From Cytobacillus pseudoceanisediminis (GTDB lineage Bacteria > Bacillota > Bacilli > Bacillales > Cytobacillaceae): DNA of 64,000 nt. The notes under the pieces were generated by a model. The model was not told where the DNA came from. It saw nothing but the letters and a program-made list of their open reading frames with translations, and did no database searches. Made by a program: the position numbers and the translations under genes. Location of the stretch: positions 2,418,001 to 2,482,000 of the forward strand of contig NZ_CP097349.1 of NCBI RefSeq assembly GCF_023516215.1. The letters are read 5' to 3'. This document shows positions 1 through 64,000 of the stretch, piece after piece. Positions within the stretch are counted from its first letter, which is position 1. Each line of letters begins with the position of its first letter.

Positions 1-264
1 CTTTTCAATCTCAGATGATTTAAGAGGATTACGATAAATGGGTTCGTTTTCGAATACTACATATTGGCCATTAAAGCTGACAAATGAATCAATATCAAGT
101 TCTCTGCGAAGACTTTCAAACATGAAAGGCGCCCTGCCAGTGGCAATTGCCACGAAAGTTCCGTTCTTTTTCAGCTTGCCGATTGCCTCTCTCGTACTGT
201 CCGGCAAGTTTTTATCGTGATCCAATAAGGTCCCATCTATATCAAAGAAAACAATCTTTTTCAT
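1..264 (-). CDS. ykrA: HAD-superfamily (Cof-type) phosphatase, YkrA-like, C-terminus outside window
   Basis: Partial minus-strand gene; only the first 88 codons are inside the window and the C-terminus lies beyond base 1. The protein opens with the HAD motif I FFDIDGTLLD, in which the first Asp is the phosphorylated nucleophile, followed by an AIATGR segment typical of motif II in the Cof/YwpJ/YkrA group. Start is the ATG at 262-264 behind a GAAAGGAAG ribosome site. In Bacillus subtilis ykrA lies next to rpoY/rnjA, which supports the assignment, as the same two genes follow here in divergent orientation. Cof-type HADs dephosphorylate small phosphorylated metabolites or cofactors; the substrate cannot be read from the sequence. 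Confidence 0.8.
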   Translation of the reverse strand, partial: MKKIVFFDIDGTLLDHDKNLPDSTREAIGKLKKNGTFVAIATGRAPFMFESLRRELDIDSFVSFNGQYVVFENEPIYRNPLKSSEIEK

Positions 265-433
265 TTTAAAATTAACTTCCTTTCAAGCGTTTTTTTACTG
301 GCTGCTATGACATGATTTATCGTAATAAAACACTAAACCCATAAAGTTAAAAAGTCAATTTCCATGCTATTAACAGACAACATTTCCATTTTTACCCATG
401 AGAGATTTAACTATTTTACCATATAATATAATT

Positions 434-504
434 AAGAAAAGCAGATGCGCCTCCCCGCCCCTTGACAACTCAAGGCGGTAGGCTCCCTGCGCTAGACAGT
501 TATT
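434..504. repeat. Dispersed intergenic repeat, family A, short copy 1
   Basis: A roughly 70-base element that starts AAGAAAAGC(A/G)GATGCGCC and ends GCGCTAGACAGTTAT, matching the ends of two other elements in this window (24608-24914 and 43886-43962, the latter inverted). Centre contains a GCGCCT...AAGGCG-type inverted region. It sits in the 340-base gap between the ykrA-like gene and the small ORF at 606; no other feature is visible in that gap. Such elements are common noncoding intergenic repeats in Bacillaceae; function unknown. Confidence 0.6.
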
Positions 505-605
505 AAAAGAGACCTCATTATTTACAAAAATCTGTTTAAAACGTCCTTGCTGCCTTTACTTTGGACAAGGATCGTTTAAAATAGAAAGTAAGGAGTTGAT
601 CCACT

Positions 606-677
606 ATGTTAAAGAAGCTGAGAAAGAAGCTTTTAAAACAGTGGAATGAAATGCTTCGAAAAAAATCAATTGCCTGA
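606..677 (+). CDS. Small basic peptide (23 aa), function unknown
   Basis: ATG at 606 preceded by GTAAGGAGTTGATCCACT, a strong ribosome site at suitable spacing. The 23-residue product is highly basic (MLKKLRKKLLKQWNEMLRKK then SIA), with an amphipathic-helix pattern. A hairpin terminator follows within 10 bases, so the unit looks like a complete monocistronic small gene. I do not recognise the family. It could also be a leader or toxin-like membrane-active peptide; that is speculation. Confidence 0.55.
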   Translation: MLKKLRKKLLKQWNEMLRKKSIA

Positions 678-683
678 CAAATT

Positions 684-720
684 TGAGCCCTTCAAACTTG
701 CGAAGGGCTCCTTCCTTATT
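684..720 (+). terminator. Rho-independent terminator after the 23-aa ORF
   Basis: Stem GAGCCCTTC / GAAGGGCTC with an 8-base loop, followed by CTTCCTTATT, immediately after the stop of the small ORF. Confidence 0.7.
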
Positions 721-808
721 GTAAATTGGTTATCAGTATACTTTTTTACATAGATTCGGGAGCATATTAGCACTGAGAAGAATTTATTATTCATATCCGG
801 CAGGAAAA

Positions 809-825
809 AACATGTAATACATGTT
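809..825. promoter_or_regulatory. 17-bp palindrome upstream of rpoY
   Basis: AACATGTAATACATGTT is a perfect inverted repeat (8-bp arms around a single A) about 50 bases before the rpoY start and next to the A/T-rich stretch TTATTATTTTATATATTAG that could hold a -10 element. It could be a repressor operator; no regulator is identified. Confidence 0.4.
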
Positions 826-877
826 ATTATTTTATATATTAGATAAAAGTTTTTTATCGGATTAAGGAGAGATAGAA

Positions 878-1090
878 ATGATTTTCAAGGTATATTATCA
901 GGATTCTAAGACAGAGGTACCGGTTAGAGAAAAAACAAAAACCATTTTTGTGGAAGGCGATTCTGAGAGAGACGTTCGCTTAAAGCTGGCTGACCGCAAC
1001 TATAATATTGAATTTGTAACATCTGTCCAAGGAGAATTCCTGGAATACGAAAGACAAAATGAAGACTTTAAAGTATTGGAGATTGAGTAA
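878..1090 (+). CDS. rpoY: RNA polymerase epsilon subunit RpoY (DUF1447)
   Basis: A 70-aa protein starting [18 protein letters not shown], the characteristic opening of the Firmicutes RNA polymerase epsilon subunit (formerly YkzG). It is the usual length (about 69-70 aa). The start ATG lies behind TTAAGGAGAGATAGAA. It is followed after 3 bases by rnjA, the conserved rpoY-rnjA arrangement of Bacillus, so the two are almost certainly co-transcribed and translationally coupled. Epsilon is a small auxiliary subunit that sits on the RNA polymerase core; it has been linked to protection from phage Gp2-like inhibitors. No anomalies seen. Confidence 0.95.
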
Positions 1091-1093
1091 TTT

Positions 1094-2761
1094 ATGAAAT
1101 TTGTTAAAAATGATCAAACAGCCGTTTTTGCCCTGGGCGGACTGGGTGAAATCGGAAAAAATACTTACGCTGTCCAATTCCAGGATGAAATTATCCTGAT
1201 TGATGCTGGAATTAAATTCCCTGAGGACGAGCTACTTGGAATCGATTATGTTATTCCTGATTACACTTACTTAGTGAAAAATGAAGATAAGATTAAGGGA
1301 TTATTTATCACTCATGGGCACGAAGACCATATCGGTGGAATTCCATATCTCCTAAGAGAAGTTAACATCCCTGTCTACGGCGGAAAGCTGGCCCTTGGCC
1401 TACTAAGAAACAAACTTGAAGAACACGGACTCTTGAGACAAACCACTCTTCATGAAATCAAGGAAGACGATATCATTAAATTCCGGAAAACTTCTGTGAC
1501 TTTTTTCCGGACGACTCACAGTATCCCTGATTCATATGGCATCGTTGTTAAAACGCCGCCTGGACAAGTTGTTCACACTGGGGACTTCAAATTCGACTTC
1601 ACTCCTGTGGGAGAGCCGGCCAACTTGACAAAAATGGCTGAAATCGGAAAGGAAGGCGTCCTTTGTCTGCTTTCTGACAGCACAAACAGTGAAATACCTG
1701 AATTCACCATGTCTGAACGCCGAGTTGGCGACAGCATACATGACATCTTCCGCAAAGTTGAAGGACGGATTATCTTTGCCACTTTCGCTTCTAATATTCA
1801 CCGTCTTCAGCAGGTGACTGAAGCGGCCGTCACGAATGGCCGAAAGATTGCTGTTTTTGGAAGAAGCATGGAAGCAGCTATAAATATCGGACAGGAATTG
1901 GGTTATATTCAGGCACCAAAAGACACCTTTATTGATGCCCATCAAATTAATAGACTTCCAGCCAACCAGGTGACAATCCTATGTACAGGAAGCCAGGGAG
2001 AGCCAATGGCAGCCCTATCAAGAATTGCTAACGGAACGCATCGCCAGATCCAAATCATTCCTGGCGACACTGTTGTATTCTCTTCCTCACCCATTCCCGG
2101 GAACACAATTAGTGTCAGCAGAACTATTGACAGACTTTCCCGTGCAGGTGCAGAAGTCATTTATGGCAAATTAAGCGATATTCATACATCCGGTCATGGC
2201 GGCCAGGAAGAACAAAAACTAATGCTTCGTTTAATTAAGCCAAAATTCTTCATGCCGATTCATGGTGAATACAGAATGCAGAAAATGCATGCCAAATTAG
2301 CTGTGGATTGTGGAGTAGATGAAGAAAACTGCTTCATCATGGATAATGGTGAAGTCCTGGCCCTGAGCGAAGATTCTGCTCAAGTAGCAGGTAAAATACC
2401 GTCTGGTTCTGTTTATATTGACGGAAGCGGAATTGGTGATATCGGAAATATCGTTTTACGGGACCGCCGCATTCTATCTGAAGAAGGTTTAGTGGTTGTC
2501 GTAGTGAGCATCAATATGAAGGATTTCAAAATTGCTGCTGGCCCTGACTTAATTTCCCGCGGATTCGTCTACATGAGGGAATCCGGAGATTTAATCAATG
2601 ATGCACAGGCACTCATTACAAAACACTTAAGCAAAGTTATGGAACGCAGAACAACTCAATGGTCAGAAATCAAGAATGAAATCACTGACACACTTGCACC
2701 CTTCCTTTATGAAAAAACAAAGCGCCGTCCAATGATTTTACCGATTATCATGGAAGTTTAA
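1094..2761 (+). CDS. rnjA: Ribonuclease J1
   Basis: 555-aa metallo-beta-lactamase/beta-CASP nuclease, full length for RNase J1. The catalytic zinc motif HGHEDHIGG lies at residues 74-82; downstream are HTGDFKFD and LLSDSTNSE (metal/phosphate binding), then beta-CASP motifs including [20 protein letters not shown] and the C-terminal HGEYRM. The enzyme has 5'-3' exo- and endoribonuclease activity, acts in the cytoplasm in mRNA decay and 16S rRNA maturation, and usually partners RNase J2. Start is the ATG at 1094, 3 bases after the rpoY stop. A bidirectional hairpin terminator follows at 2806-2848. Confidence 0.97.
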
Positions 2762-2805
2762 TAACCTTCATGGGCTCGTGTGGATCTATAATGTATTTAG
2801 TATAA

Positions 2806-2848
2806 GAAAAAAAGGCTGTATCTCTCTAGTAAGAGATACAGCCTTTTT
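2806..2848. terminator. Bidirectional terminator between rnjA and ktrC
   Basis: Perfect stem AAAGGCTGTATCTCT / AGAGATACAGCCTTT with loop CTAGTA, flanked by A-run and T-run, between convergent rnjA and ktrC. Confidence 0.9.
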
Positions 2849-2852
2849 CAAA

Positions 2853-3512
2853 TTAAGACATCACTTTCTTTTCAAAACGGTTGATATCTACGTCTGCTCC
2901 AATAACTATAAGGATGTCGTCAAATTGTATTTTTTCATTCGCCTGCGGAGACACAATAATTTCATTTTTTCTTTTGATGGCAACAATGTTGATTCCGTAC
3001 TTTGCACGGATATCAAGATCAATAATGCTATGGCCAGCAAGTTTTTCATTAGCAACAATTTCTACTATGCTATGCTCATCTGATAGTTCCAGATAATCCA
3101 GAACATTATTTGAAACGATACTATGGGCTATTCTTCTGCCCATATCCCGTTCAGGATGAACAACATGATCTGCCCCTATTTTCCTCAATACCTTTGCATG
3201 ATAATCATTTTGAGCTTTAACCGTAATTTTTTTAACTCCTACCTCTTTTAAAATTAAAGTCGTCAGGATGGAGGCTTGAATATTATCGCCAATTGCTACG
3301 ATAACATGGTCAAAATTGCGTATTCCCAAACTCTTGATAACGGATTCATCCGTGGTATCGCCAACCACTGCGTGTGAAGCGATTTTCGCGAATTCGTTCA
3401 CCCGGTCTTCATTTACATCAATCGCCATTACTTCCATTCCTTCTTCAGCCAGAGCATGGCAGATGCTTCCTCCAAAACGTCCAAGTCCGATAACAGCAAA
3501 TTCTTTCTTCAT
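2853..3512 (-). CDS. ktrC: K+ uptake regulatory subunit KtrC (RCK: TrkA-N + TrkA-C)
   Basis: 219 aa. N-terminal Rossmann fold with IGLGRFGGSICHAL (residues about 8-21), acidic end of beta-2 (MAIDVNEDRV) and the RCK VVGDTTDE segment; C-terminal TrkA-C domain from about residue 135. KtrC is the cytoplasmic gating ring of the KtrCD potassium channel and in Bacillus responds to ATP/ADP and c-di-AMP. I chose the ATG at 3512 (MKKEFAVIGLG) behind GGGGGAAGATAGG; an upstream extension to 3557 lacks a site. In B. subtilis ktrC also neighbours rnjA. No KtrD-like membrane subunit is present in the window. DarB, another c-di-AMP protein, lies about 10 kb away. Confidence 0.92.
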   Translation of the reverse strand: MKKEFAVIGLGRFGGSICHALAEEGMEVMAIDVNEDRVNEFAKIASHAVVGDTTDESVIKSLGIRNFDHVIVAIGDNIQASILTTLILKEVGVKKITVKAQNDYHAKVLRKIGADHVVHPERDMGRRIAHSIVSNNVLDYLELSDEHSIVEIVANEKLAGHSIIDLDIRAKYGINIVAIKRKNEIIVSPQANEKIQFDDILIVIGADVDINRFEKKVMS

Positions 3513-3606
3513 CCTATCTTCCCCCAGAATAGTTAGCAATATAGACAATAATACCATATTAGCATAAACAGAAGTATAGCTATTAGATATTCCTTCCTGA
3601 TAAAAT

Positions 3607-3639
3607 AAAACCTCCGCTCGGACGCTCGGAGGTTTTTTT
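3607..3639. terminator. Terminator downstream of the ABC exporter operon
   Basis: Stem AACCTCCG / CGGAGGTT around a GC-rich loop, T7 on the plus side and TTTTATTTTA on the minus side. Confidence 0.8.
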
Positions 3640-3645
3640 GTTCAT

Positions 3646-5468
3646 TCACATTGCATCAAGCATATTGAATTGTGCTTTTACCAAATGATAATATTCACCT
3701 TTTGCATTCATTAATTCTTCATGATTTCCTTTTTCTAAAATATTTCCATGATCAAGCACAAAGATTTGATCGGATTCACGGATTGTGGATAGCCTATGGG
3801 CAATAATAATTGCCGTTCTTCCCTTTAAGAGTGTTTTTAAAGCCTGCTGGATTTTGACCTCTGTCTCAGTGTCAATACTGGCAGTAGCTTCATCTAGTAT
3901 AAGAATACGAGGGTCTGCAAGTAAAGCACGGGCAAAGGAGAGGAGTTGCCTCTCACCCACCGATAATATATTTCCTCTTTCCTCCACTTCAGTCTCGTAT
4001 CCCTTTGAAAGTTTTGCAATAAACCCATGTGCACCAACGGCTTTGGCTGCTTCCACTACTTCTTCATCAGTTGCATCAGGTCTGCCAAAACGGATGTTAT
4101 CATAGATTGTTCCGGAAAATATGAAAGTGTCCTGCAGCACCACACTGATTTGCTTGCGCAAACTTGATAAAGATACATCCTTCAGGTCATAGCCATCTAT
4201 TTTTACAGAACCTCCCGAAGGATCATAAAAGCGGCTGATTAAATTTGCTATGGTCGTTTTACCTGATCCTGTATGCCCCACAAGCGCCGCGGTTTGCCCT
4301 GCTTTTATCTCAAGGCAAACCCCATTTAAGGCTGTTCTTTTTTCATCATAGGAAAATGTGACATTCTCAAATTCAATCTTCCCTTTTATCTCCTGTAAAT
4401 GAAATGCATCGTTCCTTTCTGATACGATTGGTTTCTCATCAAGAAACTCAAAGATTCGTTCAGAGGAAGCCATTCCCATGAGAAGCTGGTTATAAACCAT
4501 TCCAAGACGGGAAATAGGCTCCCAGAACATCCCTAAATAAAAGGCAAAAGAAACAAATACACCGATTGAGATTGACCCATCCTGAATCAGATGTGCCCCA
4601 AACCAAATCAGTACAGCGGTACCCAGGGCATTGGTCAATTCAACCAGCGGCCTGAACATTGCATTTTTCTGAGATGCATTTCTCCAGCTTTCAAAGTTCT
4701 CAGTATTCACACCATCAAAGAATGCCATATTCTCTTTTTCCTGTGTAAAAGACTGGGTAATCCTTATCCCCTGAATGCTTTCATTTAAGTGAGAATTCAA
4801 TTTGGATTGTTTTAACCGGACCGTTTGCCACGATCTGCGGATATTTCTGCGCAAGCTGGTCGAGATAAAAAACATGATGGGCAAAATGACCATGATTGCC
4901 AGAGTCAGTTCTGGGCTTAGTGTAAATAAAATAATAAAAATCCCTGCCAGCATAATCAGATCCATCAGCAGATTTATGACCCCATTGGTAAACAGCTCCT
5001 GAAGCGAATTTATGTCATTCATAATCCTTACCAGTATGGATCCTGCTGAACGCTGATCAAAAAAACGATGCGAAAGCGTCTGTACGTGTGTAAATAAATG
5101 TTTCCGAAGATCATAAATTACACTTTGGCCAAGCTTATTCATCCATTTTATCCTGTAATAGTTTGCAGCATATGAAATGGTATAGAGTACTGCAATCACT
5201 GAAACCAGAATGGCGAGCAGCCTGCCGTCCTTTTCAATCAAAGCTTTATCTAACGTATACACACCGATTAAGATGGGAATTATAAGCCTGACTGCTGTAT
5301 TTATTAATACCATAATAATTGAGAGCGGAAGTAAATTTTTTCTGTATGGCTCCATATAACTGAATAAGCGCAGCATTTGCTTCCAGTTAAAAGGCTTCTC
5401 AATAATTTCGTCGGCTGAGTATTGAAATCTATTTAACACATTTTCATTTTTTGTTTTATTTTTTTCAA
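3646..5468 (-). CDS. ABC exporter half-transporter, subunit 2 (catalytic Walker B Glu present); start region frame-disturbed
   Basis: About 607 aa: ABC transmembrane domain with six predicted helices, then a nucleotide-binding domain with Walker A GHTGSGKTT, Q-loop region VVLQDTFIFSGT, signature LSVGERQ (a departure from LSGGQ), Walker B ILILDEATASID and H-loop AHRLST. The stop of subunit 1 (TAG at 5480-5482) directly overlaps AGGAGG, and 7 bases later comes a TTG at 5468-5466. That TTG is one base out of frame with this ORF, and an A7 run (plus-strand T7, 5459-5465) sits right after it. One extra A would give a 607-aa protein starting MKKNKTKNENVLN, which is a usual length. As given, the frame stays open upstream to 5574 without a good site. 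Resembles YknV/YheH-type multidrug ABC exporters. Confidence 0.85.
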
Positions 5469-5479
5469 GGAGGCACCTC

Positions 5480-7234
5480 CTAGCCTGCATTTGATTGGAG
5501 AACCTTATCGCGGTCCTGATATTGAATATCGTAAATCCGCTGATATGGGCCATTATTTTTAAGAAGCTTTTCATGTGTTCCCCGTTCTGCCACTCTCCCG
5601 TTCTCTAGTACAAGTATTTCATCTGCATGCTTCAGGGAAGAAATCCGGTGGGCAATGATAAAGGTAGTTCGATCAGCCATTACTTCTTTCAAGGCTTTTT
5701 GTATTCTGAATTCTGTTTCCATATCCACAGCACTTGTTGCATCATCCAATACTAAAATACTGGGATCTGCACAGATGGCCCTTGCTATCGCAATCCTTTG
5801 CTTCTGGCCGCCTGAAAGCCCCATGCCCCTTTCGCCAAGAACGGTATCGTATTGATCAGGAAGCTCCATGATAAATTCATGTGCCTGTGCACGTTTGGCA
5901 GCTTCAATGATTTCCTCCATAGTGGATTCAGGCTTTCCGAATGCAATATTTGCTTTAATCGAAGAAGAAAACAAAAAGGATTCCTGGAGAACAAAGCCGA
6001 TATTTCTTCTCAGAGATTGAAGAGAGTATTCCTGCACATTTACACCATCTATAATCACATGACCTTCAACTGGCTCATAAAATCTTGTCATAAGCTGTGT
6101 TAAGCTCGTTTTTCCTGATCCTGTCGAGCCTATTAACCCAATTACCTTTCCTGGCTCAGCATGAAAAGAGATGTTGGATAAAGCGTCATTATCATCCTGG
6201 GTATATTTCAGCGTAACATTGCGAAATTCCACCTCACCCAGCAAACGTTCTGCTTTAACACATGATTCTATATCCTCAATTTCATTATCTGCCTCAAGGA
6301 TCTCAATAAGCCGCTCTCCGGAAGCTTTGGACTGAGAAAAGAGATTAACGATGAATCCAAGGTTCATAATAGGCCACATAATATACCAGAGAAGGCTGTA
6401 AAAAGCGACAAGCTCCCCTGGCTTCAGACTGCCAGCCATAACAAGATAACCTCCGTAAGCCAGGAGCAATACAACACTTAAATTGCCCAGAAACTCCATT
6501 AAAGGAAAATACTTAGCCCAAATATCCGATGTAAAGAGATATTTATCTTTATAGTCACTGTTAGAGTCATTGAATTTATTTATCTCAAAATCTTCCCGTG
6601 ATAATGACTTCACTGTATTAATTCCGCTTATATTCTCCTGAACTTTTGTATTCAGCCGTCCGAATGATTTGCGGATGCTCCGGAATGCCGGATGCACAGC
6701 TTTATCGAATTTAAAGGTGACTACCGCAAGAAAAGGCAGCGTAATAAGAGTGACAATCGCCAGTGGAATAGAATAATAAAACATGACCGAAACACTGATA
6801 AAGATCAGTAAAACAAAACGTATGAGTTCAGAAAATCCGAATGAAAGAAAAAAACGGAACCCCTCAACATCAGCAGTAAGCCGAGACATTAAATCGCCTG
6901 TTTTTGCATTGTCATAATATCGAAACGGCAAGAACTGCAGCTTTTCATAAAGTACATTTCTAAGTTTATAGACCGATGTGATCCCAAACAAATCACCAGT
7001 GTACTGATGGATATATGTCGCTGCCCCTTTTACACCCATTATGGCAATGAAGCCTAAAGCCAAATAAGGTATCCACCCATAATTTCCCCCAATGACAACC
7101 TCATCAATTGTCAGCTGAAGGATCATTGGATACACAACCGTAATCGCTGTCACAATAAACAGAAAGAATATGGACCAGAGAAAGTAATGTTTATATGGCC
7201 AGTAATATTGCTTTAACTTTTTAAATGTTTCCAT
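5480..7234 (-). CDS. ABC exporter half-transporter, subunit 1 (degenerate catalytic site)
   Basis: 584 aa with an N-terminal six-helix ABC membrane domain (to about residue 310) and a C-terminal NBD: Walker A GSTGSGKTS (near residue 370), signature LSGGQKQ, Walker B ILVLDDATSAVD and H-loop AHRISS. The catalytic Glu after Walker B is Asp here, while the partner has Glu but an altered signature (LSVGE). This complementary pattern is known from heterodimeric exporters with one degenerate ATP site, so the two genes very likely encode one heterodimer at the cell membrane. Start ATG at 7234 chosen (GGGGG at 7-base spacing); an ATG two codons upstream is too close to the site. Substrate unknown; drug or lipid export is typical of the family. 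Confidence 0.9.
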   Translation of the reverse strand: METFKKLKQYYWPYKHYFLWSIFFLFIVTAITVVYPMILQLTIDEVVIGGNYGWIPYLALGFIAIMGVKGAATYIHQYTGDLFGITSVYKLRNVLYEKLQFLPFRYYDNAKTGDLMSRLTADVEGFRFFLSFGFSELIRFVLLIFISVSVMFYYSIPLAIVTLITLPFLAVVTFKFDKAVHPAFRSIRKSFGRLNTKVQENISGINTVKSLSREDFEINKFNDSNSDYKDKYLFTSDIWAKYFPLMEFLGNLSVVLLLAYGGYLVMAGSLKPGELVAFYSLLWYIMWPIMNLGFIVNLFSQSKASGERLIEILEADNEIEDIESCVKAERLLGEVEFRNVTLKYTQDDNDALSNISFHAEPGKVIGLIGSTGSGKTSLTQLMTRFYEPVEGHVIIDGVNVQEYSLQSLRRNIGFVLQESFLFSSSIKANIAFGKPESTMEEIIEAAKRAQAHEFIMELPDQYDTVLGERGMGLSGGQKQRIAIARAICADPSILVLDDATSAVDMETEFRIQKALKEVMADRTTFIIAHRISSLKHADEILVLENGRVAERGTHEKLLKNNGPYQRIYDIQYQDRDKVLQSNAG

Positions 7235-7571
7235 CTGCATGCCCCCTTTAATTTGCGGAAAAATTAGAAAAGTTAGAACGTAATATTAAATATATCGAGT
7301 TTCGAAGTATTTTTCCACCCCTTTTTGTTTGATTTTTCCACTTTTTTTAAGCTTATCTTCTTAATGAGTCTATTCAAACTCCTAATCTTTATTAATACCC
7401 TTTGAAATCGCTAAAAGGCTTTCGATCTAAAATCCTGCATATCAGTAATTTAGTTTTTCACATCCAGCCAGTATATAGAGCTGCCCGAATGATAGAAAGG
7501 CTAACCGTTTGCATATAAAGTGCTGTTGCGATAAAATGATGACTTTAATCATACTGAAAGGAAGCGTTAGA

Positions 7572-8432
7572 ATGGAGAATCTAAATTTATCGCAAATAAA
7601 TTGGGAAGCCCTGTTGATTGATGCCGGACTTATTCTATTAAAGCTGGCAGCTATCTATTTTGCATTTTTAATCGTTAAGTCTGCGGGGAATAAAATAATA
7701 CATAAAAGTTTTGAGGGAATCGGGAGGAAGGAAAGAATATCTCCGGGAAGATCGAAGACACTGCAAAGTCTTGCTAAAAACATTTTCTCTTACGTACTTA
7801 TTTTTATTTTTGCTGTTACGATTCTTCAGATTTTCGGTATAAAAGCAACTGCCATTCTTGCCGGTGCCGGGGTAGTCGGATTGGCGGTCGGCTTTGGAGC
7901 TCAAGGCCTTGTCAGCGATGTAGTAACAGGATTTTTTATATTGCTGGAAAGGCAAATTGATGTCGGTGATTATGTTACTACCGGAAGCTACTCAGGAATA
8001 GTGGAGCAAATTGGATTAAAAACTACTCAAATCCGCGGTTTTGACGGTACATTGCATTATATCCCGAACCGGGAGATTACCAGTCTGAGCAATCATTCCC
8101 GCGGCAATATGCGCGCACTGGTTGATATAGGAATCTCCTATGATGACAATATTGATGAAGCTATCACAGTACTTCAGGAAACCTGCGACAAAATCGCCGA
8201 AGTAAACCAGGCGATTGTGGAAGGACCTAATGTCATTGGCGTACAAACATTAGGCTCATCGGATGTTGTATTAAGAATTATTGCAAAGACAGAAAACATG
8301 GAACAGTGGGCTGTCGAACGGCAGCTGAGAAAAGCACTGAAGGAAGCCCTGGAAGCTAACGGAATCGAAATTCCATTCCCTCATCAGGTGCTCATTCAAA
8401 AACACGCAGGATCAGAAAGTGCTGCCGGATAA
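7572..8432 (+). CDS. ykuT: Small-conductance mechanosensitive channel, MscS family (YkuT-like)
   Basis: 286 aa with three N-terminal membrane segments (about residues 15-40, 65-90, 95-130). The third contains the pore-lining Gly/Ala-rich sequence LAGAGVVGLAVGFGAQGLV, diagnostic of MscS, followed by the cytoplasmic beta and alpha/beta domains (LERQIDVGDYV, IPNREI). Opens on hypo-osmotic shock to release solutes. Start ATG at 7572 is set by AAAGGAAG; the frame extends upstream to 7509 without a site. In B. subtilis ykuT sits near ykuR/dapH, as here. Convergent with ykuR; a shared terminator follows. Confidence 0.92.
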   Translation: MENLNLSQINWEALLIDAGLILLKLAAIYFAFLIVKSAGNKIIHKSFEGIGRKERISPGRSKTLQSLAKNIFSYVLIFIFAVTILQIFGIKATAILAGAGVVGLAVGFGAQGLVSDVVTGFFILLERQIDVGDYVTTGSYSGIVEQIGLKTTQIRGFDGTLHYIPNREITSLSNHSRGNMRALVDIGISYDDNIDEAITVLQETCDKIAEVNQAIVEGPNVIGVQTLGSSDVVLRIIAKTENMEQWAVERQLRKALKEALEANGIEIPFPHQVLIQKHAGSESAAG

Positions 8433-8442
8433 AACCGTAAGC

Positions 8443-8493
8443 AAAAAGCTGATTTCGCAGAACCTAAAAAGGTGCTGCGAAATCAGCTTTTTT
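8443..8493. terminator. Bidirectional terminator between ykuT and ykuR
   Basis: Long perfect stem AAAAAGCTGATTTCGCAG / CTGCGAAATCAGCTTTTT with a 14-base loop. Confidence 0.9.
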
Positions 8494-8540
8494 AACATTT
8501 CCACTTTATTTAGTAAATACTTATTGCAAAATGAGCTGAC

Positions 8541-9665
8541 TTATCCTTTATACCTTAAATATGCTGCAATCAATTCAATCGCTTTTTCGATTGCCGCTTC
8601 ATTTGGATTCAGCCTGGCATGATGAAGTCCGTATTCTGAATCGACCCCAAGCCAAAACATGAAGCCTGGAATTTCTTCAAGCATATATCCGAAGTCCTCA
8701 CCTGTCATGGCTTCCCGGCATTCAACAACGTTTATGTCTGTGTTGGAACGCGCAAACTCCATGAATTCCTTCGTTAAGGCTGTCTCATTGTAAACCTGAT
8801 GATACATGCTTCCATAGTCGATTGAAGCTTCACATTCATATCCAACTTCAATTCCTTTTACTAGCGCCTGAATCCTGCTTTTTACCTTTTTCATTGATTC
8901 AGGGGATAACGTTCGGATGGTACCTTCAAGCCTCGCTTTTTCAGCTATGATGTTTTGAACGGTGCCACCTGTAATTTTTCCGATTGTAACGACTGCACTG
9001 TCCAAAGGATCAATGTTCCTTGAAATGATGGACTGAAGCTGGCTGACCAAAGTACATGCTGCCACAACCATATCATTGGTATTATGCGGATATGCTGCAT
9101 GTCCCCCTTTTCCTTTTAAATCAATGAAAAGTTCTGAGGTATTTGCAAACAGCAGCCCTTCTCTCAATGCGATTGTTCCGACGGGATATTCTGGAGCAAT
9201 ATGGAGAGCCAATATCATATCCGGCTTCCATTCTTTCATTATTTCAGATTTAAGCATGGGTTCTGCTCCGCCAGGCCCTTCTTCTGCTGGCTGAAATATA
9301 AACAGTAAATCATCGTTAATGCGTTCTTCTATAAATTTTGCTATTAGGCCAAGTGCAATCGACATATGAAAATCATGTCCGCAGGCATGCATTTGTTCAC
9401 TATGCACGGATTTGAACGGCAGGCCTGTTTCCTCAATGATTGGGAGGCCGTCTATATCAGCACGATACCCAATCATCTTGGACGGATTCCTGCCGCTGAT
9501 TTTCACAAGAATACCTGTTTTCCAAGTTTTAATTTCCATGCTGTCCTGAGGAAGAGAATACAGGTAATCTAATAGAAACTGCTGTGTTTTAAATTCACGG
9601 AACCCTAACTCCGGTATTTTGTGCAGCTCCCGCCGTAATGCAACGAATGGATTGTTTGTGTCCAA
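8541..9665 (-). CDS. ykuR: N-acetyl-diaminopimelate deacetylase (peptidase M20 family)
   Basis: 374 aa M20 metallohydrolase. Metal ligands are visible in HACGHDFH (about residue 93), QPAEEGPGG (about 128) and the C-terminal HHARLNPNE; the lid/dimerisation domain [11 protein letters not shown] is in between. Acts in the acetylase branch of lysine/DAP biosynthesis, removing acetate from N-acetyl-LL-2,6-diaminopimelate (EC 3.5.1.47). It follows dapH, which makes the acetylated intermediate of the same branch, as in B. subtilis (ykuQ-ykuR). Start is TTG at 9663-9665, behind GGGGGAAG. A minus-strand hairpin between dapH and this gene (9751-9779) may reduce read-through. Confidence 0.93.
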
Positions 9666-9750
9666 ACTTTCTTCCCCCTTGTTAAAAATGCCCCTTATAT
9701 TTCATTAACGCTATAGCAGTCTTGGGTAACCAAAAGGCTTTCACCTTTAG

Positions 9751-9779
9751 AAAAAGCGCGGATCGCAATCCACGCTTTC
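9751..9779 (-). terminator. Hairpin between dapH and ykuR, minus strand
   Basis: Stem AAAGCGTGGAT / ATCCGCGCTTT (one mismatch) then TTTTTC on the minus strand. Could be an intra-operon attenuator or a full terminator. Confidence 0.6.
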
Positions 9780-9785
9780 AAACTC

Positions 9786-10496
9786 TTATAATTGGCGAAG
9801 CTCCTGCTTAATTTCTGTTTTAGACTTAGTCTTTTCATCAATCTCTTTAATTACACGAGCTGGTGTTCCTGCCACCACAGTGTAAGGAGGCACATCATCA
9901 ATGACAATCGCACCTGCCGCAACTACTGCACCCTTACCAACAGTTACACCTTCCAGAACCACTGCATTGGCTCCTATAACTACATCATCTTCTACAACAA
10001 CAGGTTTTGCTGAAGGAGGCTCAATAACTCCAGCCAACACAGTTCCTGCTCCAATATGGCAATTCTTGCCGACTGTTGCTCTTCCGCCAAGGACAACATT
10101 CATGTCAATCATTGTACCTTCTCCGATCACTGAACCAATATTAATGGATGCCCCCATCATGATTACAGCGTTATCACCGATTTCAACCTGGTCGCGGATG
10201 ATTGCCCCCGGCTCAATGCGGGCTTTAATATTTTTCATATCAAGCAGTGGAATCGCTGAGTTTCTGCGGTCATTCTCAATAACATAATCTTCAATTTGTG
10301 ACTGATTTGCTTCAATTGCCTGGCTAATTTCAGACCATTCACCAAAAACCACACCGGTACTGCCATTTATAAAGGCCTTTGCTGAATCACCGAAGTCGAT
10401 TCCTTCTAATTCACCTTTAATATAAACCTTTACAGGTGTTGATTTTGTGCTGTTCTGGATAAATGAAATAATCTCATTGGCATCCATCATTTTCAT
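9786..10496 (-). CDS. dapH: 2,3,4,5-tetrahydropyridine-2,6-dicarboxylate N-acetyltransferase
   Basis: 236 aa with the DapH N-terminal domain (residues 1-85) and a left-handed beta-helix of hexapeptide repeats (about 90-205), for example [19 protein letters not shown], plus the C-terminal [13 protein letters not shown] tail. Acetylates tetrahydrodipicolinate with acetyl-CoA (EC 2.3.1.89) in the acetylase branch of DAP/lysine synthesis, which feeds both protein and peptidoglycan. Expected length. Followed by ykuR, the next-but-one enzyme of the branch. Start is the ATG at 10496 ([10 protein letters not shown]) behind AGGAGGATTTTTAAT; internal Mets are possible alternatives. Confidence 0.95.
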
Positions 10497-10588
10497 ATTA
10501 AAAATCCTCCTCTATGTATAACATTGCAACTAGCATTACTTTAACAAACAAAAGCGCTGAAAACAAGAAAAATAAATGAAAATAGAAG

Positions 10589-11491
10589 TCATGGGTGATA
10601 TCCTTTTCCTTCTTCTTCAATATGCTCCTTAATTAACTCAACAAATGCCTGAACTTGCTTGAGCTGAAAGGCGGATTCATATCCCAGCAGCCATGTATCA
10701 CGCTTAATCGGCAAATTATTTTCATCCAGCAGCGGGATTTTAAAAATATTTTTCTCCGCACCATTCAGTGTAATGGCTGGAAGAATGGCATATCCTATTC
10801 CATTGAAAGTCATTTGCTTGCACGTCTCAATTTGATCAACTACTATTGTCCGTTTTGGAGACGTTTTGAACTGCCGCAGCCACCAGTCCTGAATTTCCTG
10901 ATAATAGTTGGAATCACTCTTAAACTGAATGAAGGGCCTGTCTGTTTCAAGGACCTGCTCCGGCCTTGTAATCTCTGTATCCACTAGATAAAGACTGTCC
11001 TTAAATAAAGGGATTTTAATCCCCTTCCAGTCCGGAGTCCCTCTAATAATTCCAATGTGAACCTGATCATCATAGAGCGATTTTAATATTTCACTGCTCC
11101 AGCCGGTGATCAGTGAAATTTTTGCCTGGGGATAGCGGCTGACAAACTTCTTAAGAACTTGAGGCAGCCAATTCTGCCCTACGATTGAAGCAACTGCAAT
11201 TTTTAAGGTGCCATGGACCTCTGAATTCAAGGCTGTAATTGACTCCCTGACCTTTTCTTCCTTCGCAAGAACTTCATTAATGAATTGTAATACGATTTCT
11301 CCAGCGGGCGTCAGTGACAAACCCTTTTGTGAGCGGAGGAATAGTTTGCTGCCCCATTCCTTTTCAATATTTACAAGACGCTGTGAAAGGGCTGGCTGCG
11401 AAACAAATAAACGTTCAGCCGCTTTTCTCATATTCATTTCCTGTGCCAGCACTGATAAAAGGTGAAATTCCGTAAGTGAAGACATAAACAT
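10589..11491 (-). CDS. ccpC: LysR-family regulator CcpC (YkuM)
   Basis: 300 aa. N-terminal winged HTH (residues about 5-63: MNMRKAAERLFVSQPALSQR, the LysR signature) and C-terminal periplasmic-binding-like effector domain (from about 92). B. subtilis CcpC (YkuM) represses citB and citZ in response to citrate, and ccpC lies beside darB/dapH there, as here; the match of both family and position supports the name. It is immediately upstream (same strand) of dapH but separated by about 90 bases. Effector cannot be read from sequence. Start ATG at 11491 (MFMSSLTEF); MSSLTEF two codons later is also possible. Confidence 0.85.
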   Translation of the reverse strand: MFMSSLTEFHLLSVLAQEMNMRKAAERLFVSQPALSQRLVNIEKEWGSKLFLRSQKGLSLTPAGEIVLQFINEVLAKEEKVRESITALNSEVHGTLKIAVASIVGQNWLPQVLKKFVSRYPQAKISLITGWSSEILKSLYDDQVHIGIIRGTPDWKGIKIPLFKDSLYLVDTEITRPEQVLETDRPFIQFKSDSNYYQEIQDWWLRQFKTSPKRTIVVDQIETCKQMTFNGIGYAILPAITLNGAEKNIFKIPLLDENNLPIKRDTWLLGYESAFQLKQVQAFVELIKEHIEEEGKGYHP

Positions 11492-11596
11492 CTTCCCCTC
11501 ATAACTTTTTCTTATAGTATATCTTAATTGAATTAGAGTTTCATTATCATTAGAAAGGACATCAGCACCTTAAAAGCTTACAGTTCTTTAAGAATA

Positions 11597-11627
11597 TAAA
11601 AATCTCTGCAAATTAAATGCAGAGATC
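11597..11627 (-). terminator. Terminator downstream of the DHA2 exporter
   Basis: Stem ATCTCTGCA / TGCAGAGAT, loop AATTAAA-type, followed on the minus strand by TTTTTATA. Confidence 0.8.
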
Positions 11628-11636
11628 TCTTGCCGT

Positions 11637-13159
11637 TTAATCGGCAGCTTCCTTTTCATGCTTTGGCAGAGCAATTACCAGTAAGAAACTTATAACAGCA
11701 AATAATAGTACCGCATAATACACTGAATGAAGTGAAATGGTGAGACCATTTTGCAGGATGTCCTTCACTCCCGTATTCAGGCTGTTTCTCGCTTCTTCAT
11801 TTAAAAGTACATTTGCTGAATCTAAAGATAGGCTGGAATCTATGCCTTCACCATTATTCTGTATATATGATTTTATCTGGCTGTTCAGAATCCCGCCCAG
11901 CAAGGCTGCTCCTATAGTGTTGCCAAGATTTCTCATAAACATATTGGCAGCAGTAGCTATTCCTCTTTGCTTCCATTCCACTGTACTCTGAATGGATACA
12001 ATAAAAGCAGTGCTAGTTAATCCCATGCCGGCCCCGACCAGAAAGCTTCCAGCCGCCGCCCATACAGGTCCTGCTTCAGGAGTGAGTGTGACAAATAATA
12101 TGCTCCCTGCAATTAAGAATACTCCCCCTATTACAGAGGTGCTTCTAAAACCAATTTTCAAAAGAAGCTTGCCTGCAGCTGCAGAAGCTATTGGCCAACC
12201 TATCGACATGGTCGTAAGTGTAAAACCTGCAACAATCGGCGACCTTTCCATCACACCCTGGACAAATGCCGGCAGAAAACTGGAAATCCCTATCAGCATC
12301 ACACCAGTTGTCAGTGAAGCTAAATTAGCAATTAAAATCGGTTTTTCCTTCCAAATATTAAAAGGCATCATCGGCTCTGCAGCTTTTTGTTCCTGCAGGA
12401 TAAATAAAATAAAGGAAATCACACTAACCGCTATAAGGCTGATTGCTTCGATGGAATTCCATGCCCAATTTGTTCCTCCCTCAACAAGCACAAACATCAG
12501 AGATGAGATGGAAACCGTTAATAGCACAGCCCCTGCATAATCGATCTGATGCTTTTTTCTTTCCACATTCTCATGAAGGAAGAGCCATAAGCCTGCTATA
12601 GCCATAATGCCAAGCGGAATGTTCACCCAAAAAACATATCGCCAGCTGACGAATTCAACTAGAAGCCCTCCTATTGCAGGACCCATTATGGCTGAAATAC
12701 CCCATACGCTTGATAAATAACCCTGAACCTGTGCCCTTTCCTCTTTTGTATAGATATCCCCGACTATGGTGGTTGCTATCGGCATGACTGCTCCAGCTCC
12801 AACCCCTGGATTAATCGGAAAATGATCAGTGCTGTCATCGATTCAGCAAAACCGCATAAAATGGAACCAATTAAAAATATGATAATCCCGAATGTCAAAA
12901 CGGGCTTCCGCCCAAATAAGTCTGAGAGCTTGCCATAAATTAAAACAGTCACAGCATTCATTAACAGATAAGCTGAAAACACCCAGCTATATAAAGCAAA
13001 TCCGCCTAAATCCCCTACAATGGCAGGCATTGCGGTTGAAACAATGGTTGCCTCTATAGCTCCCATAAACATGGCAAGCATAACTGAAGCAAGCACAAAA
13101 GGCTTTTTCGTAACTTTTCTCTTTCCTTCCGGCATTTTTTTATGTAAAGTCTGACTCAA
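11637..13159 (-). pseudogene. MFS multidrug exporter, DHA2/EmrB-QacA type (14 TM), frameshifted
   Basis: Two overlapping frames together encode one about 507-aa 14-helix MFS transporter. The upstream part ends RLIQGL then runs into a nonsense tail (ELEQSCR); shifting frame restores GAGAVMPIATTIVGD, the continuation expected of motif C-region DHA2 proteins. The break lies at a G4 run (plus-strand C4, 12803-12806) where one extra G restores the frame. Start is probably the TTG at 13157-13159 behind GGAGGGG (MSQTLHKKMPEGKRK). Members export cationic drugs and dyes using the proton gradient. Everything else is intact, so an assembly error is more likely than a real pseudogene. Confidence 0.85.
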
Positions 13160-13246
13160 GCATTTCCCCTCCAAAATGAATAAAAACATGAATAACGCCT
13201 GCAAGTAGCGGAAATAAATACACCGGTACTCTCATCATTGAAAATA

Positions 13247-13271
13247 AAGCAAGCTCCCACTGCTGGGAGCT
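13247..13271 (-). terminator. Terminator downstream of darB
   Basis: Stem AGCTCCCA / TGGGAGCT with a 4-base loop, followed on the minus strand by TGCTTTATTTT. Confidence 0.75.
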
Positions 13272-13280
13272 GAATGATGT

Positions 13281-13727
13281 TTATCGCTTATTTAATCGTC
13301 TGATGTGCTTATTTAATTGATCCAAAACTGTTCTGCGAGTCAGTATTCCCTCAAAGTAGCCTTCCTTGTTTTCTATACATATAAAGGGATGGTCAACTAA
13401 AAGCTCGATCGATTGTTGTATAGAGGACTCAGCATCAAGCCGCGGGATATTTCTGTTCATAGCCTCTTCAACCCTTTTTTGCTCCAGCTGCTCAAATTCG
13501 ATCCGCTCTAGCCCGAGAATAGAATCCATGATTATGGGTGTGCTGATTAAGCCCTGCAGCTTATATTGCGGGTCTAGTACAGGTATTGCTGTATATCCGC
13601 TTTTTGTTAACACTAAGAGGGCATGCTCCAGGTTATTGCCAACCTGTACATGTGCTACCCGTTCAGAAGGAATCATGAAATCACTTATGTTAAATTCTAA
13701 AAATTCCTCGCTATGGAGACTGATCAT
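13281..13727 (-). CDS. darB: CBS-domain c-di-AMP receptor DarB (YkuL/CbpB)
   Basis: 148 aa made of two CBS motifs: about residues 16-70 (DFMIPSERVAHVQVGNNLEH...GLISTPIIMD) and 85-142 (AMNRNIPRLDAESSIQQS...GILTRRTVLDQLN). This is the size and layout of B. subtilis DarB (YkuL) and Listeria CbpB, which bind c-di-AMP and, in the apo form, interact with Rel and pyruvate carboxylase. Gene order darB-ccpC-dapH matches B. subtilis. Start ATG at 13727 (MISLHSEEFL); the upstream site is weak (GGCGATG...). Confidence 0.9.
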   Translation of the reverse strand: MISLHSEEFLEFNISDFMIPSERVAHVQVGNNLEHALLVLTKSGYTAIPVLDPQYKLQGLISTPIIMDSILGLERIEFEQLEQKRVEEAMNRNIPRLDAESSIQQSIELLVDHPFICIENKEGYFEGILTRRTVLDQLNKHIRRLNKR

Positions 13728-13798
13728 CGCCGAAAACTCCTCAAAAATTAGTTATACTTCTTACCCATTTTATCATAGTCTCCGGCATTTTGCCCCTA

Positions 13799-13942
13799 TT
13801 AACCTTTGCTCGTTTGAATGTCTTTTACTTCATAGCCGCAGTCAGGACAGCGAAAAATAACATTTTGATTGGACTGTGCGGTTAAAACGGCATCGATGTC
13901 TTTTTCAGCCATGCATCCTGGACATGTTACAATTGGCATCAT
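13799..13942 (-). CDS. Small zinc-ribbon-like protein (47 aa)
   Basis: Minus-strand ORF starting MMPIVTCPGCMAEK and containing a second knuckle FRCPDCGYEVKD: two CxxC pairs about 25 residues apart, the spacing of a small zinc ribbon. Start is behind GAGGTGAAGCAGA. It lies between darB and a 49-aa membrane protein, all on the minus strand, and may be part of the darB transcript. Function unknown; the family is not recognised. Too short for the usual ORF cutoff, but the cysteine pattern and ribosome site argue that it is real. Confidence 0.7.
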   Translation of the reverse strand: MMPIVTCPGCMAEKDIDAVLTAQSNQNVIFRCPDCGYEVKDIQTSKG

Positions 13943-13993
13943 TCTGCTTCACCTCAAATCAAAGGGTCCTTTATTACTTATTGTTCTCAATAC

Positions 13994-14143
13994 CTATTTT
14001 TTCGAGTCCTTATTATCTTTTAAAATTTCTTTCATTTCTTCAAGAGTTTTCCTGATCCGGATTACTTCTTTTTTTGTATTAATTAAATCTGCAAGCAAAA
14101 GAAGAACTGTAAAAAACAGCAAAATCATGAGCAGATAATACAT
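13994..14143 (-). CDS. Small single-pass membrane protein with coiled-coil tail (49 aa)
   Basis: ORF starting MYYLLMILLFFTVLLLLADL, an N-terminal membrane helix (residues 2-20), followed by a charged segment with heptad-like spacing (INTKKEVIRIRKTLEEMKEILK). Start is behind AGAGGTGTGAA. The neighbours on the same strand are ykuJ upstream and the zinc-ribbon ORF downstream. I do not recognise the family. Topology suggests a membrane-anchored cytoplasmic coiled coil. Confidence 0.65.
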   Translation of the reverse strand: MYYLLMILLFFTVLLLLADLINTKKEVIRIRKTLEEMKEILKDNKDSKK

Positions 14144-14207
14144 TTCACACCTCTGGAAGATTGATATTTCATATTATAGCACGCTTTTTCTTCAAGCTGT
14201 TTTTAAT

Positions 14208-14233
14208 AAGAAAAGAGGCCCAAAAGGCCCCTT
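14208..14233 (-). terminator. Terminator downstream of ykuJ
   Basis: AAGGGGCC TTTT GGGCCTCTTTTCTT on the minus strand, directly after the ykuJ stop. Confidence 0.75.
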
Positions 14234-14247
14234 ATGTATATGGTGGA

Positions 14248-14484
14248 TTATTGAATCAAATCGAAAATTTCGATCGTAATCATATCAATGTTGTCGAATT
14301 GATATCTTTTTGGCTTTTCTTTATCGTAATATACTTCCAGTTCAAATGTTTCATTTTTCGGATGAAAAGTTACCTGGCATTTCCTTTCACCATTCACCTC
14401 AAAAAATCTTTGCATTGGCTCTCCGCCTGTTGCTTGTTCCTGTAAGCTCTTTAAGCGTGTTAATATACCTTGAAGCTGTGACAT
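14248..14484 (-). CDS. ykuJ: YkuJ-family protein (DUF1797)
   Basis: 78 aa, starting MSQLQGILTRLKSLQEQATG and ending in an alternating beta-strand pattern (CQVTFHPKNETFELEVYYD). Matches the length and style of B. subtilis YkuJ (79 aa), a small conserved Firmicutes protein of unknown function with a known compact fold, and lies in the expected ykuI-ykuJ-darB neighbourhood. Start ATG at 14484 is fixed by GGAAAGGAGAGAGAGC; an in-frame extension to 14544 has no site. Confidence 0.88.
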   Translation of the reverse strand: MSQLQGILTRLKSLQEQATGGEPMQRFFEVNGERKCQVTFHPKNETFELEVYYDKEKPKRYQFDNIDMITIEIFDLIQ

Positions 14485-14667
14485 GCTCTCTCTCCTTTCC
14501 AAAACAAAACCCATAATTCTACATTTAGGTTTCTCTTTTGGCATGTTTCTATCCTAAAGAAATAAATTCAGAATATTCAAGCTCGATGCTTTACATACCA
14601 ATATTAACAGAATAAAATATTGTCAGGTGTTTGTACAAGCAAAAGCTTTATAAAGGATGTGATTTTT

Positions 14668-15618
14668 TTGGCAAAACCTGAAAAATTAGCGGAAAATCTA
14701 TATTTAATTGACGATTTTGATCTTTCACTGGAAAAACGTACCGGTACATATGTCTTAACAGAGGAAAAGCTGACTTTGATTGAAACTTCCGCAAGCCCTT
14801 CAATTCCCTACATACTGGAAGGGCTAAGCCAGCTTCACATTCGGCCTGAGGAAGTTGAGTATATCATCGTTACCCATATTCATCTTGACCATGCAGGCGG
14901 CACAGGCCTTTTACTAACCCATTGTCCGAATGCAAAGGTTATTGTCCACCCGAAAGGCGGCAGGCACTTAGCAGATCCTTCACGCTTAATTGCTGGTGCA
15001 AAAGCTGTTTACGGAGATAAATTTGATGGACTGTTTAATCCTATTTTGCCTGTTCGAGAGGATAAAATTATCACAAAAGAACATGAAGAAGAGCTTAAAA
15101 TAGGACCAAATTGCACTCTGAAATTTTTTCATTCACCTGGGCACGCTAATCACCACTTCAGTATCTTTCATCCTGCTTTAAATGGAATGTTCACAGGAGA
15201 CACGGCTGGTGTGTCTTATCCTCAATTAAAAGAAAATGGAATTGAAATGTATCTGCCCTCAACTTCACCAAACCAATTCGATCCAGGCAAAATGCTCGAA
15301 TCCATTGGCATGTATGAAAAAATGGATCTTGATTTTATTTTCTTTGGCCATTATGGAATGAGTACAAACCCAAAAGAGGTCTACAGGCAAATTAAGGATT
15401 GGCTTAAGATATTCCTCCATACAGGCAGAATTGCCGTATCTGAAGGCGGTTCTATTGATCAGCAGACACAGGCAGCGCAAGCCATGCTTGAAGAAAAAAT
15501 TAAAGCCAATCTAAATGGCAGAGGCATCCCATCTGACCACCCTGTATATAAGATCCTTTCTGTGGATATCGCTGTCTGCTCTATGGGATTGATAGATTAT
15601 ATGCAAAAAACAAACTGA
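14668..15618 (+). CDS. MBL-fold metallohydrolase (glyoxalase II-like)
   Basis: 316 aa. The metallo-beta-lactamase zinc motif THIHLDHAGG lies near residue 74, with further ligands in FHSPGHANHH, TGDTAGV and FFGHYGMS. A C-terminal helical extension of about 90 residues follows. Start is the TTG at 14668 (MAKPEKLAENLYLIDD) behind AAAGGATGTGA; the frame is open to 14620 without a site. The substrate cannot be inferred; family members hydrolyse thioesters, lactones or phosphoesters. Followed by a glutaredoxin-like gene on the same strand, possibly co-transcribed (about 60 bases apart). Confidence 0.85.
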   Translation: MAKPEKLAENLYLIDDFDLSLEKRTGTYVLTEEKLTLIETSASPSIPYILEGLSQLHIRPEEVEYIIVTHIHLDHAGGTGLLLTHCPNAKVIVHPKGGRHLADPSRLIAGAKAVYGDKFDGLFNPILPVREDKIITKEHEEELKIGPNCTLKFFHSPGHANHHFSIFHPALNGMFTGDTAGVSYPQLKENGIEMYLPSTSPNQFDPGKMLESIGMYEKMDLDFIFFGHYGMSTNPKEVYRQIKDWLKIFLHTGRIAVSEGGSIDQQTQAAQAMLEEKIKANLNGRGIPSDHPVYKILSVDIAVCSMGLIDYMQKTN

Positions 15619-15677
15619 TTGCTTACTTTAATATCCTGCATTATGATGGAATAACAAAAAACTCAGGGGGAAGCACT

Positions 15678-15920
15678 TTGAAAGAAATTGTTTTATACAC
15701 ACAGCCGGATTGTCCGCCCTGTGAGATTACGAAGATGTTTTTGAATGAAAAAGGATATATTTATACGATAAAAGATATTAAAAAAGATGCAGCAGCCCAC
15801 AAAGAGCTGACCAGACAATATAAATCTTTTTCCACTCCAACAATTGTCATCGGAGATACTGTCATTAGGGGATTTGACCTGGAAAGACTGCAATCTGTAT
15901 TAGATGATGGCATAAAGTGA
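15678..15920 (+). CDS. Glutaredoxin-family (NrdH-like) thiol-disulfide protein
   Basis: 80 aa thioredoxin fold with active site CPPC (QPDCPPCEITKMFL, residues about 12-15), conserved TPTIVIGD cis-Pro loop and a C-terminal GFDLERL helix. Starts at TTG 15678 behind AGGGGGAAG. Members act as small electron donors for reductases or in protein/mixed disulfide reduction. Located after an MBL hydrolase. The exact electron donor (thioredoxin reductase, bacillithiol) is unknown. Confidence 0.85.
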   Translation: MKEIVLYTQPDCPPCEITKMFLNEKGYIYTIKDIKKDAAAHKELTRQYKSFSTPTIVIGDTVIRGFDLERLQSVLDDGIK

Positions 15921-15967
15921 AACTTCAATTGCATGGATCTCCTGCCTGTCAGGCTGCAATAATAAAA

Positions 15968-16000
15968 ATAGGAGCTTAAAAGCTAAGCTTTTAAGCTCCT
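15968..16000. terminator. Bidirectional terminator
   Basis: Perfect palindromic stem AGGAGCTTAAAAGCT / AGCTTTTAAGCTCCT between convergent genes. Confidence 0.85.
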
Positions 16001-16005
16001 ATCAT

Positions 16006-16713
16006 CTAATTGGATGCCAGCTGCCCGTTTAATTCCTGATGTTCAAATAAAGCAATTATACCTTGTTTATTATCTGTTAAAACCATACTTCCGGAACGAA
16101 ACAAAGCGTCGAATGGATTCAGCAGGAAACCGAATTGATACGACGGTTTGTTAATCCAATTTGGATTTTCAGGTGTTTTAAATGAGCTTTGTGTTGCTGC
16201 TTCTTCATTACTCTCGGCTTTCTTTAAAATTTTCTCGGGTATATTTTCACCCAGGAATTTGGCGACTTTAAATTCCCCTTCTTGTTCCACAAGTAAAAGT
16301 CCCTCATAGTGACCTTCGTATTCTACTGGGCCTTCATTATTTTCCGGAAAGTATTCATACACATAAATTTTGCTTCCTTCTTTAACTACTTTTGTACTAT
16401 CTGAATACGTAAAGAAGGGAATGTAATATGCAGCAGCATCAGATCCAAGGGTAAAATACTTGCCATTCTCTGAAACAAGGTTTTCATTCAGAAATTCAGC
16501 TTTAGGCTCTTCAGAAAAATATGGGTCAAGCAATTCATCGACTTCCTTCATGCTTCGCTCTTCCTCGCTCAGCGAAACCTGTGTATGAAATGCATTTTGC
16601 AAGAATTTGTATACCTCTTGGTTATTGTTAAGGCTCTCGGCATTTGTATGGGAAGGAATCGCTGCTGCCATGACTGCAATTGTTATAATAATTCCTGCTA
16701 AGTGCTTGTACAT
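16006..16713 (-). CDS. Secreted protein of unknown function (signal peptide)
   Basis: 235 aa with an N-terminal Sec signal (MYKHLAGIIITIAVMAAAIP) and a likely cleavage site after SHTNA. The mature part is acidic with beta-strand-rich segments (YFTLGSDAAAYYIPFFTY, KIYVYEYFPENN). It resembles Bacillus secreted proteins of DUF3993 type, but I recall that family only loosely. Start ATG behind AAGGGAGAGTGGA. Monocistronic, convergent with the glutaredoxin gene. No catalytic motif visible. Confidence 0.75.
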   Translation of the reverse strand: MYKHLAGIIITIAVMAAAIPSHTNAESLNNNQEVYKFLQNAFHTQVSLSEEERSMKEVDELLDPYFSEEPKAEFLNENLVSENGKYFTLGSDAAAYYIPFFTYSDSTKVVKEGSKIYVYEYFPENNEGPVEYEGHYEGLLLVEQEGEFKVAKFLGENIPEKILKKAESNEEAATQSSFKTPENPNWINKPSYQFGFLLNPFDALFRSGSMVLTDNKQGIIALFEHQELNGQLASN

Positions 16714-16940
16714 TCCACTCTCCCTTTCTTAATCGTTTACTATTGTGTACCATCAATTTTACCAGCAAATAAAGCTGCTGTTGCCGGTTTTCGCACCCGA
16801 AATTCTCTTACGTTTTGACATAATAATTCTTTTCTTGTTATGAATCTACCCGAATTGACAAAGAATTAACGCAATAAGCGGAAAAGTGTATATAAATAAT
16901 GATGTAAATATTGTTAATCAGCAGCATGTACCCATTTCAA

Positions 16941-16971
16941 TAAAAAAAGACCCTGCCTATGAGGGTCTTTA
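16941..16971 (-). terminator. Terminator overlapping the end of the 79-aa membrane protein gene
   Basis: AAGACCCT / AGGGTCTT stem followed on the minus strand by TTTTTTTATT. Confidence 0.85.
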
Positions 16972-17208
16972 CCAATTCCATGTAAGTGCAAAATAGATAA
17001 TCATAACAAGAACAATTCCAAAGAAAATCACATACGTTAGAAAAATCGGATTTCTAATATATGCATGCTTCTGAACATTATCCGGCAATTCTGCATCAAT
17101 ATCGCCCTTTACGGCTTTTCGCTCTTTTGCAACAAACAAAGTGTAAACTAAGGAGTATCCAAGGATACCCACTCCAATTAGTAAAATGATCAATGTGTAC
17201 ATGCTCAT
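16969..17208 (-). CDS. Small two-helix membrane protein (79 aa), unknown function
   Basis: Starts MSMYTLIILLIGVGILGYSL: one N-terminal membrane helix (residues 4-24), a charged central stretch (ERKAVKGDIDAELPDNVQKH) and a second helix near the C-terminus (FLTYVIFFGIVLVMIIYFAL). Start ATG chosen behind GAGGAGAGATTAGAC; the frame is open upstream to 17253. Same strand as and downstream of ykuI, so possibly co-transcribed. Family not recognised. Confidence 0.75.
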   Translation of the reverse strand: MSMYTLIILLIGVGILGYSLVYTLFVAKERKAVKGDIDAELPDNVQKHAYIRNPIFLTYVIFFGIVLVMIIYFALTWNW

Positions 17209-17286
17209 GTCTAATCTCTCCTCAAGGAAAGTTCTACACTTACATTTCCTCAAATTAAGATTGTTTATACTTTTAAAATTTTATGC

Positions 17287-18504
17287 TTATAATAACCCAT
17301 CATGGTTGTATAAAAATTCATACGATAGATCCACAAATAAGTAATCATTGGTATTAAGCGGAAAGGAAAACGTCCTGATTGTTTCACCTGTCTCAATATC
17401 AGTATACAAATCAGAGAGGATACCTTTTTTATTTATTCGCATTTTCATGATATTTTCAAGAAAGTATGGCCGCCAGCTCCAGTTTTTGTGAAGATATTCT
17501 TCCTGGGTTATCCATTCCCCATCCCGTTTGAAGTAATTCGCAGATTTCTGGAATCCATCTTCATCGCAAATATACAGGCGAAAAGCTGCACCATCCAGAA
17601 GAACCGCAATCTGCTCCAAGGTTTCTTCATATACAAAAACCTTTTTATTTTTATTTGCAAAATCAATCATCTTTTCGTTGAACTCAAGTGTAACCTGATA
17701 CAAGGACTCCAGTTTTTTCTTTTCATGTACAATAAACCGATGGCATTCACTTCGAAATTTTTCCTTTAAAATATCTCTATCAGTGAAATTTTCAGCCGGT
17801 TTTTGCAAATAATAACCTTGATAATAACGGCCTCCATTTTTCCAGGCAAACTGAAGCTGGTAAACCATTTCAATATTTTCAAAAAGCATGCTCGCTCCTA
17901 TTTTCCTGGCAAGCATGGATAAAGAATAGAGGATATCATTAAAATTATAAGCAGAAGCATTTGATTTCATGGACTCCAGATCCACCTTTAAAATGTCGGG
18001 AGCCAATTGCCCGATCCTATCGAGATGACTGCTTTCATTTCCAAGTTTATCTATTGCTAATTTAATTCCATAAGTCCTGTAATAATTCAATAGATGGTCC
18101 AGATGGTCAATATCTCCCTTATAATTCCGTTCTGTAATTTCCAATACAATCCTGTCAAGGCTTATTCCTTGTTTTTCATATTCCTGGAGGGTATTTAAAA
18201 ATTGTTCCCCGTCATTATACATGAGCAAGTCAGCATCCCTGTTGACAAAAAGCAAAATATCCTTATCCAGGTCCCGGGCCTTATCCAAAGCCTTTTTTAA
18301 TACTTCATAATCTACTTCAATCCGGTATTCTTCAGGAATATTCTCATCCTGGAAGAACGGCCCCAGACTACTTATAACTCCATCAGATCCTCTATATCGG
18401 CCTAAAACCTCATAACCAATGACACGATGCTCATCTGCACTGAATATTGGCTGGAAATAAGGAAATACATTATCCAAATCTGTAAGGATATCCAATGCAT
18501 CCAT
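17287..18504 (-). CDS. ykuI: EAL-domain c-di-GMP-binding protein YkuI
   Basis: 405 aa: EAL domain (about 1-240) then a PAS-like YkuI C-terminal domain. EAL-type residues are seen as YEVLGR (Glu32 at the EAL position), LEITERN, DILKVDLE and LFENIE. The loop that is DDFGTGYSS in active phosphodiesterases is IDKLGNESSHL here, as in B. subtilis YkuI, which binds c-di-GMP but was found to lack clear hydrolysis. So a c-di-GMP sensor/effector is more likely than an active enzyme. Start ATG at 18504; site GGGAGGC lies at good spacing. Neighbour order matches the B. subtilis yku region. Confidence 0.88.
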   Translation of the reverse strand: MDALDILTDLDNVFPYFQPIFSADEHRVIGYEVLGRYRGSDGVISSLGPFFQDENIPEEYRIEVDYEVLKKALDKARDLDKDILLFVNRDADLLMYNDGEQFLNTLQEYEKQGISLDRIVLEITERNYKGDIDHLDHLLNYYRTYGIKLAIDKLGNESSHLDRIGQLAPDILKVDLESMKSNASAYNFNDILYSLSMLARKIGASMLFENIEMVYQLQFAWKNGGRYYQGYYLQKPAENFTDRDILKEKFRSECHRFIVHEKKKLESLYQVTLEFNEKMIDFANKNKKVFVYEETLEQIAVLLDGAAFRLYICDEDGFQKSANYFKRDGEWITQEEYLHKNWSWRPYFLENIMKMRINKKGILSDLYTDIETGETIRTFSFPLNTNDYLFVDLSYEFLYNHDGLL

Positions 18505-18684
18505 GTCCTAGCCTCCCTATGTATATTAATGAGTTATTATACCATATTCGCTTAAAACTTTTACTATTCAAAATATAGATTCCACTTTTTGATAAAACAG
18601 CATTGTTTGGCAAAAGCTTTGCATCATATTGCCGCGCCTTCTCTCACAAGCTAATATCAGGACATCAAAGAAAGAGGGTATTTC

Positions 18685-19467
18685 ATGAGAAATCTCCTAT
18701 TTATATCCCTTCTTATTCCTTTGCTTGGCTGCGGCCATTCAGAACCTGCCAGTCCTTTGCAAAAGCCTGACATGGCCTCAAAAGATCTGGATGCACAAAT
18801 ACCAGTAAAGGCAAAGAAGGTACAGCAGAAAGCAACAGCCCAATCTCCGAAAACTCCTGCGGCTGTGAAAAAGGAATCTGTCATCATTGATGTTCCACTA
18901 ATCAGACAAAACCCCGAATTGAAGTATGGATGCGAAGTAACCAGCCTGACAATGGTCCTGCGGCATGCAGGTGTGCAAGTAGGGAAAATGGATTTGTATA
19001 ATGCAGTAAAGAAAGATAATGATCCGCTGATACGTTCAAAAGGCGATATTTTAAAATGGGGTAATCCAGCAGAAGGATTTGTAGGAGATATGACCGGGAC
19101 AAGTGCAGGCTACGCTGTTTTTGATAAACCAATTGAAGAATTAGTGAATAAATATCTTCCCGGAAGAGCCGTAAATTTATCCGGCCAAAATTTTGAAGCG
19201 ATTCTTATGCATGTATCCAAGGGATATCCTGCTGTGGTCTGGACAACAGGAGATTATAGGCTTCCTGACCGCTGGGAGTCCTGGACTCACTCCGGCAAAA
19301 CCATTAAAACTCCTTTAGATCTTCATGCAGTCGTATTGGTAGGCTATGATGAACAGTTTGTTATTCTAAACGATCCCCTCTCAGGGAAAAAACAGGTGAA
19401 GGTTTCTAAAGAACGATTCATCTCATCATGGAAAGCATTGCAATCCAGAGCAGTAAGTTACCAATAG
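18685..19467 (+). CDS. Lipoprotein with C39-like peptidase domain
   Basis: 260 aa. Signal peptide MRNLLFISLLIPLLGC with lipobox LLGC (Cys16 or 17), a low-complexity Ala/Lys/Pro linker to about residue 65, and a C39_2-type papain-like domain: the nucleophile region YGCEVTSLTMVLRHAG (Cys at about 82), LDLHAVVLVGYD (His) and ILNDPLSGK (Asn/Asp). Similar to Bacillus YvpB-type proteins. Anchored on the outer face of the membrane; substrate unknown. Start ATG behind AAAGAGGG. An inverted repeat follows the stop. Confidence 0.85.
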   Translation: MRNLLFISLLIPLLGCGHSEPASPLQKPDMASKDLDAQIPVKAKKVQQKATAQSPKTPAAVKKESVIIDVPLIRQNPELKYGCEVTSLTMVLRHAGVQVGKMDLYNAVKKDNDPLIRSKGDILKWGNPAEGFVGDMTGTSAGYAVFDKPIEELVNKYLPGRAVNLSGQNFEAILMHVSKGYPAVVWTTGDYRLPDRWESWTHSGKTIKTPLDLHAVVLVGYDEQFVILNDPLSGKKQVKVSKERFISSWKALQSRAVSYQ

Positions 19468-19476
19468 ATAATGGCA

Positions 19477-19502
19477 ACCGGCTGAAATTAATTCAGCCGG
19501 TA
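19477..19502. terminator. Inverted repeat between the C39 lipoprotein gene and fadH
   Basis: ACCGGCTGAA / TTCAGCCGGT with loop ATTAA; no strong T-tract on either side, so a weak terminator. Confidence 0.5.
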
Positions 19503-19512
19503 TTCATAAGCA

Positions 19513-20277
19513 TTAAAATGGAAATTGATTCAGCCACTGTCCTCCATCCATAGTGATGCACTCCCCATTAATATAACCTGCATGCTCAGAGAAAAGGAAG
19601 AATGCCAATTCTGCGATTTCTTCCGGCTTACCGAGCCTGCCAAGGGGCACACTTTGGAGTGTCCTGTTTGCAGCTTCTTCTGATTCCCAAAGCCTGTCAG
19701 CCCCTCCTGTCCTTTCAATCGGACCTGGGGCTATTGCATTCACTCTAATTCCGTATTTTCTTCCCCATTCTACAGCCAAGGTTCTTGTCATGGATAATAC
19801 ACCTGCTTTTGCTGCTGCCGAGTGTATAACACCCGCTCCAGCATCCCATGCATATGTAGCCACCATATTAATGATGCTTCCCTTAACTCCTTTTTCAATC
19901 CAGTGTTTACCGACTTCACTCGAACAATAAAAGGTTCCATTCAAGACAATATTAATAACAGAATTCCATCCATTTGCACTCAAGCTCTCTGCAGGGCATA
20001 TAAAATTTCCCGCTGCATTATTAACAAGGAAATCAACTTGTCCAAATACATTTAGTGTTTCGTTGAGCATATGTTTAACATGTTCAATTTCACGGACATC
20101 CATTTGAATTGTCAAAACTTGACCCTGGAAGGTTTGAATTTCAGCTTTTGCTGTCTCGAGGCGTTCCGGATTCCTTCCTGTTATCACCACATTCGCTCCG
20201 GCTTCAGCAAACCTCTTTGCCATATATTTTCCCATACCGCTGGAACCGCCAGTAACAATGACTGTTTTATTCTTCAT
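19513..20277 (-). CDS. fadH: 2,4-dienoyl-CoA reductase (SDR family)
   Basis: 254 aa SDR. Cofactor motif TGGSSGMGKYMA (about residues 8-19), NNAAGNF, and SAAAKAG where a Tyr-xxx-Lys would be expected: the catalytic Tyr is replaced (HSAAAKAG), as is typical of FadH/DECR-type dienoyl-CoA reductases. Also NAIAPGPIERTGG and C-terminal MDGGQWLN. Reduces dienoyl-CoA in degradation of unsaturated fatty acids. Matches B. subtilis FadH (YkuF) in length and location. Start ATG at 20277 (GAGAGG site); a longer frame to 20307 would run through the palindrome at 20294-20313, so is rejected. Confidence 0.9.
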   Translation of the reverse strand: MKNKTVIVTGGSSGMGKYMAKRFAEAGANVVITGRNPERLETAKAEIQTFQGQVLTIQMDVREIEHVKHMLNETLNVFGQVDFLVNNAAGNFICPAESLSANGWNSVINIVLNGTFYCSSEVGKHWIEKGVKGSIINMVATYAWDAGAGVIHSAAAKAGVLSMTRTLAVEWGRKYGIRVNAIAPGPIERTGGADRLWESEEAANRTLQSVPLGRLGKPEEIAELAFFLFSEHAGYINGECITMDGGQWLNQFPF

Positions 20278-20293
20278 TCTAATTCCTCTCAAA

Positions 20294-20313
20294 AAATGAA
20301 TGATCATTCATTT
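20294..20313. promoter_or_regulatory. FadR-like palindromic operator upstream of fadH
   Basis: AAATGAATGATCATTCATTT is a perfect 20-bp palindrome just upstream of the fadH ribosome site. Half-sites TGAATGA/TCATTCA are those of the B. subtilis FadR box, but there they are separated by about 4 bases and here they abut. Probably the operator for a TetR-type fatty-acid regulator. Confidence 0.6.
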
Positions 20314-20523
20314 ATATTTTACCATTAAATATAGAATTTTCGAATTATTATTTACAAATTAATTAATAATTTTAAGGAAAATGAAGGATAAAAAACAAGC
20401 ATAGTTATTTCTTCTTTTTAATAGGATAGTTTGATAGTATTAAAGATACTGCTATGAGAAGCATTGCCTTTACTCATGCTCAATACTTCAAAAAAAATTT
20501 TAATAGATAGGTTGGTATGCTAA

Positions 20524-21397
20524 ATGCCGGAAAAAGTGTCCAGAAGATCTTTTTTAAAAAGAGCTCTCGGCTTTTTTGCTGCTGTTTTTGGTATTAGTGC
20601 AGGCGGCTATTATTATGCACGGGATATTGAGCCGCGGCTCTTGGAAATCACAAACTACAAAATTTCTGACAACGCTATTCCACAAGCGTTCCATAATAAA
20701 AAAATCATCCAATTCAGCGATACCCATTTAGGATTTCATTATGACCTGAAACAGCTTGAAAAATTGATTGAAAAGATAAACAGCTTGAAGCCTGATATTG
20801 TCTTCTTTACAGGTGATCTGATGGATGAACCCAACAAATATAAAGAGGCAAACCAAATCGCCCCCTCCTGAAAAGGATTCAGGCGCCGCTTGGAAGGTTT
20901 GCTATTTATGGAAACCATGATCACGGGGGCTATGGTTCTGATATCTATAAATCTATTATGGAAGAATCCGGTTTATTCTTTTGCTGAATGAAAATCGGAA
21001 AATCGAGTTTTCCGGAAGCAGCATCCAGATTATCGGCATTGACGATGCCATGCTCGGCAAACCGGACATAAAGCTTGCCAGCGGAAGTCTGGACGATTCT
21101 TCCTATAACATTTTATTGTCCCATGCACCGGATTTAGCAGATGAAGCCTCAGCTTTCAACATCAATCTGCAGTTGAGCGGCCATAGTCATGGAGGACAAA
21201 TAAAACTGCCGTTCATTGGAGCGTTAGTTAAACCGCCGCATGCTGAAAGATACTATGAAGGCTTCTATGAAATCGGCAGCCAACGCCCTTTAACTCTTTA
21301 TGTAAACAGAGGGCTTGGTACAACCCGGCTGCCCTTCCGGTTTTTATCCAAACCTGAACTGACGGTATTTACCCTACAATCAAACAGCGGGAATTAA
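20524..21397 (+). pseudogene. ykuE: Tat-exported metallophosphoesterase YkuE, two frameshifts
   Basis: N-terminal twin-arginine signal SRRSFLKRALGFFAA, then calcineurin-like motifs in three frames: FSDTHLG and FTGDLMD in the first, YGNHDHG in the second, LSHAPDL and SGHSHGGQ in the third. The frame breaks at C5 (20861-20865) and at T3 (20972-20974); one added base at each site gives a continuous about 291-aa protein. B. subtilis YkuE is a known substrate of the TatAyCy translocase and associates with the wall. Start ATG at 20524 with a weak site. All metal ligands are preserved, so sequence error is the simplest explanation. Confidence 0.87.
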
Positions 21398-21430
21398 AGG
21401 AAAGCACACCTTTGCAGCTTTCCTTTTTTT
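21395..21430 (+). terminator. Terminator after ykuE
   Basis: AAAGGAAAGC / GCTTTCCTTT stem followed by T7. Confidence 0.85.
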
Positions 21431-21521
21431 GCTGCCTTCGTGACACAATTTATTCAATAAGTTACAAGATCATTTTTGCAGGCATATATTTGAATAGACC
21501 TTTCAGAAAGAGGTGATTGTT

Positions 21522-22019
21522 ATGTACCATATAGTAAAACCTGGTGAGACATTGTCTGTCATCGCAAAGAATTACCGCCGCCCTTTAAGCGAGCTTCTGG
21601 GGGCAAACCCTTCCATTGTAAACCCAGGCCTGATCTATCCCGGCCAGCGATTAGTAATACCAGGGCTGCCGGAACCAGATTCCATTCCGTATACCATCAT
21701 TGTTTCAAGAGGTAAAAGAAGCTTAACTCTTTTATATAACGGTGCCATTCAAAAAGTGTACCCCATTGCCGTCGGAAAAATGCTGACACAGACCCCAATT
21801 GGAGAGTTTGTTATTGTGAACAGAGAACCTAATCCCGGCGGCCCATATGGTGTCATGTGGCTTTCCCTGTCGAAAGCCGGCTATGGAATTCACGGAACTA
21901 ATAATCCTTCCTCAATTGGCCAATCTGTTTCCCAAGGCTGTATACGCATGTATAACCAGGATGTGCTCGAATTGTCACGCATAGTGCCAAATGGCACCAG
22001 GGTACGGATACAGCCTTAG
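21522..22019 (+). CDS. ykuD: L,D-transpeptidase YkuD with LysM domain
   Basis: 165 aa. N-terminal LysM (residues 1-48: [18 protein letters not shown] ... [10 protein letters not shown]) and C-terminal YkuD catalytic domain with [11 protein letters not shown] and SQGCIRM (catalytic His and Cys). Same size and layout as B. subtilis YkuD (164 aa), a spore/wall-associated L,D-transpeptidase that can form 3-3 peptidoglycan crosslinks. No signal peptide, as in B. subtilis. Start ATG 21522 behind AGAGGTGATTGTT; the upstream GTG at 21513 overlaps the site and is rejected. Follows ykuE as in B. subtilis. Confidence 0.93.
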
Positions 22020-22046
22020 CTGTTACTTACAATCGTCCTTTCAACA

Positions 22047-22084
22047 AAACTTTCGCTGAAAAATTGCGAAAGTTTTTATTTTTT
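22047..22084 (+). terminator. Terminator after ykuD
   Basis: AAAACTTTCGC / GCGAAAGTTTT stem followed by TATTTTTT. Confidence 0.85.
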
Positions 22085-22108
22085 AGTTGATATTTTTTTA
22101 AACACAAC

Positions 22109-22127
22109 ATATCATATTGATATATCA
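22109..22127. promoter_or_regulatory. Palindromes upstream of the padR gene
   Basis: ATATCATATTGATAT (perfect 6-bp arms, 3-base centre) overlapping TGATATATCA, about 30 bases before the TTG start. PadR proteins usually repress their own operon from sites of this ATAT-rich dyad type; probable autoregulatory operator. Confidence 0.5.
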
Positions 22128-22155
22128 GCATGATACATTGAAAGGAGTTTTATAA

Positions 22156-22770
22156 TTGTCTATAGAACATACCATTCTTGCTGTGCTAAGCTTTTGGCCC
22201 AGCACAGGATATAATATTAAATCTGAATTTGAACACAAAGCTGCTGGCCTTTATTGGGGAATGAGCTATGGGAGCATTTACCCGAAATTAAAAAAGCTGG
22301 AGGAAGAAGGATTTATCTATGCAATCGAGCAGGAAGATGAAGGAAGAAAGAAAAAAATGTATGAGCTCACTGCAAAAGGCTGGAAAGAGTTTGAGAACTG
22401 GCTGAAGATTCCTCCTTCTTTCCCGGTTATTAAAGATGAATTGCTAATGAAAATGTCAACATGGCATGAAGATATGGATAATGAAGTGTTAATTAGCCAT
22501 TTATTAAAAAGAAAAGAAGAAACCTCTGATATTCTAAAATTTGTACAAGAATGGCCGCGAAATGGATACTCCTATGTCAGCAAGCTTGGCTGCCTCTCTA
22601 TTCGATATGCAGAAATGAAGCTGGAAACAGAAATTAAATGGATTGAAGAATCAATTGAAGCGCTGCAAAATAATAATCTGCCAGATGGCCAGGACCCTCA
22701 TGGCAATACTGAAAAGCTGCTAAACAGGCGAAGGAGGGCCATTGGCGGGGATAAGGGGAATTGCCAATGA
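22156..22770 (+). CDS. PadR-family transcriptional regulator
   Basis: 204 aa. N-terminal PadR winged helix (residues 1-85: LAVLSFWPSTGYNIKSEFEH ... GSIYPKLKKLEEEGFI ... GRKKKMYELTAKG) and a C-terminal Vir-type helical dimerisation domain (about 90-180). Starts at TTG 22156 behind GAAAGGAGTTTTATA. Its stop overlaps the start of the downstream MFS gene by 4 bases (ATGA), so the two form a coupled regulator-transporter operon, and the exporter is the probable regulated target. Ligand unknown. Confidence 0.9.
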   Translation: MSIEHTILAVLSFWPSTGYNIKSEFEHKAAGLYWGMSYGSIYPKLKKLEEEGFIYAIEQEDEGRKKKMYELTAKGWKEFENWLKIPPSFPVIKDELLMKMSTWHEDMDNEVLISHLLKRKEETSDILKFVQEWPRNGYSYVSKLGCLSIRYAEMKLETEIKWIEESIEALQNNNLPDGQDPHGNTEKLLNRRRRAIGGDKGNCQ

Positions 22771-24041
22771 AACCCGGCATTTTTAAACCACTCAAGCTGA
22801 AATCCTTTCGCTCTCTATTTGGTGCCCAGTTATTTTCCGATTTGGGTAACTGGCTCGATTTTATTGCTTTGCAGGTTATTGTCGCTTATCACTGGGGGCT
22901 TGATGAAACGGCAATTGCCTCTGTTATTATTGTTCTCGGCCTTCCCTGGGTCATTATCGGTCCATTTGCAAGTGTATTTGTGGATAGATTACCGAAAAAA
23001 GCTGTTATGATCGTTTGCCTCCTTTTAAGAATTGTCTTTGTCGGAGGCTTGTTTTACGCTCCCAACCTATACATTCTGCTATTATTTGTCTTTTTAAAGG
23101 GAACCGTATCAGCCCTTTACGACCCGGCAAGGCAGAGTGCTATCCGGATGATTGTACCTGACAGCATGCTGCCTGAAGCAGTAACTCTAAGCCAGCTTTC
23201 AGTCAATACCATGAAAATTGCCGGGCCAGCATTAGGCGGAGGGATAATAGCAGTTTTCGGACCAAAAAGCCCCTTTCTATTTGAAGCAGCAGGATTCATT
23301 GCAGCCATTGTTTTCCTTCTATTTCTTCCCAGCTTAACTTCTTTTGAGGAATCAGATAAAAGAATGGCAGAAGACTATACTGTCAAAACAAGTTATTGGA
23401 AAGAATTTTCAGAGGGCATAAAACATATTTTCCACACTCCCCTTTTAAGGGTCTCAATTATTCTTTCTTCTGCAGCATTTTTCATCATTTTCCTTTATGA
23501 TGGGTTATTTATTTTTATTGCAAAGCAGATTGGATTTAATGAGGGCAATTTTGGATTACTGATCAGTGCAGTGGGAGCAGGCAGTGTTGCTGGCTCACTT
23601 TTGCTGGGCCATTGGACAGGGTGGAACCGAAAACCCGTCCATTTAATGAGTTCTTCGGCCATATTAAGCGGCACTTTTATTGTAGCTGTTGGACTTGGAG
23701 GCTTAGGTCTTCTTAATTTCCCTCCACTGGTCTGGATAATCGGTGCATGTCTATTAGGTCTTTTAGGAGCTGGAGAATCTGTTCCTTACGGCTATGTGCT
23801 CCAATCTGAAACACCAAAGCAAATGATGGGCAGAGTTTCGGCTGCCGCCATGTCCCTGCAGACTTTTTCCATGCTTATTGCACCTGCTGCAGGAGCTCTT
23901 CTTGCAAAACAGCTAGGTGCCTCTTTTGTTATGATTGGCGCTGGCTTGGCAACAACATTATTAGGTTCATCAATGCTGATGGTTATATGGAAAAAGTCAG
24001 GATCCTTACAACCTATAAGCAGAAAGCAGCTGGATGGATAA
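22767..24041 (+). CDS. MFS transporter (MFS_3/EntS-like), partner of PadR regulator
   Basis: 424 aa, about 12 membrane helices. Motif A-like sequence FVDRLPKKAVMI after TM2 and a central loop from about residue 195; LFGAQLFSDLGNWLDF opening is typical of the MFS_3 group that exports siderophores, macrolides or other amphipathic compounds. Start ATG 22767 (AAGGGG at 8 bases) overlaps the padR stop by 4 bases; a TTG at 22761 is too near the site. Substrate unknown. Confidence 0.88.
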   Translation: MKPGIFKPLKLKSFRSLFGAQLFSDLGNWLDFIALQVIVAYHWGLDETAIASVIIVLGLPWVIIGPFASVFVDRLPKKAVMIVCLLLRIVFVGGLFYAPNLYILLLFVFLKGTVSALYDPARQSAIRMIVPDSMLPEAVTLSQLSVNTMKIAGPALGGGIIAVFGPKSPFLFEAAGFIAAIVFLLFLPSLTSFEESDKRMAEDYTVKTSYWKEFSEGIKHIFHTPLLRVSIILSSAAFFIIFLYDGLFIFIAKQIGFNEGNFGLLISAVGAGSVAGSLLLGHWTGWNRKPVHLMSSSAILSGTFIVAVGLGGLGLLNFPPLVWIIGACLLGLLGAGESVPYGYVLQSETPKQMMGRVSAAAMSLQTFSMLIAPAAGALLAKQLGASFVMIGAGLATTLLGSSMLMVIWKKSGSLQPISRKQLDG

Positions 24042-24068
24042 GCTTTTGTATTAAAAGCCTTATCCAAG

Positions 24069-24110
24069 TTGGTTTTATTGACTAAAAAGGGTATAATATT
24101 GTTTATACCC
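24069..24110 (+). promoter_or_regulatory. ykyB promoter with inverted repeat over the -10
   Basis: TTGGTT (24069-24074), 17-base spacer, TATAAT (24092-24097). The -10 lies inside the inverted repeat GGGTATAA / TTATACCC (24089-24110), so a DNA-binding protein or a transcript hairpin at that site would affect initiation. Confidence 0.6.
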
Positions 24111-24137
24111 CTTTATAATTTGAAAGGAGATTGGAAA

Positions 24138-24605
24138 TTGAATTCTGATAAGAAACAATATCCCCATCTGCAACCAACGGTTGAAAACCTCTCTCAAGCC
24201 ATCTTCACCGTTAACCGCCATGCAAAGACAGCACCAAACCCTAAATTTTTGTATAAATTAAAGCACGATGCACTTCAAAAGTTAATTAGAGAAGGAAAAG
24301 CCCAGAAAGCAGGCCTTCACTATTCTGGCAATCCAAAAAACAGCCAGCAGCAGTCAGATGTTCTCGTAAAATGCGGGAATTATTCTTTCCATCTTCCGCC
24401 TTCTAAAGAGGATTTCTCAGAGCTTCCCCATTTGGGCAAACTCGATTCCTTCGTCAGAAATCCAAAATCTTCTCTATCTCTTAATGCGGCGAAAAAATTG
24501 CTTATGTCATATACAGGGCTAAAAGAGCTTAATAGCAAGCCAAATGCAAAAAAGCACCGCTATGAAAAACCTGTATTTAAGAAATTAGGAGAAAGTTACT
24601 TTTAA
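24138..24605 (+). CDS. ykyB: YkyB-family protein
   Basis: 155 aa, the length of B. subtilis YkyB (154). Starts at TTG 24138 (MNSDKKQYPHLQPTVENLSQ) behind GAAAGGAGATTGGAAA; the open frame to 24069 has no site and spans the promoter. Rich in Lys/His/Asn, with conserved VNRHAKTAP, KFLYKLKHDALQKLI and YSFHLPPSKEDF segments. Function unknown in the family. In B. subtilis the order is patA-cheV-ykyB; here ykyB is also beside cheV, in convergent orientation, with a repeat between. Confidence 0.88.
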   Translation: MNSDKKQYPHLQPTVENLSQAIFTVNRHAKTAPNPKFLYKLKHDALQKLIREGKAQKAGLHYSGNPKNSQQQSDVLVKCGNYSFHLPPSKEDFSELPHLGKLDSFVRNPKSSLSLNAAKKLLMSYTGLKELNSKPNAKKHRYEKPVFKKLGESYF

Positions 24606-24607
24606 TC

Positions 24608-24914
24608 AAGAAAAGCGCAAGCGCCTTCGGAACAAGCCGAAACCGCTTGTTCCTGCGAAGAACATCCAAGGAAGCTTTCCCTAGGTGCTCACCCCCGAAA
24701 AGCCTAAGACGGGCCTCATGGAAAGGCGTCCTTTGCCTTTTTAGGAGGATTGCCGAAATGTGGAGGCGGCTGCACAGGGACGACAAGCATGAGACGAGCC
24801 ATGCAAGAAGGTGTTCTTTCCTTCTGGAAGGGTTTGGCTAGGCTTTCGTCCCTAGGAGCCGCAACTAGACAGGCTTGTGACCTCGAGGGGGCAGGCGCTG
24901 GAGCTAGACAATTA
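24608..24914. repeat. Dispersed intergenic repeat, family A, long copy 2
   Basis: About 307 bases filling the ykyB-cheV gap. It begins CAAGAAAAGCGCAAGCGCC one base after the ykyB stop region and ends CAGGCGCTGGAGCTAGACAA. It is much more GC-rich than its surroundings. The interior holds two related modules, one starting near 24707 (AGACGGGCCTCATGGAAAGG) and one near 24791 (AGACGAGCCATGCAAGAAGG), each with a CGTCCTTTGCC/TGTTCTTTCC follow-on, which suggests internal duplication. Open frames here are artefacts of base composition. Confidence 0.75.
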
Positions 24915-24946
24915 TCAAAGTTCAAAGTTATACTTTCTTACCTAAC

Positions 24947-24978
24947 AAGAAAAAGCTGGAGTATTCCAGCTTTTTCTT
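24947..24978. terminator. Bidirectional terminator, downstream of cheV
   Basis: AGAAAAAGCTGGA / TCCAGCTTTTTCT with loop GTAT. Confidence 0.85.
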
Positions 24979-24988
24979 TGTGGTGGTT

Positions 24989-25894
24989 CTATAATGCATA
25001 CTGATCTATCAAAAGCACCAATTCTGCAATTTCAGGCTTGCTCACCTGCGCATTGGCTCCAACCATCTGACCCTTGTGGCGAAGATCTTCGGTAATCAAT
25101 GAAGAAAAAATAATAACTGGAATTTTTGCAAGCACAGGATGATCTTTAACTTTTTTAGTAAGGTGATGCCCATCCATTTGCGGCATTTCGATATCAGTGA
25201 TCATGATTTGCACTTCCTCAGTGACATCACGCCCCGACTCGGCTAAGGAATGCAAATATCTATAAGCATCGTATCCATTTTCAAAGAATTCAATTTGACA
25301 AAAGCCAGCTTCATTTAAAGTATCATTCAAAAGCTTTCTTAGGAGTGGAGAGTCTTCAGCAATAAGCAGCTTCTTGTCAGACCTTTCACGCTTTCCAAGT
25401 TTCTGCACCTTCTGGATGCTAATCCCTGAATCAGGATTTATCTCAGTGACCATTTTTTCAAAATCAAGGAGCAGCACCATCTCATCCTCAAGCTTTATGA
25501 TTCCGATAATCTGGCTTTCCTGACCCTGATACATTTCAGAAGGCTTCTCAATTTGGTTCCAGGAAATGCGGTGAATTTTTGAAACATTATGAACATGAAA
25601 AACAATTTTCTGCTGATTAAACTCTGTCACAATAAACTTATCCTGCTGAGGGCTTTCTGAGGCCGGCATATTTAATGATGATGCTACATCCACTACTGGA
25701 AGAACCTCTCCCCTCAGTTCAATGATCCCTTCAATATTACGATGAGAATGCGGGACAGGAATGACAGGGACAGGATTAATAATTTCCTTCACTTTAATAA
25801 CATTAATCCCAAATTTATTCCTTCCTATTGAGAATTCAACAATCTCCAGTTCATTCGTTCCGCTTTCCAGTAAAATGCCTTTTTTCTGTTCCAC
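24989..25894 (-). CDS. cheV: Chemotaxis coupling/response protein CheV
   Basis: 301 aa: CheW domain (about 15-160; FGINVIKVKEI, GIIELRGEVLPVVD) fused to a receiver domain (about 172-300; KLLIAEDSPLLRKLL, phospho-acceptor in MITDIEMPQMDGH, FSSL and KPE Lys). Couples receptors to CheA and takes part in adaptation through receiver phosphorylation. Start GTG at 25892-25894, site GAAGGGCG. In B. subtilis it lies between patA and ykyB; no other che genes are present here. The flagellar/chemotaxis cluster must be elsewhere. Confidence 0.95.
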   Translation of the reverse strand: MEQKKGILLESGTNELEIVEFSIGRNKFGINVIKVKEIINPVPVIPVPHSHRNIEGIIELRGEVLPVVDVASSLNMPASESPQQDKFIVTEFNQQKIVFHVHNVSKIHRISWNQIEKPSEMYQGQESQIIGIIKLEDEMVLLLDFEKMVTEINPDSGISIQKVQKLGKRERSDKKLLIAEDSPLLRKLLNDTLNEAGFCQIEFFENGYDAYRYLHSLAESGRDVTEEVQIMITDIEMPQMDGHHLTKKVKDHPVLAKIPVIIFSSLITEDLRHKGQMVGANAQVSKPEIAELVLLIDQYAL

Positions 25895-26110
25895 TTTTTT
25901 CGCCCTTCCTTTTTCATATGCTTATATCTAAGTTCGCGGCTCCTGTTTGTATGACACTTGTTTTATGAGCAGCAAGACACCGAATATGAATTATGAATCT
26001 TTTTCTCTATTAATATACCATGAATGGATAAAATTTCTTATAAAAATTTCAGTTCATTATGAAAAAAGTCCTTATTTCTGAGACTGGAAGTCAGCTGCTT
26101 TGCTAAAACA

Positions 26111-26139
26111 AGAAAAAGCAAGCCATTGGCGGCTTGCTT
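26111..26139 (-). terminator. Terminator downstream of the UMF1 MFS gene
   Basis: AAGCAAGCC / GGCTTGCTT stem followed by TTTTCTTGTTTT on the minus strand. Confidence 0.85.
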
Positions 26140-26163
26140 CTTACATGCGATACAGATGCATAC

Positions 26164-27478
26164 CTATTCAGGAATGCTGTCATCCTTAATTTTTGAATGA
26201 ACAAGCAGTCCAATTATAGTTAATATCATCAATGAACCTAAAGCAAGTCTGCTTGCCAGGTTTCCATAGCTGGCAAAGATCAAAGTAATGCTTCCATAAA
26301 TAACGGGTCCGATTATGGAAGATACTTTCCCTGAAAATGCAAACAAACCAAAAAACTGCCCTCTTTTATCTTCTGGAGTCAATTCCACAATATAAGTCCT
26401 TGTGGTAACCCACATGGACCCCAGAGCGACGCCAAACATGCTGCCCGCAATCCAAAACATGATTTCATTGACAGCCCCAACAGCAATTGCCAGAGCAACA
26501 AGAAGAAGGATCCCAACGTATTTAACCGCTTTGTTGGGCCCTTTCGCCTTGGTAATATATCCAAATACAAAAGAACCAATTATACTGGACACCGTTGAAG
26601 CAAGATATAGCAAAATGAATTGGCCAGTTGAAAAGCCGACAATGGTTTTTGCGTAAACAGCCATCATGGCAATCGTTGTGGCAATTGCATCATTTAAAAA
26701 AATAGGCAATCATGAAAGTGAAAATCGCCTTATAATGTTTCATATCTTTAAAGGTCTGCCAAATTTCCTTATAGCCTGATAAAAATTTTTGTTTTTCTTT
26801 TGCCTGGTAAGGCTTATCTTTTACAAAGAAAAACAGCGGCAAAGAAAACAGCAGAAATAATATGGCAGTTGGTATAAAAGATTCGTGAAAACCGTCATCT
26901 CCTACAAATAAATAAACTGTCAGCCCTACAAGGGTTCCGATATAGCCAACAGCCACTCCAAAGCCTGAAATCAGCGGTATATCCTGCTTTGTTCCCAAAT
27001 CGGAAATCATGGCATCGTAAAAAACCAGACTGGAATGGAAAAAACTTTGCAATAATAAAACATATAATAACGAGTGCAAGATAAACTGGAAGCCCAAATA
27101 TTTTCCCGCTAATCTGGCTTGATGCAAAAACCCCCATTAAAATGGTCGCCATTACAGTAATAAGCGTAAAGATTACTATATATTTCTTTTTCTTCCTGTC
27201 CTGTCTATCATAACCCCAAACAATGGAGAGAACAGGACAAGAAAAAAGCTTGCCAGCGCATTTGAATAAGAAATAAAGGTGCTCGCTATCTGATTCAAAA
27301 CTTCATTCTCTCCTATTACTTCCTGCAGGTAAAAAGGAAAGAAAATGGTATTAATATTTGAGGAAAAAATAGTATTCGCAAAATCGTAAAGTGCCCATGA
27401 TACAACGGGCAGTGTCATATACAGCCGCCAGGAATTGAAATTCCCCTGTTTCTGCAGCTCCGTTTTTTCTATTTCCAT
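26164..27478 (-). pseudogene. MFS transporter, UMF1/Atg22-like family, three frameshifts
   Basis: Three to four frames reassemble one about 438-aa, 12-helix protein: LPVVSWALYDFANTIFSSNI (typical YDFANSAF-type UMF1 opening), FHSSLVFYDAMISDL, GYIGTLVGL, then FLNDAIATTIAMMAVYA and MWVTTRTYIVELTP. Breaks are at plus-strand T5 27187-27191 (one base missing), A6 27039-27044 (one extra) and A7 26696-26702 (one extra). With those corrected the frame is continuous. Start ATG at 27478 (MEIEKTELQKQ) with AAGGAGCTGATGAC. Substrate unknown; the family is linked to amino acid or small-solute efflux. Confidence 0.85.
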
Positions 27479-27481
27479 GTC

Positions 27482-27881
27482 ATCAGCTCCTTCAGGTAAA
27501 AAATACCTTAATCCTTATTCAAGACCTTTCTTTAAAACCCTTTTATTTTACCAAATTTTATTCAATGCAACATTTTTGAAATTTTTATGAATATTCAGTT
27601 AAGTTTGTTATGCAATAATGGCAGAAATTAATTTAAAGAGGGGAAAAGCGAAAAGAAATGAACAAAAAGCAATTAATCTACTTGTCTGATTTGTGAAGGC
27701 CAAAACAGGGGAGGAGTTAAATGAACAGGCAGAATCTTCCCGTATTGCCGCAATGATGGTGCCTTCTTTTTTGGGCATTTTGTTTTATTGAGTGCATCAT
27801 CCCGATCAGGAGCCTCTGCCTGTTTTGCTGCATGACGTTATAGCATCTTACTTTACAGTAAAATCGGACTGCCAGCCTGTG
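27482..27881. other. 400-base stretch without a recognised gene
   Basis: Contains short ORFs with ribosome-like sites: ATG 27657 (12 codons, MNKKQLIYLSDL) and a GTG frame from about 27693 (32 codons, VKAKTGEELNEQAESSRIAA). The first stops exactly where the second could continue, so a broken about 45-aa gene is possible. Also a 10-bp inverted pair AACAGGCAGA...TCTGCCTGTT about 80 bases apart. None is secure. Confidence 0.3.
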
Positions 27882-28346
27882 TTATACACTGATGCCGGCT
27901 GCATGCATTATTTGCTTTTTATGGTGAATGTCATGTTCTATAAAGTCTGCAAAATAATCGCGCACAGTTAAGCTGGTGCCGCCGATTTTAAAAGCTGTAT
28001 CCAGTTTTTCTTCTGACATGCCTTGAAGCATCTGAAGAAATTGACTCCGTACTGATAAAAGTTCTTCAATAATCTCTAATTGTGCATGCTTTTTAGCGTA
28101 TTCTCCTGCAGCGTCATTCACACTTTGAAAATCAGGATAGTTCTCAAGTACTGCACCCTCTTTAAAAAATGGAAAACGCTGTTCAAGAGAATATTTATCC
28201 CAAAATAACAGATGGGCAACTACTGCCGCAACCGGCCATTTTCCATCCGAGACAGGCTTTACCCAATTTTCACGGCCAAGATCTTTTATCGACTCAAGCC
28301 ATACAGAATATGATTCGTAGTGAGTAACAATATCTTGCTTCTTCAT
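27882..28346 (-). CDS. DinB-family protein (putative metal-dependent hydrolase/thiol transferase)
   Basis: 155 aa four-helix DinB/YfiT fold. Likely metal ligands are His in VAHLLFWDKY (about 45) and in FADFIEHDIHHKKQI (about 137-141), matching the family His triad. Start ATG 28346 (MKKQDIVTHYESY), six bases after GGGAGG; a second ATG two codons upstream abuts the site. DinB-like proteins in Firmicutes often use bacillithiol; the reaction here is unknown. Isolated monocistron. Confidence 0.85.
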   Translation of the reverse strand: MKKQDIVTHYESYSVWLESIKDLGRENWVKPVSDGKWPVAAVVAHLLFWDKYSLEQRFPFFKEGAVLENYPDFQSVNDAAGEYAKKHAQLEIIEELLSVRSQFLQMLQGMSEEKLDTAFKIGGTSLTVRDYFADFIEHDIHHKKQIMHAAGISV

Positions 28347-28412
28347 TTTCATCCTCCCTTCCTAAAAATATATTCTGCATGCAGATAATAAATCCTTCCT
28401 ATTGCTGACCCC

Positions 28413-28450
28413 AAAAAAGCTGCGTTGCAACTCAGTTGCCCAGCAGCTTA
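28413..28450 (-). terminator. Hairpin with minus-strand T-tract
   Basis: Outer stem AAGCTGC / GCAGCTT and inner GCAACT / AGTTGC; TTTTTTGGGG follows on the minus strand. Would end transcripts from the RDD gene or repeat region. Confidence 0.6.
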
Positions 28451-28494
28451 ATTAAGAATTATTATTGGTCTATCTGCATAGAATACCGTTTTGC

Positions 28495-28690
28495 TTATGA
28501 ATACTGCCCGTTGATTTCAGCATGGGACATTCAGCGAACCCGAGGGGAGGAATGAGAGCCTCCTTGGCTCCGTCTGCGGGGATTCCCTCACTTCCCGCAG
28601 GACCTTGATTAAGCTTCATTGTATGAATCCCGCACGAAGGTAATGCGTCAGCATTTTCGAGGATCAAGTGCCCACAGCGAAGATCAACTC
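28495..28690. repeat. Dispersed intergenic repeat, family B (degenerate)
   Basis: CCGTTGATTTCAGCATGGGACATTC... opening, a GAGGGGAGGAATGAGAGCCTCCTTGG core with CTGCGGGGA, CTTCCCGCAGGA, and AGATCAACTCG end. This matches the pattern of a GC-rich repeat I know as common in Bacillaceae intergenic DNA (GTTGATTTCC...CCTCCTCGGC...CTGCGGGG...CCCGCAGGAG...AATCAAC). Terminal GTTGAT/ATCAAC are inverted. It fills the DinB-RDD gap; noncoding. Confidence 0.6.
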
Positions 28691-28740
28691 GTTTTTTAAA
28701 CTTATTATTCAGTAATAAAGTAACTACTTTACCAAATACC

Positions 28741-29280
28741 TTATTTTTTTAATACGACTGTGCTTGCAATTAAATCATGCAATGCCTGTTTTTTCTCTGT
28801 AAAGGCCGCAATGATATAGCCGATAAGGAAAATTCCAGACAGAATGGCCATGGCCAAATATCTTCCAAGCGCCCTCCAGAAAGAAATACGGTTACCATTT
28901 AAGTCAGTCACTTTTAATCCCAGCAGCTTTTTGCCCACAGTTCCCTGCCATTTGGATGCGTGCAGGCCTGCAAAATAGGCAACAGCAACGACAAGATTGA
29001 CAAGAAAGGTTACTCCAAGTGCGCCAAAATAAGATCCCATGAATGCAAAAGCTTCTTCATTGGTCATTTCTGTTTCCATATAAGATGGGTCGCTTATCAT
29101 CGTATTAAAAGCGTCAGAAGTGCCAAAGAAAATCATAAAGATAACAATGCTTAGAATTGTAAGCGGAATTCCAACAATAATAGAATCGATTAAATAGGCC
29201 GCAAATCGGAGCCAGAACCCGCCATACTCCTCATATTCCTTAGTGCTTTCATAAGGCTGCTTCTCTAAAGATGTCTCCAC
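28741..29280 (-). CDS. RDD-family membrane protein
   Basis: 179 aa. N-terminal GGFWLRFAAYLIDSIIVGIP (the R-D of RDD), four hydrophobic segments (about 30-55, 83-105, 145-165) and VGKKLLGLKVTD, QALHDLIASTVVL motifs typical of the family. Start GTG 29278-29280 behind AAAGGAGGTTTTAAA. Function not established; some RDD proteins are Na+/H+ antiporter-like. Monocistronic. Confidence 0.85.
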   Translation of the reverse strand: METSLEKQPYESTKEYEEYGGFWLRFAAYLIDSIIVGIPLTILSIVIFMIFFGTSDAFNTMISDPSYMETEMTNEEAFAFMGSYFGALGVTFLVNLVVAVAYFAGLHASKWQGTVGKKLLGLKVTDLNGNRISFWRALGRYLAMAILSGIFLIGYIIAAFTEKKQALHDLIASTVVLKK

Positions 29281-29439
29281 TTTAAAACCTCCTTTATTTA
29301 TTCAGCTGGAAAACTAACAAACTAAAAATGCAGTTTCCACTATCTACTAATGTTAATCTCTAAATGAATTATATTCAACTATTTGTAAATTTTTACACTC
29401 ATTTATTTTTTACAAAAATTCCTCTAAAACGTTTTCATC

Positions 29440-29481
29440 TTGACTTTTTTGTGAACAGTCTTATAACAGTGTAGACACTGT
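29440..29481 (+). promoter_or_regulatory. Sigma-A promoter with downstream operator-like palindrome
   Basis: TTGACT (29440-29445), 16-base spacer, TATAAC (29462-29467). Overlapping and just downstream is ACAGTGT-AG-ACACTGT (29466-29481), a perfect 7-bp-arm dyad at the start-site region, the position of a repressor operator. Confidence 0.65.
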
Positions 29482-29557
29482 TTTTACCAAGTCATAAAAT
29501 AAGTTTGTAAAGCTGAAAGTAAGTTTTACATAAATTAAAAAAGAGGTGCGATCAGGC

Positions 29558-29761
29558 ATGAAAGGTACAGCAATCCTTTACCATGATGAACATAAAGTTA
29601 CAATCCTGGAAAATGTGGAGCATTCTGTGTTTGAGGAAATGAAAGATCAATGCGGCGACAAACATTGCCGATGCCATATAGAAAATAAAGTAATCGATTT
29701 TGGTGCTGTATCCCCGGTATTATGGCATGAAGACGAAGTCGATTGGGATTACGGATACTAA
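29558..29761 (+). CDS. Hypothetical 67-aa protein with Cys/His cluster
   Basis: Starts MKGTAILYHDEHKVTILENV; contains CGDKHCRCH (three Cys and two His within nine residues), a possible metal-binding site, and an acidic C-terminus (WHEDEVDWDYGY). ATG 29558 preceded by AAGAGGTG at rather long spacing; a GTG at 29546 is the alternative (71 aa). It has its own promoter with a dyad, and a terminator 12 bases after the stop. Family not recognised. If the cluster binds metal, metal-responsive control through the dyad would fit; this is inference. Confidence 0.75.
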   Translation: MKGTAILYHDEHKVTILENVEHSVFEEMKDQCGDKHCRCHIENKVIDFGAVSPVLWHEDEVDWDYGY

Positions 29762-29772
29762 TTTTATTTTTG

Positions 29773-29810
29773 GAGGCTCTGAATAGAATTCAGAGCCTGT
29801 TTTATTTTTT
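29773..29810 (+). terminator. Terminator after the 67-aa ORF
   Basis: AGGCTCTGAA / TTCAGAGCCT, loop TAGAA, followed by GTTTTATTTTTT. Confidence 0.9.
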
Positions 29811-29869
29811 CTGTTTGCTCCCGCATCAAAGTGATAGAATATACATTATGATTATGCGAGGTGAACACA

Positions 29870-31021
29870 TTGGAACATTTAATTAACCAAAGAGTGAAGG
29901 ACATTGAAATTTCCGGAATCAGAAAGTTTTTCAATATGGTTGCCGGCACCAGGGACATGATTTCTCTTACAATTGGACAGCCTGATTTCCCGACGCCATT
30001 ACATGTTAAAGAAGCAGCTAAACAGGCAATCGACGAGAACTTTACCTCCTATACACACAATGCGGGCGATATTCGATTGCGGGAAGCTGCAGCTTCTTTT
30101 GTAAAAACAAAATATAACCTTACATATAACCCTGAACTAGAAGTCATTGTGACATCGGGGGCAAGTGAAGCTATCGATATTGCATTCCGTACAATTCTGG
30201 ATGAAGGATCGGAAGTAATTCTGCCTGGTCCTGTTTATCCCGGTTATGAGCCAATCATAAAGCTTTGCGGTTCAGTTCCGGTACATACTGATATTTCCAG
30301 AAACAAGTTTAGATTTACTGCGGATTTAATTGCAAAACATATGAGTGATAAAACAAGGTGTATTGTTCTTCCATATCCTTCGAACCCGACAGGTGTCAGT
30401 CTGAGTTTGGAGGAGCTTGAGGAAATTGCTGCTCTTGTTAAAGGCAAAGATATCTTTATCCTTGCTGATGAAATTTACAGCGAACTGATCTATGATCAAA
30501 CACACCACTCAATCGCCTCCCTTTTGCGGGAGCAAACTATAGTAATTAATGGACTTTCAAAATCCCATTCAATGACAGGCTGGCGCATTGGTCTTTTATT
30601 CGCACCGGAAAACCTGGCTAAACATATCTTGAAGGTGCATCAGTATAATGTGACATGTGCAGCTTCTGTCTCCCAAATGGCAGCTCTTGATGCGCTGACA
30701 ACAGGAATCAACGACGCCCTGCCAATGAGGAATGAATATGCCAAACGCCGTGATTATGTATATGAACGATTAATACAAATGAACCTGGATGTAGTCAAAC
30801 CGGATGGTGCATTTTATTTTTTCATAAAAATACCAGATGTATCAATGAACTCCTTTGAATTTGCCCTTTCTCTCGTTAAACAAGCAGGAGTTGCAGTAGT
30901 TCCAGGCAGTGCATTCTCCTCATATGGAGAAGGTTATTTCCGGATTTCCTTTGCATATTCCATGGATACATTAAAAGAAGGGCTTGACCGGATTGAAAAG
31001 TATCTGGAGGGTATATTGTAG
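29870..31021 (+). CDS. patA: PLP-dependent aminotransferase PatA
   Basis: 383 aa class I/II aminotransferase. Conserved parts: GQPDFPTP, YPSNPTGV, ADEIYSEL and the PLP lysine in GLSKSHSMTGWRIG. Very similar throughout to B. subtilis PatA (also beginning MEHL). Acts as an aromatic/branched or N-acetyl-DAP-type aminotransferase; the exact substrate is not certain. Start set at TTG 29870 (MEHLINQRV) behind GAGGTG, not the in-frame GTG at 29861, which forms part of that site. In B. subtilis patA is next to cheV-ykyB, which are nearby here. Confidence 0.93.
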   Translation: MEHLINQRVKDIEISGIRKFFNMVAGTRDMISLTIGQPDFPTPLHVKEAAKQAIDENFTSYTHNAGDIRLREAAASFVKTKYNLTYNPELEVIVTSGASEAIDIAFRTILDEGSEVILPGPVYPGYEPIIKLCGSVPVHTDISRNKFRFTADLIAKHMSDKTRCIVLPYPSNPTGVSLSLEELEEIAALVKGKDIFILADEIYSELIYDQTHHSIASLLREQTIVINGLSKSHSMTGWRIGLLFAPENLAKHILKVHQYNVTCAASVSQMAALDALTTGINDALPMRNEYAKRRDYVYERLIQMNLDVVKPDGAFYFFIKIPDVSMNSFEFALSLVKQAGVAVVPGSAFSSYGEGYFRISFAYSMDTLKEGLDRIEKYLEGIL

Positions 31022-31035
31022 CGAATCACTCAGTC

Positions 31036-31075
31036 AATAGCGCCATTTTCCTTTTTAGTAGGAATGGCGCTGTTT
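31036..31075 (+). terminator. Terminator after patA
   Basis: AGCGCCATTTTCC / GGAATGGCGCT stem followed by GTTTGTATATTC. Confidence 0.7.
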
Positions 31076-31105
31076 GTATATTCATTGCTTCTAATTTCAA
31101 TCAAA

Positions 31106-31133
31106 GCAAAAAGGCAGGCTTCCTGCCTGCCTT
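31106..31133 (-). terminator. Terminator downstream of the Lys-rich small gene
   Basis: AAGGCAGGC / GCCTGCCTT stem, TTTTTGCTTTG on the minus strand. Confidence 0.85.
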
Positions 31134-31141
31134 TATCACCC

Positions 31142-31320
31142 TTACTGCCCCTGATAGTGCCCGTTGTTTTTTGATGCTTTTTCCTTTTTGGCTTTATCCT
31201 TATGAATTTTATTTGTGTCAGCACTTCCAAATTCGTGGGAGAATTCAGAATCAATGACAGCGGAATCGAAGCCTTTTTTGTTCTTTTGCTGAGGATCGTT
31301 TTTCTTATTTTTTTAGCCAC
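31142..31320 (-). pseudogene. Small Lys-rich protein (59 aa), frameshifted at an A7 run
   Basis: A GTG (31318-31320) with an ideal GGGGG site starts MAKK, then an A7 run (plus T7 31308-31314). One extra A restores a 59-aa, very hydrophilic product: NKKNDPQQKNKKGFDSAVID then SEFSHEFGSADTN and a Lys-rich C-terminus ending GHYQGQ. A terminator follows the restored stop at once, which supports this reading. As it stands the frame runs on into noncoding sequence. Small, hydrophilic and basic, as for many sporulation proteins, but the family is not recognised. Confidence 0.65.
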
Positions 31321-31394
31321 CTGTCTAACCCCCTTTTCACTTTCATTATTAGTTTGAAGTGAAAAAAGGGGCTTTATTCATTAACGGGCGCAAA

Positions 31395-32272
31395 TTACTT
31401 ATCCCAATATTTATATAACGCCTGTGTACCGCTGTTTTCTTCCCCTTTTTCAGAAAGCTCGGCATACATTTTTTTGCAAGAGCAAGCCCTGGAGTCATCA
31501 TGTCCATTGCTTCTGCTTCATCTAAGGCGATATTCATGTCCTTAATAAAATGTTTTATATAAAAGCCGGGTTCAAAGTTGCCATCAATTATTCTAGGTGC
31601 AAGGTTTGATAGTGACCAGCTGCCTGCTGCACCAGATGATATGCTTTGAAGCACCGTCCTTGGATCTAAACCTGCTTTTTCAGCATAAACTACCGCTTCA
31701 CACACCCCGATCATATTTGATGCAATCGCAATTTGATTACACATTTTCGTATGTTGTCCGGCTCCTGCTTTTCCTTGATAAACGATATTTGTTCCGAGAA
31801 GGTTGAAAATCGGCTCCACAGCCAGAAATGCGTCCCTGTCTCCTCCGGCCATTATTGAAAGCTTTGCATCCCTGGCGCCGATATCTCCCCCTGAAACAGG
31901 GGCATCTATTGCATGCATTCCTTTTTTGCCTGCTTCTTCGTATATCTTTTTGGCCAATGTAGGTGTCGAGGTGGTCATGTCAATTACATATGTATTTTCT
32001 CTGCCATTTGTGATAATGCCATTTTCCCCAAGATACACTTCCTCTACATCTGCCGGATAACCAACAATCGTAATTATGACATTTGCCTTCTTTGCAACTT
32101 CCAACGGCGTCTCAGCCCACTCTGCCCCATGTTTTATTAGTTCAGAAGCTTTTTCTTTGGTTCTTGTATAAACAACTAATGGATAACCTGCTTTCAGCAG
32201 ATGTCCCGCCATGCTCTTGCCCATAACCCCTGTTCCCACAAAACCGATAACTGTATTTTCAGGTGAAATCAA
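31395..32272 (-). pseudogene. ykwC: 3-hydroxyisobutyrate dehydrogenase-family oxidoreductase YkwC, frameshifted near C-terminus
   Basis: About 292 aa when corrected. N-terminal Rossmann fold [17 protein letters not shown] (residues 9-25), [11 protein letters not shown] substrate loop, catalytic Lys in KMCNQIAIA and the helical C-terminal domain. At an A7 run (plus T7, 31469-31475) the frame leaves the family pattern; one more A gives [20 protein letters not shown] and a stop at 31395, the expected length. Start TTG 32270-32272 with AGGGAGCGGG. NAD(P)-dependent beta-hydroxyacid dehydrogenase; substrate unknown. B. subtilis ykwC lies between ptsI and patA, as here. Confidence 0.87.
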
Positions 32273-32361
32273 TGTACCCGCTCCCTTTAAATATCTGAAT
32301 TTTTTATATTAATTCTACCATTCCTTTTCTCATATTAAAAATATTAGATGTCCCAATAAAG

Positions 32362-32387
32362 ACAAAAGACCAGGCAAATACCTGGTC
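32362..32387 (-). terminator. Terminator downstream of the lipoprotein gene
   Basis: GACCAGG / CCTGGTC stem; TTTTGTCTTT on the minus strand. Confidence 0.8.
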
Positions 32388-32468
32388 CATCCCCAATTTT
32401 ATGCGCGTAATTAATATTACCCAATTTAGATAAAACCAAAACTATCCTGTCATCACATTTGATTCTAT

Positions 32469-32930
32469 TTAAAGCTGTGATGAAAAATTATTTAAGAATG
32501 CTCTAGCGATCACTACCTCTTCATTTAAGATTTCTACAGATACCGCATCTTCATTCACGATCATTTCTTCTATTTCGAAAACATGCAGGTCCTGTGTAAG
32601 AGGAATGGGATTCATAAAAATAAAGTTTCCCTTTTCATTATTGACTTCTATATATTCCCCGTCGATTATCGTGTCCTCCCCATATACAAACTCATCCGTA
32701 CCCAGGGCAGCTGCCAGTTTTTCATTATGTATGGAAACTTTTACTTTGTATAATTCTTCTTCTGAAAGGATTTTATCATTAATTTTAAACCGGAACTGCA
32801 GCTCATTGTTTTTAGTCAGCAAGGCTTCAGCATGACTATTAACGATTGAGTCCTGGGGACCCTGCATGCAGCCTGACAAAGACAGGGCTAATATGGCGGT
32901 AAGGATTAGGCAAATGAGCTTTTTATTCAT
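32469..32930 (-). CDS. Predicted lipoprotein of unknown function (153 aa)
   Basis: Signal peptide with lipobox LSLSGC (Cys21), then an acidic mature domain with alternating strands (FRFKINDKILSEEELYKVKV, FEIEEMIVNEDAVSVEIL). Start ATG behind AAAGGAGGAATTCTT. Exported and membrane anchored. No recognisable family. Monocistronic. Confidence 0.8.
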   Translation of the reverse strand: MNKKLICLILTAILALSLSGCMQGPQDSIVNSHAEALLTKNNELQFRFKINDKILSEEELYKVKVSIHNEKLAAALGTDEFVYGEDTIIDGEYIEVNNEKGNFIFMNPIPLTQDLHVFEIEEMIVNEDAVSVEILNEEVVIARAFLNNFSSQL

Positions 32931-33021
32931 AAGAATTCCTCCTTTTTCATCACCTTTTCCATTCTCGCCTTAAGATAAACCCCAATTATAAAACTAAAAC
33001 GTTACCTTAATTTAAGCTCAC

Positions 33022-33053
33022 AAAATACAAAAGAAACCCTTCCGGGCTTCTTT
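33022..33053 (-). terminator. Terminator at the end of the 38-aa ORF
   Basis: GAAGCCC GGAA GGGTTTC (one A:C mismatch) then TTTTGTATTTT on the minus strand, starting at the stop codon. Confidence 0.65.
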
Positions 33054-33168
33054 AGTGGAGGACACGGCTTAAAAATGAGCTCTGCTTCTCATATAAGTCG
33101 TTTTTCTGCTTATCTTTAATACATCTATATCGGTCATGAAAGAGAAAGCTGATTATCATGGTAACCAT
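33052..33168 (-). CDS. Small protein (38 aa), unknown function
   Basis: ORF MVTMIISFLFHDRYRCIKDK..., ATG at 33166-33168, preceded by AAGGAGAGATGGAAA and followed directly by a terminator hairpin. Short hydrophobic N-terminus, then a basic amphipathic stretch. Ribosome site plus terminator argue for a real gene; the family is not recognised. Confidence 0.5.
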   Translation of the reverse strand: MVTMIISFLFHDRYRCIKDKQKNDLYEKQSSFLSRVLH

Positions 33169-33287
33169 TTTCCATCTCTCCTTTTTATGTTGTAGCTTTA
33201 TTATAGGAGAGTTTCAGATTCCGGATAACAATCATAAGATGTGATTGCCGTCATCCTTAAGGCTGAATGGCAGTTTCGACTGGAGAA

Positions 33288-33321
33288 GGATAAAAAATAA
33301 ACCGGCCATTATTGGCCGGCT
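33288..33321 (-). terminator. Terminator downstream of ptsI
   Basis: GCCGGCCA / TGGCCGGT with loop ATAA, followed by TTATTTTTTATCC on the minus strand. Confidence 0.85.
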
Positions 33322-33430
33322 TAAAAAGGGGGAAAATGAGAATGATCAGCTTACTTAAGACTGACCTAAGTGCTTACTTCTTATTTACCCGGGAAATTAT
33401 ATTTAAAACTCTTTAATTATTTCAATTTAA

Positions 33431-35146
33431 TTACAGTTTCGCTGCTTCTTTTACAGCTTGGACTACTTCTTCTGCTGTATTCATATGAAGCGCTTTTTCA
33501 GCCAGTGCTTCCATGTCTTTTTTGTTTAGGTGACTGATTTGAGAACGAGCTTTAAGGATCGACGTAGCGCTCATGGAGAACTCATCAAGTCCTAATCCCA
33601 GCAGCAATGGAATTGCAGTTTCATCCCCAGCCATTTCACCGCACATGCCTGCCCACTTTCCTTCCTTGTGTGCTGCGTCAATAACCATTTTAACTAAACG
33701 CAAGATTGCAGGATTATACGGCTGGTAAAGATAAGAAACACGCTCATTCATTCGGTCTGCAGCCATTGTGTACTGAATTAAATCGTTTGTGCCTACGCTG
33801 AAGAAATCAACTTCTTTAGCAAATTGCTCAGCCATAACAGCAGTTGAAGGAATTTCAACCATAATACCAATTTCAATGTTGTCAGCAACCTGTGAGCCTT
33901 CGCTTATAAGCTTTTGTTTTTCTTCTTCAAGGATTGCTTTGCCCTGACGGAATTCATCGAGAGTTGCAATCATAGGGAACATGATTTTCAGGTTTCCATA
34001 AGTGCTTGCTCTTAACAAAGCCCTTAATTGTGTCCTGAACATATCCTGTTCTTCCAGACATAGGCGAATCGCCCTGAAGCCCAGGAATGGGTTCATTTCC
34101 TTAGGAAGATTTAGATAAGGAAGCTCTTTATCCCCGCCAATATCAAGCGTACGGACTACAACCGGTTTTCCGCCCATTCCTTCCAGGACAGCTTTGTAGG
34201 ATTCAAACTGCTCCTCTTCAGTTGGAAGCTGGTCTCTTCCCATATATAAAAATTCCGTGCGGTAAAGGCCAATTCCTTCTCCGCCATTTTCAACTACGCC
34301 CTTCAGATCTTTTGGAGTGCCGATATTGGCAGCCAATTCAACATGATGGCCATCAGCAGTAACTGATTTTTCGTTTACTAGCTTTGCCCACTCAGCTTTT
34401 TGATCCTCGAATTTGCGGTGTTCTTCTTTGTATTCGGCGATGGCCTCTGGGGTCGGATTAATATGTACCAGACCTTTTAATCCATCCACGATAACCAGGT
34501 CACCATTTTTAATTTGCTTTGTGGATTCCTTTGTCCCCACTACTGCTGGAATTTCCATGGAACGGGCCATAATGGCAGAGTGAGATGTCCTGCCTCCAAT
34601 GTCAGTTGTAAAACCTTTTACGAACTGGCGGTTCAGCTGAGCAGTATCGGAAGGGGTCAGGTCTTCAGCAATAATGATTACTTCTTCTGCAATCATGCTG
34701 GGATTCGCAATTTGCACTCCAAGCAAATGAGAAAGTACGCGTTTTGTTACGTCACGGATATCCGCTGCACGCTCTTTCATGTATTCATTGTCCATTTGTT
34801 CGAACATTGTAATGAACATATCTGCTGTCTCTTTTAAAGCAGATTCAGCATTTACTTTATCTGTTTTGATTTTATCTTCAATTGGCGAAATTAATTCAGG
34901 ATCACTTAATACAAGAAGATGAGCATCGAAAATAGCAGCTTTATCAGCCCCAAGTTCTTTATGGGCATTATCGCGGATGACTTCCAATTCACCTTTAGAT
35001 TCAGCTAATGCCGACTGAAAGCGTTCCACTTCTTGTTCCGCATTTTCTACTGTCTTTCTATCAAAAGAGAGATCCGGCTCAACCAAACGGTATGCTTTCG
35101 CTATTGCGATACCGCTTGACGCCGCAATTCCATTTAAAAAGCTCAT
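33431..35146 (-). CDS. ptsI: Phosphoenolpyruvate-protein phosphotransferase (PTS Enzyme I)
   Basis: 571 aa, the usual length. N-terminal HPr-binding domain, phospho-histidine motif [13 protein letters not shown] (about 188-200), and C-terminal PEP-binding barrel with [37 protein letters not shown] and CGEMAGD. Transfers phosphate from PEP to HPr. Start ATG overlaps the ptsH stop by one base (TAATG), so translation is coupled. Cytoplasmic. Terminator about 110 bases downstream. Confidence 0.97.
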
Positions 35147-35412
35147 TATTCAGCCAAACCTTCTTTTTTCAGTGTTTCTTCAAGGCTGTTAAGGGCATCC
35201 TGTTCATCACTGCCTTCAGCAATAATAGTTATATCTGCACCTTGTCCAACACCTAAAGACATAACACCCATGATTGATTTTAGGTTTACCTTCTTTTCCT
35301 TGTACTCAAGGTGAATTTCTGAGTCAAATTTGCTGGCAGCTTGTACAAGCATTGTAGCTGGACGAGCGTGAATTCCTGTTTCTGCAATTACTTTAAATTG
35401 TTTTTGAACCAT
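35146..35412 (-). CDS. ptsH: Phosphocarrier protein HPr
   Basis: 88 aa. Active-site His15 in TGIHARPAT and regulatory Ser46 in [12 protein letters not shown], the site phosphorylated by HPr kinase in Firmicutes, allowing HPr-Ser-P/CcpA catabolite control. Start ATG 35412 behind AAGGAGATTGATCCCAT. First gene of ptsHI; ptsG is absent from the immediate neighbourhood. The promoter is about 320 bases upstream (35733-35761), leaving a long leader. Confidence 0.97.
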
Positions 35413-35732
35413 ATGGGATCAATCTCCTTCTTATTAATGATTGTATTAAGATGTGCAAGGCGTTGCCTCACGAACTTAAAGACGGGAACTGGAACTTATT
35501 CTGCAAATCAGCAGCAGGATGAAACAGTAATGATGCCGGATATTTCGTCCTATATGCTGTTTTATTTTTTCCAACGCCCTATTATTCATGTATATAGTTG
35601 TTCAAAAAGGCTGAGAAAAATTAATAAAATCACTTCGTCTCGAAGCTTCTCTGCACTTTGAAAACTTCCATAAAATCAGGAAATATTACCTGGCTGCAAT
35701 TAAGTCATCGGACAACTTACATCTCAGACAAA
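35413..35732 (-). other. Long 5' leader of ptsHI (about 315 bases)
   Basis: No protein-coding gene seen between the ptsH promoter and start. The minus strand contains potential pairing AGGACGAAA / TTTCATCCT (one mismatch) and CTGC / GCAG hairpins near 35500-35560, with AAAACAG / CTGTTT alternatives. I see no GlcT-type antiterminator. Could hold an RNA regulator or a small ORF. Confidence 0.4.
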
Positions 35733-35761
35733 AGAATAGCATTTCACATTCATTTAGACAA
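35733..35761 (-). promoter_or_regulatory. ptsHI sigma-A promoter
   Basis: Minus-strand TTGTCT, 17-base spacer, TATTCT. Confidence 0.65.
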
Positions 35762-35803
35762 TGAAAAACCCTTAATTTTTCACGTTTGTTCACACTTTTT
35801 TGA

Positions 35804-35818
35804 GTAAAACGCTTTCAT
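35804..35818 (-). promoter_or_regulatory. cre-like site upstream of the ptsHI promoter
   Basis: Minus-strand ATGAAAGCGTTTTAC, close to the CcpA cre consensus WTGNAANCGNWNNCW (one mismatch at the penultimate position), about 45 bases before the -35. Confidence 0.45.
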
Positions 35819-35866
35819 TTGCCAATGATTTCTACTTAATGTTTCAGATCCAATATTCCTTTTGAT

Positions 35867-36157
35867 TTATGGCTGTGGATGATACTTATCTTGTTTTCTA
35901 ACCAGTTTTGAAGTTTCTTTGTATTGAAGTACATTATAGCTGATTCGCATTTTTGAAATGGTTCCCTTTAGAGCCGTTTCATGATCGCATTCCCGGTCCG
36001 TATACAATGTGGCAAGATCCGATACGGATCGCGAAAGCATTTCTATGACATGTTTCAAGTCTTCATGATTATAAGAAGTGCTGTCTTCCATCAGATGCTC
36101 TAAAATATCTTGAGATAAACTTTTCACTCTTAATGCTTTTTCGGATTCAACTTTCAT
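35867..36157 (-). CDS. Hypothetical helical protein (96 aa)
   Basis: Starts MKVESEKALRVKSLSQDILE; predicted all-helical (HEDLKHVIEMLSRSVSDLAT), with charged ends. Start ATG at 36157; the site (GGCGGGAT) is weak. Between ptsH and fetB on the same strand. Family not recognised. Confidence 0.65.
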   Translation of the reverse strand: MKVESEKALRVKSLSQDILEHLMEDSTSYNHEDLKHVIEMLSRSVSDLATLYTDRECDHETALKGTISKMRISYNVLQYKETSKLVRKQDKYHPQP

Positions 36158-36242
36158 TATTTTATCCCGCCTTTTTGATTGATTTTTTCATTATATGCGG
36201 GCCAGAAGAGTGAAATGCTGTGAGCTTAGGCTATTAAGCAAT

Positions 36243-37043
36243 CTAGTTCTTTCCTTCCGGAAAAAATTGGGCATCCAGATTGAAAAAATTCCTATGAGCC
36301 AGAAGGATGAATAAGATTACCGATAAACCTACGCTTCCCAATATCCCCAGCAGAATAACAATCTGATATTCAATCGCAAGCAATGGGCTGACTCCTGATA
36401 GAATCTGCCCTGTCATCATCCCAGGCAAAAATATGATGCCCATTCCCAGCATATTATTGATAGTCGGCAGAACAGCAGAATCAAAAGCATGATTAACATA
36501 TGGCTTAACTGCAGCTTTTGGATCAGCGCCAAGCATTAGTGCACCCTCAATCATATCTTTTTGAGTTGTAAAGGAATTTAGAAGCTCCTTTACACTTAAA
36601 GTAATGCCTGTCATGGAGTTGCCAATTATCATCCCTGCTATTGGAATAAAGTAGCGTGGATCATACCACGGCTCAAAATGAATAACTACAAAATTAAAAA
36701 ACACAAGACAAAAGGATGTACCGGCTATCATGGATATCGCAATGGTTTTCTTAAGGTTTACTGAAAGCCTGGTTCCAGCCTGTTTATATATTGTATAAAT
36801 AGCAAAACCTTCCATAATCAAGATAACACCTAATGTCAACAGCGGATTGGAAAATTCAAACAAGCAAGTTAATACATAGCCTGCAATTACGAGCTGAAGT
36901 GTCATTCTGAAAGCTGCAATAGTCAGCTTTTTCTCACGGGCGATTCCTCTCACTTTAAAGATAATGATAAGAAGAAGCACAAATAAATAAGCTGATATTA
37001 GCCGCCAAAATTCAATATCAATAATGGAGCTATTTTCCATCAT
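36243..37043 (-). CDS. fetB: ABC-type permease FetB (UPF0014; iron/metal exporter)
   Basis: 266 aa with about seven membrane helices and the UPF0014 hallmark GMIIGNSMTGITLSVKEL plus GALMLGADPKAAVKPY and LPGMMTGQILSG. E. coli FetAB exports iron and protects against peroxide stress; plants have a related aluminium transporter. Directly follows fetA (8 bases apart). Start ATG: either 37043 or the next Met (37040), both behind AAGGGGG. Confidence 0.88.
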   Translation of the reverse strand: MMENSSIIDIEFWRLISAYLFVLLLIIIFKVRGIAREKKLTIAAFRMTLQLVIAGYVLTCLFEFSNPLLTLGVILIMEGFAIYTIYKQAGTRLSVNLKKTIAISMIAGTSFCLVFFNFVVIHFEPWYDPRYFIPIAGMIIGNSMTGITLSVKELLNSFTTQKDMIEGALMLGADPKAAVKPYVNHAFDSAVLPTINNMLGMGIIFLPGMMTGQILSGVSPLLAIEYQIVILLGILGSVGLSVILFILLAHRNFFNLDAQFFPEGKN

Positions 37044-37051
37044 AATCCCCC

Positions 37052-37711
37052 TTAGATATTCTTCTCCATCTCCTCCCTGAACGGCAGCTGGGATAAATCA
37101 ATCCTTTCATCTGCATATTGCTCATTGACTTTCCTGGAGTGAGTAATCATGATTAATGAAGCATGCTTCTTTTTAATTTCCGCGATAAAATGACCCAAAA
37201 CCATCATTTCGGTGTCTTCGTCCAATGCAGCAGTCGGTTCATCCAGCAGATAGACATCAGCTGCAAGAAGCAGAATTCTTGCCAATGCCAGCCGCTGTTT
37301 TTCCCCGCCGGAAAGAGTCCCTGCATCTTCATCAAGCTCCTTAGTCATTTGCATATTATGTAGTGCCTGCTTAAGTACTTCATCACCATCAGGTTTAGAT
37401 CCGTTGAGCATATAACCCATCATCAAGTTATCTTTTATTGTGCCAGGAAATATTAATGGAACCTGCGAAAGCATGACTGCCTTTCTTCTGTGCTGGACAG
37501 AATCTATATCTTTTAGCGGGGCGCCTTCATAGAAGATTTCACCAGAATCCGGGGAAATCATTTTGTTCAGCAATTTCATGAGAGTTGACTTTCCAGCGCC
37601 GCTTTCACCCGTAATACAAGTTACTTTTTCTTTTCTTATGTCAAGATGATCCACATTCAAAATATTATTAACCCTTACTCCTCTTATTGCGAATAGCAAA
37701 TCTGTTGTCAT
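37052..37711 (-). CDS. fetA: ABC transporter ATP-binding protein FetA
   Basis: 219 aa NBD: Walker A GESGAGKST (about 35-43), Q-loop SQVPLIFPGT, signature LSGGEKQ, Walker B VYLLDEPTAALD, H-loop ITHS. Forms the metal exporter with the adjacent FetB. Start ATG 37711 (site AAAAGGAGCTGCAT). The operon order fetA-fetB is the standard one. Confidence 0.88.
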   Translation of the reverse strand: MTTDLLFAIRGVRVNNILNVDHLDIRKEKVTCITGESGAGKSTLMKLLNKMISPDSGEIFYEGAPLKDIDSVQHRRKAVMLSQVPLIFPGTIKDNLMMGYMLNGSKPDGDEVLKQALHNMQMTKELDEDAGTLSGGEKQRLALARILLLAADVYLLDEPTAALDEDTEMMVLGHFIAEIKKKHASLIMITHSRKVNEQYADERIDLSQLPFREEMEKNI

Positions 37712-37825
37712 ATGCAGCTCCTTTTCCAGTTTCCGTATACCCTCTAGCTTATCCCTTTAAACGCAATAGCTTGTATTGGTTTTAAAAAAGCCCTTTCCCA
37801 TATGAGAAAAGACTATACACATTAT

Positions 37826-39063
37826 TTATTTAGAGTTTTTCTTTGCCTGTTTCCTTTTCAAATTTTCCTTATGAATCCTTTTTATTTCTTTTTTTATTTG
37901 ATCCACTGCATGTTTATATTTCTCAACGCTTTGAGTGGACATGTTATTGCTGTATCGGACTATTTCATAGGCATCTACAATCTTTTCGGGGTCCTTGAGC
38001 CCTATTCTATCAAACCATTCAGGCAAGCTTTCGGACTCTTTTCTTCCCAGGTCAAATTTAGCTGCATGTCTTTCCAGGTGAAAAATCTCTTTACGGATTT
38101 GATTTTCAGGAGCAATATGCTGAAACCTCCTTGACAGCAATGTTCCTTCATCTTCAATCTGCTGACTATAAGAGGCAAATACAGCTCCATTTTTCACGAA
38201 TCTTACCTTTATAGTTTTTTTATAAATATAAATGAACAGAAAAATGATAACTATAATAAACAGGATAGATATTAAGGCAGCAGGATCTATGTATTGCCCG
38301 CTTTCCCCCAAATCAGCAGGTTCCTTGAAGAGTACATCGTTATCACGGCTTTCATTCTCAGATAAGAACTTCATATGCACTGCCCAATCCTGTTTCTCTG
38401 CCCAATTAAACAGCGGTGAAGCAATGATGGCAGCTGCAGAAGCAATTAATTTTAGGATACCAAAGAATAGGAACTTGACAGTTCCCATACCGAAGGAAAC
38501 TACCATGCCAACTGCAAGAATTGAAGCAGTCAGTGACAAGAAATAAATTAAAAACCTTTTCTTTTCTTTCGCATTTGCATCCGATTCAATTATACGTTTT
38601 ATAAACCCTCCAGAGATGATAAAAAACAGTTCAAATATCATTAATCCCACAATTTCTCCAGTATAAGCACCGTCCTTTATGGCCGAAAAGATAACCAGGA
38701 AAGTTCCGAAAAAAACCGTAAGCAGAATCCACCAGCCCTCAGGCCGGTTATTATGTTCATTGAAATGAACATAAGTTCTCCAAAAAACCAAAAAACTCAT
38801 CAGTACTATAAAAAACCAGGAAAAAGATAGAAAATTTCCGATTACATATAATAAAGGAAGCTCTAAAAGAAAAAAAGAACCTTCCCTTTTTCTCTAAATC
38901 TGATGAGCAGAATTATAAAGGCCATTCCTGCAGGAAAAACAAGCACAAAATATTCAGTGAGAGGAACAGCCGCTTCATTAGCCATATAAAAAGGGAATAA
39001 CACTAGTGCTCCAAAAATGATTTCAATGCCAAGAAGAAAACTCACTTCAAACATTTTTTTCAT
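37826..39063 (-). pseudogene. Multi-pass membrane protein with DUF4129-like tail, frameshifted
   Basis: Third gene of a MoxR-DUF58 operon; its ATG overlaps the DUF58 stop by 4 bases. First frame (MKKMFEVSFLLGIEIIFGAL ... FREKGKVLFFF) breaks at a T7 run (plus A7, 38870-38876). One more T joins it to LLELPLLYVIGNF and then the 324-aa second part, giving about 412 aa. N-terminal about 6 membrane helices, another near the middle (SILFIIVIIFLFIYIYK), then a cytoplasmic tail with ESLPEWFDRIGL, resembling the DUF4129 end of YebA-type proteins. No transglutaminase Cys-His-Asp domain is visible, unlike YebA. Confidence 0.75.
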
Positions 39064-40256
39064 TGTATTGCCACTTCCTTCGCTTTCACTTGAAGCGGCC
39101 TCAATTCGGCTTCTTCATTAAGCAGTTGCAGTTCAAATAAAAATGCTCCTTTTCGGCTGATATTAGTTATTGCGCTGGAAGCCGCTGGATTCAATTCTCC
39201 TGCATGAAGGAAATAAGGCTGACTAGTCAAATGTCTTTCATAAAAGGAAAGCATTTTTTCATAAGGGTAAATAGAATAATGATTATCTACAACAGCCAGC
39301 ATTTCAAGCACCTTTTGCAGATGATCTTTTCCAGATGCAGCAGATATAAAATAAAAGGGAGTGCTGCCAGCAGTCCGGATATTTATACACATGGAAAAAG
39401 GGATATTTTCCTTAACACAAATATAGGCAATTTCTGCTGCGCTGCTGATGCGTTCTTCCAGTTGTGCAGATATTGAATGTCCAGCTGAAACATTAAGCGA
39501 AATATTCCAGCCTGTTTCCGCAGCTTTTTCAAAGACCTTTGTTTGCAAACTCTGTTTCCTCGCACTTGCCTTCCAATTGATCCGATTAAAACTATCAGAT
39601 GAAACATACTGCCTTGTTCCGGCTGGCGAAAAATGATCCTCAAAAAGTGAATAGGCGGAAAGAAAAGTGCCTGGGCGGTCTGTAAAGAGTGACAGGATAT
39701 TTTTAACTGGCAGACGACTTGGATAGACCAATGCATCCTGCAGCAGTTGAGCACGATATTCAAGAATGGTTTCTCCAAAACCTATAAAGTTAGGAATATA
39801 TAACTCCAATTTTCTTATTTTTGAAACTCCCCTTTTCCTTGCAGAAATGGGGATTGTTATTATTTTTCTTTCATTATGATTTAATGAAAAAGGGATAGAA
39901 AGCTCAAATTTCCCCAGCCTGGGCTCCAGATTTTGATCCACCGGACAAATACAATCGTCAAATAAAATCCTTAATTCTCCTTTTAAAATGGGAAGCCCTT
40001 TATTATCAAATTCCAAAATCCATTTTGCTTCTTGTCCGGCAAACAATTTGTATCTGACCTTCGTGTTTTGCAGACTCAGCTTTTCCCCCAGGTGCTTCAT
40101 ATAATATGTATTGGCAGATATTATAAGCAGAAAAAGGATTGATGCCAGAAATACTTCCCATGATTTTAAATAAAAGCTTGCTATTAATAAAAATACGGAG
40201 AATACACTTGAAAGGGACAAATACCCGTCTTCAGCATGATACTTTTTCCACTCCAT
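39060..40256 (-). CDS. DUF58 (vWA-like) protein, YeaD-type
   Basis: 398 aa. Two N-terminal membrane helices (about 15-55), a beta-rich middle, and the DUF58 signature YVSSDSFNRINWKASARKQS (about 235-255). Works with a MoxR AAA+ ATPase as presumed chaperone/assembly pair; the B. subtilis counterpart operon is yeaC-yeaD-yebA. Start ATG 40256 chosen (AGGTG site); a GTG 12 bases upstream overlaps moxR. Ends inside the start of the next gene. Confidence 0.85.
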   Translation of the reverse strand: MEWKKYHAEDGYLSLSSVFSVFLLIASFYLKSWEVFLASILFLLIISANTYYMKHLGEKLSLQNTKVRYKLFAGQEAKWILEFDNKGLPILKGELRILFDDCICPVDQNLEPRLGKFELSIPFSLNHNERKIITIPISARKRGVSKIRKLELYIPNFIGFGETILEYRAQLLQDALVYPSRLPVKNILSLFTDRPGTFLSAYSLFEDHFSPAGTRQYVSSDSFNRINWKASARKQSLQTKVFEKAAETGWNISLNVSAGHSISAQLEERISSAAEIAYICVKENIPFSMCINIRTAGSTPFYFISAASGKDHLQKVLEMLAVVDNHYSIYPYEKMLSFYERHLTSQPYFLHAGELNPAASSAITNISRKGAFLFELQLLNEEAELRPLQVKAKEVAIQ

Positions 40257-40257
40257 A

Positions 40258-41196
40258 CTAGAGAGCACCTGACTCTACAGGAACTGGCACAGATTCCAGC
40301 ACTTCTTTCAGAACCGACTCAGGGCTTTTTGTCATAGAAGCTTCAGTGGAAAGGAAAATCCTATGACCAAGCACAAATGGAACCATTTCTTTAATATCAT
40401 TAGGTATCACATAGTTTCTTCCCTCCATAAGCGCTTTGCCTTGGGAAGCTTTCATTAAGGCAAGCATTCCTCTGGGACTTACCCCCAATACAATATCCGC
40501 ATGTTCACGTGTCTTCCTTACAATATCCAGCAAATAAGCTTCAACAGGCTCATTTAGAATAATTTTGCCGGCATCCTTCTTTAAATTAATGATTTGATCT
40601 AAGATGAAAATGGCATTGACTTCCGAAGGAGCGGCACCGCTTCGATACATTTGAAGCATCGCCTTTTCCTCTTCCCTGCTAGGATAATCCATTTTAAGTT
40701 TCATAAAAAAACGGTCAAGCTGAGCAACAGGTAGCGGAAATGTCCCCTGCTGAGATTCAGCCGGATTCTGTGTAGCTATAACCATAAAAGGTGGGTCAAG
40801 TCTAATTGTGTGTCCATCAATGGTGACCTGGCGCTCCTCCATAACTTCGAGAAGACTTGACTGCGTTCTTGGTGCTGCACGATTAATTTCATCAGCAAGT
40901 ACAACATTCGAGATAATTGGCCCAGGATGAAATTCAAATTCCTGATTTTTCGGATTGAAGAAACGTATGCCCGTGACATCACTCGGCAAAACATCCGGTG
41001 TAAATTGAATGCGTGAGAAATCCCCATTAATAGTGCGGGCAAATGCTTTGGCAAGCATTGTTTTTCCAGTTCCAGGCACACTTTCCAATAAGATATGGCC
41101 ATTGAATATTAAGGAAATGGCCATCAATTCAATTTCCAGGTCTTTCCCTGATATTACTTTCCCAATTTCTGTTTTAAGCTTGTCCATATATTTCAT
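40258..41196 (-). CDS. MoxR-family AAA+ ATPase (YeaC-type)
   Basis: 312 aa. Walker A ESVPGTGKTMLAKA (about 37-50), Walker B VVLADEINRAAPRTQSSLLE, sensor 1 ATQNPAE, Arg-finger/sensor 2 region GVSPRGMLAL. First gene of the operon with DUF58 and membrane protein. MoxR ATPases act as chaperones in maturation of protein complexes; the client here is unknown. Start ATG 41196 behind CAGGAGGGCAAAA; frame open upstream to 41220. Confidence 0.92.
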   Translation of the reverse strand: MKYMDKLKTEIGKVISGKDLEIELMAISLIFNGHILLESVPGTGKTMLAKAFARTINGDFSRIQFTPDVLPSDVTGIRFFNPKNQEFEFHPGPIISNVVLADEINRAAPRTQSSLLEVMEERQVTIDGHTIRLDPPFMVIATQNPAESQQGTFPLPVAQLDRFFMKLKMDYPSREEEKAMLQMYRSGAAPSEVNAIFILDQIINLKKDAGKIILNEPVEAYLLDIVRKTREHADIVLGVSPRGMLALMKASQGKALMEGRNYVIPNDIKEMVPFVLGHRIFLSTEASMTKSPESVLKEVLESVPVPVESGAL

Positions 41197-41377
41197 TTTT
41201 GCCCTCCTGTTCACTTCCATGCTGCTCTCTGCGTTTTAGATTGACTGGTATAATTTTACTAAAAAATATTATTATTTACAATTATCTGATAGTTCGCCTG
41301 ACAAAAAGAAAAACGCATGAATAATAAATCCAATACGCTAATTCCTGACTAATCAGCTTATAAAGTTTTCAGTTTGT

Positions 41378-41655
41378 TCATACGAAAATTAAAATTCCGG
41401 CAGCAGTAATAGCGGCTCCAATAGCAGTACCAGGAAGAAAGGCATTAATCTCCGTTACCAGGACCAAGGATGATTGGAAGCTCTATATAATAAAGCCAGA
41501 AATGCCACAAGTAAACCTATATGGACATGGACAGGCGTTAATAGGTATGAATGAGTACTTGACATACAATACCCAAGCAAAATTCCCACCGCAAATTAAA
41601 CGGATGAAATCATAATCATAGTAATTCCCACTAGAATCACTCGCTCTAATTGTTC
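41378..41655 (-). pseudogene. Decayed remnant of a small heme-copper-oxidase-like membrane protein
   Basis: Minus-strand sequence reads VILVGITMIMISSV-stop-FAVGILLGYCMSSTHS, then LLTPVHVHIGLLVAFLALLY, and after a one-base shift near 41490 SFQSSLVLVTEINAFLPGTA, GAAITAAGILIFV and stop. The LGxxMSxTHSYxLTPVHVHIxLL pattern recalls the TPVHAHxNLxGWV motif of short cytochrome-c-oxidase-like Bacillus membrane proteins. An in-frame stop, a frameshift and loss of the middle make it a real remnant. Rest of the gap (41220-41787) shows nothing else. Confidence 0.5.
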
Positions 41656-41787
41656 TAAAGCATTTAAAGGATATGAGCCTGTTCGTGTTTATAACTTATT
41701 TATCATTTTTCACAGTAAATTTACAAAGAACTCACCGCGATTTAACGAGGCTATTTTACAATGTCTTTAAGACAGGAGGCGAGAATA

Positions 41788-41862
41788 ATGATTAACATCC
41801 TGCTATGCCTTATTTTCATTGGTGCAGTTTTTGTGCTGAATATCGTATTATTAAGAAAATAG
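41788..41862 (+). CDS. Small single-helix membrane peptide (24 aa)
   Basis: ATG 41788 behind an excellent ACAGGAGGCGAGAATA site; product MINILLCLIFIGAVFVLNIV plus LLRK, a single membrane helix with a positive C-terminus. Convergent with the SDR gene, whose stop lies 7 bases away. Function unknown; many Bacillus small membrane peptides are of this size. Confidence 0.55.
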   Translation: MINILLCLIFIGAVFVLNIVLLRK

Positions 41863-41869
41863 ACAGTTA

Positions 41870-42613
41870 TTATGGTTCATAAATCATTTTCCTTGTCATG
41901 CCTCCATCTACCGTTATGTTTTCTCCTGTTATAAAATCATTTTCTGGATCGGCTAAAAATAGGCAGGTCCTTGCAATGTCCCCGGGTTTTCCAACCCTGT
42001 TGGCAAAATGCTGTTTATGATCAATCTTCCTGAGACTTTCATAATCTCCTGTTTCAATCCAGCCGGGACTTATACAATTAACTCTGATCCCTTTTTCAGC
42101 GAGCGTGCTGGCCAAAGCATGGGTGATCGCCATAATTCCTCCTTTTGATGCTGAATATGCTTCTGTATTGCTTTCAGACATTACAGCTCTCGTAGATGAG
42201 AGATTAATAATACAGGATCCTTGTTTCATCAATTTGGCAGCTTCCCTGCTGCACAGGAAGACACTTCGAAGGTTCGTATTGATCACTTCATCCCACAATT
42301 CCACAGTCAGCTCAAAAAATGAATGAAACTTTGAGATGCCAGCGTTATTTATTAGAACATCAATTGCTCCAAATGAATCATAAACCTTTGTTATAAGTCC
42401 CTTGATTTCTGCTTCATTCTTAACATCTGTTCTGATAAACATGCTTATAAGTCCATTTTTGTTCAAGCTTTCTTCTAAATTTTTCCCCTTCATCTCATCT
42501 AAGTCTGCGATGACTACATTGGCCCCGTTCGCTGCGAACGTCTCGGCAATTCCCTTGCCAATTCCGCTGGCTCCTCCGGTAACGATGACTGTTTTTCCTT
42601 TAAATTTGCTCAT
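41870..42613 (-). CDS. SDR-family NAD(P)-dependent oxidoreductase
   Basis: 247 aa classical SDR. Cofactor motif TGGASGIGKGIA (about 12-23), NNAGISK, catalytic Ser-Tyr-Lys in NLSSTRAV...YSASKGG, and SPGWIETGDY. Start ATG 42613, site TGAAGGGAATGAAAAGGT. Substrate unknown; close in style to 3-oxoacyl or glucose dehydrogenase relatives. Monocistronic. Confidence 0.85.
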   Translation of the reverse strand: MSKFKGKTVIVTGGASGIGKGIAETFAANGANVVIADLDEMKGKNLEESLNKNGLISMFIRTDVKNEAEIKGLITKVYDSFGAIDVLINNAGISKFHSFFELTVELWDEVINTNLRSVFLCSREAAKLMKQGSCIINLSSTRAVMSESNTEAYSASKGGIMAITHALASTLAEKGIRVNCISPGWIETGDYESLRKIDHKQHFANRVGKPGDIARTCLFLADPENDFITGENITVDGGMTRKMIYEP

Positions 42614-42697
42614 ACCTTTTCATTCCCTTCAAACTTGCAATATTGCTTTTATACCCTGCTTGCTTATCTTTCTATTCAATTTTTCATAAAGGCTTGC

Positions 42698-42732
42698 AGG
42701 AAAGACACCTGAGACACTCAGGTGTCTTTCCT
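42698..42732. terminator. Strong hairpin between the SDR and 64-aa genes
   Basis: AGGAAAGACACCTGA / TCAGGTGTCTTTCCT perfect 15-bp stem with loop GACAC. Confidence 0.75.
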
Positions 42733-42761
42733 ATGCTTTATATTTCAGTGTCATTCCTTTT

Positions 42762-42956
42762 TTAGCTCCGGGGCGAATCTAAATATTGATATATAACGTG
42801 TCCGCCTCTTTGGGCAACTCCGCGGAAGTGTTTAAAATCCTCCCTGTTCACTATGACACTCCGAAATGGAAGAAAGTCATCTTTTGACACATGATATTCA
42901 GAAATGATTCCATTTTTTAATTGATCGAGCACTTCCTGGATTTGTTCATGATTCAT
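42762..42956 (-). CDS. Hypothetical 64-aa protein
   Basis: Starts MNHEQIQEVLDQLKNGIISE; an amphipathic helix followed by a beta-rich stretch (FRSVIVNREDFKHFRGVAQR) and GGHVIYQYL. Start ATG behind AAAAGGAGTTCTGAGT. Widespread type of small conserved Bacillus protein, but I cannot name the family. Terminator follows. Confidence 0.75.
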   Translation of the reverse strand: MNHEQIQEVLDQLKNGIISEYHVSKDDFLPFRSVIVNREDFKHFRGVAQRGGHVIYQYLDSPRS

Positions 42957-43097
42957 TACTCAGAACTCCTTTTATTTCTATTCTTTCCTTATCATAAATA
43001 AAGTGCTGTCAATTTTGAAGTATCTAATATTATATTTGCATACCAATCATTTTTTCTGAATATTAAATAATTTGAATGTACAAATTTTTTTATCTGG

Positions 43098-43103
43098 TAT
43101 AAT
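43098..43103 (+). promoter_or_regulatory. Extended -10 upstream of ykvS
   Basis: CTGGTATAAT (TG-N-TATAAT extended -10), about 125 bases before ykvS; no clear -35 at 17 bases. Confidence 0.4.
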
Positions 43104-43229
43104 ATTACCAACCTAATGCTGTAATAAATTACCTAAGCATCAGTGGAATTGCAAAATTCTTTACGCATTTCATAATATAGTGCAAACTGTTATTACCAGC
43201 GAAAGAAATGGACAAAGGAGAGATGCTTT

Positions 43230-43418
43230 TTGAAGAAAGCAGAGGTTGGCAATATTATTGAGTTTCGTGACGGATTACAGGGAATTGTAGAAAAAGTAAA
43301 TGAGAATTCTGTTATTGTTGATTTAACGTATATGGATAACTACCGTGATTTGGAATTAGATCAAAGAACAGTTGTCAATCATAAAAATTATAAGGTAGTA
43401 AGAGAATCAGCAGTATAA
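43230..43418 (+). CDS. ykvS: YkvS-family protein (DUF2187)
   Basis: 62 aa, starts at TTG 43230 (MKKAEVGNIIEFRDGLQGIV) behind AAAGGAGAGATGC. KOW/SH3-like small barrel pattern, RDGLQGIVEKVNENSVIVDL, typical of DUF2187/YkvS. Function unknown; translation-related folds have been proposed for KOW-like proteins. Followed by a terminator. Confidence 0.9.
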   Translation: MKKAEVGNIIEFRDGLQGIVEKVNENSVIVDLTYMDNYRDLELDQRTVVNHKNYKVVRESAV

Positions 43419-43451
43419 AAGAAAAAATGAAAGCGTATTCTTTCGGAGTCT

Positions 43452-43483
43452 AAAAAAAGCAGCTCTCTTGCTGCTTTTTTTAT
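43452..43483 (+). terminator. Terminator after ykvS
   Basis: AAAAAAGCAGC / GCTGCTTTTTT stem with loop TCTCTT. Confidence 0.85.
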
Positions 43484-43590
43484 TTTTTTATTTTATCTTT
43501 GCCATTCAAGCCTTTTGATGCTTTTTGCTCCACCGTCCTCTTTTTAGTTTGCAAATTAAACAGGCGCAGCCTTGGAATTCTGCACATACG

Positions 43591-43612
43591 CGGCCTCCTG
43601 AATAGGAGGCCA
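43591..43612. terminator. Hairpin downstream of the 36-aa ORF
   Basis: GGCCTCCT GAAT AGGAGGCC, perfect stem but no T-tract on the minus strand. Confidence 0.45.
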
Positions 43613-43617
43613 AGATA

Positions 43618-43728
43618 TTATTCCTTTTCCCCTGACAGTTCTTTTAAGGATTTCACTTTGCCATGAGGATGCTGATCCTGCTTTCTTACCGTCCAGGCAC
43701 GCTCTTTTTCTCTTTTTGATTTCGTCAT
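43618..43728 (-). CDS. Small basic protein (36 aa), possible DUF6254
   Basis: MTKSKREKERAWTVRKQDQH then PHGKVKSLKELSGEKE, ATG at 43726-43728 behind GGGAGGTATGTATA. The KERxWTVRKQxQHPHGKVKSL pattern fits a family of about 36-aa Bacillus proteins that I recall as DUF6254; the number is from memory. Function unknown. Too short for standard gene finders. Confidence 0.65.
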   Translation of the reverse strand: MTKSKREKERAWTVRKQDQHPHGKVKSLKELSGEKE

Positions 43729-43885
43729 TATACATACCTCCCTTCTCATGGGTTTATGATTAGCATTTCTGCATTATTTTATCTTATCGTTTCCAAAGAA
43801 ATCTTTTCCTTACTTTTTAGGATTGTTTTTTGTTAGAATAGTGTTTGGTTATTTTTAATAGATAAGAAAGTTTTTTTGCTTTGAG

Positions 43886-43962
43886 AACTGTCCAGCTGCA
43901 GCGCCTGCTCCCTCGAGTTCATAAGCTTGTTGGGGGTGGGCAGGGCGCTTCCGCTTTTCTTA
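43886..43962. repeat. Dispersed intergenic repeat, family A, copy 3 (inverted)
   Basis: GAACTGTCCAGCTGCAGCGCC ... CAGGGCGCTTCCGCTTTTCTT, the reverse orientation of the copies at 434 and 24608. It ends a few bases before the ribosome site of the CPBP protease gene, so it lies within that gene's 5' untranslated region or promoter. Confidence 0.65.
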
Positions 43963-43980
43963 TTGAAAGGAGATTAAAAA

Positions 43981-44592
43981 TTGAAGAGTGTTGCCGCAGA
44001 TCTCCGCTTTATTGGCGGGATATTACTCGCTCATCTGCTTATGTATTTTACATTTCAGGATAAATCAATTTTTTGGTATATCTTTTCTGCCTCTTTACTG
44101 CTTCTAATCAGTTATTCCATCATAATGGAGGAAGTGGAAGACAAGGCCTCATTTGGGATATTTATTACCTATGGGGCCCTTTCAGGTTTTCTATTGTACG
44201 GTCTTTTTTGGGCCGGCTACAGTTTATTTGAAATACTCAATCTTCCCCTTGTTAATCAGGTTGAAAAACTATATGGCCGTTTTTCGCCTTCCTTTATCTG
44301 GCACTATATTGTGCTGATTTTAATCATTGTTCCAGGAGAAGAAGTCTTTTGGAGAGGGTTCGTTCAAAAGAGATTGATGAAACTTACGACTGTTAAGTTA
44401 TCCATCATCCTATCGTCTCTCCTCTATTCTTCAGTTCATTTTTATTCAGGATACTGGATGCTGGCCTTTGCAGCGTTAATCGCAGGCCTCTTCTGGGGAT
44501 GGCTTTACGCATGGAAAAGAAGCATTCCGCTAGTAATCGTTTCCCACCTGATTTTTGATTTATTGATGTTTGTCCTGCTCCCTTTTTATTAA
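43981..44592 (+). CDS. CPBP-family intramembrane metalloprotease
   Basis: 203 aa with about 6-7 membrane helices. CPBP motif 1 PGEEVFWRGFVQKRL (EExxxR, about residue 120), motif 2 LYSSVHFYSG (His) and motif 3 VSHLIFDLL (His/Asp). Related to Rce1/Abi proteases involved in protein or peptide processing. TTG start 43981 behind GAAAGGAGATTAAAAA, directly after a family A repeat. Target unknown. Confidence 0.88.
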   Translation: MKSVAADLRFIGGILLAHLLMYFTFQDKSIFWYIFSASLLLLISYSIIMEEVEDKASFGIFITYGALSGFLLYGLFWAGYSLFEILNLPLVNQVEKLYGRFSPSFIWHYIVLILIIVPGEEVFWRGFVQKRLMKLTTVKLSIILSSLLYSSVHFYSGYWMLAFAALIAGLFWGWLYAWKRSIPLVIVSHLIFDLLMFVLLPFY

Positions 44593-44621
44593 AATGGCCA
44601 CGTGCAGATTCAATGTTGATT

Positions 44622-44650
44622 AGACAATCCTTAATGGATTGTCTTTTTTT
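44622..44650 (+). terminator. Terminator after the CPBP protease gene
   Basis: AGACAATCC / GGATTGTCT stem followed by T6. Confidence 0.9.
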
Positions 44651-44790
44651 AAAGTTTTTGTTGAGTCTTGTCGATGTTTTACATAAATGGTAATGTACTA
44701 ATTAATAGGAATTTATATGTAACTCTTTTATTCCACTTACGTCTAATTATGCAAAAGCGCTAGAAGTAACAACGGGAGGATGGAACATTA

Positions 44791-45473
44791 ATGAAATTCA
44801 TGGCGAAATTTATGTTAATTCTGGTTTATTTGCTGTTATCCTGGCAGGCTGCGGCACGTCTCAGAATGATTCCGGCAATGGATCAGATCCTGGGCAAAAT
44901 GAAGAAGAAACAGCTTCAGATGGACAGGATGGACAAGAGCAAACTGAAGAACAGGATCCAGCAGAAGAGGGCACTGTGGATGAAGGACAGAGCGTAATCA
45001 GAATCCTTGAACAGAACATGACTTATACGGTTGAGGGTGAAGCCAAGGAAGAGACTGCCTTCCTGAAACATAGTGATAATCAGAATTATTCTATGTACGT
45101 TCTGCCCGCCTATGAACTAACTGCCGAGGAGCCTAATAAGGATGTTTTATACCTTTCAGAAAATGATCAGGTATTCATGCGTATTGAACTTCTTCCGAAT
45201 GATGCAGATTGGAACATGATCGAAGAAAACACAAAAGCACAATTAGGAGCTGTTAGCGAAAATGTGCAGACAGCTGATGCTCCTTCAGATGATTTTTACA
45301 AAGATGCTAATGTTATGAAGGCTGAAGGAAACGGCGAGAAGGTTTCAGCCTATCTAGTGAAAAACGAAGATCTTTCACTGAAGCTTACCCTATTCAATAA
45401 GGAAGAAGCTGATCATGAAGAGGCTTTCCTTCAGATGGCGAAAACCATTATGAAAGAGGAGCCGCAAAAATAA
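44791..45473 (+). pseudogene. Predicted lipoprotein with acidic linker, frameshifted in the signal peptide
   Basis: The ATG frame gives a signal-like MKFMAKFMLILVYLLLS; after a one-base shift at CC 44840-44841 the other frame reads LAGCGTSQNDSGNGSD, a lipobox and Asp/Glu/Gln-rich linker, then the 165-aa folded part (VIRILEQNMTYTVEGEAKEE ...). One more C joins the parts into about 227 aa. Start ATG 44791 with GGGAGG at long spacing. Membrane-anchored lipoprotein of unknown function. Confidence 0.75.
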
Positions 45474-45481
45474 TGGAGTGA

Positions 45482-45517
45482 ATAAGAGATCCGTGCAATA
45501 CGGATCTCTTTATTTAG
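45482..45517. terminator. Bidirectional terminator
   Basis: AAGAGATCCGT / ACGGATCTCTT stem with loop GCAAT between convergent genes. Confidence 0.85.
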
Positions 45518-45522
45518 CTTTT

Positions 45523-46581
45523 TTAAGCTTTCTTGCCTTTACTTCCATTATCAAATGGTTTCATCCACAGAAGAATAATAAATGTCAAACTTACATATCC
45601 GAAAACCGGATATAAATAGGAAAGCAAGGTTCCGTAATTGATCAAACTGATAAAGTAACAAACTATAAAGATAAAGCCCACAATTATAATACTCGGCACG
45701 GAAATATATTTTTTTACCTGCCTCTCGATCCCAAACACATTCCCAATAACAGAAGTGAAAATTTCACCATAGATGACAAAAACAAATATCCAATAGAAAG
45801 ATGATGCCAATGTCTTCACAATTGCGGCCATTGGGATATCATAAGCCTGCAGATTTGGGAGCATCATCAGTGTCAAATGGCTGGAAAGCAGGATAAGAGT
45901 CAGTGCGGCTCCACCAAGGTATCCACCCCACTTTATTGTCCGATCATCATTTATTTCTGAAGCCACAGGCACTAAGACTGCTTGTGCTAATGTCAAATTC
46001 AGAGCCGTATATGAAAACGGAGCCACAACTGCTTTCCATCCATCTTCAGCATATGGGATAAATAGAACCTGATCTGCAAAACTAGGAAGCTTCATGCTTA
46101 TGAACAATAAAATAAAGCTAAATGCAATCATCATTGGAACAACAAACGTATTCACAGCGAATAATCCGCGAATGCCCACTATCATTGTGATAATCGTTAA
46201 CCCTATCGTTATGAGCAACCCTGCAGTTTTGCTGATGCCGATCTGTTCTTCAAACACTGCACCAGCTCCCGACAGCATGACGGCGCAAACGCCCAGCAGC
46301 ATAAACAGCATCAATATATTAATGGCAGAACCAAAAAATCTTCCAAATAAATATTCATTCAATTCCTGATATGATGCAGCCTTTATTCGTGCAGAGATTC
46401 TCATTAATTTGGAACCGAGAAAAATAAAGATATAGCCGCTCATTATAATCCCAATTAATCCGATAAAACCAAATCGGGAAAAAAACTCCACAATCTCTCT
46501 GCCAGTGGCAAAGCCCGCTCCCACCACGGTTCCCACATAAACGGCAGCGATCTGGAAAGCTGCCCCCCAATTTGTCTTCAC
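45523..46581 (-). CDS. ykvI: YkvI-family membrane protein
   Basis: 352 aa with ten or so membrane helices of APC-superfamily style; TVVGAGFATGREIVEFFSRF near the N-terminus is the helix-breaking unwound region of such transporters. Length and ykvI-clpE adjacency match B. subtilis. GTG start 46579-46581 behind GGAAAGGAGGAGATTAA. Substrate unknown (possible amino acid or cation symporter). Divergent from clpE. Confidence 0.85.
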   Translation of the reverse strand: MKTNWGAAFQIAAVYVGTVVGAGFATGREIVEFFSRFGFIGLIGIIMSGYIFIFLGSKLMRISARIKAASYQELNEYLFGRFFGSAINILMLFMLLGVCAVMLSGAGAVFEEQIGISKTAGLLITIGLTIITMIVGIRGLFAVNTFVVPMMIAFSFILLFISMKLPSFADQVLFIPYAEDGWKAVVAPFSYTALNLTLAQAVLVPVASEINDDRTIKWGGYLGGAALTLILLSSHLTLMMLPNLQAYDIPMAAIVKTLASSFYWIFVFVIYGEIFTSVIGNVFGIERQVKKYISVPSIIIVGFIFIVCYFISLINYGTLLSYLYPVFGYVSLTFIILLWMKPFDNGSKGKKA

Positions 46582-46690
46582 TTAATCTCCTCCTTCCTTT
46601 CCAATATATGTAGGCTAGTACAAACAAAGACGAGCTTTTTTGCATTATGGCTAAACTTCAGTTTTGGTTAAAAATAACAATACAAATCAC

Positions 46691-46746
46691 TTGAAAGTCA
46701 AAGAAGGTCAAATTATAATGTGGATATTAGGTCAAATATAGTCAAA
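46691..46746 (+). promoter_or_regulatory. clpE promoter with two CtsR operators
   Basis: TTGAAA (46691-46696), 17-base spacer, TATAAT (46714-46719). CtsR box 1 AGTCAAAGAAGGTCAAA (46696-46712) fills the spacer; box 2 AGGTCAAATATAGTCAAA (46729-46746) lies over the start region. Both match RGTCAAANANRGTCAAA. Confidence 0.9.
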
Positions 46747-46778
46747 GTCAGACCAAACTATTAATGGAGGGATGCAAA

Positions 46779-48923
46779 ATGCTTTGTCAAAAATGTCAAA
46801 CAAAACAAGCAAATGTACAATTAAGACTGAATGTGAATGGAAATGAGCGTAATCTACACCTATGCCATAACTGTTATGAAAAGCAAAATAGCCTTACTTC
46901 CTTTGGGCCTGCTTTGAGCAGTTTTTCAGGTTTTGGCCAAATGCCATTAGAGGATTTCTTCAAGAAAATGGCTGCATCCCAAGGGAATGAAAACTATGCT
47001 CTAAACGAAGCACCGGGATACAGTCATGGCAACGGCGGTTTTATAGATCAATTCGGACAAAATCTTACACAGCTTGCCAAAGCTGGTTTAATCGACCCAG
47101 TCATCGGACGGGACGATGAAGTATATCGTGTGATTGAAATATTAAATAGAAGAAGCAAAAATAATCCGGTCTTAATCGGTGAACCAGGAGTAGGAAAAAC
47201 AGCTATTGCCGAAGGGCTAGCCATTAAGATTGCCGAGGGAAATGCACCAAAGAAACTTCAAAATAAAGAAGTCTATTTGCTTGATGTGGTGTCTCTGGTT
47301 GCAAACACAGGCATCCGCGGCCAATTCGAGGAACGCATGAAGCAGCTGATCTCTGAGCTTCAGTCACGGAAGAACATTATTCTCTTTATAGATGAAATTC
47401 ATCTTCTTGTCGGAGCAGGATCAGCTGAGGGGTCAATGGATGCAGGCAATATTCTGAAGCCAGCCCTTGCAAGAGGAGAGCTTCAAGTGGTCGGAGCAAC
47501 CACTTTGAAAGAATACCGCCAAATTGAAAAAGATCCTGCACTAGAACGCAGATTCCAGCCTGTACATGTAGATGAGCCGACACCTGATGAGGCAATTAAT
47601 ATCCTGTTTGGACTGAAACAAAAATATGAAGACTATCATGATGTTTCTTTTACAGAAGATGCCATCAAGGCATGTGTGCAGCTGTCAAGCCGCTATATTC
47701 AGGATCGGTTCCTGCCTGACAAAGCCATTGATTTAATGGATGAAGCAGGTTCTAAAATGAATCTTCAATCAGGATATATACCTGCAGATGATATTGAAAA
47801 TCAGCTGAAAGAAATCAGCAGGCAGAAAGAACTTGTATTAAATGAAGAAAAATATGAAGAGGCTGCAAAACTCCGTGAAAAGGAACTAAAACTCCAGCAG
47901 GCACTAAACGGGGACAACAAGGCAGAACGGCCAGTTATTGACGTTAGCCATATTCAGGAGATTATCGAAAAGAAAACCGGGATTCCTGTCGGCAAATTAG
48001 CAGAAGATGAACAGGAAAAAATGCAGAACCTTGAGGAAAGCCTTGCTGAAAAAGTAATCGGACAGGCAGAAGCCGTGCAAAAAGTTGCAAAGGCAATTCG
48101 CCGAAGCCGTGCAGGACTTAAATCAAAGGACCGCCCAATTGGATCATTTCTATTTGTCGGGCCAACAGGGGTCGGAAAGACTGAGTTAACCAAAACACTT
48201 GCCCAAGAGCTATTCGGCTCAAAAGAAAGCATGATAAGGCTTGATATGAGTGAATATATGGAAAAACACAGCGTATCAAAAATTATCGGTTCCCCTCCAG
48301 GATATGTGGGTCATGAAGAAGCCGGACAGCTTACTGAGAAGGTGCGCAGAAACCCGTACAGCATCATTCTGCTTGATGAGATAGAAAAAGCACATCCGGA
48401 TGTACAGCACATGTTCCTTCAAATTCTGGAGGATGGACGCCTGACAGATAGCCAAGGCCGCACTGTCAGCTTTAAAGATACAGTCATTATCATGACCAGC
48501 AATGCAGGAGCTGGGCAAAAGGAAATCCATGTTGGATTTGGCACAGCTGACGCCGTCATGGAGTCAAACATTCTTGAATCACTCGGCAGCTTCTTTAAGC
48601 CTGAATTCCTGAACCGTTTTGATAGCATTATTGAATTTAAAGCTTTGGAAAAAGAGCATTTATTGAAAATTGTCGACTTAATGCTCAATGACCTTCAGGA
48701 AACATTAAATGAGCAGGATATAGAATTGACTGTTACCCAGGAAGCCAAGGAGAAATTAGCAGCAGAAGGATATCATCCTGCTTTTGGCGCACGGCCATTA
48801 AGAAGGATCATCCAGGATGAACTTGAAGACAAGATTGCTGATTTCATCATTGATCATGGCGGAAATAGCCAATTACAGGCCAATCTCGAAGACGAAGCAA
48901 TTGTTATTAAACCCATCCGCTAA
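46779..48923 (+). CDS. clpE: ATP-dependent Clp protease ATPase subunit ClpE
   Basis: 714 aa class I Clp ATPase. N-terminal zinc finger (CQKC at 3-6 and CHNC at 29-32), AAA+ domain 1 ([14 protein letters not shown]), a UVR motif ([20 protein letters not shown]), AAA+ domain 2 ([17 protein letters not shown]) and C-terminal D2. Unfolds substrates for ClpP in the heat/disulfide stress response. Start ATG 46779 behind GGAGGGATGCAAA. Repressed by CtsR via the boxes upstream. Confidence 0.96.
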
Positions 48924-48929
48924 AAGAAC

Positions 48930-48967
48930 GAAAAGAGCCGGAATTAAATAACTTCCGGCTCTTTTTT
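48930..48967. terminator. Bidirectional terminator between clpE and the M3 peptidase gene
   Basis: AAAAGAGCCGGA / TCCGGCTCTTTT stem followed by T-tract. Confidence 0.9.
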
Positions 48968-48973
48968 ATTTGT

Positions 48974-50668
48974 TTATAAACTTTTATCATCCACTGAATT
49001 CAGCCAATTCTCAATTTCCCCGATAACTGACTCGACACATCCCTCTTCAAAAGGAGAAATCAACCCAGCTTCTTTTACCAGTCCGGTAAAAGGTTTGCTG
49101 CCGCCAAGCTGGCACAGTTTCAAATAATCTTTCCATGCTGCTTCCTGATTCTCCCGGGACCGTTTCCAGAATTGGAATGCACAGATCTGTGCCAATGTAT
49201 AATCGATATAATAGAAAGGTGAATTGTAGATATGGCCCTGCCGCTGCCAGAATCCGCCGTTCTCCAAATACTCATTGCCATCATAATCTTTATGCGGCAA
49301 GTATTTCTTCTCAATTTCTCTCCAAGCCTGTTTTCTTTCCTGAGGTGATGCATCCGGGTTTTCATATACCCAATGCTGGAATTCATCAACTGATACGCCA
49401 TAAGGCAAGAATAGCAGTCCTCCACTCAAATGGGAAAACTTGTATTTCTCAGTATCATCTTTAAAGAAGCCCTCCATCCATGGCCATGTGAAAAATTCCA
49501 TACTCATGGAATGAATTTCTGCAGCTTCATAAGTTGGCCAGTTATATTCAGGTATCTCATAATGACTGCTTGAATACACCTGGAATGCATGGCCTGCTTC
49601 ATGAGTAAGAACATCAATATCTCCTGACGTTCCATTGAAGTTTGAGAAAATGAATGGGGATTTATAGTTCTCAATATAAGTGCAATAGCCGCCCCCTGCT
49701 TTTCCCTTTTTGGCCACCAGGTCCATAAGATTATTTTCTCTCATATAAGAGAAAAATTCACTGGTTTCTCTGGAAAGCTCATCATACATTTTTTGTCCGT
49801 TTTCAATAATCCATTCAGGATTGCCTTTGGGTACAGCATTTCCTGTTTTAAATTCAAATCCTTCATCGTAAAATTTCAGCTTGTCAACGCCAATCCTCTC
49901 TCTTTGCCGTTCCTTTAGCCTTGTGGCGATTGGGACGATGAAATCCTTCACCTGCTTGCGGAAATTTGCAACCATTTCGGCGTTATAATCAGTTCGATAC
50001 ATACGGAAATAAGCCAGTTCAACAAAATTCGAATATCCAAGTTTATGGGCAATCTCTGTTCTAACCTTGACAAGCTCATCATAAATACGGTCCAGCTCTT
50101 TCTCATTATCTGCCAGGAAACCAAAGCGTGCCTCGCTTGCTTTTTTGCGCATTTCCCGATCTGTAGATTCAGTAAATGGCTCCAATTGGGCAAGAGTGCG
50201 TTCTTCACCTTCAAAATGAATTTTGGCTGAAGCAATTAACTTAGTATACTCTGATGAGAGCTTATTTTCTTTTTGCAAAAGCGGAACAATCTCTGGCGAG
50301 AACACCTTCAATTGGGCTTCCGCAAGTGCAAAAAGCTGATTCCCCCATTTTTCTTCGAGCTCTGCCCTGAACCTGGAATTAACCAAAGCCTGATAATACT
50401 TTGTAACAAACCCTTCTACTTCAGGCTGAATCTCATCCATATAATCCTGCTCTGCTTTGTAAAATTCATCATTCGTATCGACTGAATGACGGATATAACA
50501 AAGGTTGAACATAGTGCCGACATCATTGCGAATATCATTAATTTCTTTCATAGCTTGATTTTGCTGGTCTGCAGAAGCTGCGTTTTCAAATTTCTCAAGC
50601 GCTGCTTCGAATTTCCCCTGTACTGTATCAAGATCCGGACGAACGTATGTATAGTCTTCAAATCTCAC
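48974..50668 (-). CDS. M3-family oligoendopeptidase (PepF-like)
   Basis: 564 aa thimet-type zinc peptidase. Zinc motif LTHEAGHAFQ (HExxH, about residue 352) with downstream Glu in TYEAAEIHSMSMEFF. This is the about 560-aa branch of the M3B family, shorter than classic PepF (about 600). Cleaves oligopeptides in the cytoplasm. Start ATG 50668 with AGGGGGCAATAATG. Monocistronic. Confidence 0.92.
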   Translation of the reverse strand: MRFEDYTYVRPDLDTVQGKFEAALEKFENAASADQQNQAMKEINDIRNDVGTMFNLCYIRHSVDTNDEFYKAEQDYMDEIQPEVEGFVTKYYQALVNSRFRAELEEKWGNQLFALAEAQLKVFSPEIVPLLQKENKLSSEYTKLIASAKIHFEGEERTLAQLEPFTESTDREMRKKASEARFGFLADNEKELDRIYDELVKVRTEIAHKLGYSNFVELAYFRMYRTDYNAEMVANFRKQVKDFIVPIATRLKERQRERIGVDKLKFYDEGFEFKTGNAVPKGNPEWIIENGQKMYDELSRETSEFFSYMRENNLMDLVAKKGKAGGGYCTYIENYKSPFIFSNFNGTSGDIDVLTHEAGHAFQVYSSSHYEIPEYNWPTYEAAEIHSMSMEFFTWPWMEGFFKDDTEKYKFSHLSGGLLFLPYGVSVDEFQHWVYENPDASPQERKQAWREIEKKYLPHKDYDGNEYLENGGFWQRQGHIYNSPFYYIDYTLAQICAFQFWKRSRENQEAAWKDYLKLCQLGGSKPFTGLVKEAGLISPFEEGCVESVIGEIENWLNSVDDKSL

Positions 50669-50774
50669 ATTATTGCCCCCTCGTGTATATGTAAATCGAT
50701 TTTAATTAAACCACTAAACTATTTCGACAATATTTGGTTAATTCCTCCCCTGAACATATCTATAAAGCACAAAA

Positions 50775-50803
50775 TAAAAAACAGCCGGTCAAGGCTGTTT
50801 TAG
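50775..50803 (-). terminator. Terminator downstream of mhqR
   Basis: AAACAGCC / GGCTGTTT stem; TTTTTTATTTTG on the minus strand. Confidence 0.85.
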
Positions 50804-51268
50804 TTATTGTAAGCTATTTTTATCATTGGAGATAGATAGTCCAAGCTTCTTTAATAACTCAATGGCTGTTCCTTTTTCTTCTGGAGTAAGCTCGGACATT
50901 AAAGAATGGATATGCTTTTCATGGTCAGGGAATATGTTTTCGATAAAGTCTTTACCCTTATCTGTTATTTGCGCAAAGGTAACTCTTCTGTCATTAGGGC
51001 ATGCGACCCTTTTCAACAAGCCTTTCTGCTCAAGCTTGTCCACTACATAAGTGATGCTTCCGCTGGCCAATAGTATTTTCCCGCCGATTTGCTGCAAAGG
51101 CTGGTCACCCTTATGGTATAGCAGTTCCAGAACAGCAAATTCAGTTGGATTCACTCCATATGTTTGTATTAGTTTATTTACATTTTCATTTATTGCCCTA
51201 TAAGCCCTGGACAGGACAATAAACAATTTCAACGATTGGTCAATTTGTTCAGACCCCATTTTATCCAA
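50804..51268 (-). CDS. mhqR: MarR-family regulator, MhqR-like
   Basis: 154 aa winged helix. VNPTEFAVLELLYHKGDQPL and the recognition region KILLASGSITYVVDKLEQKG match B. subtilis MhqR (YkvE) closely, and the wing NDRRVTFAQITDKG is conserved. MhqR represses genes for quinone and catechol detoxification (mhqED, mhqNOP, azoR2). None of those genes is in the window. Start is TTG 51266-51268 (AAGGAAAAGGGA upstream) or ATG 51259; undecided. The position near a kinD-like gene fits B. subtilis. Confidence 0.8.
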   Translation of the reverse strand: MDKMGSEQIDQSLKLFIVLSRAYRAINENVNKLIQTYGVNPTEFAVLELLYHKGDQPLQQIGGKILLASGSITYVVDKLEQKGLLKRVACPNDRRVTFAQITDKGKDFIENIFPDHEKHIHSLMSELTPEEKGTAIELLKKLGLSISNDKNSLQ

Positions 51269-51405
51269 TCCCTTTTCCTTTTAATTAGTAGCGTATACAT
51301 AAATTCAATTCTCAATCATTATAGAAAACAGGAAGAAAGCTGTCAATTTAACACATCCGGATCATTTGCCCGAAACAACCTCCCAATTGTGATTAAGAGT
51401 TGGAA

Positions 51406-52943
51406 TTACCTTTTTCTTTTCCAAAAATAGTCTGCAATCAATTCGGTCATATCGGTTAAAATCTCTTTCACCACTGGCTTATCCTTGAACATGTTGTAGC
51501 CTCCCCGCCTGCAGCGCGGTAATTGTTCATTACTACATGATACTCTTCATCTTCCCTGATTGGATGCCCTTTATACAAAACCTTTGTAATCCGGCTGCCC
51601 TTTTGTCGTGAAACATCTATTTTATACTCAATACCTTCCCACATATCGTAATTATAATGCTGTGGCTTTGGATTTGAAAAATCAGGATTCACTATAATTT
51701 TTCCGTCACTGTTCAATTCAAAATAAGCTGCAGACCGCTCCAATGCATCTTTAATGTCCTTTCCTGCAACTCTGAGGACACATAATGAATTTGGATAAAT
51801 ATAGTTAGAAACAATTTCTCTCATCGTTACTTTAGACTTGAATCCTGGTGCCCCCTCATGAAATAAGGCAGTGCAGGAAATATCAGCACCTGAGGCTTCC
51901 ATCTGCACTTTATTAATAAATTCAATCAGCGGATGCTCCCCTGTACGTGCCTCAAATATATCATCAATCAGCATATCACCATCAATTTCACCGATCTCCG
52001 TATCCAGCCATTTCTGGGTTTTGGATTCATAATACCCAGCCAGCTGCAGAACCTCATTATCAGACGGTATTCCGTCGGGATAGATTAACGCAGAGTGTTT
52101 ATCATCAATCAGCCAATCATTATGTTTCTTTCTGAATTTAACGGTGACCTTTGCAAGCGCTTGACCATTAAATCCCGGCTGAACAACAGCCACACCATTT
52201 ACTTGTTCTCCTTCAATAAAACGGTGCTGATGCCCGGTAATCAGAACATCGATTCCAGGAACTTCTGTACAGATCCGGTATGCTTCATTTTCTCCTGTTT
52301 GTTCTTCCGTCTCTTCACCAGTTCTGATATCCTTTTCAAAGCCGCCATGATAAGAGACAATAATCACATCCGGCTTTTCTTCCTCCTGAATATATGAAAC
52401 CCACCTTTTTAAGCTGATCACCGCAGATTCAAAAACAAGATGTTCAATATGCTGCCTTTTCTCCCAATTGGGAATATACTGGGTTGTAACACCTATAACT
52501 GCTGCTTTCAAGCCATTTGGGAAGGATTTTATTTTATAGGGAAGCCCGAAATACGTTTCTTTTGTTGAATTAAATAATATATTGGCTGACAGCCATGGGA
52601 AATTGGATTCACTGACAGCTCTTGCAAGTGTGTTCTTTCCATAGTTGAATTCATGGTTTCCGATTACAGCTGCATCGTATTCAAGTTCATTTAATATTTG
52701 AATCATGGGATTTTTTTGGTTATTTAAGTATCTGGAATAATAATAAGTTAGAGGAGTTCCCTGGATCAGATCCCCGTTATCAATAAGTATAGAGATCTCA
52801 GATTGTTCCTTTTCTTTCTTTATTATTGCTGCAAGCTTGCCCAGCCCATGACCAGCATGCTCACCAGTTCCATAATAATATGGATAAACATGTCCATGGA
52901 CATCACTTGTAGCCAAAACCGTGAGAAAAACTTCTGATTTCAT
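51406..52943 (-). pseudogene. Secreted/cytoplasmic bifunctional metallophosphatase/5'-nucleotidase, frameshifted at C-terminus
   Basis: About 512 aa when corrected. N-terminal metallophosphoesterase domain (ATSDVHGHVYP, DNGDLIQGTP, IGNHEFNYG, SYHGGFEKD, TGHQHRF) and C-terminal 5'-nucleotidase substrate domain (ending VVMNNYRAAGG). At G4 (plus C4, 51503-51506) the frame goes to a short false tail; one more G gives GGGYNMFKDKPVVKEIL and a stop at 51406. ATG 52943 behind AAGGAGGGG. No signal peptide seen, so probably cytoplasmic. Hydrolyses nucleotides or UDP-sugars in the family. Confidence 0.87.
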
Positions 52944-53073
52944 CAAACCCCTCCTTACATATAAAATATCATTCCTTTGTTAGAAATAAACCTCTTTTAA
53001 CACAAAATGGTATAATATTGATAATGTCAGTTAGATATGAATAAATTAACCTAATTATGCTGGAGTTAACCTG

Positions 53074-54574
53074 ATGAAAAGTCGAAAACGAAATTTACTA
53101 CTATATTTAATCGCAGTAATTATTCCCACTTTGGCCGGCAGCATCTTTTTCTTTATGGATTCTGTTAAACAAAATGATGAGGAAAGGCTGGAAGAAGCAA
53201 AATGGATTGGCTCCATACACCAAAGAAGCTGGGACCAGTTTATTTCCGAAACTGTGACCACACTTGATATGTTATCACTGACTGCTGGAAGTGCTGACAC
53301 TCCCTCTGATAAACTGGAGCCTCTGCTCCAAAAGCCAATCAGCTGGATCCGCGATATGGCGGAATTTACCTTCTTAATCCCAGCGGAAAGGTTCTTACAG
53401 GGTCCAATCAATTCTTAGCGAACTCCGATTTATCTAATAAGAAATATCTTAAAGAGGTTTCGCGCACGAAAGATATTGTAATCTCTAACTCCCCTGAAAC
53501 ACTAACCAATGGGCAAACAGTCGTTGGGATAGGAAAACCCGTGTTCAATGACAATGGAGATGTAATCTCTATTATTGTGGCACATATGAGGGTGGATTAC
53601 GTACAAAATATCATGAGACTTCTTACTCCAGAAGCAAGACTTTCTGTCCTTAATTCTGAAAGGGAAACGATTATGGATATCAACATGAATGGTGACTCAT
53701 CATTTTCCAGCCAGAATAGCATCTCAATTCCAATTGACAGGCTTCCCTGGAGTGTAAAAGTAGAATTGCCGCCAAGAGATATGCTGGCAATTGTCAAAGA
53801 TGCTTTTAAGGCTATCCTTGTATTAATGATTATAAGCCATATTCTATTTCTCTTTATTAAGTATTTAAGGCTTAAAAAGCAGAATGAAGAGGAAAAAAGG
53901 AAAATGAGCTCCAAAAACTGGAACTGGTGGGTACTCTGGCTGCCAGCACAGCCCATGAAATCAGGAACCCTTTAACAGGAATAAAAGGTCTTATACAGCT
54001 ATTAAGTGAAAAATATACGAATACACATGACCAGTATTACTTTTCAGTTATAAATGATGAGATCAGCAGAATTAATGAAATTGTAAGTGAATTTTTAATT
54101 CTGGGTAAACCTGCAGCTCAAAAGATGGAAACCCTGGATTTGAGAAACATCATAAAGGAATTGGAACCGTTGATATTCTCCGAAGCCAATTTACACAATG
54201 TCACTTTTGAATCTGCTATTTCAGATGAACCTGTCATGGTCGAATGTACGAAAGACCAGATGAAACAGGTTATCCTGAATTTAACGAAAAACGCTTTTGA
54301 ATCGATGGAGGGCGGAGGAAAGCTGACAATTAAACTAAATAAAATGCATTCTAAGTGTCAGCTTAAAATTGCGGACACAGGTTCAGGCATCTCTGAAGAT
54401 GAAATTGAAAAGATTTTCCATCCATTCTACACTTCAAAGGAAACGGGCACGGGCCTTGGCCTCGTAGTCTGCAGGCGCATTCTGCATTCTTTCGGCGGTG
54501 AAATTTTTATTACAAGCAAAGAAACTAAAGGAACGCATGTAGATATTTTTCTGCCCATCAAAAACGACGCATAA
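53074..54574 (+). pseudogene. kinD: Membrane sensor histidine kinase, KinD-like, two frameshifts
   Basis: Corrected product about 500 aa: TM1 (about 7-27), an extracytoplasmic Cache-like sensor domain, TM2 (ILVLMIISHILFLFIKYL), HisKA with STAHEIRNPLTGIKG, then HATPase_c with N-box ILNLTKNAFESM, DTGSGIS and GTGLGLVV. Frame breaks at GG 53361-53362 and A5 53913-53917; one base added at each restores GGIYLLNPSG and SSKKLELVGTLAASTAHEIR. Position beside mhqR matches B. subtilis kinD, a phosphorelay kinase feeding Spo0F. Start ATG 53074, TGGAG site. Confidence 0.8.
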
Positions 54575-54612
54575 AAGAAGGAAGGTGCTCGCTCGGAGGC
54601 ACCTTCTTTTTT
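54573..54612. terminator. Bidirectional terminator
   Basis: AAGGTGC / GCACCTT centred stem inside AGAAGG...CCTTCT, with T6 on the plus side. Confidence 0.8.
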
Positions 54613-55603
54613 AACTCACATAGATTGGAGCATTTCTTTCAATTCTTTTCTTGATCGTCTCCATCATAAATAATAGCTGCGAATTCCTTTCCTCAGGTGC
54701 GATTTTTTTATGCAGGACAGAATAAAGTGTGATATCTCTCAGTCTCAGAAATAAGGGCAGCTGCCTTCCCAAATCTTCGGGAATTTCATTTTCCAGCCGA
54801 TAGCCATCCAAAAAGGAGTCAAGGAATTGCTTGCCGAATATTTCCATTTCCGCTTGATCTGCCTCTTTAAACTTATATAAAAGTGAGTAATACAGCGGTA
54901 TGGCTATATCTGATGCAAACCAATGATAGCAGCAGTCATCGAAATCAAATACTTGTATATCTTTCCCATTATAAAAGAAGTTTCCGGAATGGAGATCAGT
55001 ATGAATAAGGCCATAATTGTTTATATGTTTTGGCAAATTTTGAAGCAGATTCAACAAATCTTCTGTATGCTTAATGACCAATTGATCCTCTTCAGGTATA
55101 TATTTCTCAACTTTAAGCAATTCTTCGTCATCCCATTGCATCCGCGGTACAATTCCAGCTGATGGCATATATGATTTAGTGGCTGCATGCATTTTCCCTA
55201 CCGCACTTCCCCACGCATGAAATAACTCCTTATTGAATTCCGGTGCCCGAACACTTATTGGTTTTCCCTCTGCTTTTGAAAACAGGCAGGCGTAAAAGGC
55301 AGAATCGTCCCCAGCTGTTAACCGCTCAACCAAATTCCCATTCTGTGATGGAAAAACTTCTGGAACCTTTAAACTCTTCGATATCAGATAACTCATCCAG
55401 TCTGCTTCTGATAAAAGCTCCTCAAGCATGCGGTGAGATGAGTGGGTAATCCTCAAAATATATGCTTTTTCATCTTTATAAACCTCATAAACATAGTTTT
55501 CAAAGTCACCCAGCTTTTTATAATTTCCTATATTTAAAGAATAGATTCTAAGGAAATTAGTGAGAATATCGTCCGTCATTAAAGCATCAACTGCTTTTTC
55601 CAT
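54611..55603 (-). CDS. Phosphotransferase (APH/homoserine kinase II-like)
   Basis: 330 aa protein-kinase-like fold. Catalytic loop LIHTDLHSGNFFY (about 200-212) and metal-binding FDFDDCCYHW. Typical of the APH family that includes aminoglycoside kinases, choline/ethanolamine and homoserine kinases; the actual substrate cannot be predicted. ATG 55603 with GGGAAGCCA site. Convergent with the kinase gene. Confidence 0.85.
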   Translation of the reverse strand: MEKAVDALMTDDILTNFLRIYSLNIGNYKKLGDFENYVYEVYKDEKAYILRITHSSHRMLEELLSEADWMSYLISKSLKVPEVFPSQNGNLVERLTAGDDSAFYACLFSKAEGKPISVRAPEFNKELFHAWGSAVGKMHAATKSYMPSAGIVPRMQWDDEELLKVEKYIPEEDQLVIKHTEDLLNLLQNLPKHINNYGLIHTDLHSGNFFYNGKDIQVFDFDDCCYHWFASDIAIPLYYSLLYKFKEADQAEMEIFGKQFLDSFLDGYRLENEIPEDLGRQLPLFLRLRDITLYSVLHKKIAPEERNSQLLFMMETIKKRIERNAPIYVS

Positions 55604-55749
55604 TGGCTTCCCTGCCCTCTTATTTAATCTGAATAATGTAAATTATATAATATTTAATAGATTTCCAAAATAACTATTTTGAAAGGCTAATGAATAAGGT
55701 AAACTATATTTAGTTTTACGAAATGTTCAGTGAAAAAGGAGACTATACC

Positions 55750-56985
55750 ATGAGTACTACCGCTGCTTCAGTCAGTTCAAGATATGAGCCACATCAAAAA
55801 ACGGCCTATCGGATCTTATTCATTATTGGCCTTTGCCACCTATTAAATGACTCTATTCAATCTGTCATTCCAGCCATGTTTCCCATTTTAGAAAAATCTA
55901 TGGGGCTTTCATACTCACAGCTGGGTATGATTGCCTTTTCACTTAATATCGTGTCTTCAATCATGCAGCCGGTTGTTGGAATGGCCACTGATAAAAAGCC
56001 GTTCCCTTTCGCCTTGCCAATCGGTCTGACTTCAACTTTATTTGGCATATTAGGATTGGCTTTTGCCCCGGATTATAAATGGATTATTATATCAGTATTG
56101 TTCATTGGTCTCGGTTCAGCTGTATTCCACCCGGAAGGATCTAGGGTGGCTTATATGGCAGCTGGCCAGCGCAGAGGTCTGGCCCAATCAATCTATCAGG
56201 TAGGGGGAAACACTGGACAGGCACTTGCTCCTATCATTACGGCCCTTATTCTTGTTCCGCTAGGTCAAATGGGTGCTGCCTGGTTTACTGCAGTTGCTGC
56301 TATTGCAGTCGGGCTGCTGATTTATATAGCGTTTTGGTATACTGGACGCCTTCAGGAGGAATTGATTGCCGGCAGAGCAAAAAAACAAGCTGGTGGCCAT
56401 AATAATAAAAGGATATCAAAAAAAATATGGAGTGCACTGATCCTGGTTCTCTTTTTGATATTTGCCCGTTCATGGTATATTTCGGGTATGACAAATTTCT
56501 ATGCCTTTTATGCGATAGAAAAATACTCTTTCTCCATTAGTCAGGCACAGCTCTTCTTATTTGCATTTTTAGTATCAGGTGCATTGGGCACATTTTTTGG
56601 CGGGCCGCTCGCAGATCGGTTTGGAAAGAAAAGAATTATTTTTCTGTCCATGATCCTGACTGTTCCGCTATCCGCCATGATCCCTTTCGTTCCATCTCCT
56701 ATTGCATTTATAATGCTGGTGGCAAGCGGATTCATATTGATGTCAAGCTTTTCGGTGACGGTAGTATACGCTCAGGAATTAGTTCCCGGCAAAATCGGCA
56801 CTATGGCGGGACTTACAGTGGGTCTGGCTTTTGGTATGGGGGCAATAGGCTCAATCGCTCTGGGCTATATAGCGGACACCGTTGGTCTGGTAAATATGAT
56901 CATATTTACCGGTTTTCTTCCCGTACTGGGGTTGCTGACATTATTACTCCCACCGGATGAAACTGTTTCAGAATGGAATAAATAG
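55750..56985 (+). CDS. MFS transporter, fosmidomycin-resistance (Fsr)-like
   Basis: 411 aa, 12 membrane helices. LCHLLNDSIQSVIPAMFPIL, GLGSAVFHPEGSRVA and GGPLADRFGKKR (motif A in the second half) are hallmarks of Fsr-type transporters. ATG 55750 (MSTTAASVSS) behind AAAAAGGAGACTATACC. In E. coli Fsr exports fosmidomycin; the natural substrate here is unknown. Followed by a terminator. Confidence 0.87.
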   Translation: MSTTAASVSSRYEPHQKTAYRILFIIGLCHLLNDSIQSVIPAMFPILEKSMGLSYSQLGMIAFSLNIVSSIMQPVVGMATDKKPFPFALPIGLTSTLFGILGLAFAPDYKWIIISVLFIGLGSAVFHPEGSRVAYMAAGQRRGLAQSIYQVGGNTGQALAPIITALILVPLGQMGAAWFTAVAAIAVGLLIYIAFWYTGRLQEELIAGRAKKQAGGHNNKRISKKIWSALILVLFLIFARSWYISGMTNFYAFYAIEKYSFSISQAQLFLFAFLVSGALGTFFGGPLADRFGKKRIIFLSMILTVPLSAMIPFVPSPIAFIMLVASGFILMSSFSVTVVYAQELVPGKIGTMAGLTVGLAFGMGAIGSIALGYIADTVGLVNMIIFTGFLPVLGLLTLLLPPDETVSEWNK

Positions 56986-56987
56986 GT

Positions 56988-57017
56988 AAGGAGGAGGGGG
57001 CGTCCCTCCTTTTTATA
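56988..57017 (+). terminator. Terminator after the Fsr-like gene
   Basis: AAGGAGG / CCTCCTT stem followed by TTTTAT. Confidence 0.75.
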
Positions 57018-57163
57018 AAGGATATAGATTATTTTTATTAAAATTTTCTAAAAATTTTAATAATTGTGTGCAATCTTCTTCTTTTTTGCCATATAATAAA
57101 GGTAAGATATTAGCTCTCTTTGGCGCAGCTAAATACCCTGTAAAATGTTAGGAGGGATTAAAT

Positions 57164-57460
57164 ATGCATCTGCCAAACTACTTTGATTTTTATCAAAAAT
57201 GCCTTATTCCTGCAAATGGAGCTGATACATTCCTTCCGGCCGGGCAAACCCATTGGCTAATTGCTCTGGAAGGACAGCTTAAGGAACAGGAAAAAGAATA
57301 TTACCTCTGGAAAGTAACCTTATATCCATCCAATTCAGAAGGAAGTTTTATATGGAATAAGGCGCTTTATTCTTCATCTCTGTACGAATGCATCCATAAA
57401 GCTTTTGAACATGCTAAAGAACTTGAAGCCAATGTAAAGGACTCCCAGTTCAATTTTTAA
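57164..57460 (+). CDS. Hypothetical protein (98 aa)
   Basis: Starts MHLPNYFDFYQKCLIPANGA; mixed alpha/beta with WLIALEGQLKEQEKEYYLWK and a Cys at position 13 and near the end (ECIHKAFEHAKEL). ATG 57164 behind TTAGGAGGGATTAAAT. The family is not recognised. Lies alone between the Fsr-like gene and a 467-base gap. Confidence 0.75.
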   Translation: MHLPNYFDFYQKCLIPANGADTFLPAGQTHWLIALEGQLKEQEKEYYLWKVTLYPSNSEGSFIWNKALYSSSLYECIHKAFEHAKELEANVKDSQFNF

Positions 57461-57927
57461 AGAGACAAGAGAAAATCAGCTAACCTCAAAATCCATTCCC
57501 CTATGCGTTACTCTTTTTTTACCCTCGAATGTGAAATAACATACATATAGGTAATTTCTACTTTTAAACAAAATCCCAAAAAAGTGAATTCTTAATTCAG
57601 ATCAAAAAAAGAGCCTAGACTTCTCTAAGCTCTCCAGATTATAGGGGGTCAACTATAATAGTCCGACCACATTTAGTTTAACAAATCCTGCCTAAAAAAT
57701 TAAGATACTAAAGTACTATTACTTAAAAGCTTTAACGCGGTAATTTATAATAAAAAAAACAGAATGATATGTATGCTGCAGGATTAATAGTTTTGATATA
57801 TGTTGTTAACAATTTGTTAATATTTCTTAACTATAATATAAATGTACCGAAAGATAAAACCTTTTTCATTACCCCCTTTTCAAACCGGCCAAATGCGGCC
57901 GGTTTTTGTATGAAATAGGGGTTAACT
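57461..57927. other. 467-base stretch without a recognised gene
   Basis: Very A/T-rich. Minus-strand terminator-like hairpin AGAGCTTAGA GAAG TCTAGGCTCT + T7 at 57604-57633; a palindrome TTAACAATTTGTTAA (57806-57820) close to a TATAAT (57832-57837); hairpin with plus-strand T-tract at 57883-57908. A short transcript of about 70 bases from the TATAAT to that hairpin is possible, but no -35 is clear. Confidence 0.35.
57883..57908. terminator. Hairpin downstream of fixX
   Basis: AACCGGCC AAATGC GGCCGGTT, perfect 8-bp stem; T5 on the plus side, TTTGAAAAGG on the minus side. Confidence 0.7.
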
Positions 57928-58212
57928 TTATGCAAGTCTGAATACTATACCATGGCCGCCTTTTGGGTATTCCCATTTAATATTCTGATATGGGCATCCA
58001 ATCCTGCAGCTGCCGCACTCATGGCATCCTTCATAACCCACCTGCATTCTCAATCCTTCCCACTTATACACCTCAGCCGGGCAGAAAATAGTGCATATTT
58101 TATCGGGGCATTTTGTCATACAGATATCATGATCCAATACGGTAAGATGTGATTTGGTGTCTGCCTTAAAACGAACTAAATATTGCTTTTCTTCGATCGT
58201 TTTCGTTGACAT
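57928..58212 (-). CDS. fixX: Ferredoxin-like protein FixX
   Basis: 94 aa; two cysteine clusters CPDKICTIFCPAEVY and CHECGSCRIGCPYQ typical of FixX/2[4Fe-4S]-type ferredoxin-like proteins. ATG 58212 overlaps the fixC stop by one base (TAATG), indicating coupling. Works with FixC as the ubiquinone/menaquinone-side of the FixABCX complex. Last gene of the operon. Confidence 0.92.
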   Translation of the reverse strand: MSTKTIEEKQYLVRFKADTKSHLTVLDHDICMTKCPDKICTIFCPAEVYKWEGLRMQVGYEGCHECGSCRIGCPYQNIKWEYPKGGHGIVFRLA

Positions 58213-59506
58213 TATTTCACCGCCTTCCATGCCCTGTACATGTCTTGAAGCACACGAATGGTCCCGCGTTCACTGGTAAAGCTCTTCATAATTTCTTTTT
58301 GCTTTTCTTTCTTAGGAGTTCCATCAACTGTAAAAAATTTGCTCGCTGCCCTGTTAAGCATCGGAACATATTCTTTAAAATACTGAGGGTAGTGTTCAAA
58401 CGTGTGAGTTGCATCTTTATATTTTTCCAGGTCTTTTATAATAAAGCTTTGATAAAGTGTTTCCCTGTACTGATTCAAGCTTGTTTCGCTGAAGTCACCC
58501 CGTTTTTTGGCATCAATGATGGTTTCTGCAGCCATTGTTCCGGAAGCCATTGCCATATTGGAGCCTTCGCGGTGTATGGCATTAACCAGCTGTGCAGCAT
58601 CACCTGCAAGAAGGACACCATCCCCAGCCACTTTAGGCACTGAATGGTAGCCCCCTTCAGGAATCAAGTGAGCCAGATACTCGGCAGATTCTCCTCCTTC
58701 TATTAAGGGTCTTACCATAGGGTGTGTTTTTAAATAATCCAGCAGGTCATAAGGCTTAAGCTTCGCCTTAATCATACTTGACAGCGTGGTTCCCACACCA
58801 ATATTAATACTATCTTTATTGGTGTAAATAAAGGCAGTTCCCAGATTGCCTTTCGTGGAGTCCCCGAATATTTCAATCGTACAGCCCTGGTTGTCTTCCA
58901 GGTTAAAGCGGTCATTAATTTTGTCTTTAGAAAGATTAATGACTTCCATTACCGTCAGTGCCACTTCATCAGGGCGAAATTCTTTATGGTAGCCCAGCTG
59001 TTTTGCCAGCAGTGAATTTACACCATCTGCCAAAACCACTACATCTGCATATACCTCCCCATCCGGCCGGTCAGTTCTTACACCAACCACTTTTCCATTT
59101 TCAGTCAGGCACTCAAGTACGACTGTTTCATTTATTAATAGAACGCCCTGTTCAACCCCTTTTTTGCAAACCATTGGTCAAATGGCGCCCGGAGTACTGT
59201 AAAATTATTATATGGTTCCTTCCCCCACTCAAGACCTTTATAGCCAAAACTCACTGTCGATTCTTTATCCATCATCCAAAACCGCTGCTCTACGACAGGC
59301 CGCTCCAGCGGTGCTTCTTTCCAAAACTCTGGAATGATTTCCTCCATTTGCTTACGGTATAAAACTCCACCCATTACATTTTTGCTGCCGGGATATTCTC
59401 CTCTTTCAATTTGAAGGACTTTTAGACCGTTTTTGGCGCATGTGTAAGCACAGGAAGTTCCTGCAGGCCCTGCCCCCACCACGATGACATCAAACTTTTC
59501 AGACAT
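58212..59506 (-). pseudogene. fixC: FixC flavoprotein dehydrogenase, frameshifted
   Basis: About 431 aa corrected. N-terminal FAD motif VVGAGPAGTSCAYTC, Fix/ETF-QO motifs (GVLYRKQMEEI), ADGVNSLLA and GDAAQLVNAIHREGSN. The upstream part reads FDQWFAKKG then a false tail; one extra G at G4 (plus C4, 59156-59159) gives KKGVEQGVLLINETVV. ETF-quinone oxidoreductase-like subunit of FixABCX. ATG 59506 (MSEKFDVIVVG), GGGTGAAATGA site. Confidence 0.9.
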
Positions 59507-59509
59507 AAC

Positions 59510-60523
59510 TCATTTCACCCCTCTTTCCCTTGCTTCCTTTAACTCTTTAATCAGCTTCGGCACAATTTCAAGTGCATCACCCACGATTCCGTAGGTTGCT
59601 ACATCAAATATAGGTGCGTCTGGATCCTTGTTAATCGCAATAATGAACTCTGAATTCTTCATGCCTACGACATGCTGGATTGCCCCTGAAATCCCAATAG
59701 CAAAATAGACCTTTGGGGTAATGGTTTCTCCGGTCTGCCCTACCTGCTGTTCATGCGGCAGCCATCCTGCCTCCACTACATCCCTTGTGCCCCCTACAGT
59801 TGCTCCAATTGCATCAGCCAGGTCATGGATCAGCTGGAAATTCTGAAAATCCCCCATTCCTTTTCCGCCCGCAACAACAACATGCGCATCTGCTAAATTC
59901 ACTTTTTTTGTGACATCTTTCACAATTTTAATTACCTTTGTGCGCATATCATCTTCACTTAGGGTAATCGCTTCTTCTATAACCTCGCCCTGTCTATCTG
60001 GATCTGGCTCCAAGGCTTTCATAACCTTAGGACGGACAGTAGCCATCTGCGGCCGGTGCTTTTTACAAAGGATGGTTGCCATTATATTTCCCCCAAACGC
60101 CGGGCGGCTAGCTTCAAGCAGCCTTTTATCCACTTCGACATCCAGCATGGTTGTATCAGCAGTCAATCCAGTGCTAAGATCTGTAGCAACAGCACTGGCC
60201 AAATCTTTACCATTGGAAGTGGCCCCATAGAGAAATATCTCAGGTTTATACTTTTCTGCAAGATTGATTACTGCCTTCATATAAGACTCCGTCCGATAAT
60301 CTTTCATCACTTCATGGTCAATAACATATACCTGATCAGCTCCATAAGCGATCACTTCCTGGCATAAAGACTTTATTTCATATCCAAGCAGAACACCGGA
60401 AAGAGGCACATCCAGCTTATCTGCCAGCTTTCTGCCTGCACCGAGCAATTCAAGGGAAACCCCTTCTATTTTCCCATCATTTTGTTCTATGAATACCCAC
60501 ACTCCCCGGTACTCATCCATCAT
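59510..60523 (-). CDS. fixB: Electron transfer flavoprotein alpha-type subunit FixB
   Basis: 337 aa. ETF alpha with the C-terminal FAD domain: [15 protein letters not shown]-like [44 protein letters not shown]. Pairs with FixA in the bifurcating flavoprotein. ATG 60523 ([11 protein letters not shown]) behind AGGGGGATTTAC; frame open to 60547. Overlaps nothing; 23 bases after fixA. Confidence 0.93.
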
Positions 60524-60546
60524 GTAAATCCCCCTAATTATTCCCA

Positions 60547-61365
60547 TTATCGGCTTACAAACAGCTCTTTCTTATCATTAAGCAGCTCCATCAGCTGCTT
60601 AACCTGTTCTTCCGCATTCCCTTCAAGCCTCTTTCCGCCTTCCGGCTTGGGAGGAGTAAACATTTTTCCCACTATCGTAGGAGACCCTTTCAACCCGAGC
60701 TGTGTACGATCTACTTCCTCAAGATCATTTACAGACCAGATAACCGGCTCATACCTGGCAGCTTTTATCATGTTTGGCATAGGGGAGTATTCTATGCTAT
60801 TAATCTCTTTTTCAACGGTCAGCAGGCAAGGGACTTGAGCTTGTATTAATTCATATCCGTTTGTAATTTTCCTTTTGATCAGTATCGTTTTTTCACCTTC
60901 ATTAAGTTCGGATACCTCTATAACATTTGTAACAGGCGGAATATCCAGCCTTCTTGCTATTCCTGGTCCCACCTGGCCGGTATCTCCATCAATGGCATGT
61001 TTTCCGCATATGATTAAATCCACAGGCATATCTTTTGAAATACGCTCCAATGCTTTAGACAGAGCATAGCTTGTTGCCAGTGTATCTGCGCCGGCAAATG
61101 CACGGTCTGAGATTAAAAAGCCGCGGTCTGCTCCTATTTCGATGCTTTTCTTAATAACAGCAACAGCCTGTGGAGGTCCCATGGATAAAACCGAAATGGT
61201 GCCTTTTCCTATGGTCTTTGTTATTTTCACTGCTTCCTGTACTGCATGGGCATCATAAGGATTTAAAATGGCAGGTGCACTGCGCCGGTCAAGAGTGTTG
61301 GTTTTGGGATTGATTTTAATAATTTTTGTATCAGGCACTTGCTTGACACACACTACTATGTGCAT
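60547..61365 (-). CDS. fixA: Electron transfer flavoprotein beta-type subunit FixA
   Basis: 272 aa. VCVKQVPDTKIIKINPKTNT at the N-terminus, AMP/FAD site CGKHAIDGDTGQVGPGIA, and LLTVEKEINS. First gene of fixABCX. The complex uses NADH to reduce ferredoxin and quinone by bifurcation in known diazotrophs. ATG 61365 behind GGGGGAAAGT. Confidence 0.93.
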   Translation of the reverse strand: MHIVVCVKQVPDTKIIKINPKTNTLDRRSAPAILNPYDAHAVQEAVKITKTIGKGTISVLSMGPPQAVAVIKKSIEIGADRGFLISDRAFAGADTLATSYALSKALERISKDMPVDLIICGKHAIDGDTGQVGPGIARRLDIPPVTNVIEVSELNEGEKTILIKRKITNGYELIQAQVPCLLTVEKEINSIEYSPMPNMIKAARYEPVIWSVNDLEEVDRTQLGLKGSPTIVGKMFTPPKPEGGKRLEGNAEEQVKQLMELLNDKKELFVSR

Positions 61366-61537
61366 TTTTTACTTTCCCCCTCTAAACTTAAAGCTTCTAT
61401 AAGTATAGTTCGCTTTAAGAGATAGATAAAAAAGCTTTGTATTACGATATGATTCTCGATACATGCATAGTACTGCTATGAAGAATTAATAAGAATTGTG
61501 CAGTTCATTACTAAGAAAAGCGAGAACTGGCGCCAAC

Positions 61538-61569
61538 TAAAAAAAGAATCCTCAACGGATCCTTTTTTT
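61538..61569. terminator. Terminator downstream of spo0E
   Basis: AAAAAGAATC / GATCCTTTTT (one mismatch) with T7 on the plus side and T7 on the minus side. Confidence 0.75.
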
Positions 61570-61612
61570 CTTCCCTATTATATGTTCAATCTATGTGCTT
61601 GGAATTTTAAAA

Positions 61613-61846
61613 TTATACAACAGCTTTCTTCCATAAGAGAATCATTTCCCGGAAGGAAATCCTCATTCTTTTCTTTTGTTCCTTCTCTCTTTTAACGACG
61701 CATTGATATTCAAAAATTAATTGATCAAGTTCCTGGCTGCAGCGAACCGTTTCCTGGCTCGCCATTCCATTTTTCTTGGCCGTTTCTATCATTGTTTCCC
61801 TTTTTTGCTGAATTTCAGTCAGCAGCTGTATTCTTTTATAGCGCAA
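61613..61846 (-). CDS. spo0E: Spo0E-family aspartyl-phosphate phosphatase
   Basis: 77 aa, starting TTG 61844-61846 (MRYKRIQLLTEIQQKRETMI) behind GTAGGAGGAAG. The Spo0E signature motif SQELD is at residues 37-41, inside a helical pair. Members dephosphorylate Spo0A~P and block sporulation entry. An upstream frame to 61951 exists but has no site. In B. subtilis spo0E also lies near mtnD and clpE. A possible Spo0A box lies 160 bases upstream. Confidence 0.85.
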   Translation of the reverse strand: MRYKRIQLLTEIQQKRETMIETAKKNGMASQETVRCSQELDQLIFEYQCVVKREKEQKKRMRISFREMILLWKKAVV

Positions 61847-62005
61847 CTTTCTTCCTCCTACTCCTATCCCTTTATCCGATATAAATGTGTCTACTTGAAG
61901 CATTATTACAAGAATTTCTATAAATGTAAATAGATTCGCAATATTAGACAATCTTTTTCCGAATTTATTTTTATCGACATCAATTTCAATTCGCCCTCAT
62001 GGGGT

Positions 62006-62012
62006 TTCGACA
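62006..62012 (-). promoter_or_regulatory. Possible Spo0A box upstream of spo0E
   Basis: Minus-strand TGTCGAA, matching the 0A-box core, about 160 bases before the spo0E start. A single 7-mer, so chance is possible. Confidence 0.3.
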
Positions 62013-62111
62013 CATTCTGCTAAATTTATTATGTGGCATCAACGGGATTTGATAAAAAAATCGCAAGACCATAATATGTTAAAAAAATATCCAATTGTTA
62101 TAGCAGGAAAA

Positions 62112-62143
62112 TAAAAACCCAATGCCGGGGGCAATGGGTGGGT
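62112..62143 (-). terminator. Terminator downstream of mtnD
   Basis: CCCATTGCC / GGCATTGGG stem followed by TTTTTATTTT on the minus strand. Confidence 0.85.
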
Positions 62144-62150
62144 CATTAAA

Positions 62151-62682
62151 TTATTGATGAACTTCCTTTTTTCATAAATTGGCACCCATCCTTCTGCGGT
62201 AACAAAAATCCGGATGGCTACTACTTTTCGATCCTCCTGAAGAGTAAAATAATGACGGATGTTTTCGGGTACGGATATTAAATCGCCAGGATTCAGGAAT
62301 ACTTCAAAGAACTCTCCATCTTTTCCTTGTATAATAAAGACTCCATGACCGCTGACAATAAATCTCACCTCATCATCTGTATGATGATGCTCCTGCTGGA
62401 AATTCTGAAGAAGCTGTTCTAAATTCGGCGTATTCTCTGAAAGGGAAATTACATCCTGTGCCTTATATCCTCTTCGATCAGAAATATCCTTAATTTCTTC
62501 AGCAAATGCAGCCAGAATTTCTTGTTTCTCATCATCGGAAAGTAAATATTTTTCCTGCAGATTTTCAGGCAATTTATCTATTGCCCATTGCTCATAGATA
62601 ACCTCCTGCTTTTCCAGAAAAGCAGCAACCTCTTCCTGATTCCTAATTTCTTTTTTGAATTTTTCAGTACGATATATGCCAA
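62151..62682 (-). pseudogene. mtnD: Acireductone dioxygenase MtnD, two frameshifts
   Basis: Corrected length 177 aa, as for MtnD. Metal-binding QEHHHTDDEVRFIVSGHG and LISVPENIRHYFT are intact. The start side reads TTG 62680-62682 (MAYI) and shifts frame within three codons to RTEKFKKEIRNQEEV; one base is missing near 62671. The end reads WVPIYEK then a false tail; one extra A at A6 (plus T6 62167-62172) gives KKEVHQ and stop. Uses Fe or Ni; catalyses the last-but-one step of methionine salvage. Third of mtnX-mtnB-mtnD. Confidence 0.88.
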
Positions 62683-62743
62683 TCTAATCATTCCTCTCTA
62701 TTATAATTTTTTCTCGCATGATTTAATAACAGCAGTTCATATA

Positions 62744-63379
62744 TTAAACTACTTTAATTAGCTGATCGGGCTTATATGCCAGGAGCCTTAACTGATAACG
62801 GAACAGAAACTCTGAAGCCTCAAGGATCTTTTTAGCCTCAAAGGAGGTTCTGCCCCATACTGTAATTCCATGATTTCTTATCAAGACGGTACCTGAATCT
62901 TCATGTACATGGGAAGAAAAACACTTTGCCAGCGTTGGAATATGCGCATGATTCGGAATAATCGGAATCTCGAGAACAGCATCTTCCTCCCACTTATCAA
63001 ATGCTTTAATCAGCTCTTGCCCTTTAAATGTAACCGCCGCCTGATCACCATAAATTTCTGAAATGACATTATTGTCAATCGTATGTACATGAAGACTGCA
63101 TTCAGCTTTCGTTCTTCGATATATCTCAGAATGCAGAAGTGTTTCAGCAGAAGGCTTTAAATGTGTTTCCCCTGCCGGGTGTCCATATTCATCAACAAGG
63201 AGAAAGTCTTCATCAGTGCGTTTCCTTTTATCCTTTCCGCTTGCTGTTACGAGGAATTGAAGGGGATGTGAGCTGACCTTAATGGCCAGATTTCCGCTTG
63301 TTCCCATAAACCAGTCCCTTTCTGCAAGCTCTTCCTTAATATCTGCAAGCTCATTCCATTTTTCCCCAACTCTGCTCAT
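62744..63379 (-). CDS. mtnB: Methylthioribulose-1-phosphate dehydratase MtnB
   Basis: 211 aa class II aldolase fold. [11 protein letters not shown], zinc ligands in [19 protein letters not shown] and the acidic TLLHSE loop. Dehydrates MTRu-1-P in methionine salvage (EC 4.2.1.109). ATG overlaps the mtnX stop by 4 bases (ATGA). About 60 bases to mtnD. Confidence 0.93.
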
Positions 63380-64000
63380 ACCCTCACCTCATTTAATCTT
63401 TTTAAAAGCTCAATGCAATCATAGAATGTTTCAAAGGCAGAATGATTTAGGTTCATCTCTTTGCTTTTCTCCAGGAGCAGATCTCTGGCAATGACAAAGT
63501 CTGCCTGTTTGGCAGCCTCCAGATCGGTTACTGAATCTCCGATCACCACTTTAAAGGTGTTCTCATCCACCAGTTTCCTCATAATAGAAGGCTTGCAGCA
63601 GCCGCAATTCTTATTGCATTTTTCATCGCAGCTATGGGGCCATAAGATATTAATTGTATCGCCGCTAAAATCAGAACTATTGCAGAACACCTCTTCAAAG
63701 GGTCCATACTTATCCAGTACAGGAGCCACAAAAAAATCTATTCCTCCGCTGACTATATAAAGCGGTATTTTTTCTTTTTCCAGATAATCGATAAATGGCT
63801 GAAATCCCTCTCTTACTCTTGCATTTTCTAAGATGAAATCGGTGATAGCATCTTTCAGACTGCTTGGCAGAAGGGAAAACATCTTTCCTACTCCTTCTTG
63901 AATGGTAATTTCCTGTCCCAGAACTTGATTTTTTATCCCCTCCCATTGAGAAGGAGCAAAGTGCTTCATGATATGAATGATGTTATCGTTTTCGGTAATA
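63376..64000 (-). CDS. mtnX: HK-MTPenyl-1-P phosphatase MtnX, N-terminus outside window
   Basis: Minus-strand gene entering from beyond base 64000; the frame is open to the window edge ([18 protein letters not shown]), where the true start and motif I (DFDGT) lie outside. HAD phosphatase: VSGGIDFFV (motif II), GCCKPS (Lys, motif III) and [12 protein letters not shown] (motif IV). Dephosphorylates the 2-hydroxy-3-keto-5-methylthiopentenyl phosphate intermediate in methionine salvage. Overlaps mtnB by 4 bases. Confidence 0.93.

Follow-up and report, generated by a model that had tools for sequence, protein, structure and literature searches.

Frame breaks in the window and their direction

Genes whose reading frame breaks at single bases are found across a 64,000-nucleotide stretch of the Cytobacillus pseudoceanisediminis genome (the window), which raises the question of whether these genes are decaying in the strain or whether the breaks belong to the genome record. 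A sequence-only reading had counted about 17 single-base frame breaks and attributed them to homopolymer indel error rather than to independent pseudogenisation. Our analysis upholds this attribution. Judged from sequence comparison, the frame breaks of the window are almost certainly consensus errors of the assembly, with runs of one base reported short, and not biology. This view rests on the pattern of the losses, which depend on run length and are alike in coding and noncoding DNA, on their spread past the window, on their absence from a same-species genome, and on the lack of relaxed selection (dN/dS not being raised) relative to that genome.

The same-species genome, G039, is apparently Cytobacillus oceanisediminis 2691; it shares 99.7% identity with the window and is collinear with it throughout. 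From the genome record under study (G000), we examined the window, a further 560 kb of the first contig, 120 kb of the second contig, which entered one small comparison only, and the loci around matches. ORFs had a minimum length of 60 aa in the gene comparison with G005, G006, G001, G011 and G003, or 100 aa in the comparisons with G039 and outside the window, and were mapped over at least 90% of their length (at least 95% in the recount of the window against G039). Because frame runs below 15 bp (distant relatives), 20 bp (G039, 344 kb) or 30 bp (other segments) were discarded, breaks near gene ends are under-counted. Runs were tabulated only when the 4 bp on either side were the same in all genomes compared, and dN/dS was calculated for genes of at least 120 aa, which against G039 also had at least 97% identity.

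Comparison with close relatives, the check proposed with the original reading, gave a uniform result for the 17 sites. All of them fall within G039 ORFs of 100 aa or longer that read through the site in an open frame, and the window run is shorter at each. An orthologue with the same frameshift was sought and none was found, G039 carrying 0 of the 17. G005 and G006 carry the longer form at 16 of the 17 sites; the remaining one, 38870, lies in a segment (holding the ORF at 38166..39063) that both genomes lack. Whereas every reported break was confirmed, their number was too low: four further window-side shortfalls relative to G039 break the frame at 20285, 51423, 57454 and 59518, each also short against at least three of five more distant relatives, for a total of at least 21 inside ORFs. 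The direction of the breaks had been misjudged at two sites. Fifteen were said to need an added base and two (27039 and 26696) a removed one; relative to G039, bases are missing from the window at all 17 and none is extra, and those two sites are each two bases short, likewise against G005, G006, G001, G011 and G003. Eleven of the 17 coordinates had been placed exactly (5459, 12803, 20861, 26696, 27039, 27187, 31308, 31469, 38870, 51503 and 62167), whereas six runs were misidentified. The run given as T3 at 20972 is a G run 2 bp away (20970), the one given as C4 at 59156 is an adjoining T run 4 bp away (59160), and the sites given as 44840, 53361, 53913 and 62671 are displaced by 17–31 bp, the real runs lying at 44823, 53330, 53893 and 62651 and differing in base from the reported ones in three of these four cases. 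The G039 run is 5–9 bases long at 15 of the 17 sites and only 3 long at 20970 and 44823.

Altogether, 15 of the 55 ORFs of at least 100 aa in the window shift frame relative to G039. The affected genes and ORFs are listed below.

3646..5468, minus strand: ABC exporter gene (family match and G039 comparison); frame change at 5459, at its very start
11637..13204, minus strand: MFS transporter gene (family taken from the G005 copy); one break, 12803; whole in G039 and relatives
19513..20311, minus strand: 266-aa ORF; break near its start, 20285, absent from the first list
20524..21397, plus strand: calcineurin-like phosphoesterase gene; two breaks, 20861 and 20970
26164..27478, minus strand: MFS/Atg22-like transporter gene; three breaks, 26696, 27039 and 27187, all shortfalls
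31030..31346, minus strand: 105-aa ORF; break near its start, 31308
31395..32272, minus strand: 3-hydroxyisobutyrate-dehydrogenase-like gene; break near its end, 31469
38166..39063, minus strand: putative membrane-protein-like ORF, predicted by reading alone; break at 38870, and a difference at 38190 that is probably G039's
44791..45473, plus strand: 227-aa ORF without Pfam match; break near its start, 44823
51362..52946, minus strand: 5'-nucleotidase-family gene; two breaks near its end, 51423 (absent from the first list) and 51503
53074..54574, plus strand: sensor histidine kinase gene; two breaks, 53330 and 53893, and an extra two-base difference at its end
57145..57483, plus strand: 112-aa ORF; break near its end, 57454 (absent from the first list), and another difference near its start, 57158
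58212..59506, minus strand: FAD-dependent oxidoreductase gene; one break, 59160
59499..60523, minus strand: electron-transfer flavoprotein alpha subunit gene; break near its end, 59518, absent from the first list
62151..62691, minus strand: acireductone dioxygenase gene; breaks near both ends, 62167 and 62651

The sites are unequal in severity: at 5459, the change lies about 10 bp or less from the start codon, and the gene start is merely displaced. The frame difference at 38190 was assigned, as a probable lesion, to G039 because the 324-aa ORF of the window aligns there to G044 over residues 2–324 with no stop. Gene-end frame differences between the window and G039 were also seen at 48922, 54573 and 57158. 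When genes were followed from the other relatives into the window, 18 of 58 changed frame from G005 and 17 of 59 from G006, as compared to 1 of 80 (G006 to G005) and 4 of 75 (G005 to G006) in the controls; 5 of the 144 events in the classification against these two genomes were complex and left unclassified. For the more distant references G001, G011 and G003, the counts were 17/58, 22/60 and 19/58, in a comparison that is noisier because 11 control pairs of like distance reach 6/77 to 15/77.

Loss depends on run length and base

The statement that nearly all breaks lie in homopolymers was borne out over 344 kb compared with G039. Within coding DNA, losses affected 0 of 117405 single bases, one doublet among 35485 and two triplets among 9901, whereas they were frequent in runs of 5–9. 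When the same comparison was polarised by G005, short coding runs amounted to 6/583, 18/220, 15/60 and 4/8 at lengths of 5, 6, 7 and 8, respectively; in the control, 0 of 828 runs were short in G039, and no coding run of at least five was longer in G000 than in G039. The same rising shape was obtained against G005 and G006. The identity of the base mattered as well, with G or C runs of six being short at 14 of 17 places across all DNA classes, compared to 12 of 278 for A or T runs. Coding and noncoding runs were short alike (43/871 and 14/224, Fisher p 0.40), which argues against purifying selection on the placement of losses. Not every loss obeys a rule of five or more bases, as seen from the length-3 runs at 20970 and 44823 and from two of the six 16S copies, each one base short in a short run. 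We also considered a separate class of losses at bases that do not belong to runs, given 11 losses in 83298 coding single bases against G005 and G006; it was rejected because the bases concerned are differences between species, the class being empty against G039. With relatives at 94%, some losses mimic non-run deletions, and the same-species genome alone places them in runs.

Such a pattern would be expected of an insufficiently polished long-read (nanopore-like) assembly in which runs are reported with one base missing, or in rare cases two, the chance of loss climbing with length and, at a length of six, being much greater for runs of G or C than for runs of A or T. The living strain would then have full-length runs and intact genes. 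Runs of 5–9, where most breaks lie, are also places where slippage could act, and one might suppose that the frame is really disrupted in the strain and that polymerase or ribosome slippage restores the proteins. In insect endosymbionts, homopolymer frameshifts are rescued by transcriptional slippage. Like those, the present breaks lie in runs of otherwise conserved genes; unlike those, they occur in a large free-living genome, are absent from the same species and affect G/C runs most, as the short six-base runs illustrate. Moreover, a conserved slippery site is lacking, the frame at these positions being open both in G039 and in other members of the genus; shortened runs are equally frequent in noncoding DNA, and as many as three breaks fall within one gene. 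We therefore give slippage a practically negligible probability.

Spread beyond the window and essential genes

Frame breaks extend well past the window. Over the adjoining 344 kb, 76 of 266 G039 ORFs change frame, and breaks are present too at 3.2–3.4 and 3.98–4.06 Mb; the control was noisier in segment B (13/106). Two of the genes affected, the single-copy lysS and ispF, are essential in Bacillus. In G000, lysS is split over two frames, being whole in G039, and neither a second LysRS above the cut-off nor a class I LysRS was found in this record. The frame of ispF is shifted near its end in G000 as compared to all 30 of 30 other genomes.

Between about 37.0 and 67.5 kb of segment C, a stretch with rpoB, rpoC and ribosomal genes, no frame break was seen. 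Selection protecting these genes was ruled out, as few long runs are present there and one shortened run was seen against 1.7 expected.

Selection, substitutions and the mutL/mutS locus

Loss of frame on this scale, in the window and over 344 kb, might also reflect independent pseudogenisation, with genes decaying in the strain. Relative to G039, however, dN/dS was alike in 71 broken and 171 intact genes (0.179 and 0.166), and no stop was made by substitution in 83088 codons. Decay would be favoured by the slightly higher dN/dS of broken genes against G005 in segment B (0.157, compared to 0.115 in intact genes). Apparent stop codons against G005 numbered 13 in 82 broken and 6 in 151 intact genes, with 8 and 3 in segment B. 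On the other side, the window differs from G039 by 94 substitutions over 64 kb, a divergence too small to allow much time for genes to decay in this way, noncoding runs are affected to the same extent, and lysS and ispF are reached. Gene decay is therefore extremely unlikely, and consensus error remains the preferred reading.

In mismatch-repair mutators, indels concentrate in runs and rise with run length, as do the losses described here. In G000, mutL is split and the mutS match is shorter (1–813 instead of 1–839), both genes being whole in G039, G005 and G006; the strain might thus be a genuine mutator, defective in mutL, whose runs were truly shortened by slippage. Relative to G039, a run of 7 and a run of 6 at this locus each lack one base, and a difference of 9 bases is present as well; the two shortened runs may themselves be further events of the general kind. 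Unlike in a mutator, substitutions are not in excess: the G000 and G039 branches are about equal (354 and 313, with 97 unresolved), and there is no transition excess in G000 (208 transitions and 146 transversions vs 199 and 114). Yet one-base losses stand at 141 to 7, the 141 including outgroup-ambiguous cases. Gains in coding runs of at least five are lacking, and genes as essential as lysS and ispF are affected. A mutator is, on this evidence, highly unlikely. A combined scenario, in which a real mutL-defective mutator has many longer runs truly shortened and slippage restores essential proteins such as lysyl-tRNA synthetase, appears exceedingly improbable.

Relation to long-read assembly errors

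Read as consensus errors, the frame breaks would be without importance as biology but important as data quality. About three in ten tested ORFs are out of frame over 344 kb, and lysS and ispF are affected elsewhere, making claims of gene loss or pathway absence from this record unsafe. It is plausible, as the sequence-only reading anticipated, that automated annotation would call many pseudogenes in it. Errors in homopolymer length that persist in long-read assemblies of bacterial genomes are described in the papers on Kastor (PMC12007338), Homopolish (PMC8011154) and Polypolish (PMC8812927). As in those accounts, one-base deletions in runs shift the frames of many genes, and the 23.3% pseudogenes that Kastor gives for one uncorrected long-read assembly come near the 76 of 266 ORFs here. 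These papers report insertions too, which are nearly absent from coding DNA in the present case; beyond this, nothing seen sets the record apart from that class of error.

Frame breaks against a same-species genome

The frame breaks in this record are confirmed, with corrections to the sequence-only reading, which had listed about 17 of them, nearly all in homopolymers. Among 36 searched genomes of the genus, one is labeled as the same species (G039); its alignment with the window spans 63,993 positions and contains 94 substitutions plus 44 indels, the latter comprising 39 one- or two-base shortfalls on the window side and 5 gains. At 17/17 noted sites, the break lies within a G039 ORF that is open across the site, and the window run is the shorter one; the check for a relative sharing the same breaks thus found an open G039 frame at all 17. 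In G039, 15 of the 17 runs are 5–9 bases long and the remaining two only 3. The two sites believed to need a base removed are actually two-base shortfalls relative to G039. Eleven coordinates were exact, but six runs had been misidentified (one 2 bp off, five 4–31 bp off), and window-side breaks at 20285, 51423, 57454 and 59518 had been overlooked.

Considering G039 ORFs of at least 100 aa wholly inside the window, 16/55 contain a frame-changing indel. In the Clp-ATPase gene ending at 48923 the indel coincides with the stop and has no effect on the frame, and excluding this gene leaves 15 ORFs with 21 window-side shortfalls. The indel at 5459 displaces only the start of its gene. The frame difference at 38190 seems to stem from a change in G039 itself, because the 324-aa ORF of the window aligns with a further genome, G044, over residues 2–324 without a stop. 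The gene at 38166–39063 is present in G039, with an apparent lesion of its own at the position matching 38190. Window positions 37870–41680 are absent from the otherwise collinear genus-mate G005 and mostly absent from G006, too.

Comparison with genus-mates and spread along the chromosome

The window (G000:C1:2418001-2482000) belongs to a 5.69 Mb assembly of two contigs, G000. Two genus-mates, G005 and G006, share ~94% nucleotide identity with the window and are collinear with most of it. Tracking the reading frame of the relatives' conserved ORFs along DNA alignments, we observed frame changes in 18/58 genes (25 events) from G005 to the window and in 17/59 (24 events) from G006, as compared to only 1/80 and 4/75 genes in the control between G005 and G006. 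A coarser tblastn test returned 6/59 and 7/59 multi-frame genes in the window, as opposed to 0/79 and 0/75 for G005 vs G006. With the more distant G001, G011 and G003 (~81–89% identity), window frame changes reached 17/58, 22/60 and 19/58, comparisons that are noisy because 11 control pairs at similar larger distance range from 6/77 to 15/77 frame-changed genes.

The breaks extend beyond the window. In segment A (344 kb including the window), 76/266 ORFs change frame from G039 to G000, through 101 events of which 97 are net losses. From G005 to G000, frame-changed genes number 78/250 in A, 34/107 in segment B (3.2–3.4 Mb) and 13/74 in segment C, the lysS-rpoB-ribosomal region at 3.98–4.06 Mb; the G005 to G006 control gave 12/217, 13/106 and 6/77, being noisier in B as well. 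From G005 to G039, 17/250 genes of segment A are affected. Within the rpoB-ribosomal stretch (G000:C1:3980001-4060000), ~30 kb carry no frame break because long runs are scarce in these genes (one short run seen, 1.7 expected).

Run length, selection and the mutator alternative

The attribution to homopolymer error is supported by base loss that rises with run length, is similar in coding and noncoding DNA, and is not accompanied by a raised dN/dS against G039. When only runs on which G039 and G005 agree were considered, coding runs of 5, 6, 7 and 8 bases were short in G000 in 6/583, 18/220, 15/60 and 4/8 cases and lengthened in none, and G039, judged likewise, departed in 0/577, 0/202, 0/45 and 0/4. 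Among 100,296 coding runs with a length of 1–4 bases, just 2 were short. Coding (43/871) and noncoding (14/224) runs of 5–8 were shortened alike (Fisher p 0.40), and among six-base runs the shortfall affected 14/17 of G or C and 12/278 of A or T. Dropping the G005 condition revealed 13 one-base gains besides losses in noncoding runs, as expected for real between-strain variation. Against G005 and G006, 45/882 coding runs of 5–8 were short and one more departed otherwise; neither reference departed (0/836). Apparent losses outside runs in this comparison are explained by between-species divergence.

Against G039, dN/dS was about equal in 71 broken (0.179) and 171 intact genes (0.166), and no substitution-made stop occurred in 83,088 codons. 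Against G005, codons reading as stops numbered 13 in broken and 6 in intact genes of segment A and 8 and 3, respectively, in segment B, where dN/dS was higher in broken (0.157) than in intact genes (0.115); both effects may stem from frame changes and alignment slips. The breaks also reach lysS and ispF, both essential in Bacillus. In G000, lysS is spread over two frames, being whole in G039, and G000 is the sole genome among 31 without a match above the LysRS family cut-off (three others have a sole, partial match that still exceeds it); searching G000 yielded neither another LysRS above the cut-off nor a class I LysRS. The ispF match covers positions 1–143 of 155, compared to 154 or 155 in each of 30 other genomes. 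Genes that we named ClpX-like and ClpB-like by inference also appear interrupted, and among the six 16S copies there are two in which a short run is missing one base. The six copies (L129–L134) vary at four substitution columns.

A genuine mismatch-repair mutator could likewise shorten runs, and in G000 mutL is split and mutS gives a shortened match, both being whole in G039, G005 and G006:

G000:C1:2129464-2133757, mutL/mutS locus, outside the window

Relative to G039, however, this locus is one base short in a 7-base and in a 6-base run and has one 9-base difference, so that the split and the shortening are probably a further pair of run-shortening events. Because a mismatch-repair defect should lengthen the substitution branch as well, yet substitutions polarized by G005/G006 number 354 for the G000 branch vs 313 for that of G039, with 97 left unresolved, we consider a mutator strain very improbable. 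Nor is there a transition excess on the G000 branch, whereas one-base losses number 141 on the G000 side (including outgroup-ambiguous cases; 11 had no outgroup) vs 7 on the G039 side.

The frame breaks are thus no new biology. Long-read assemblies are known to retain gene-fragmenting homopolymer indels as residual errors (PMC12007338, PMC8011154). The Kastor paper gives 23.3% pseudogenes for example uncorrected long-read assemblies and describes deletions after long runs (PMC12007338), and the Homopolish paper describes uncorrected systematic nanopore errors as consisting mostly of homopolymer indels, which cause frameshifts (PMC8011154). From the loss pattern and the two-contig assembly, we infer nanopore-like sequencing for this record. 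The second contigs measure 343 kb in G000 and 387 kb in G039, and one searched stretch of each has matches to large Cytobacillus oceanisediminis and C. firmus plasmids.
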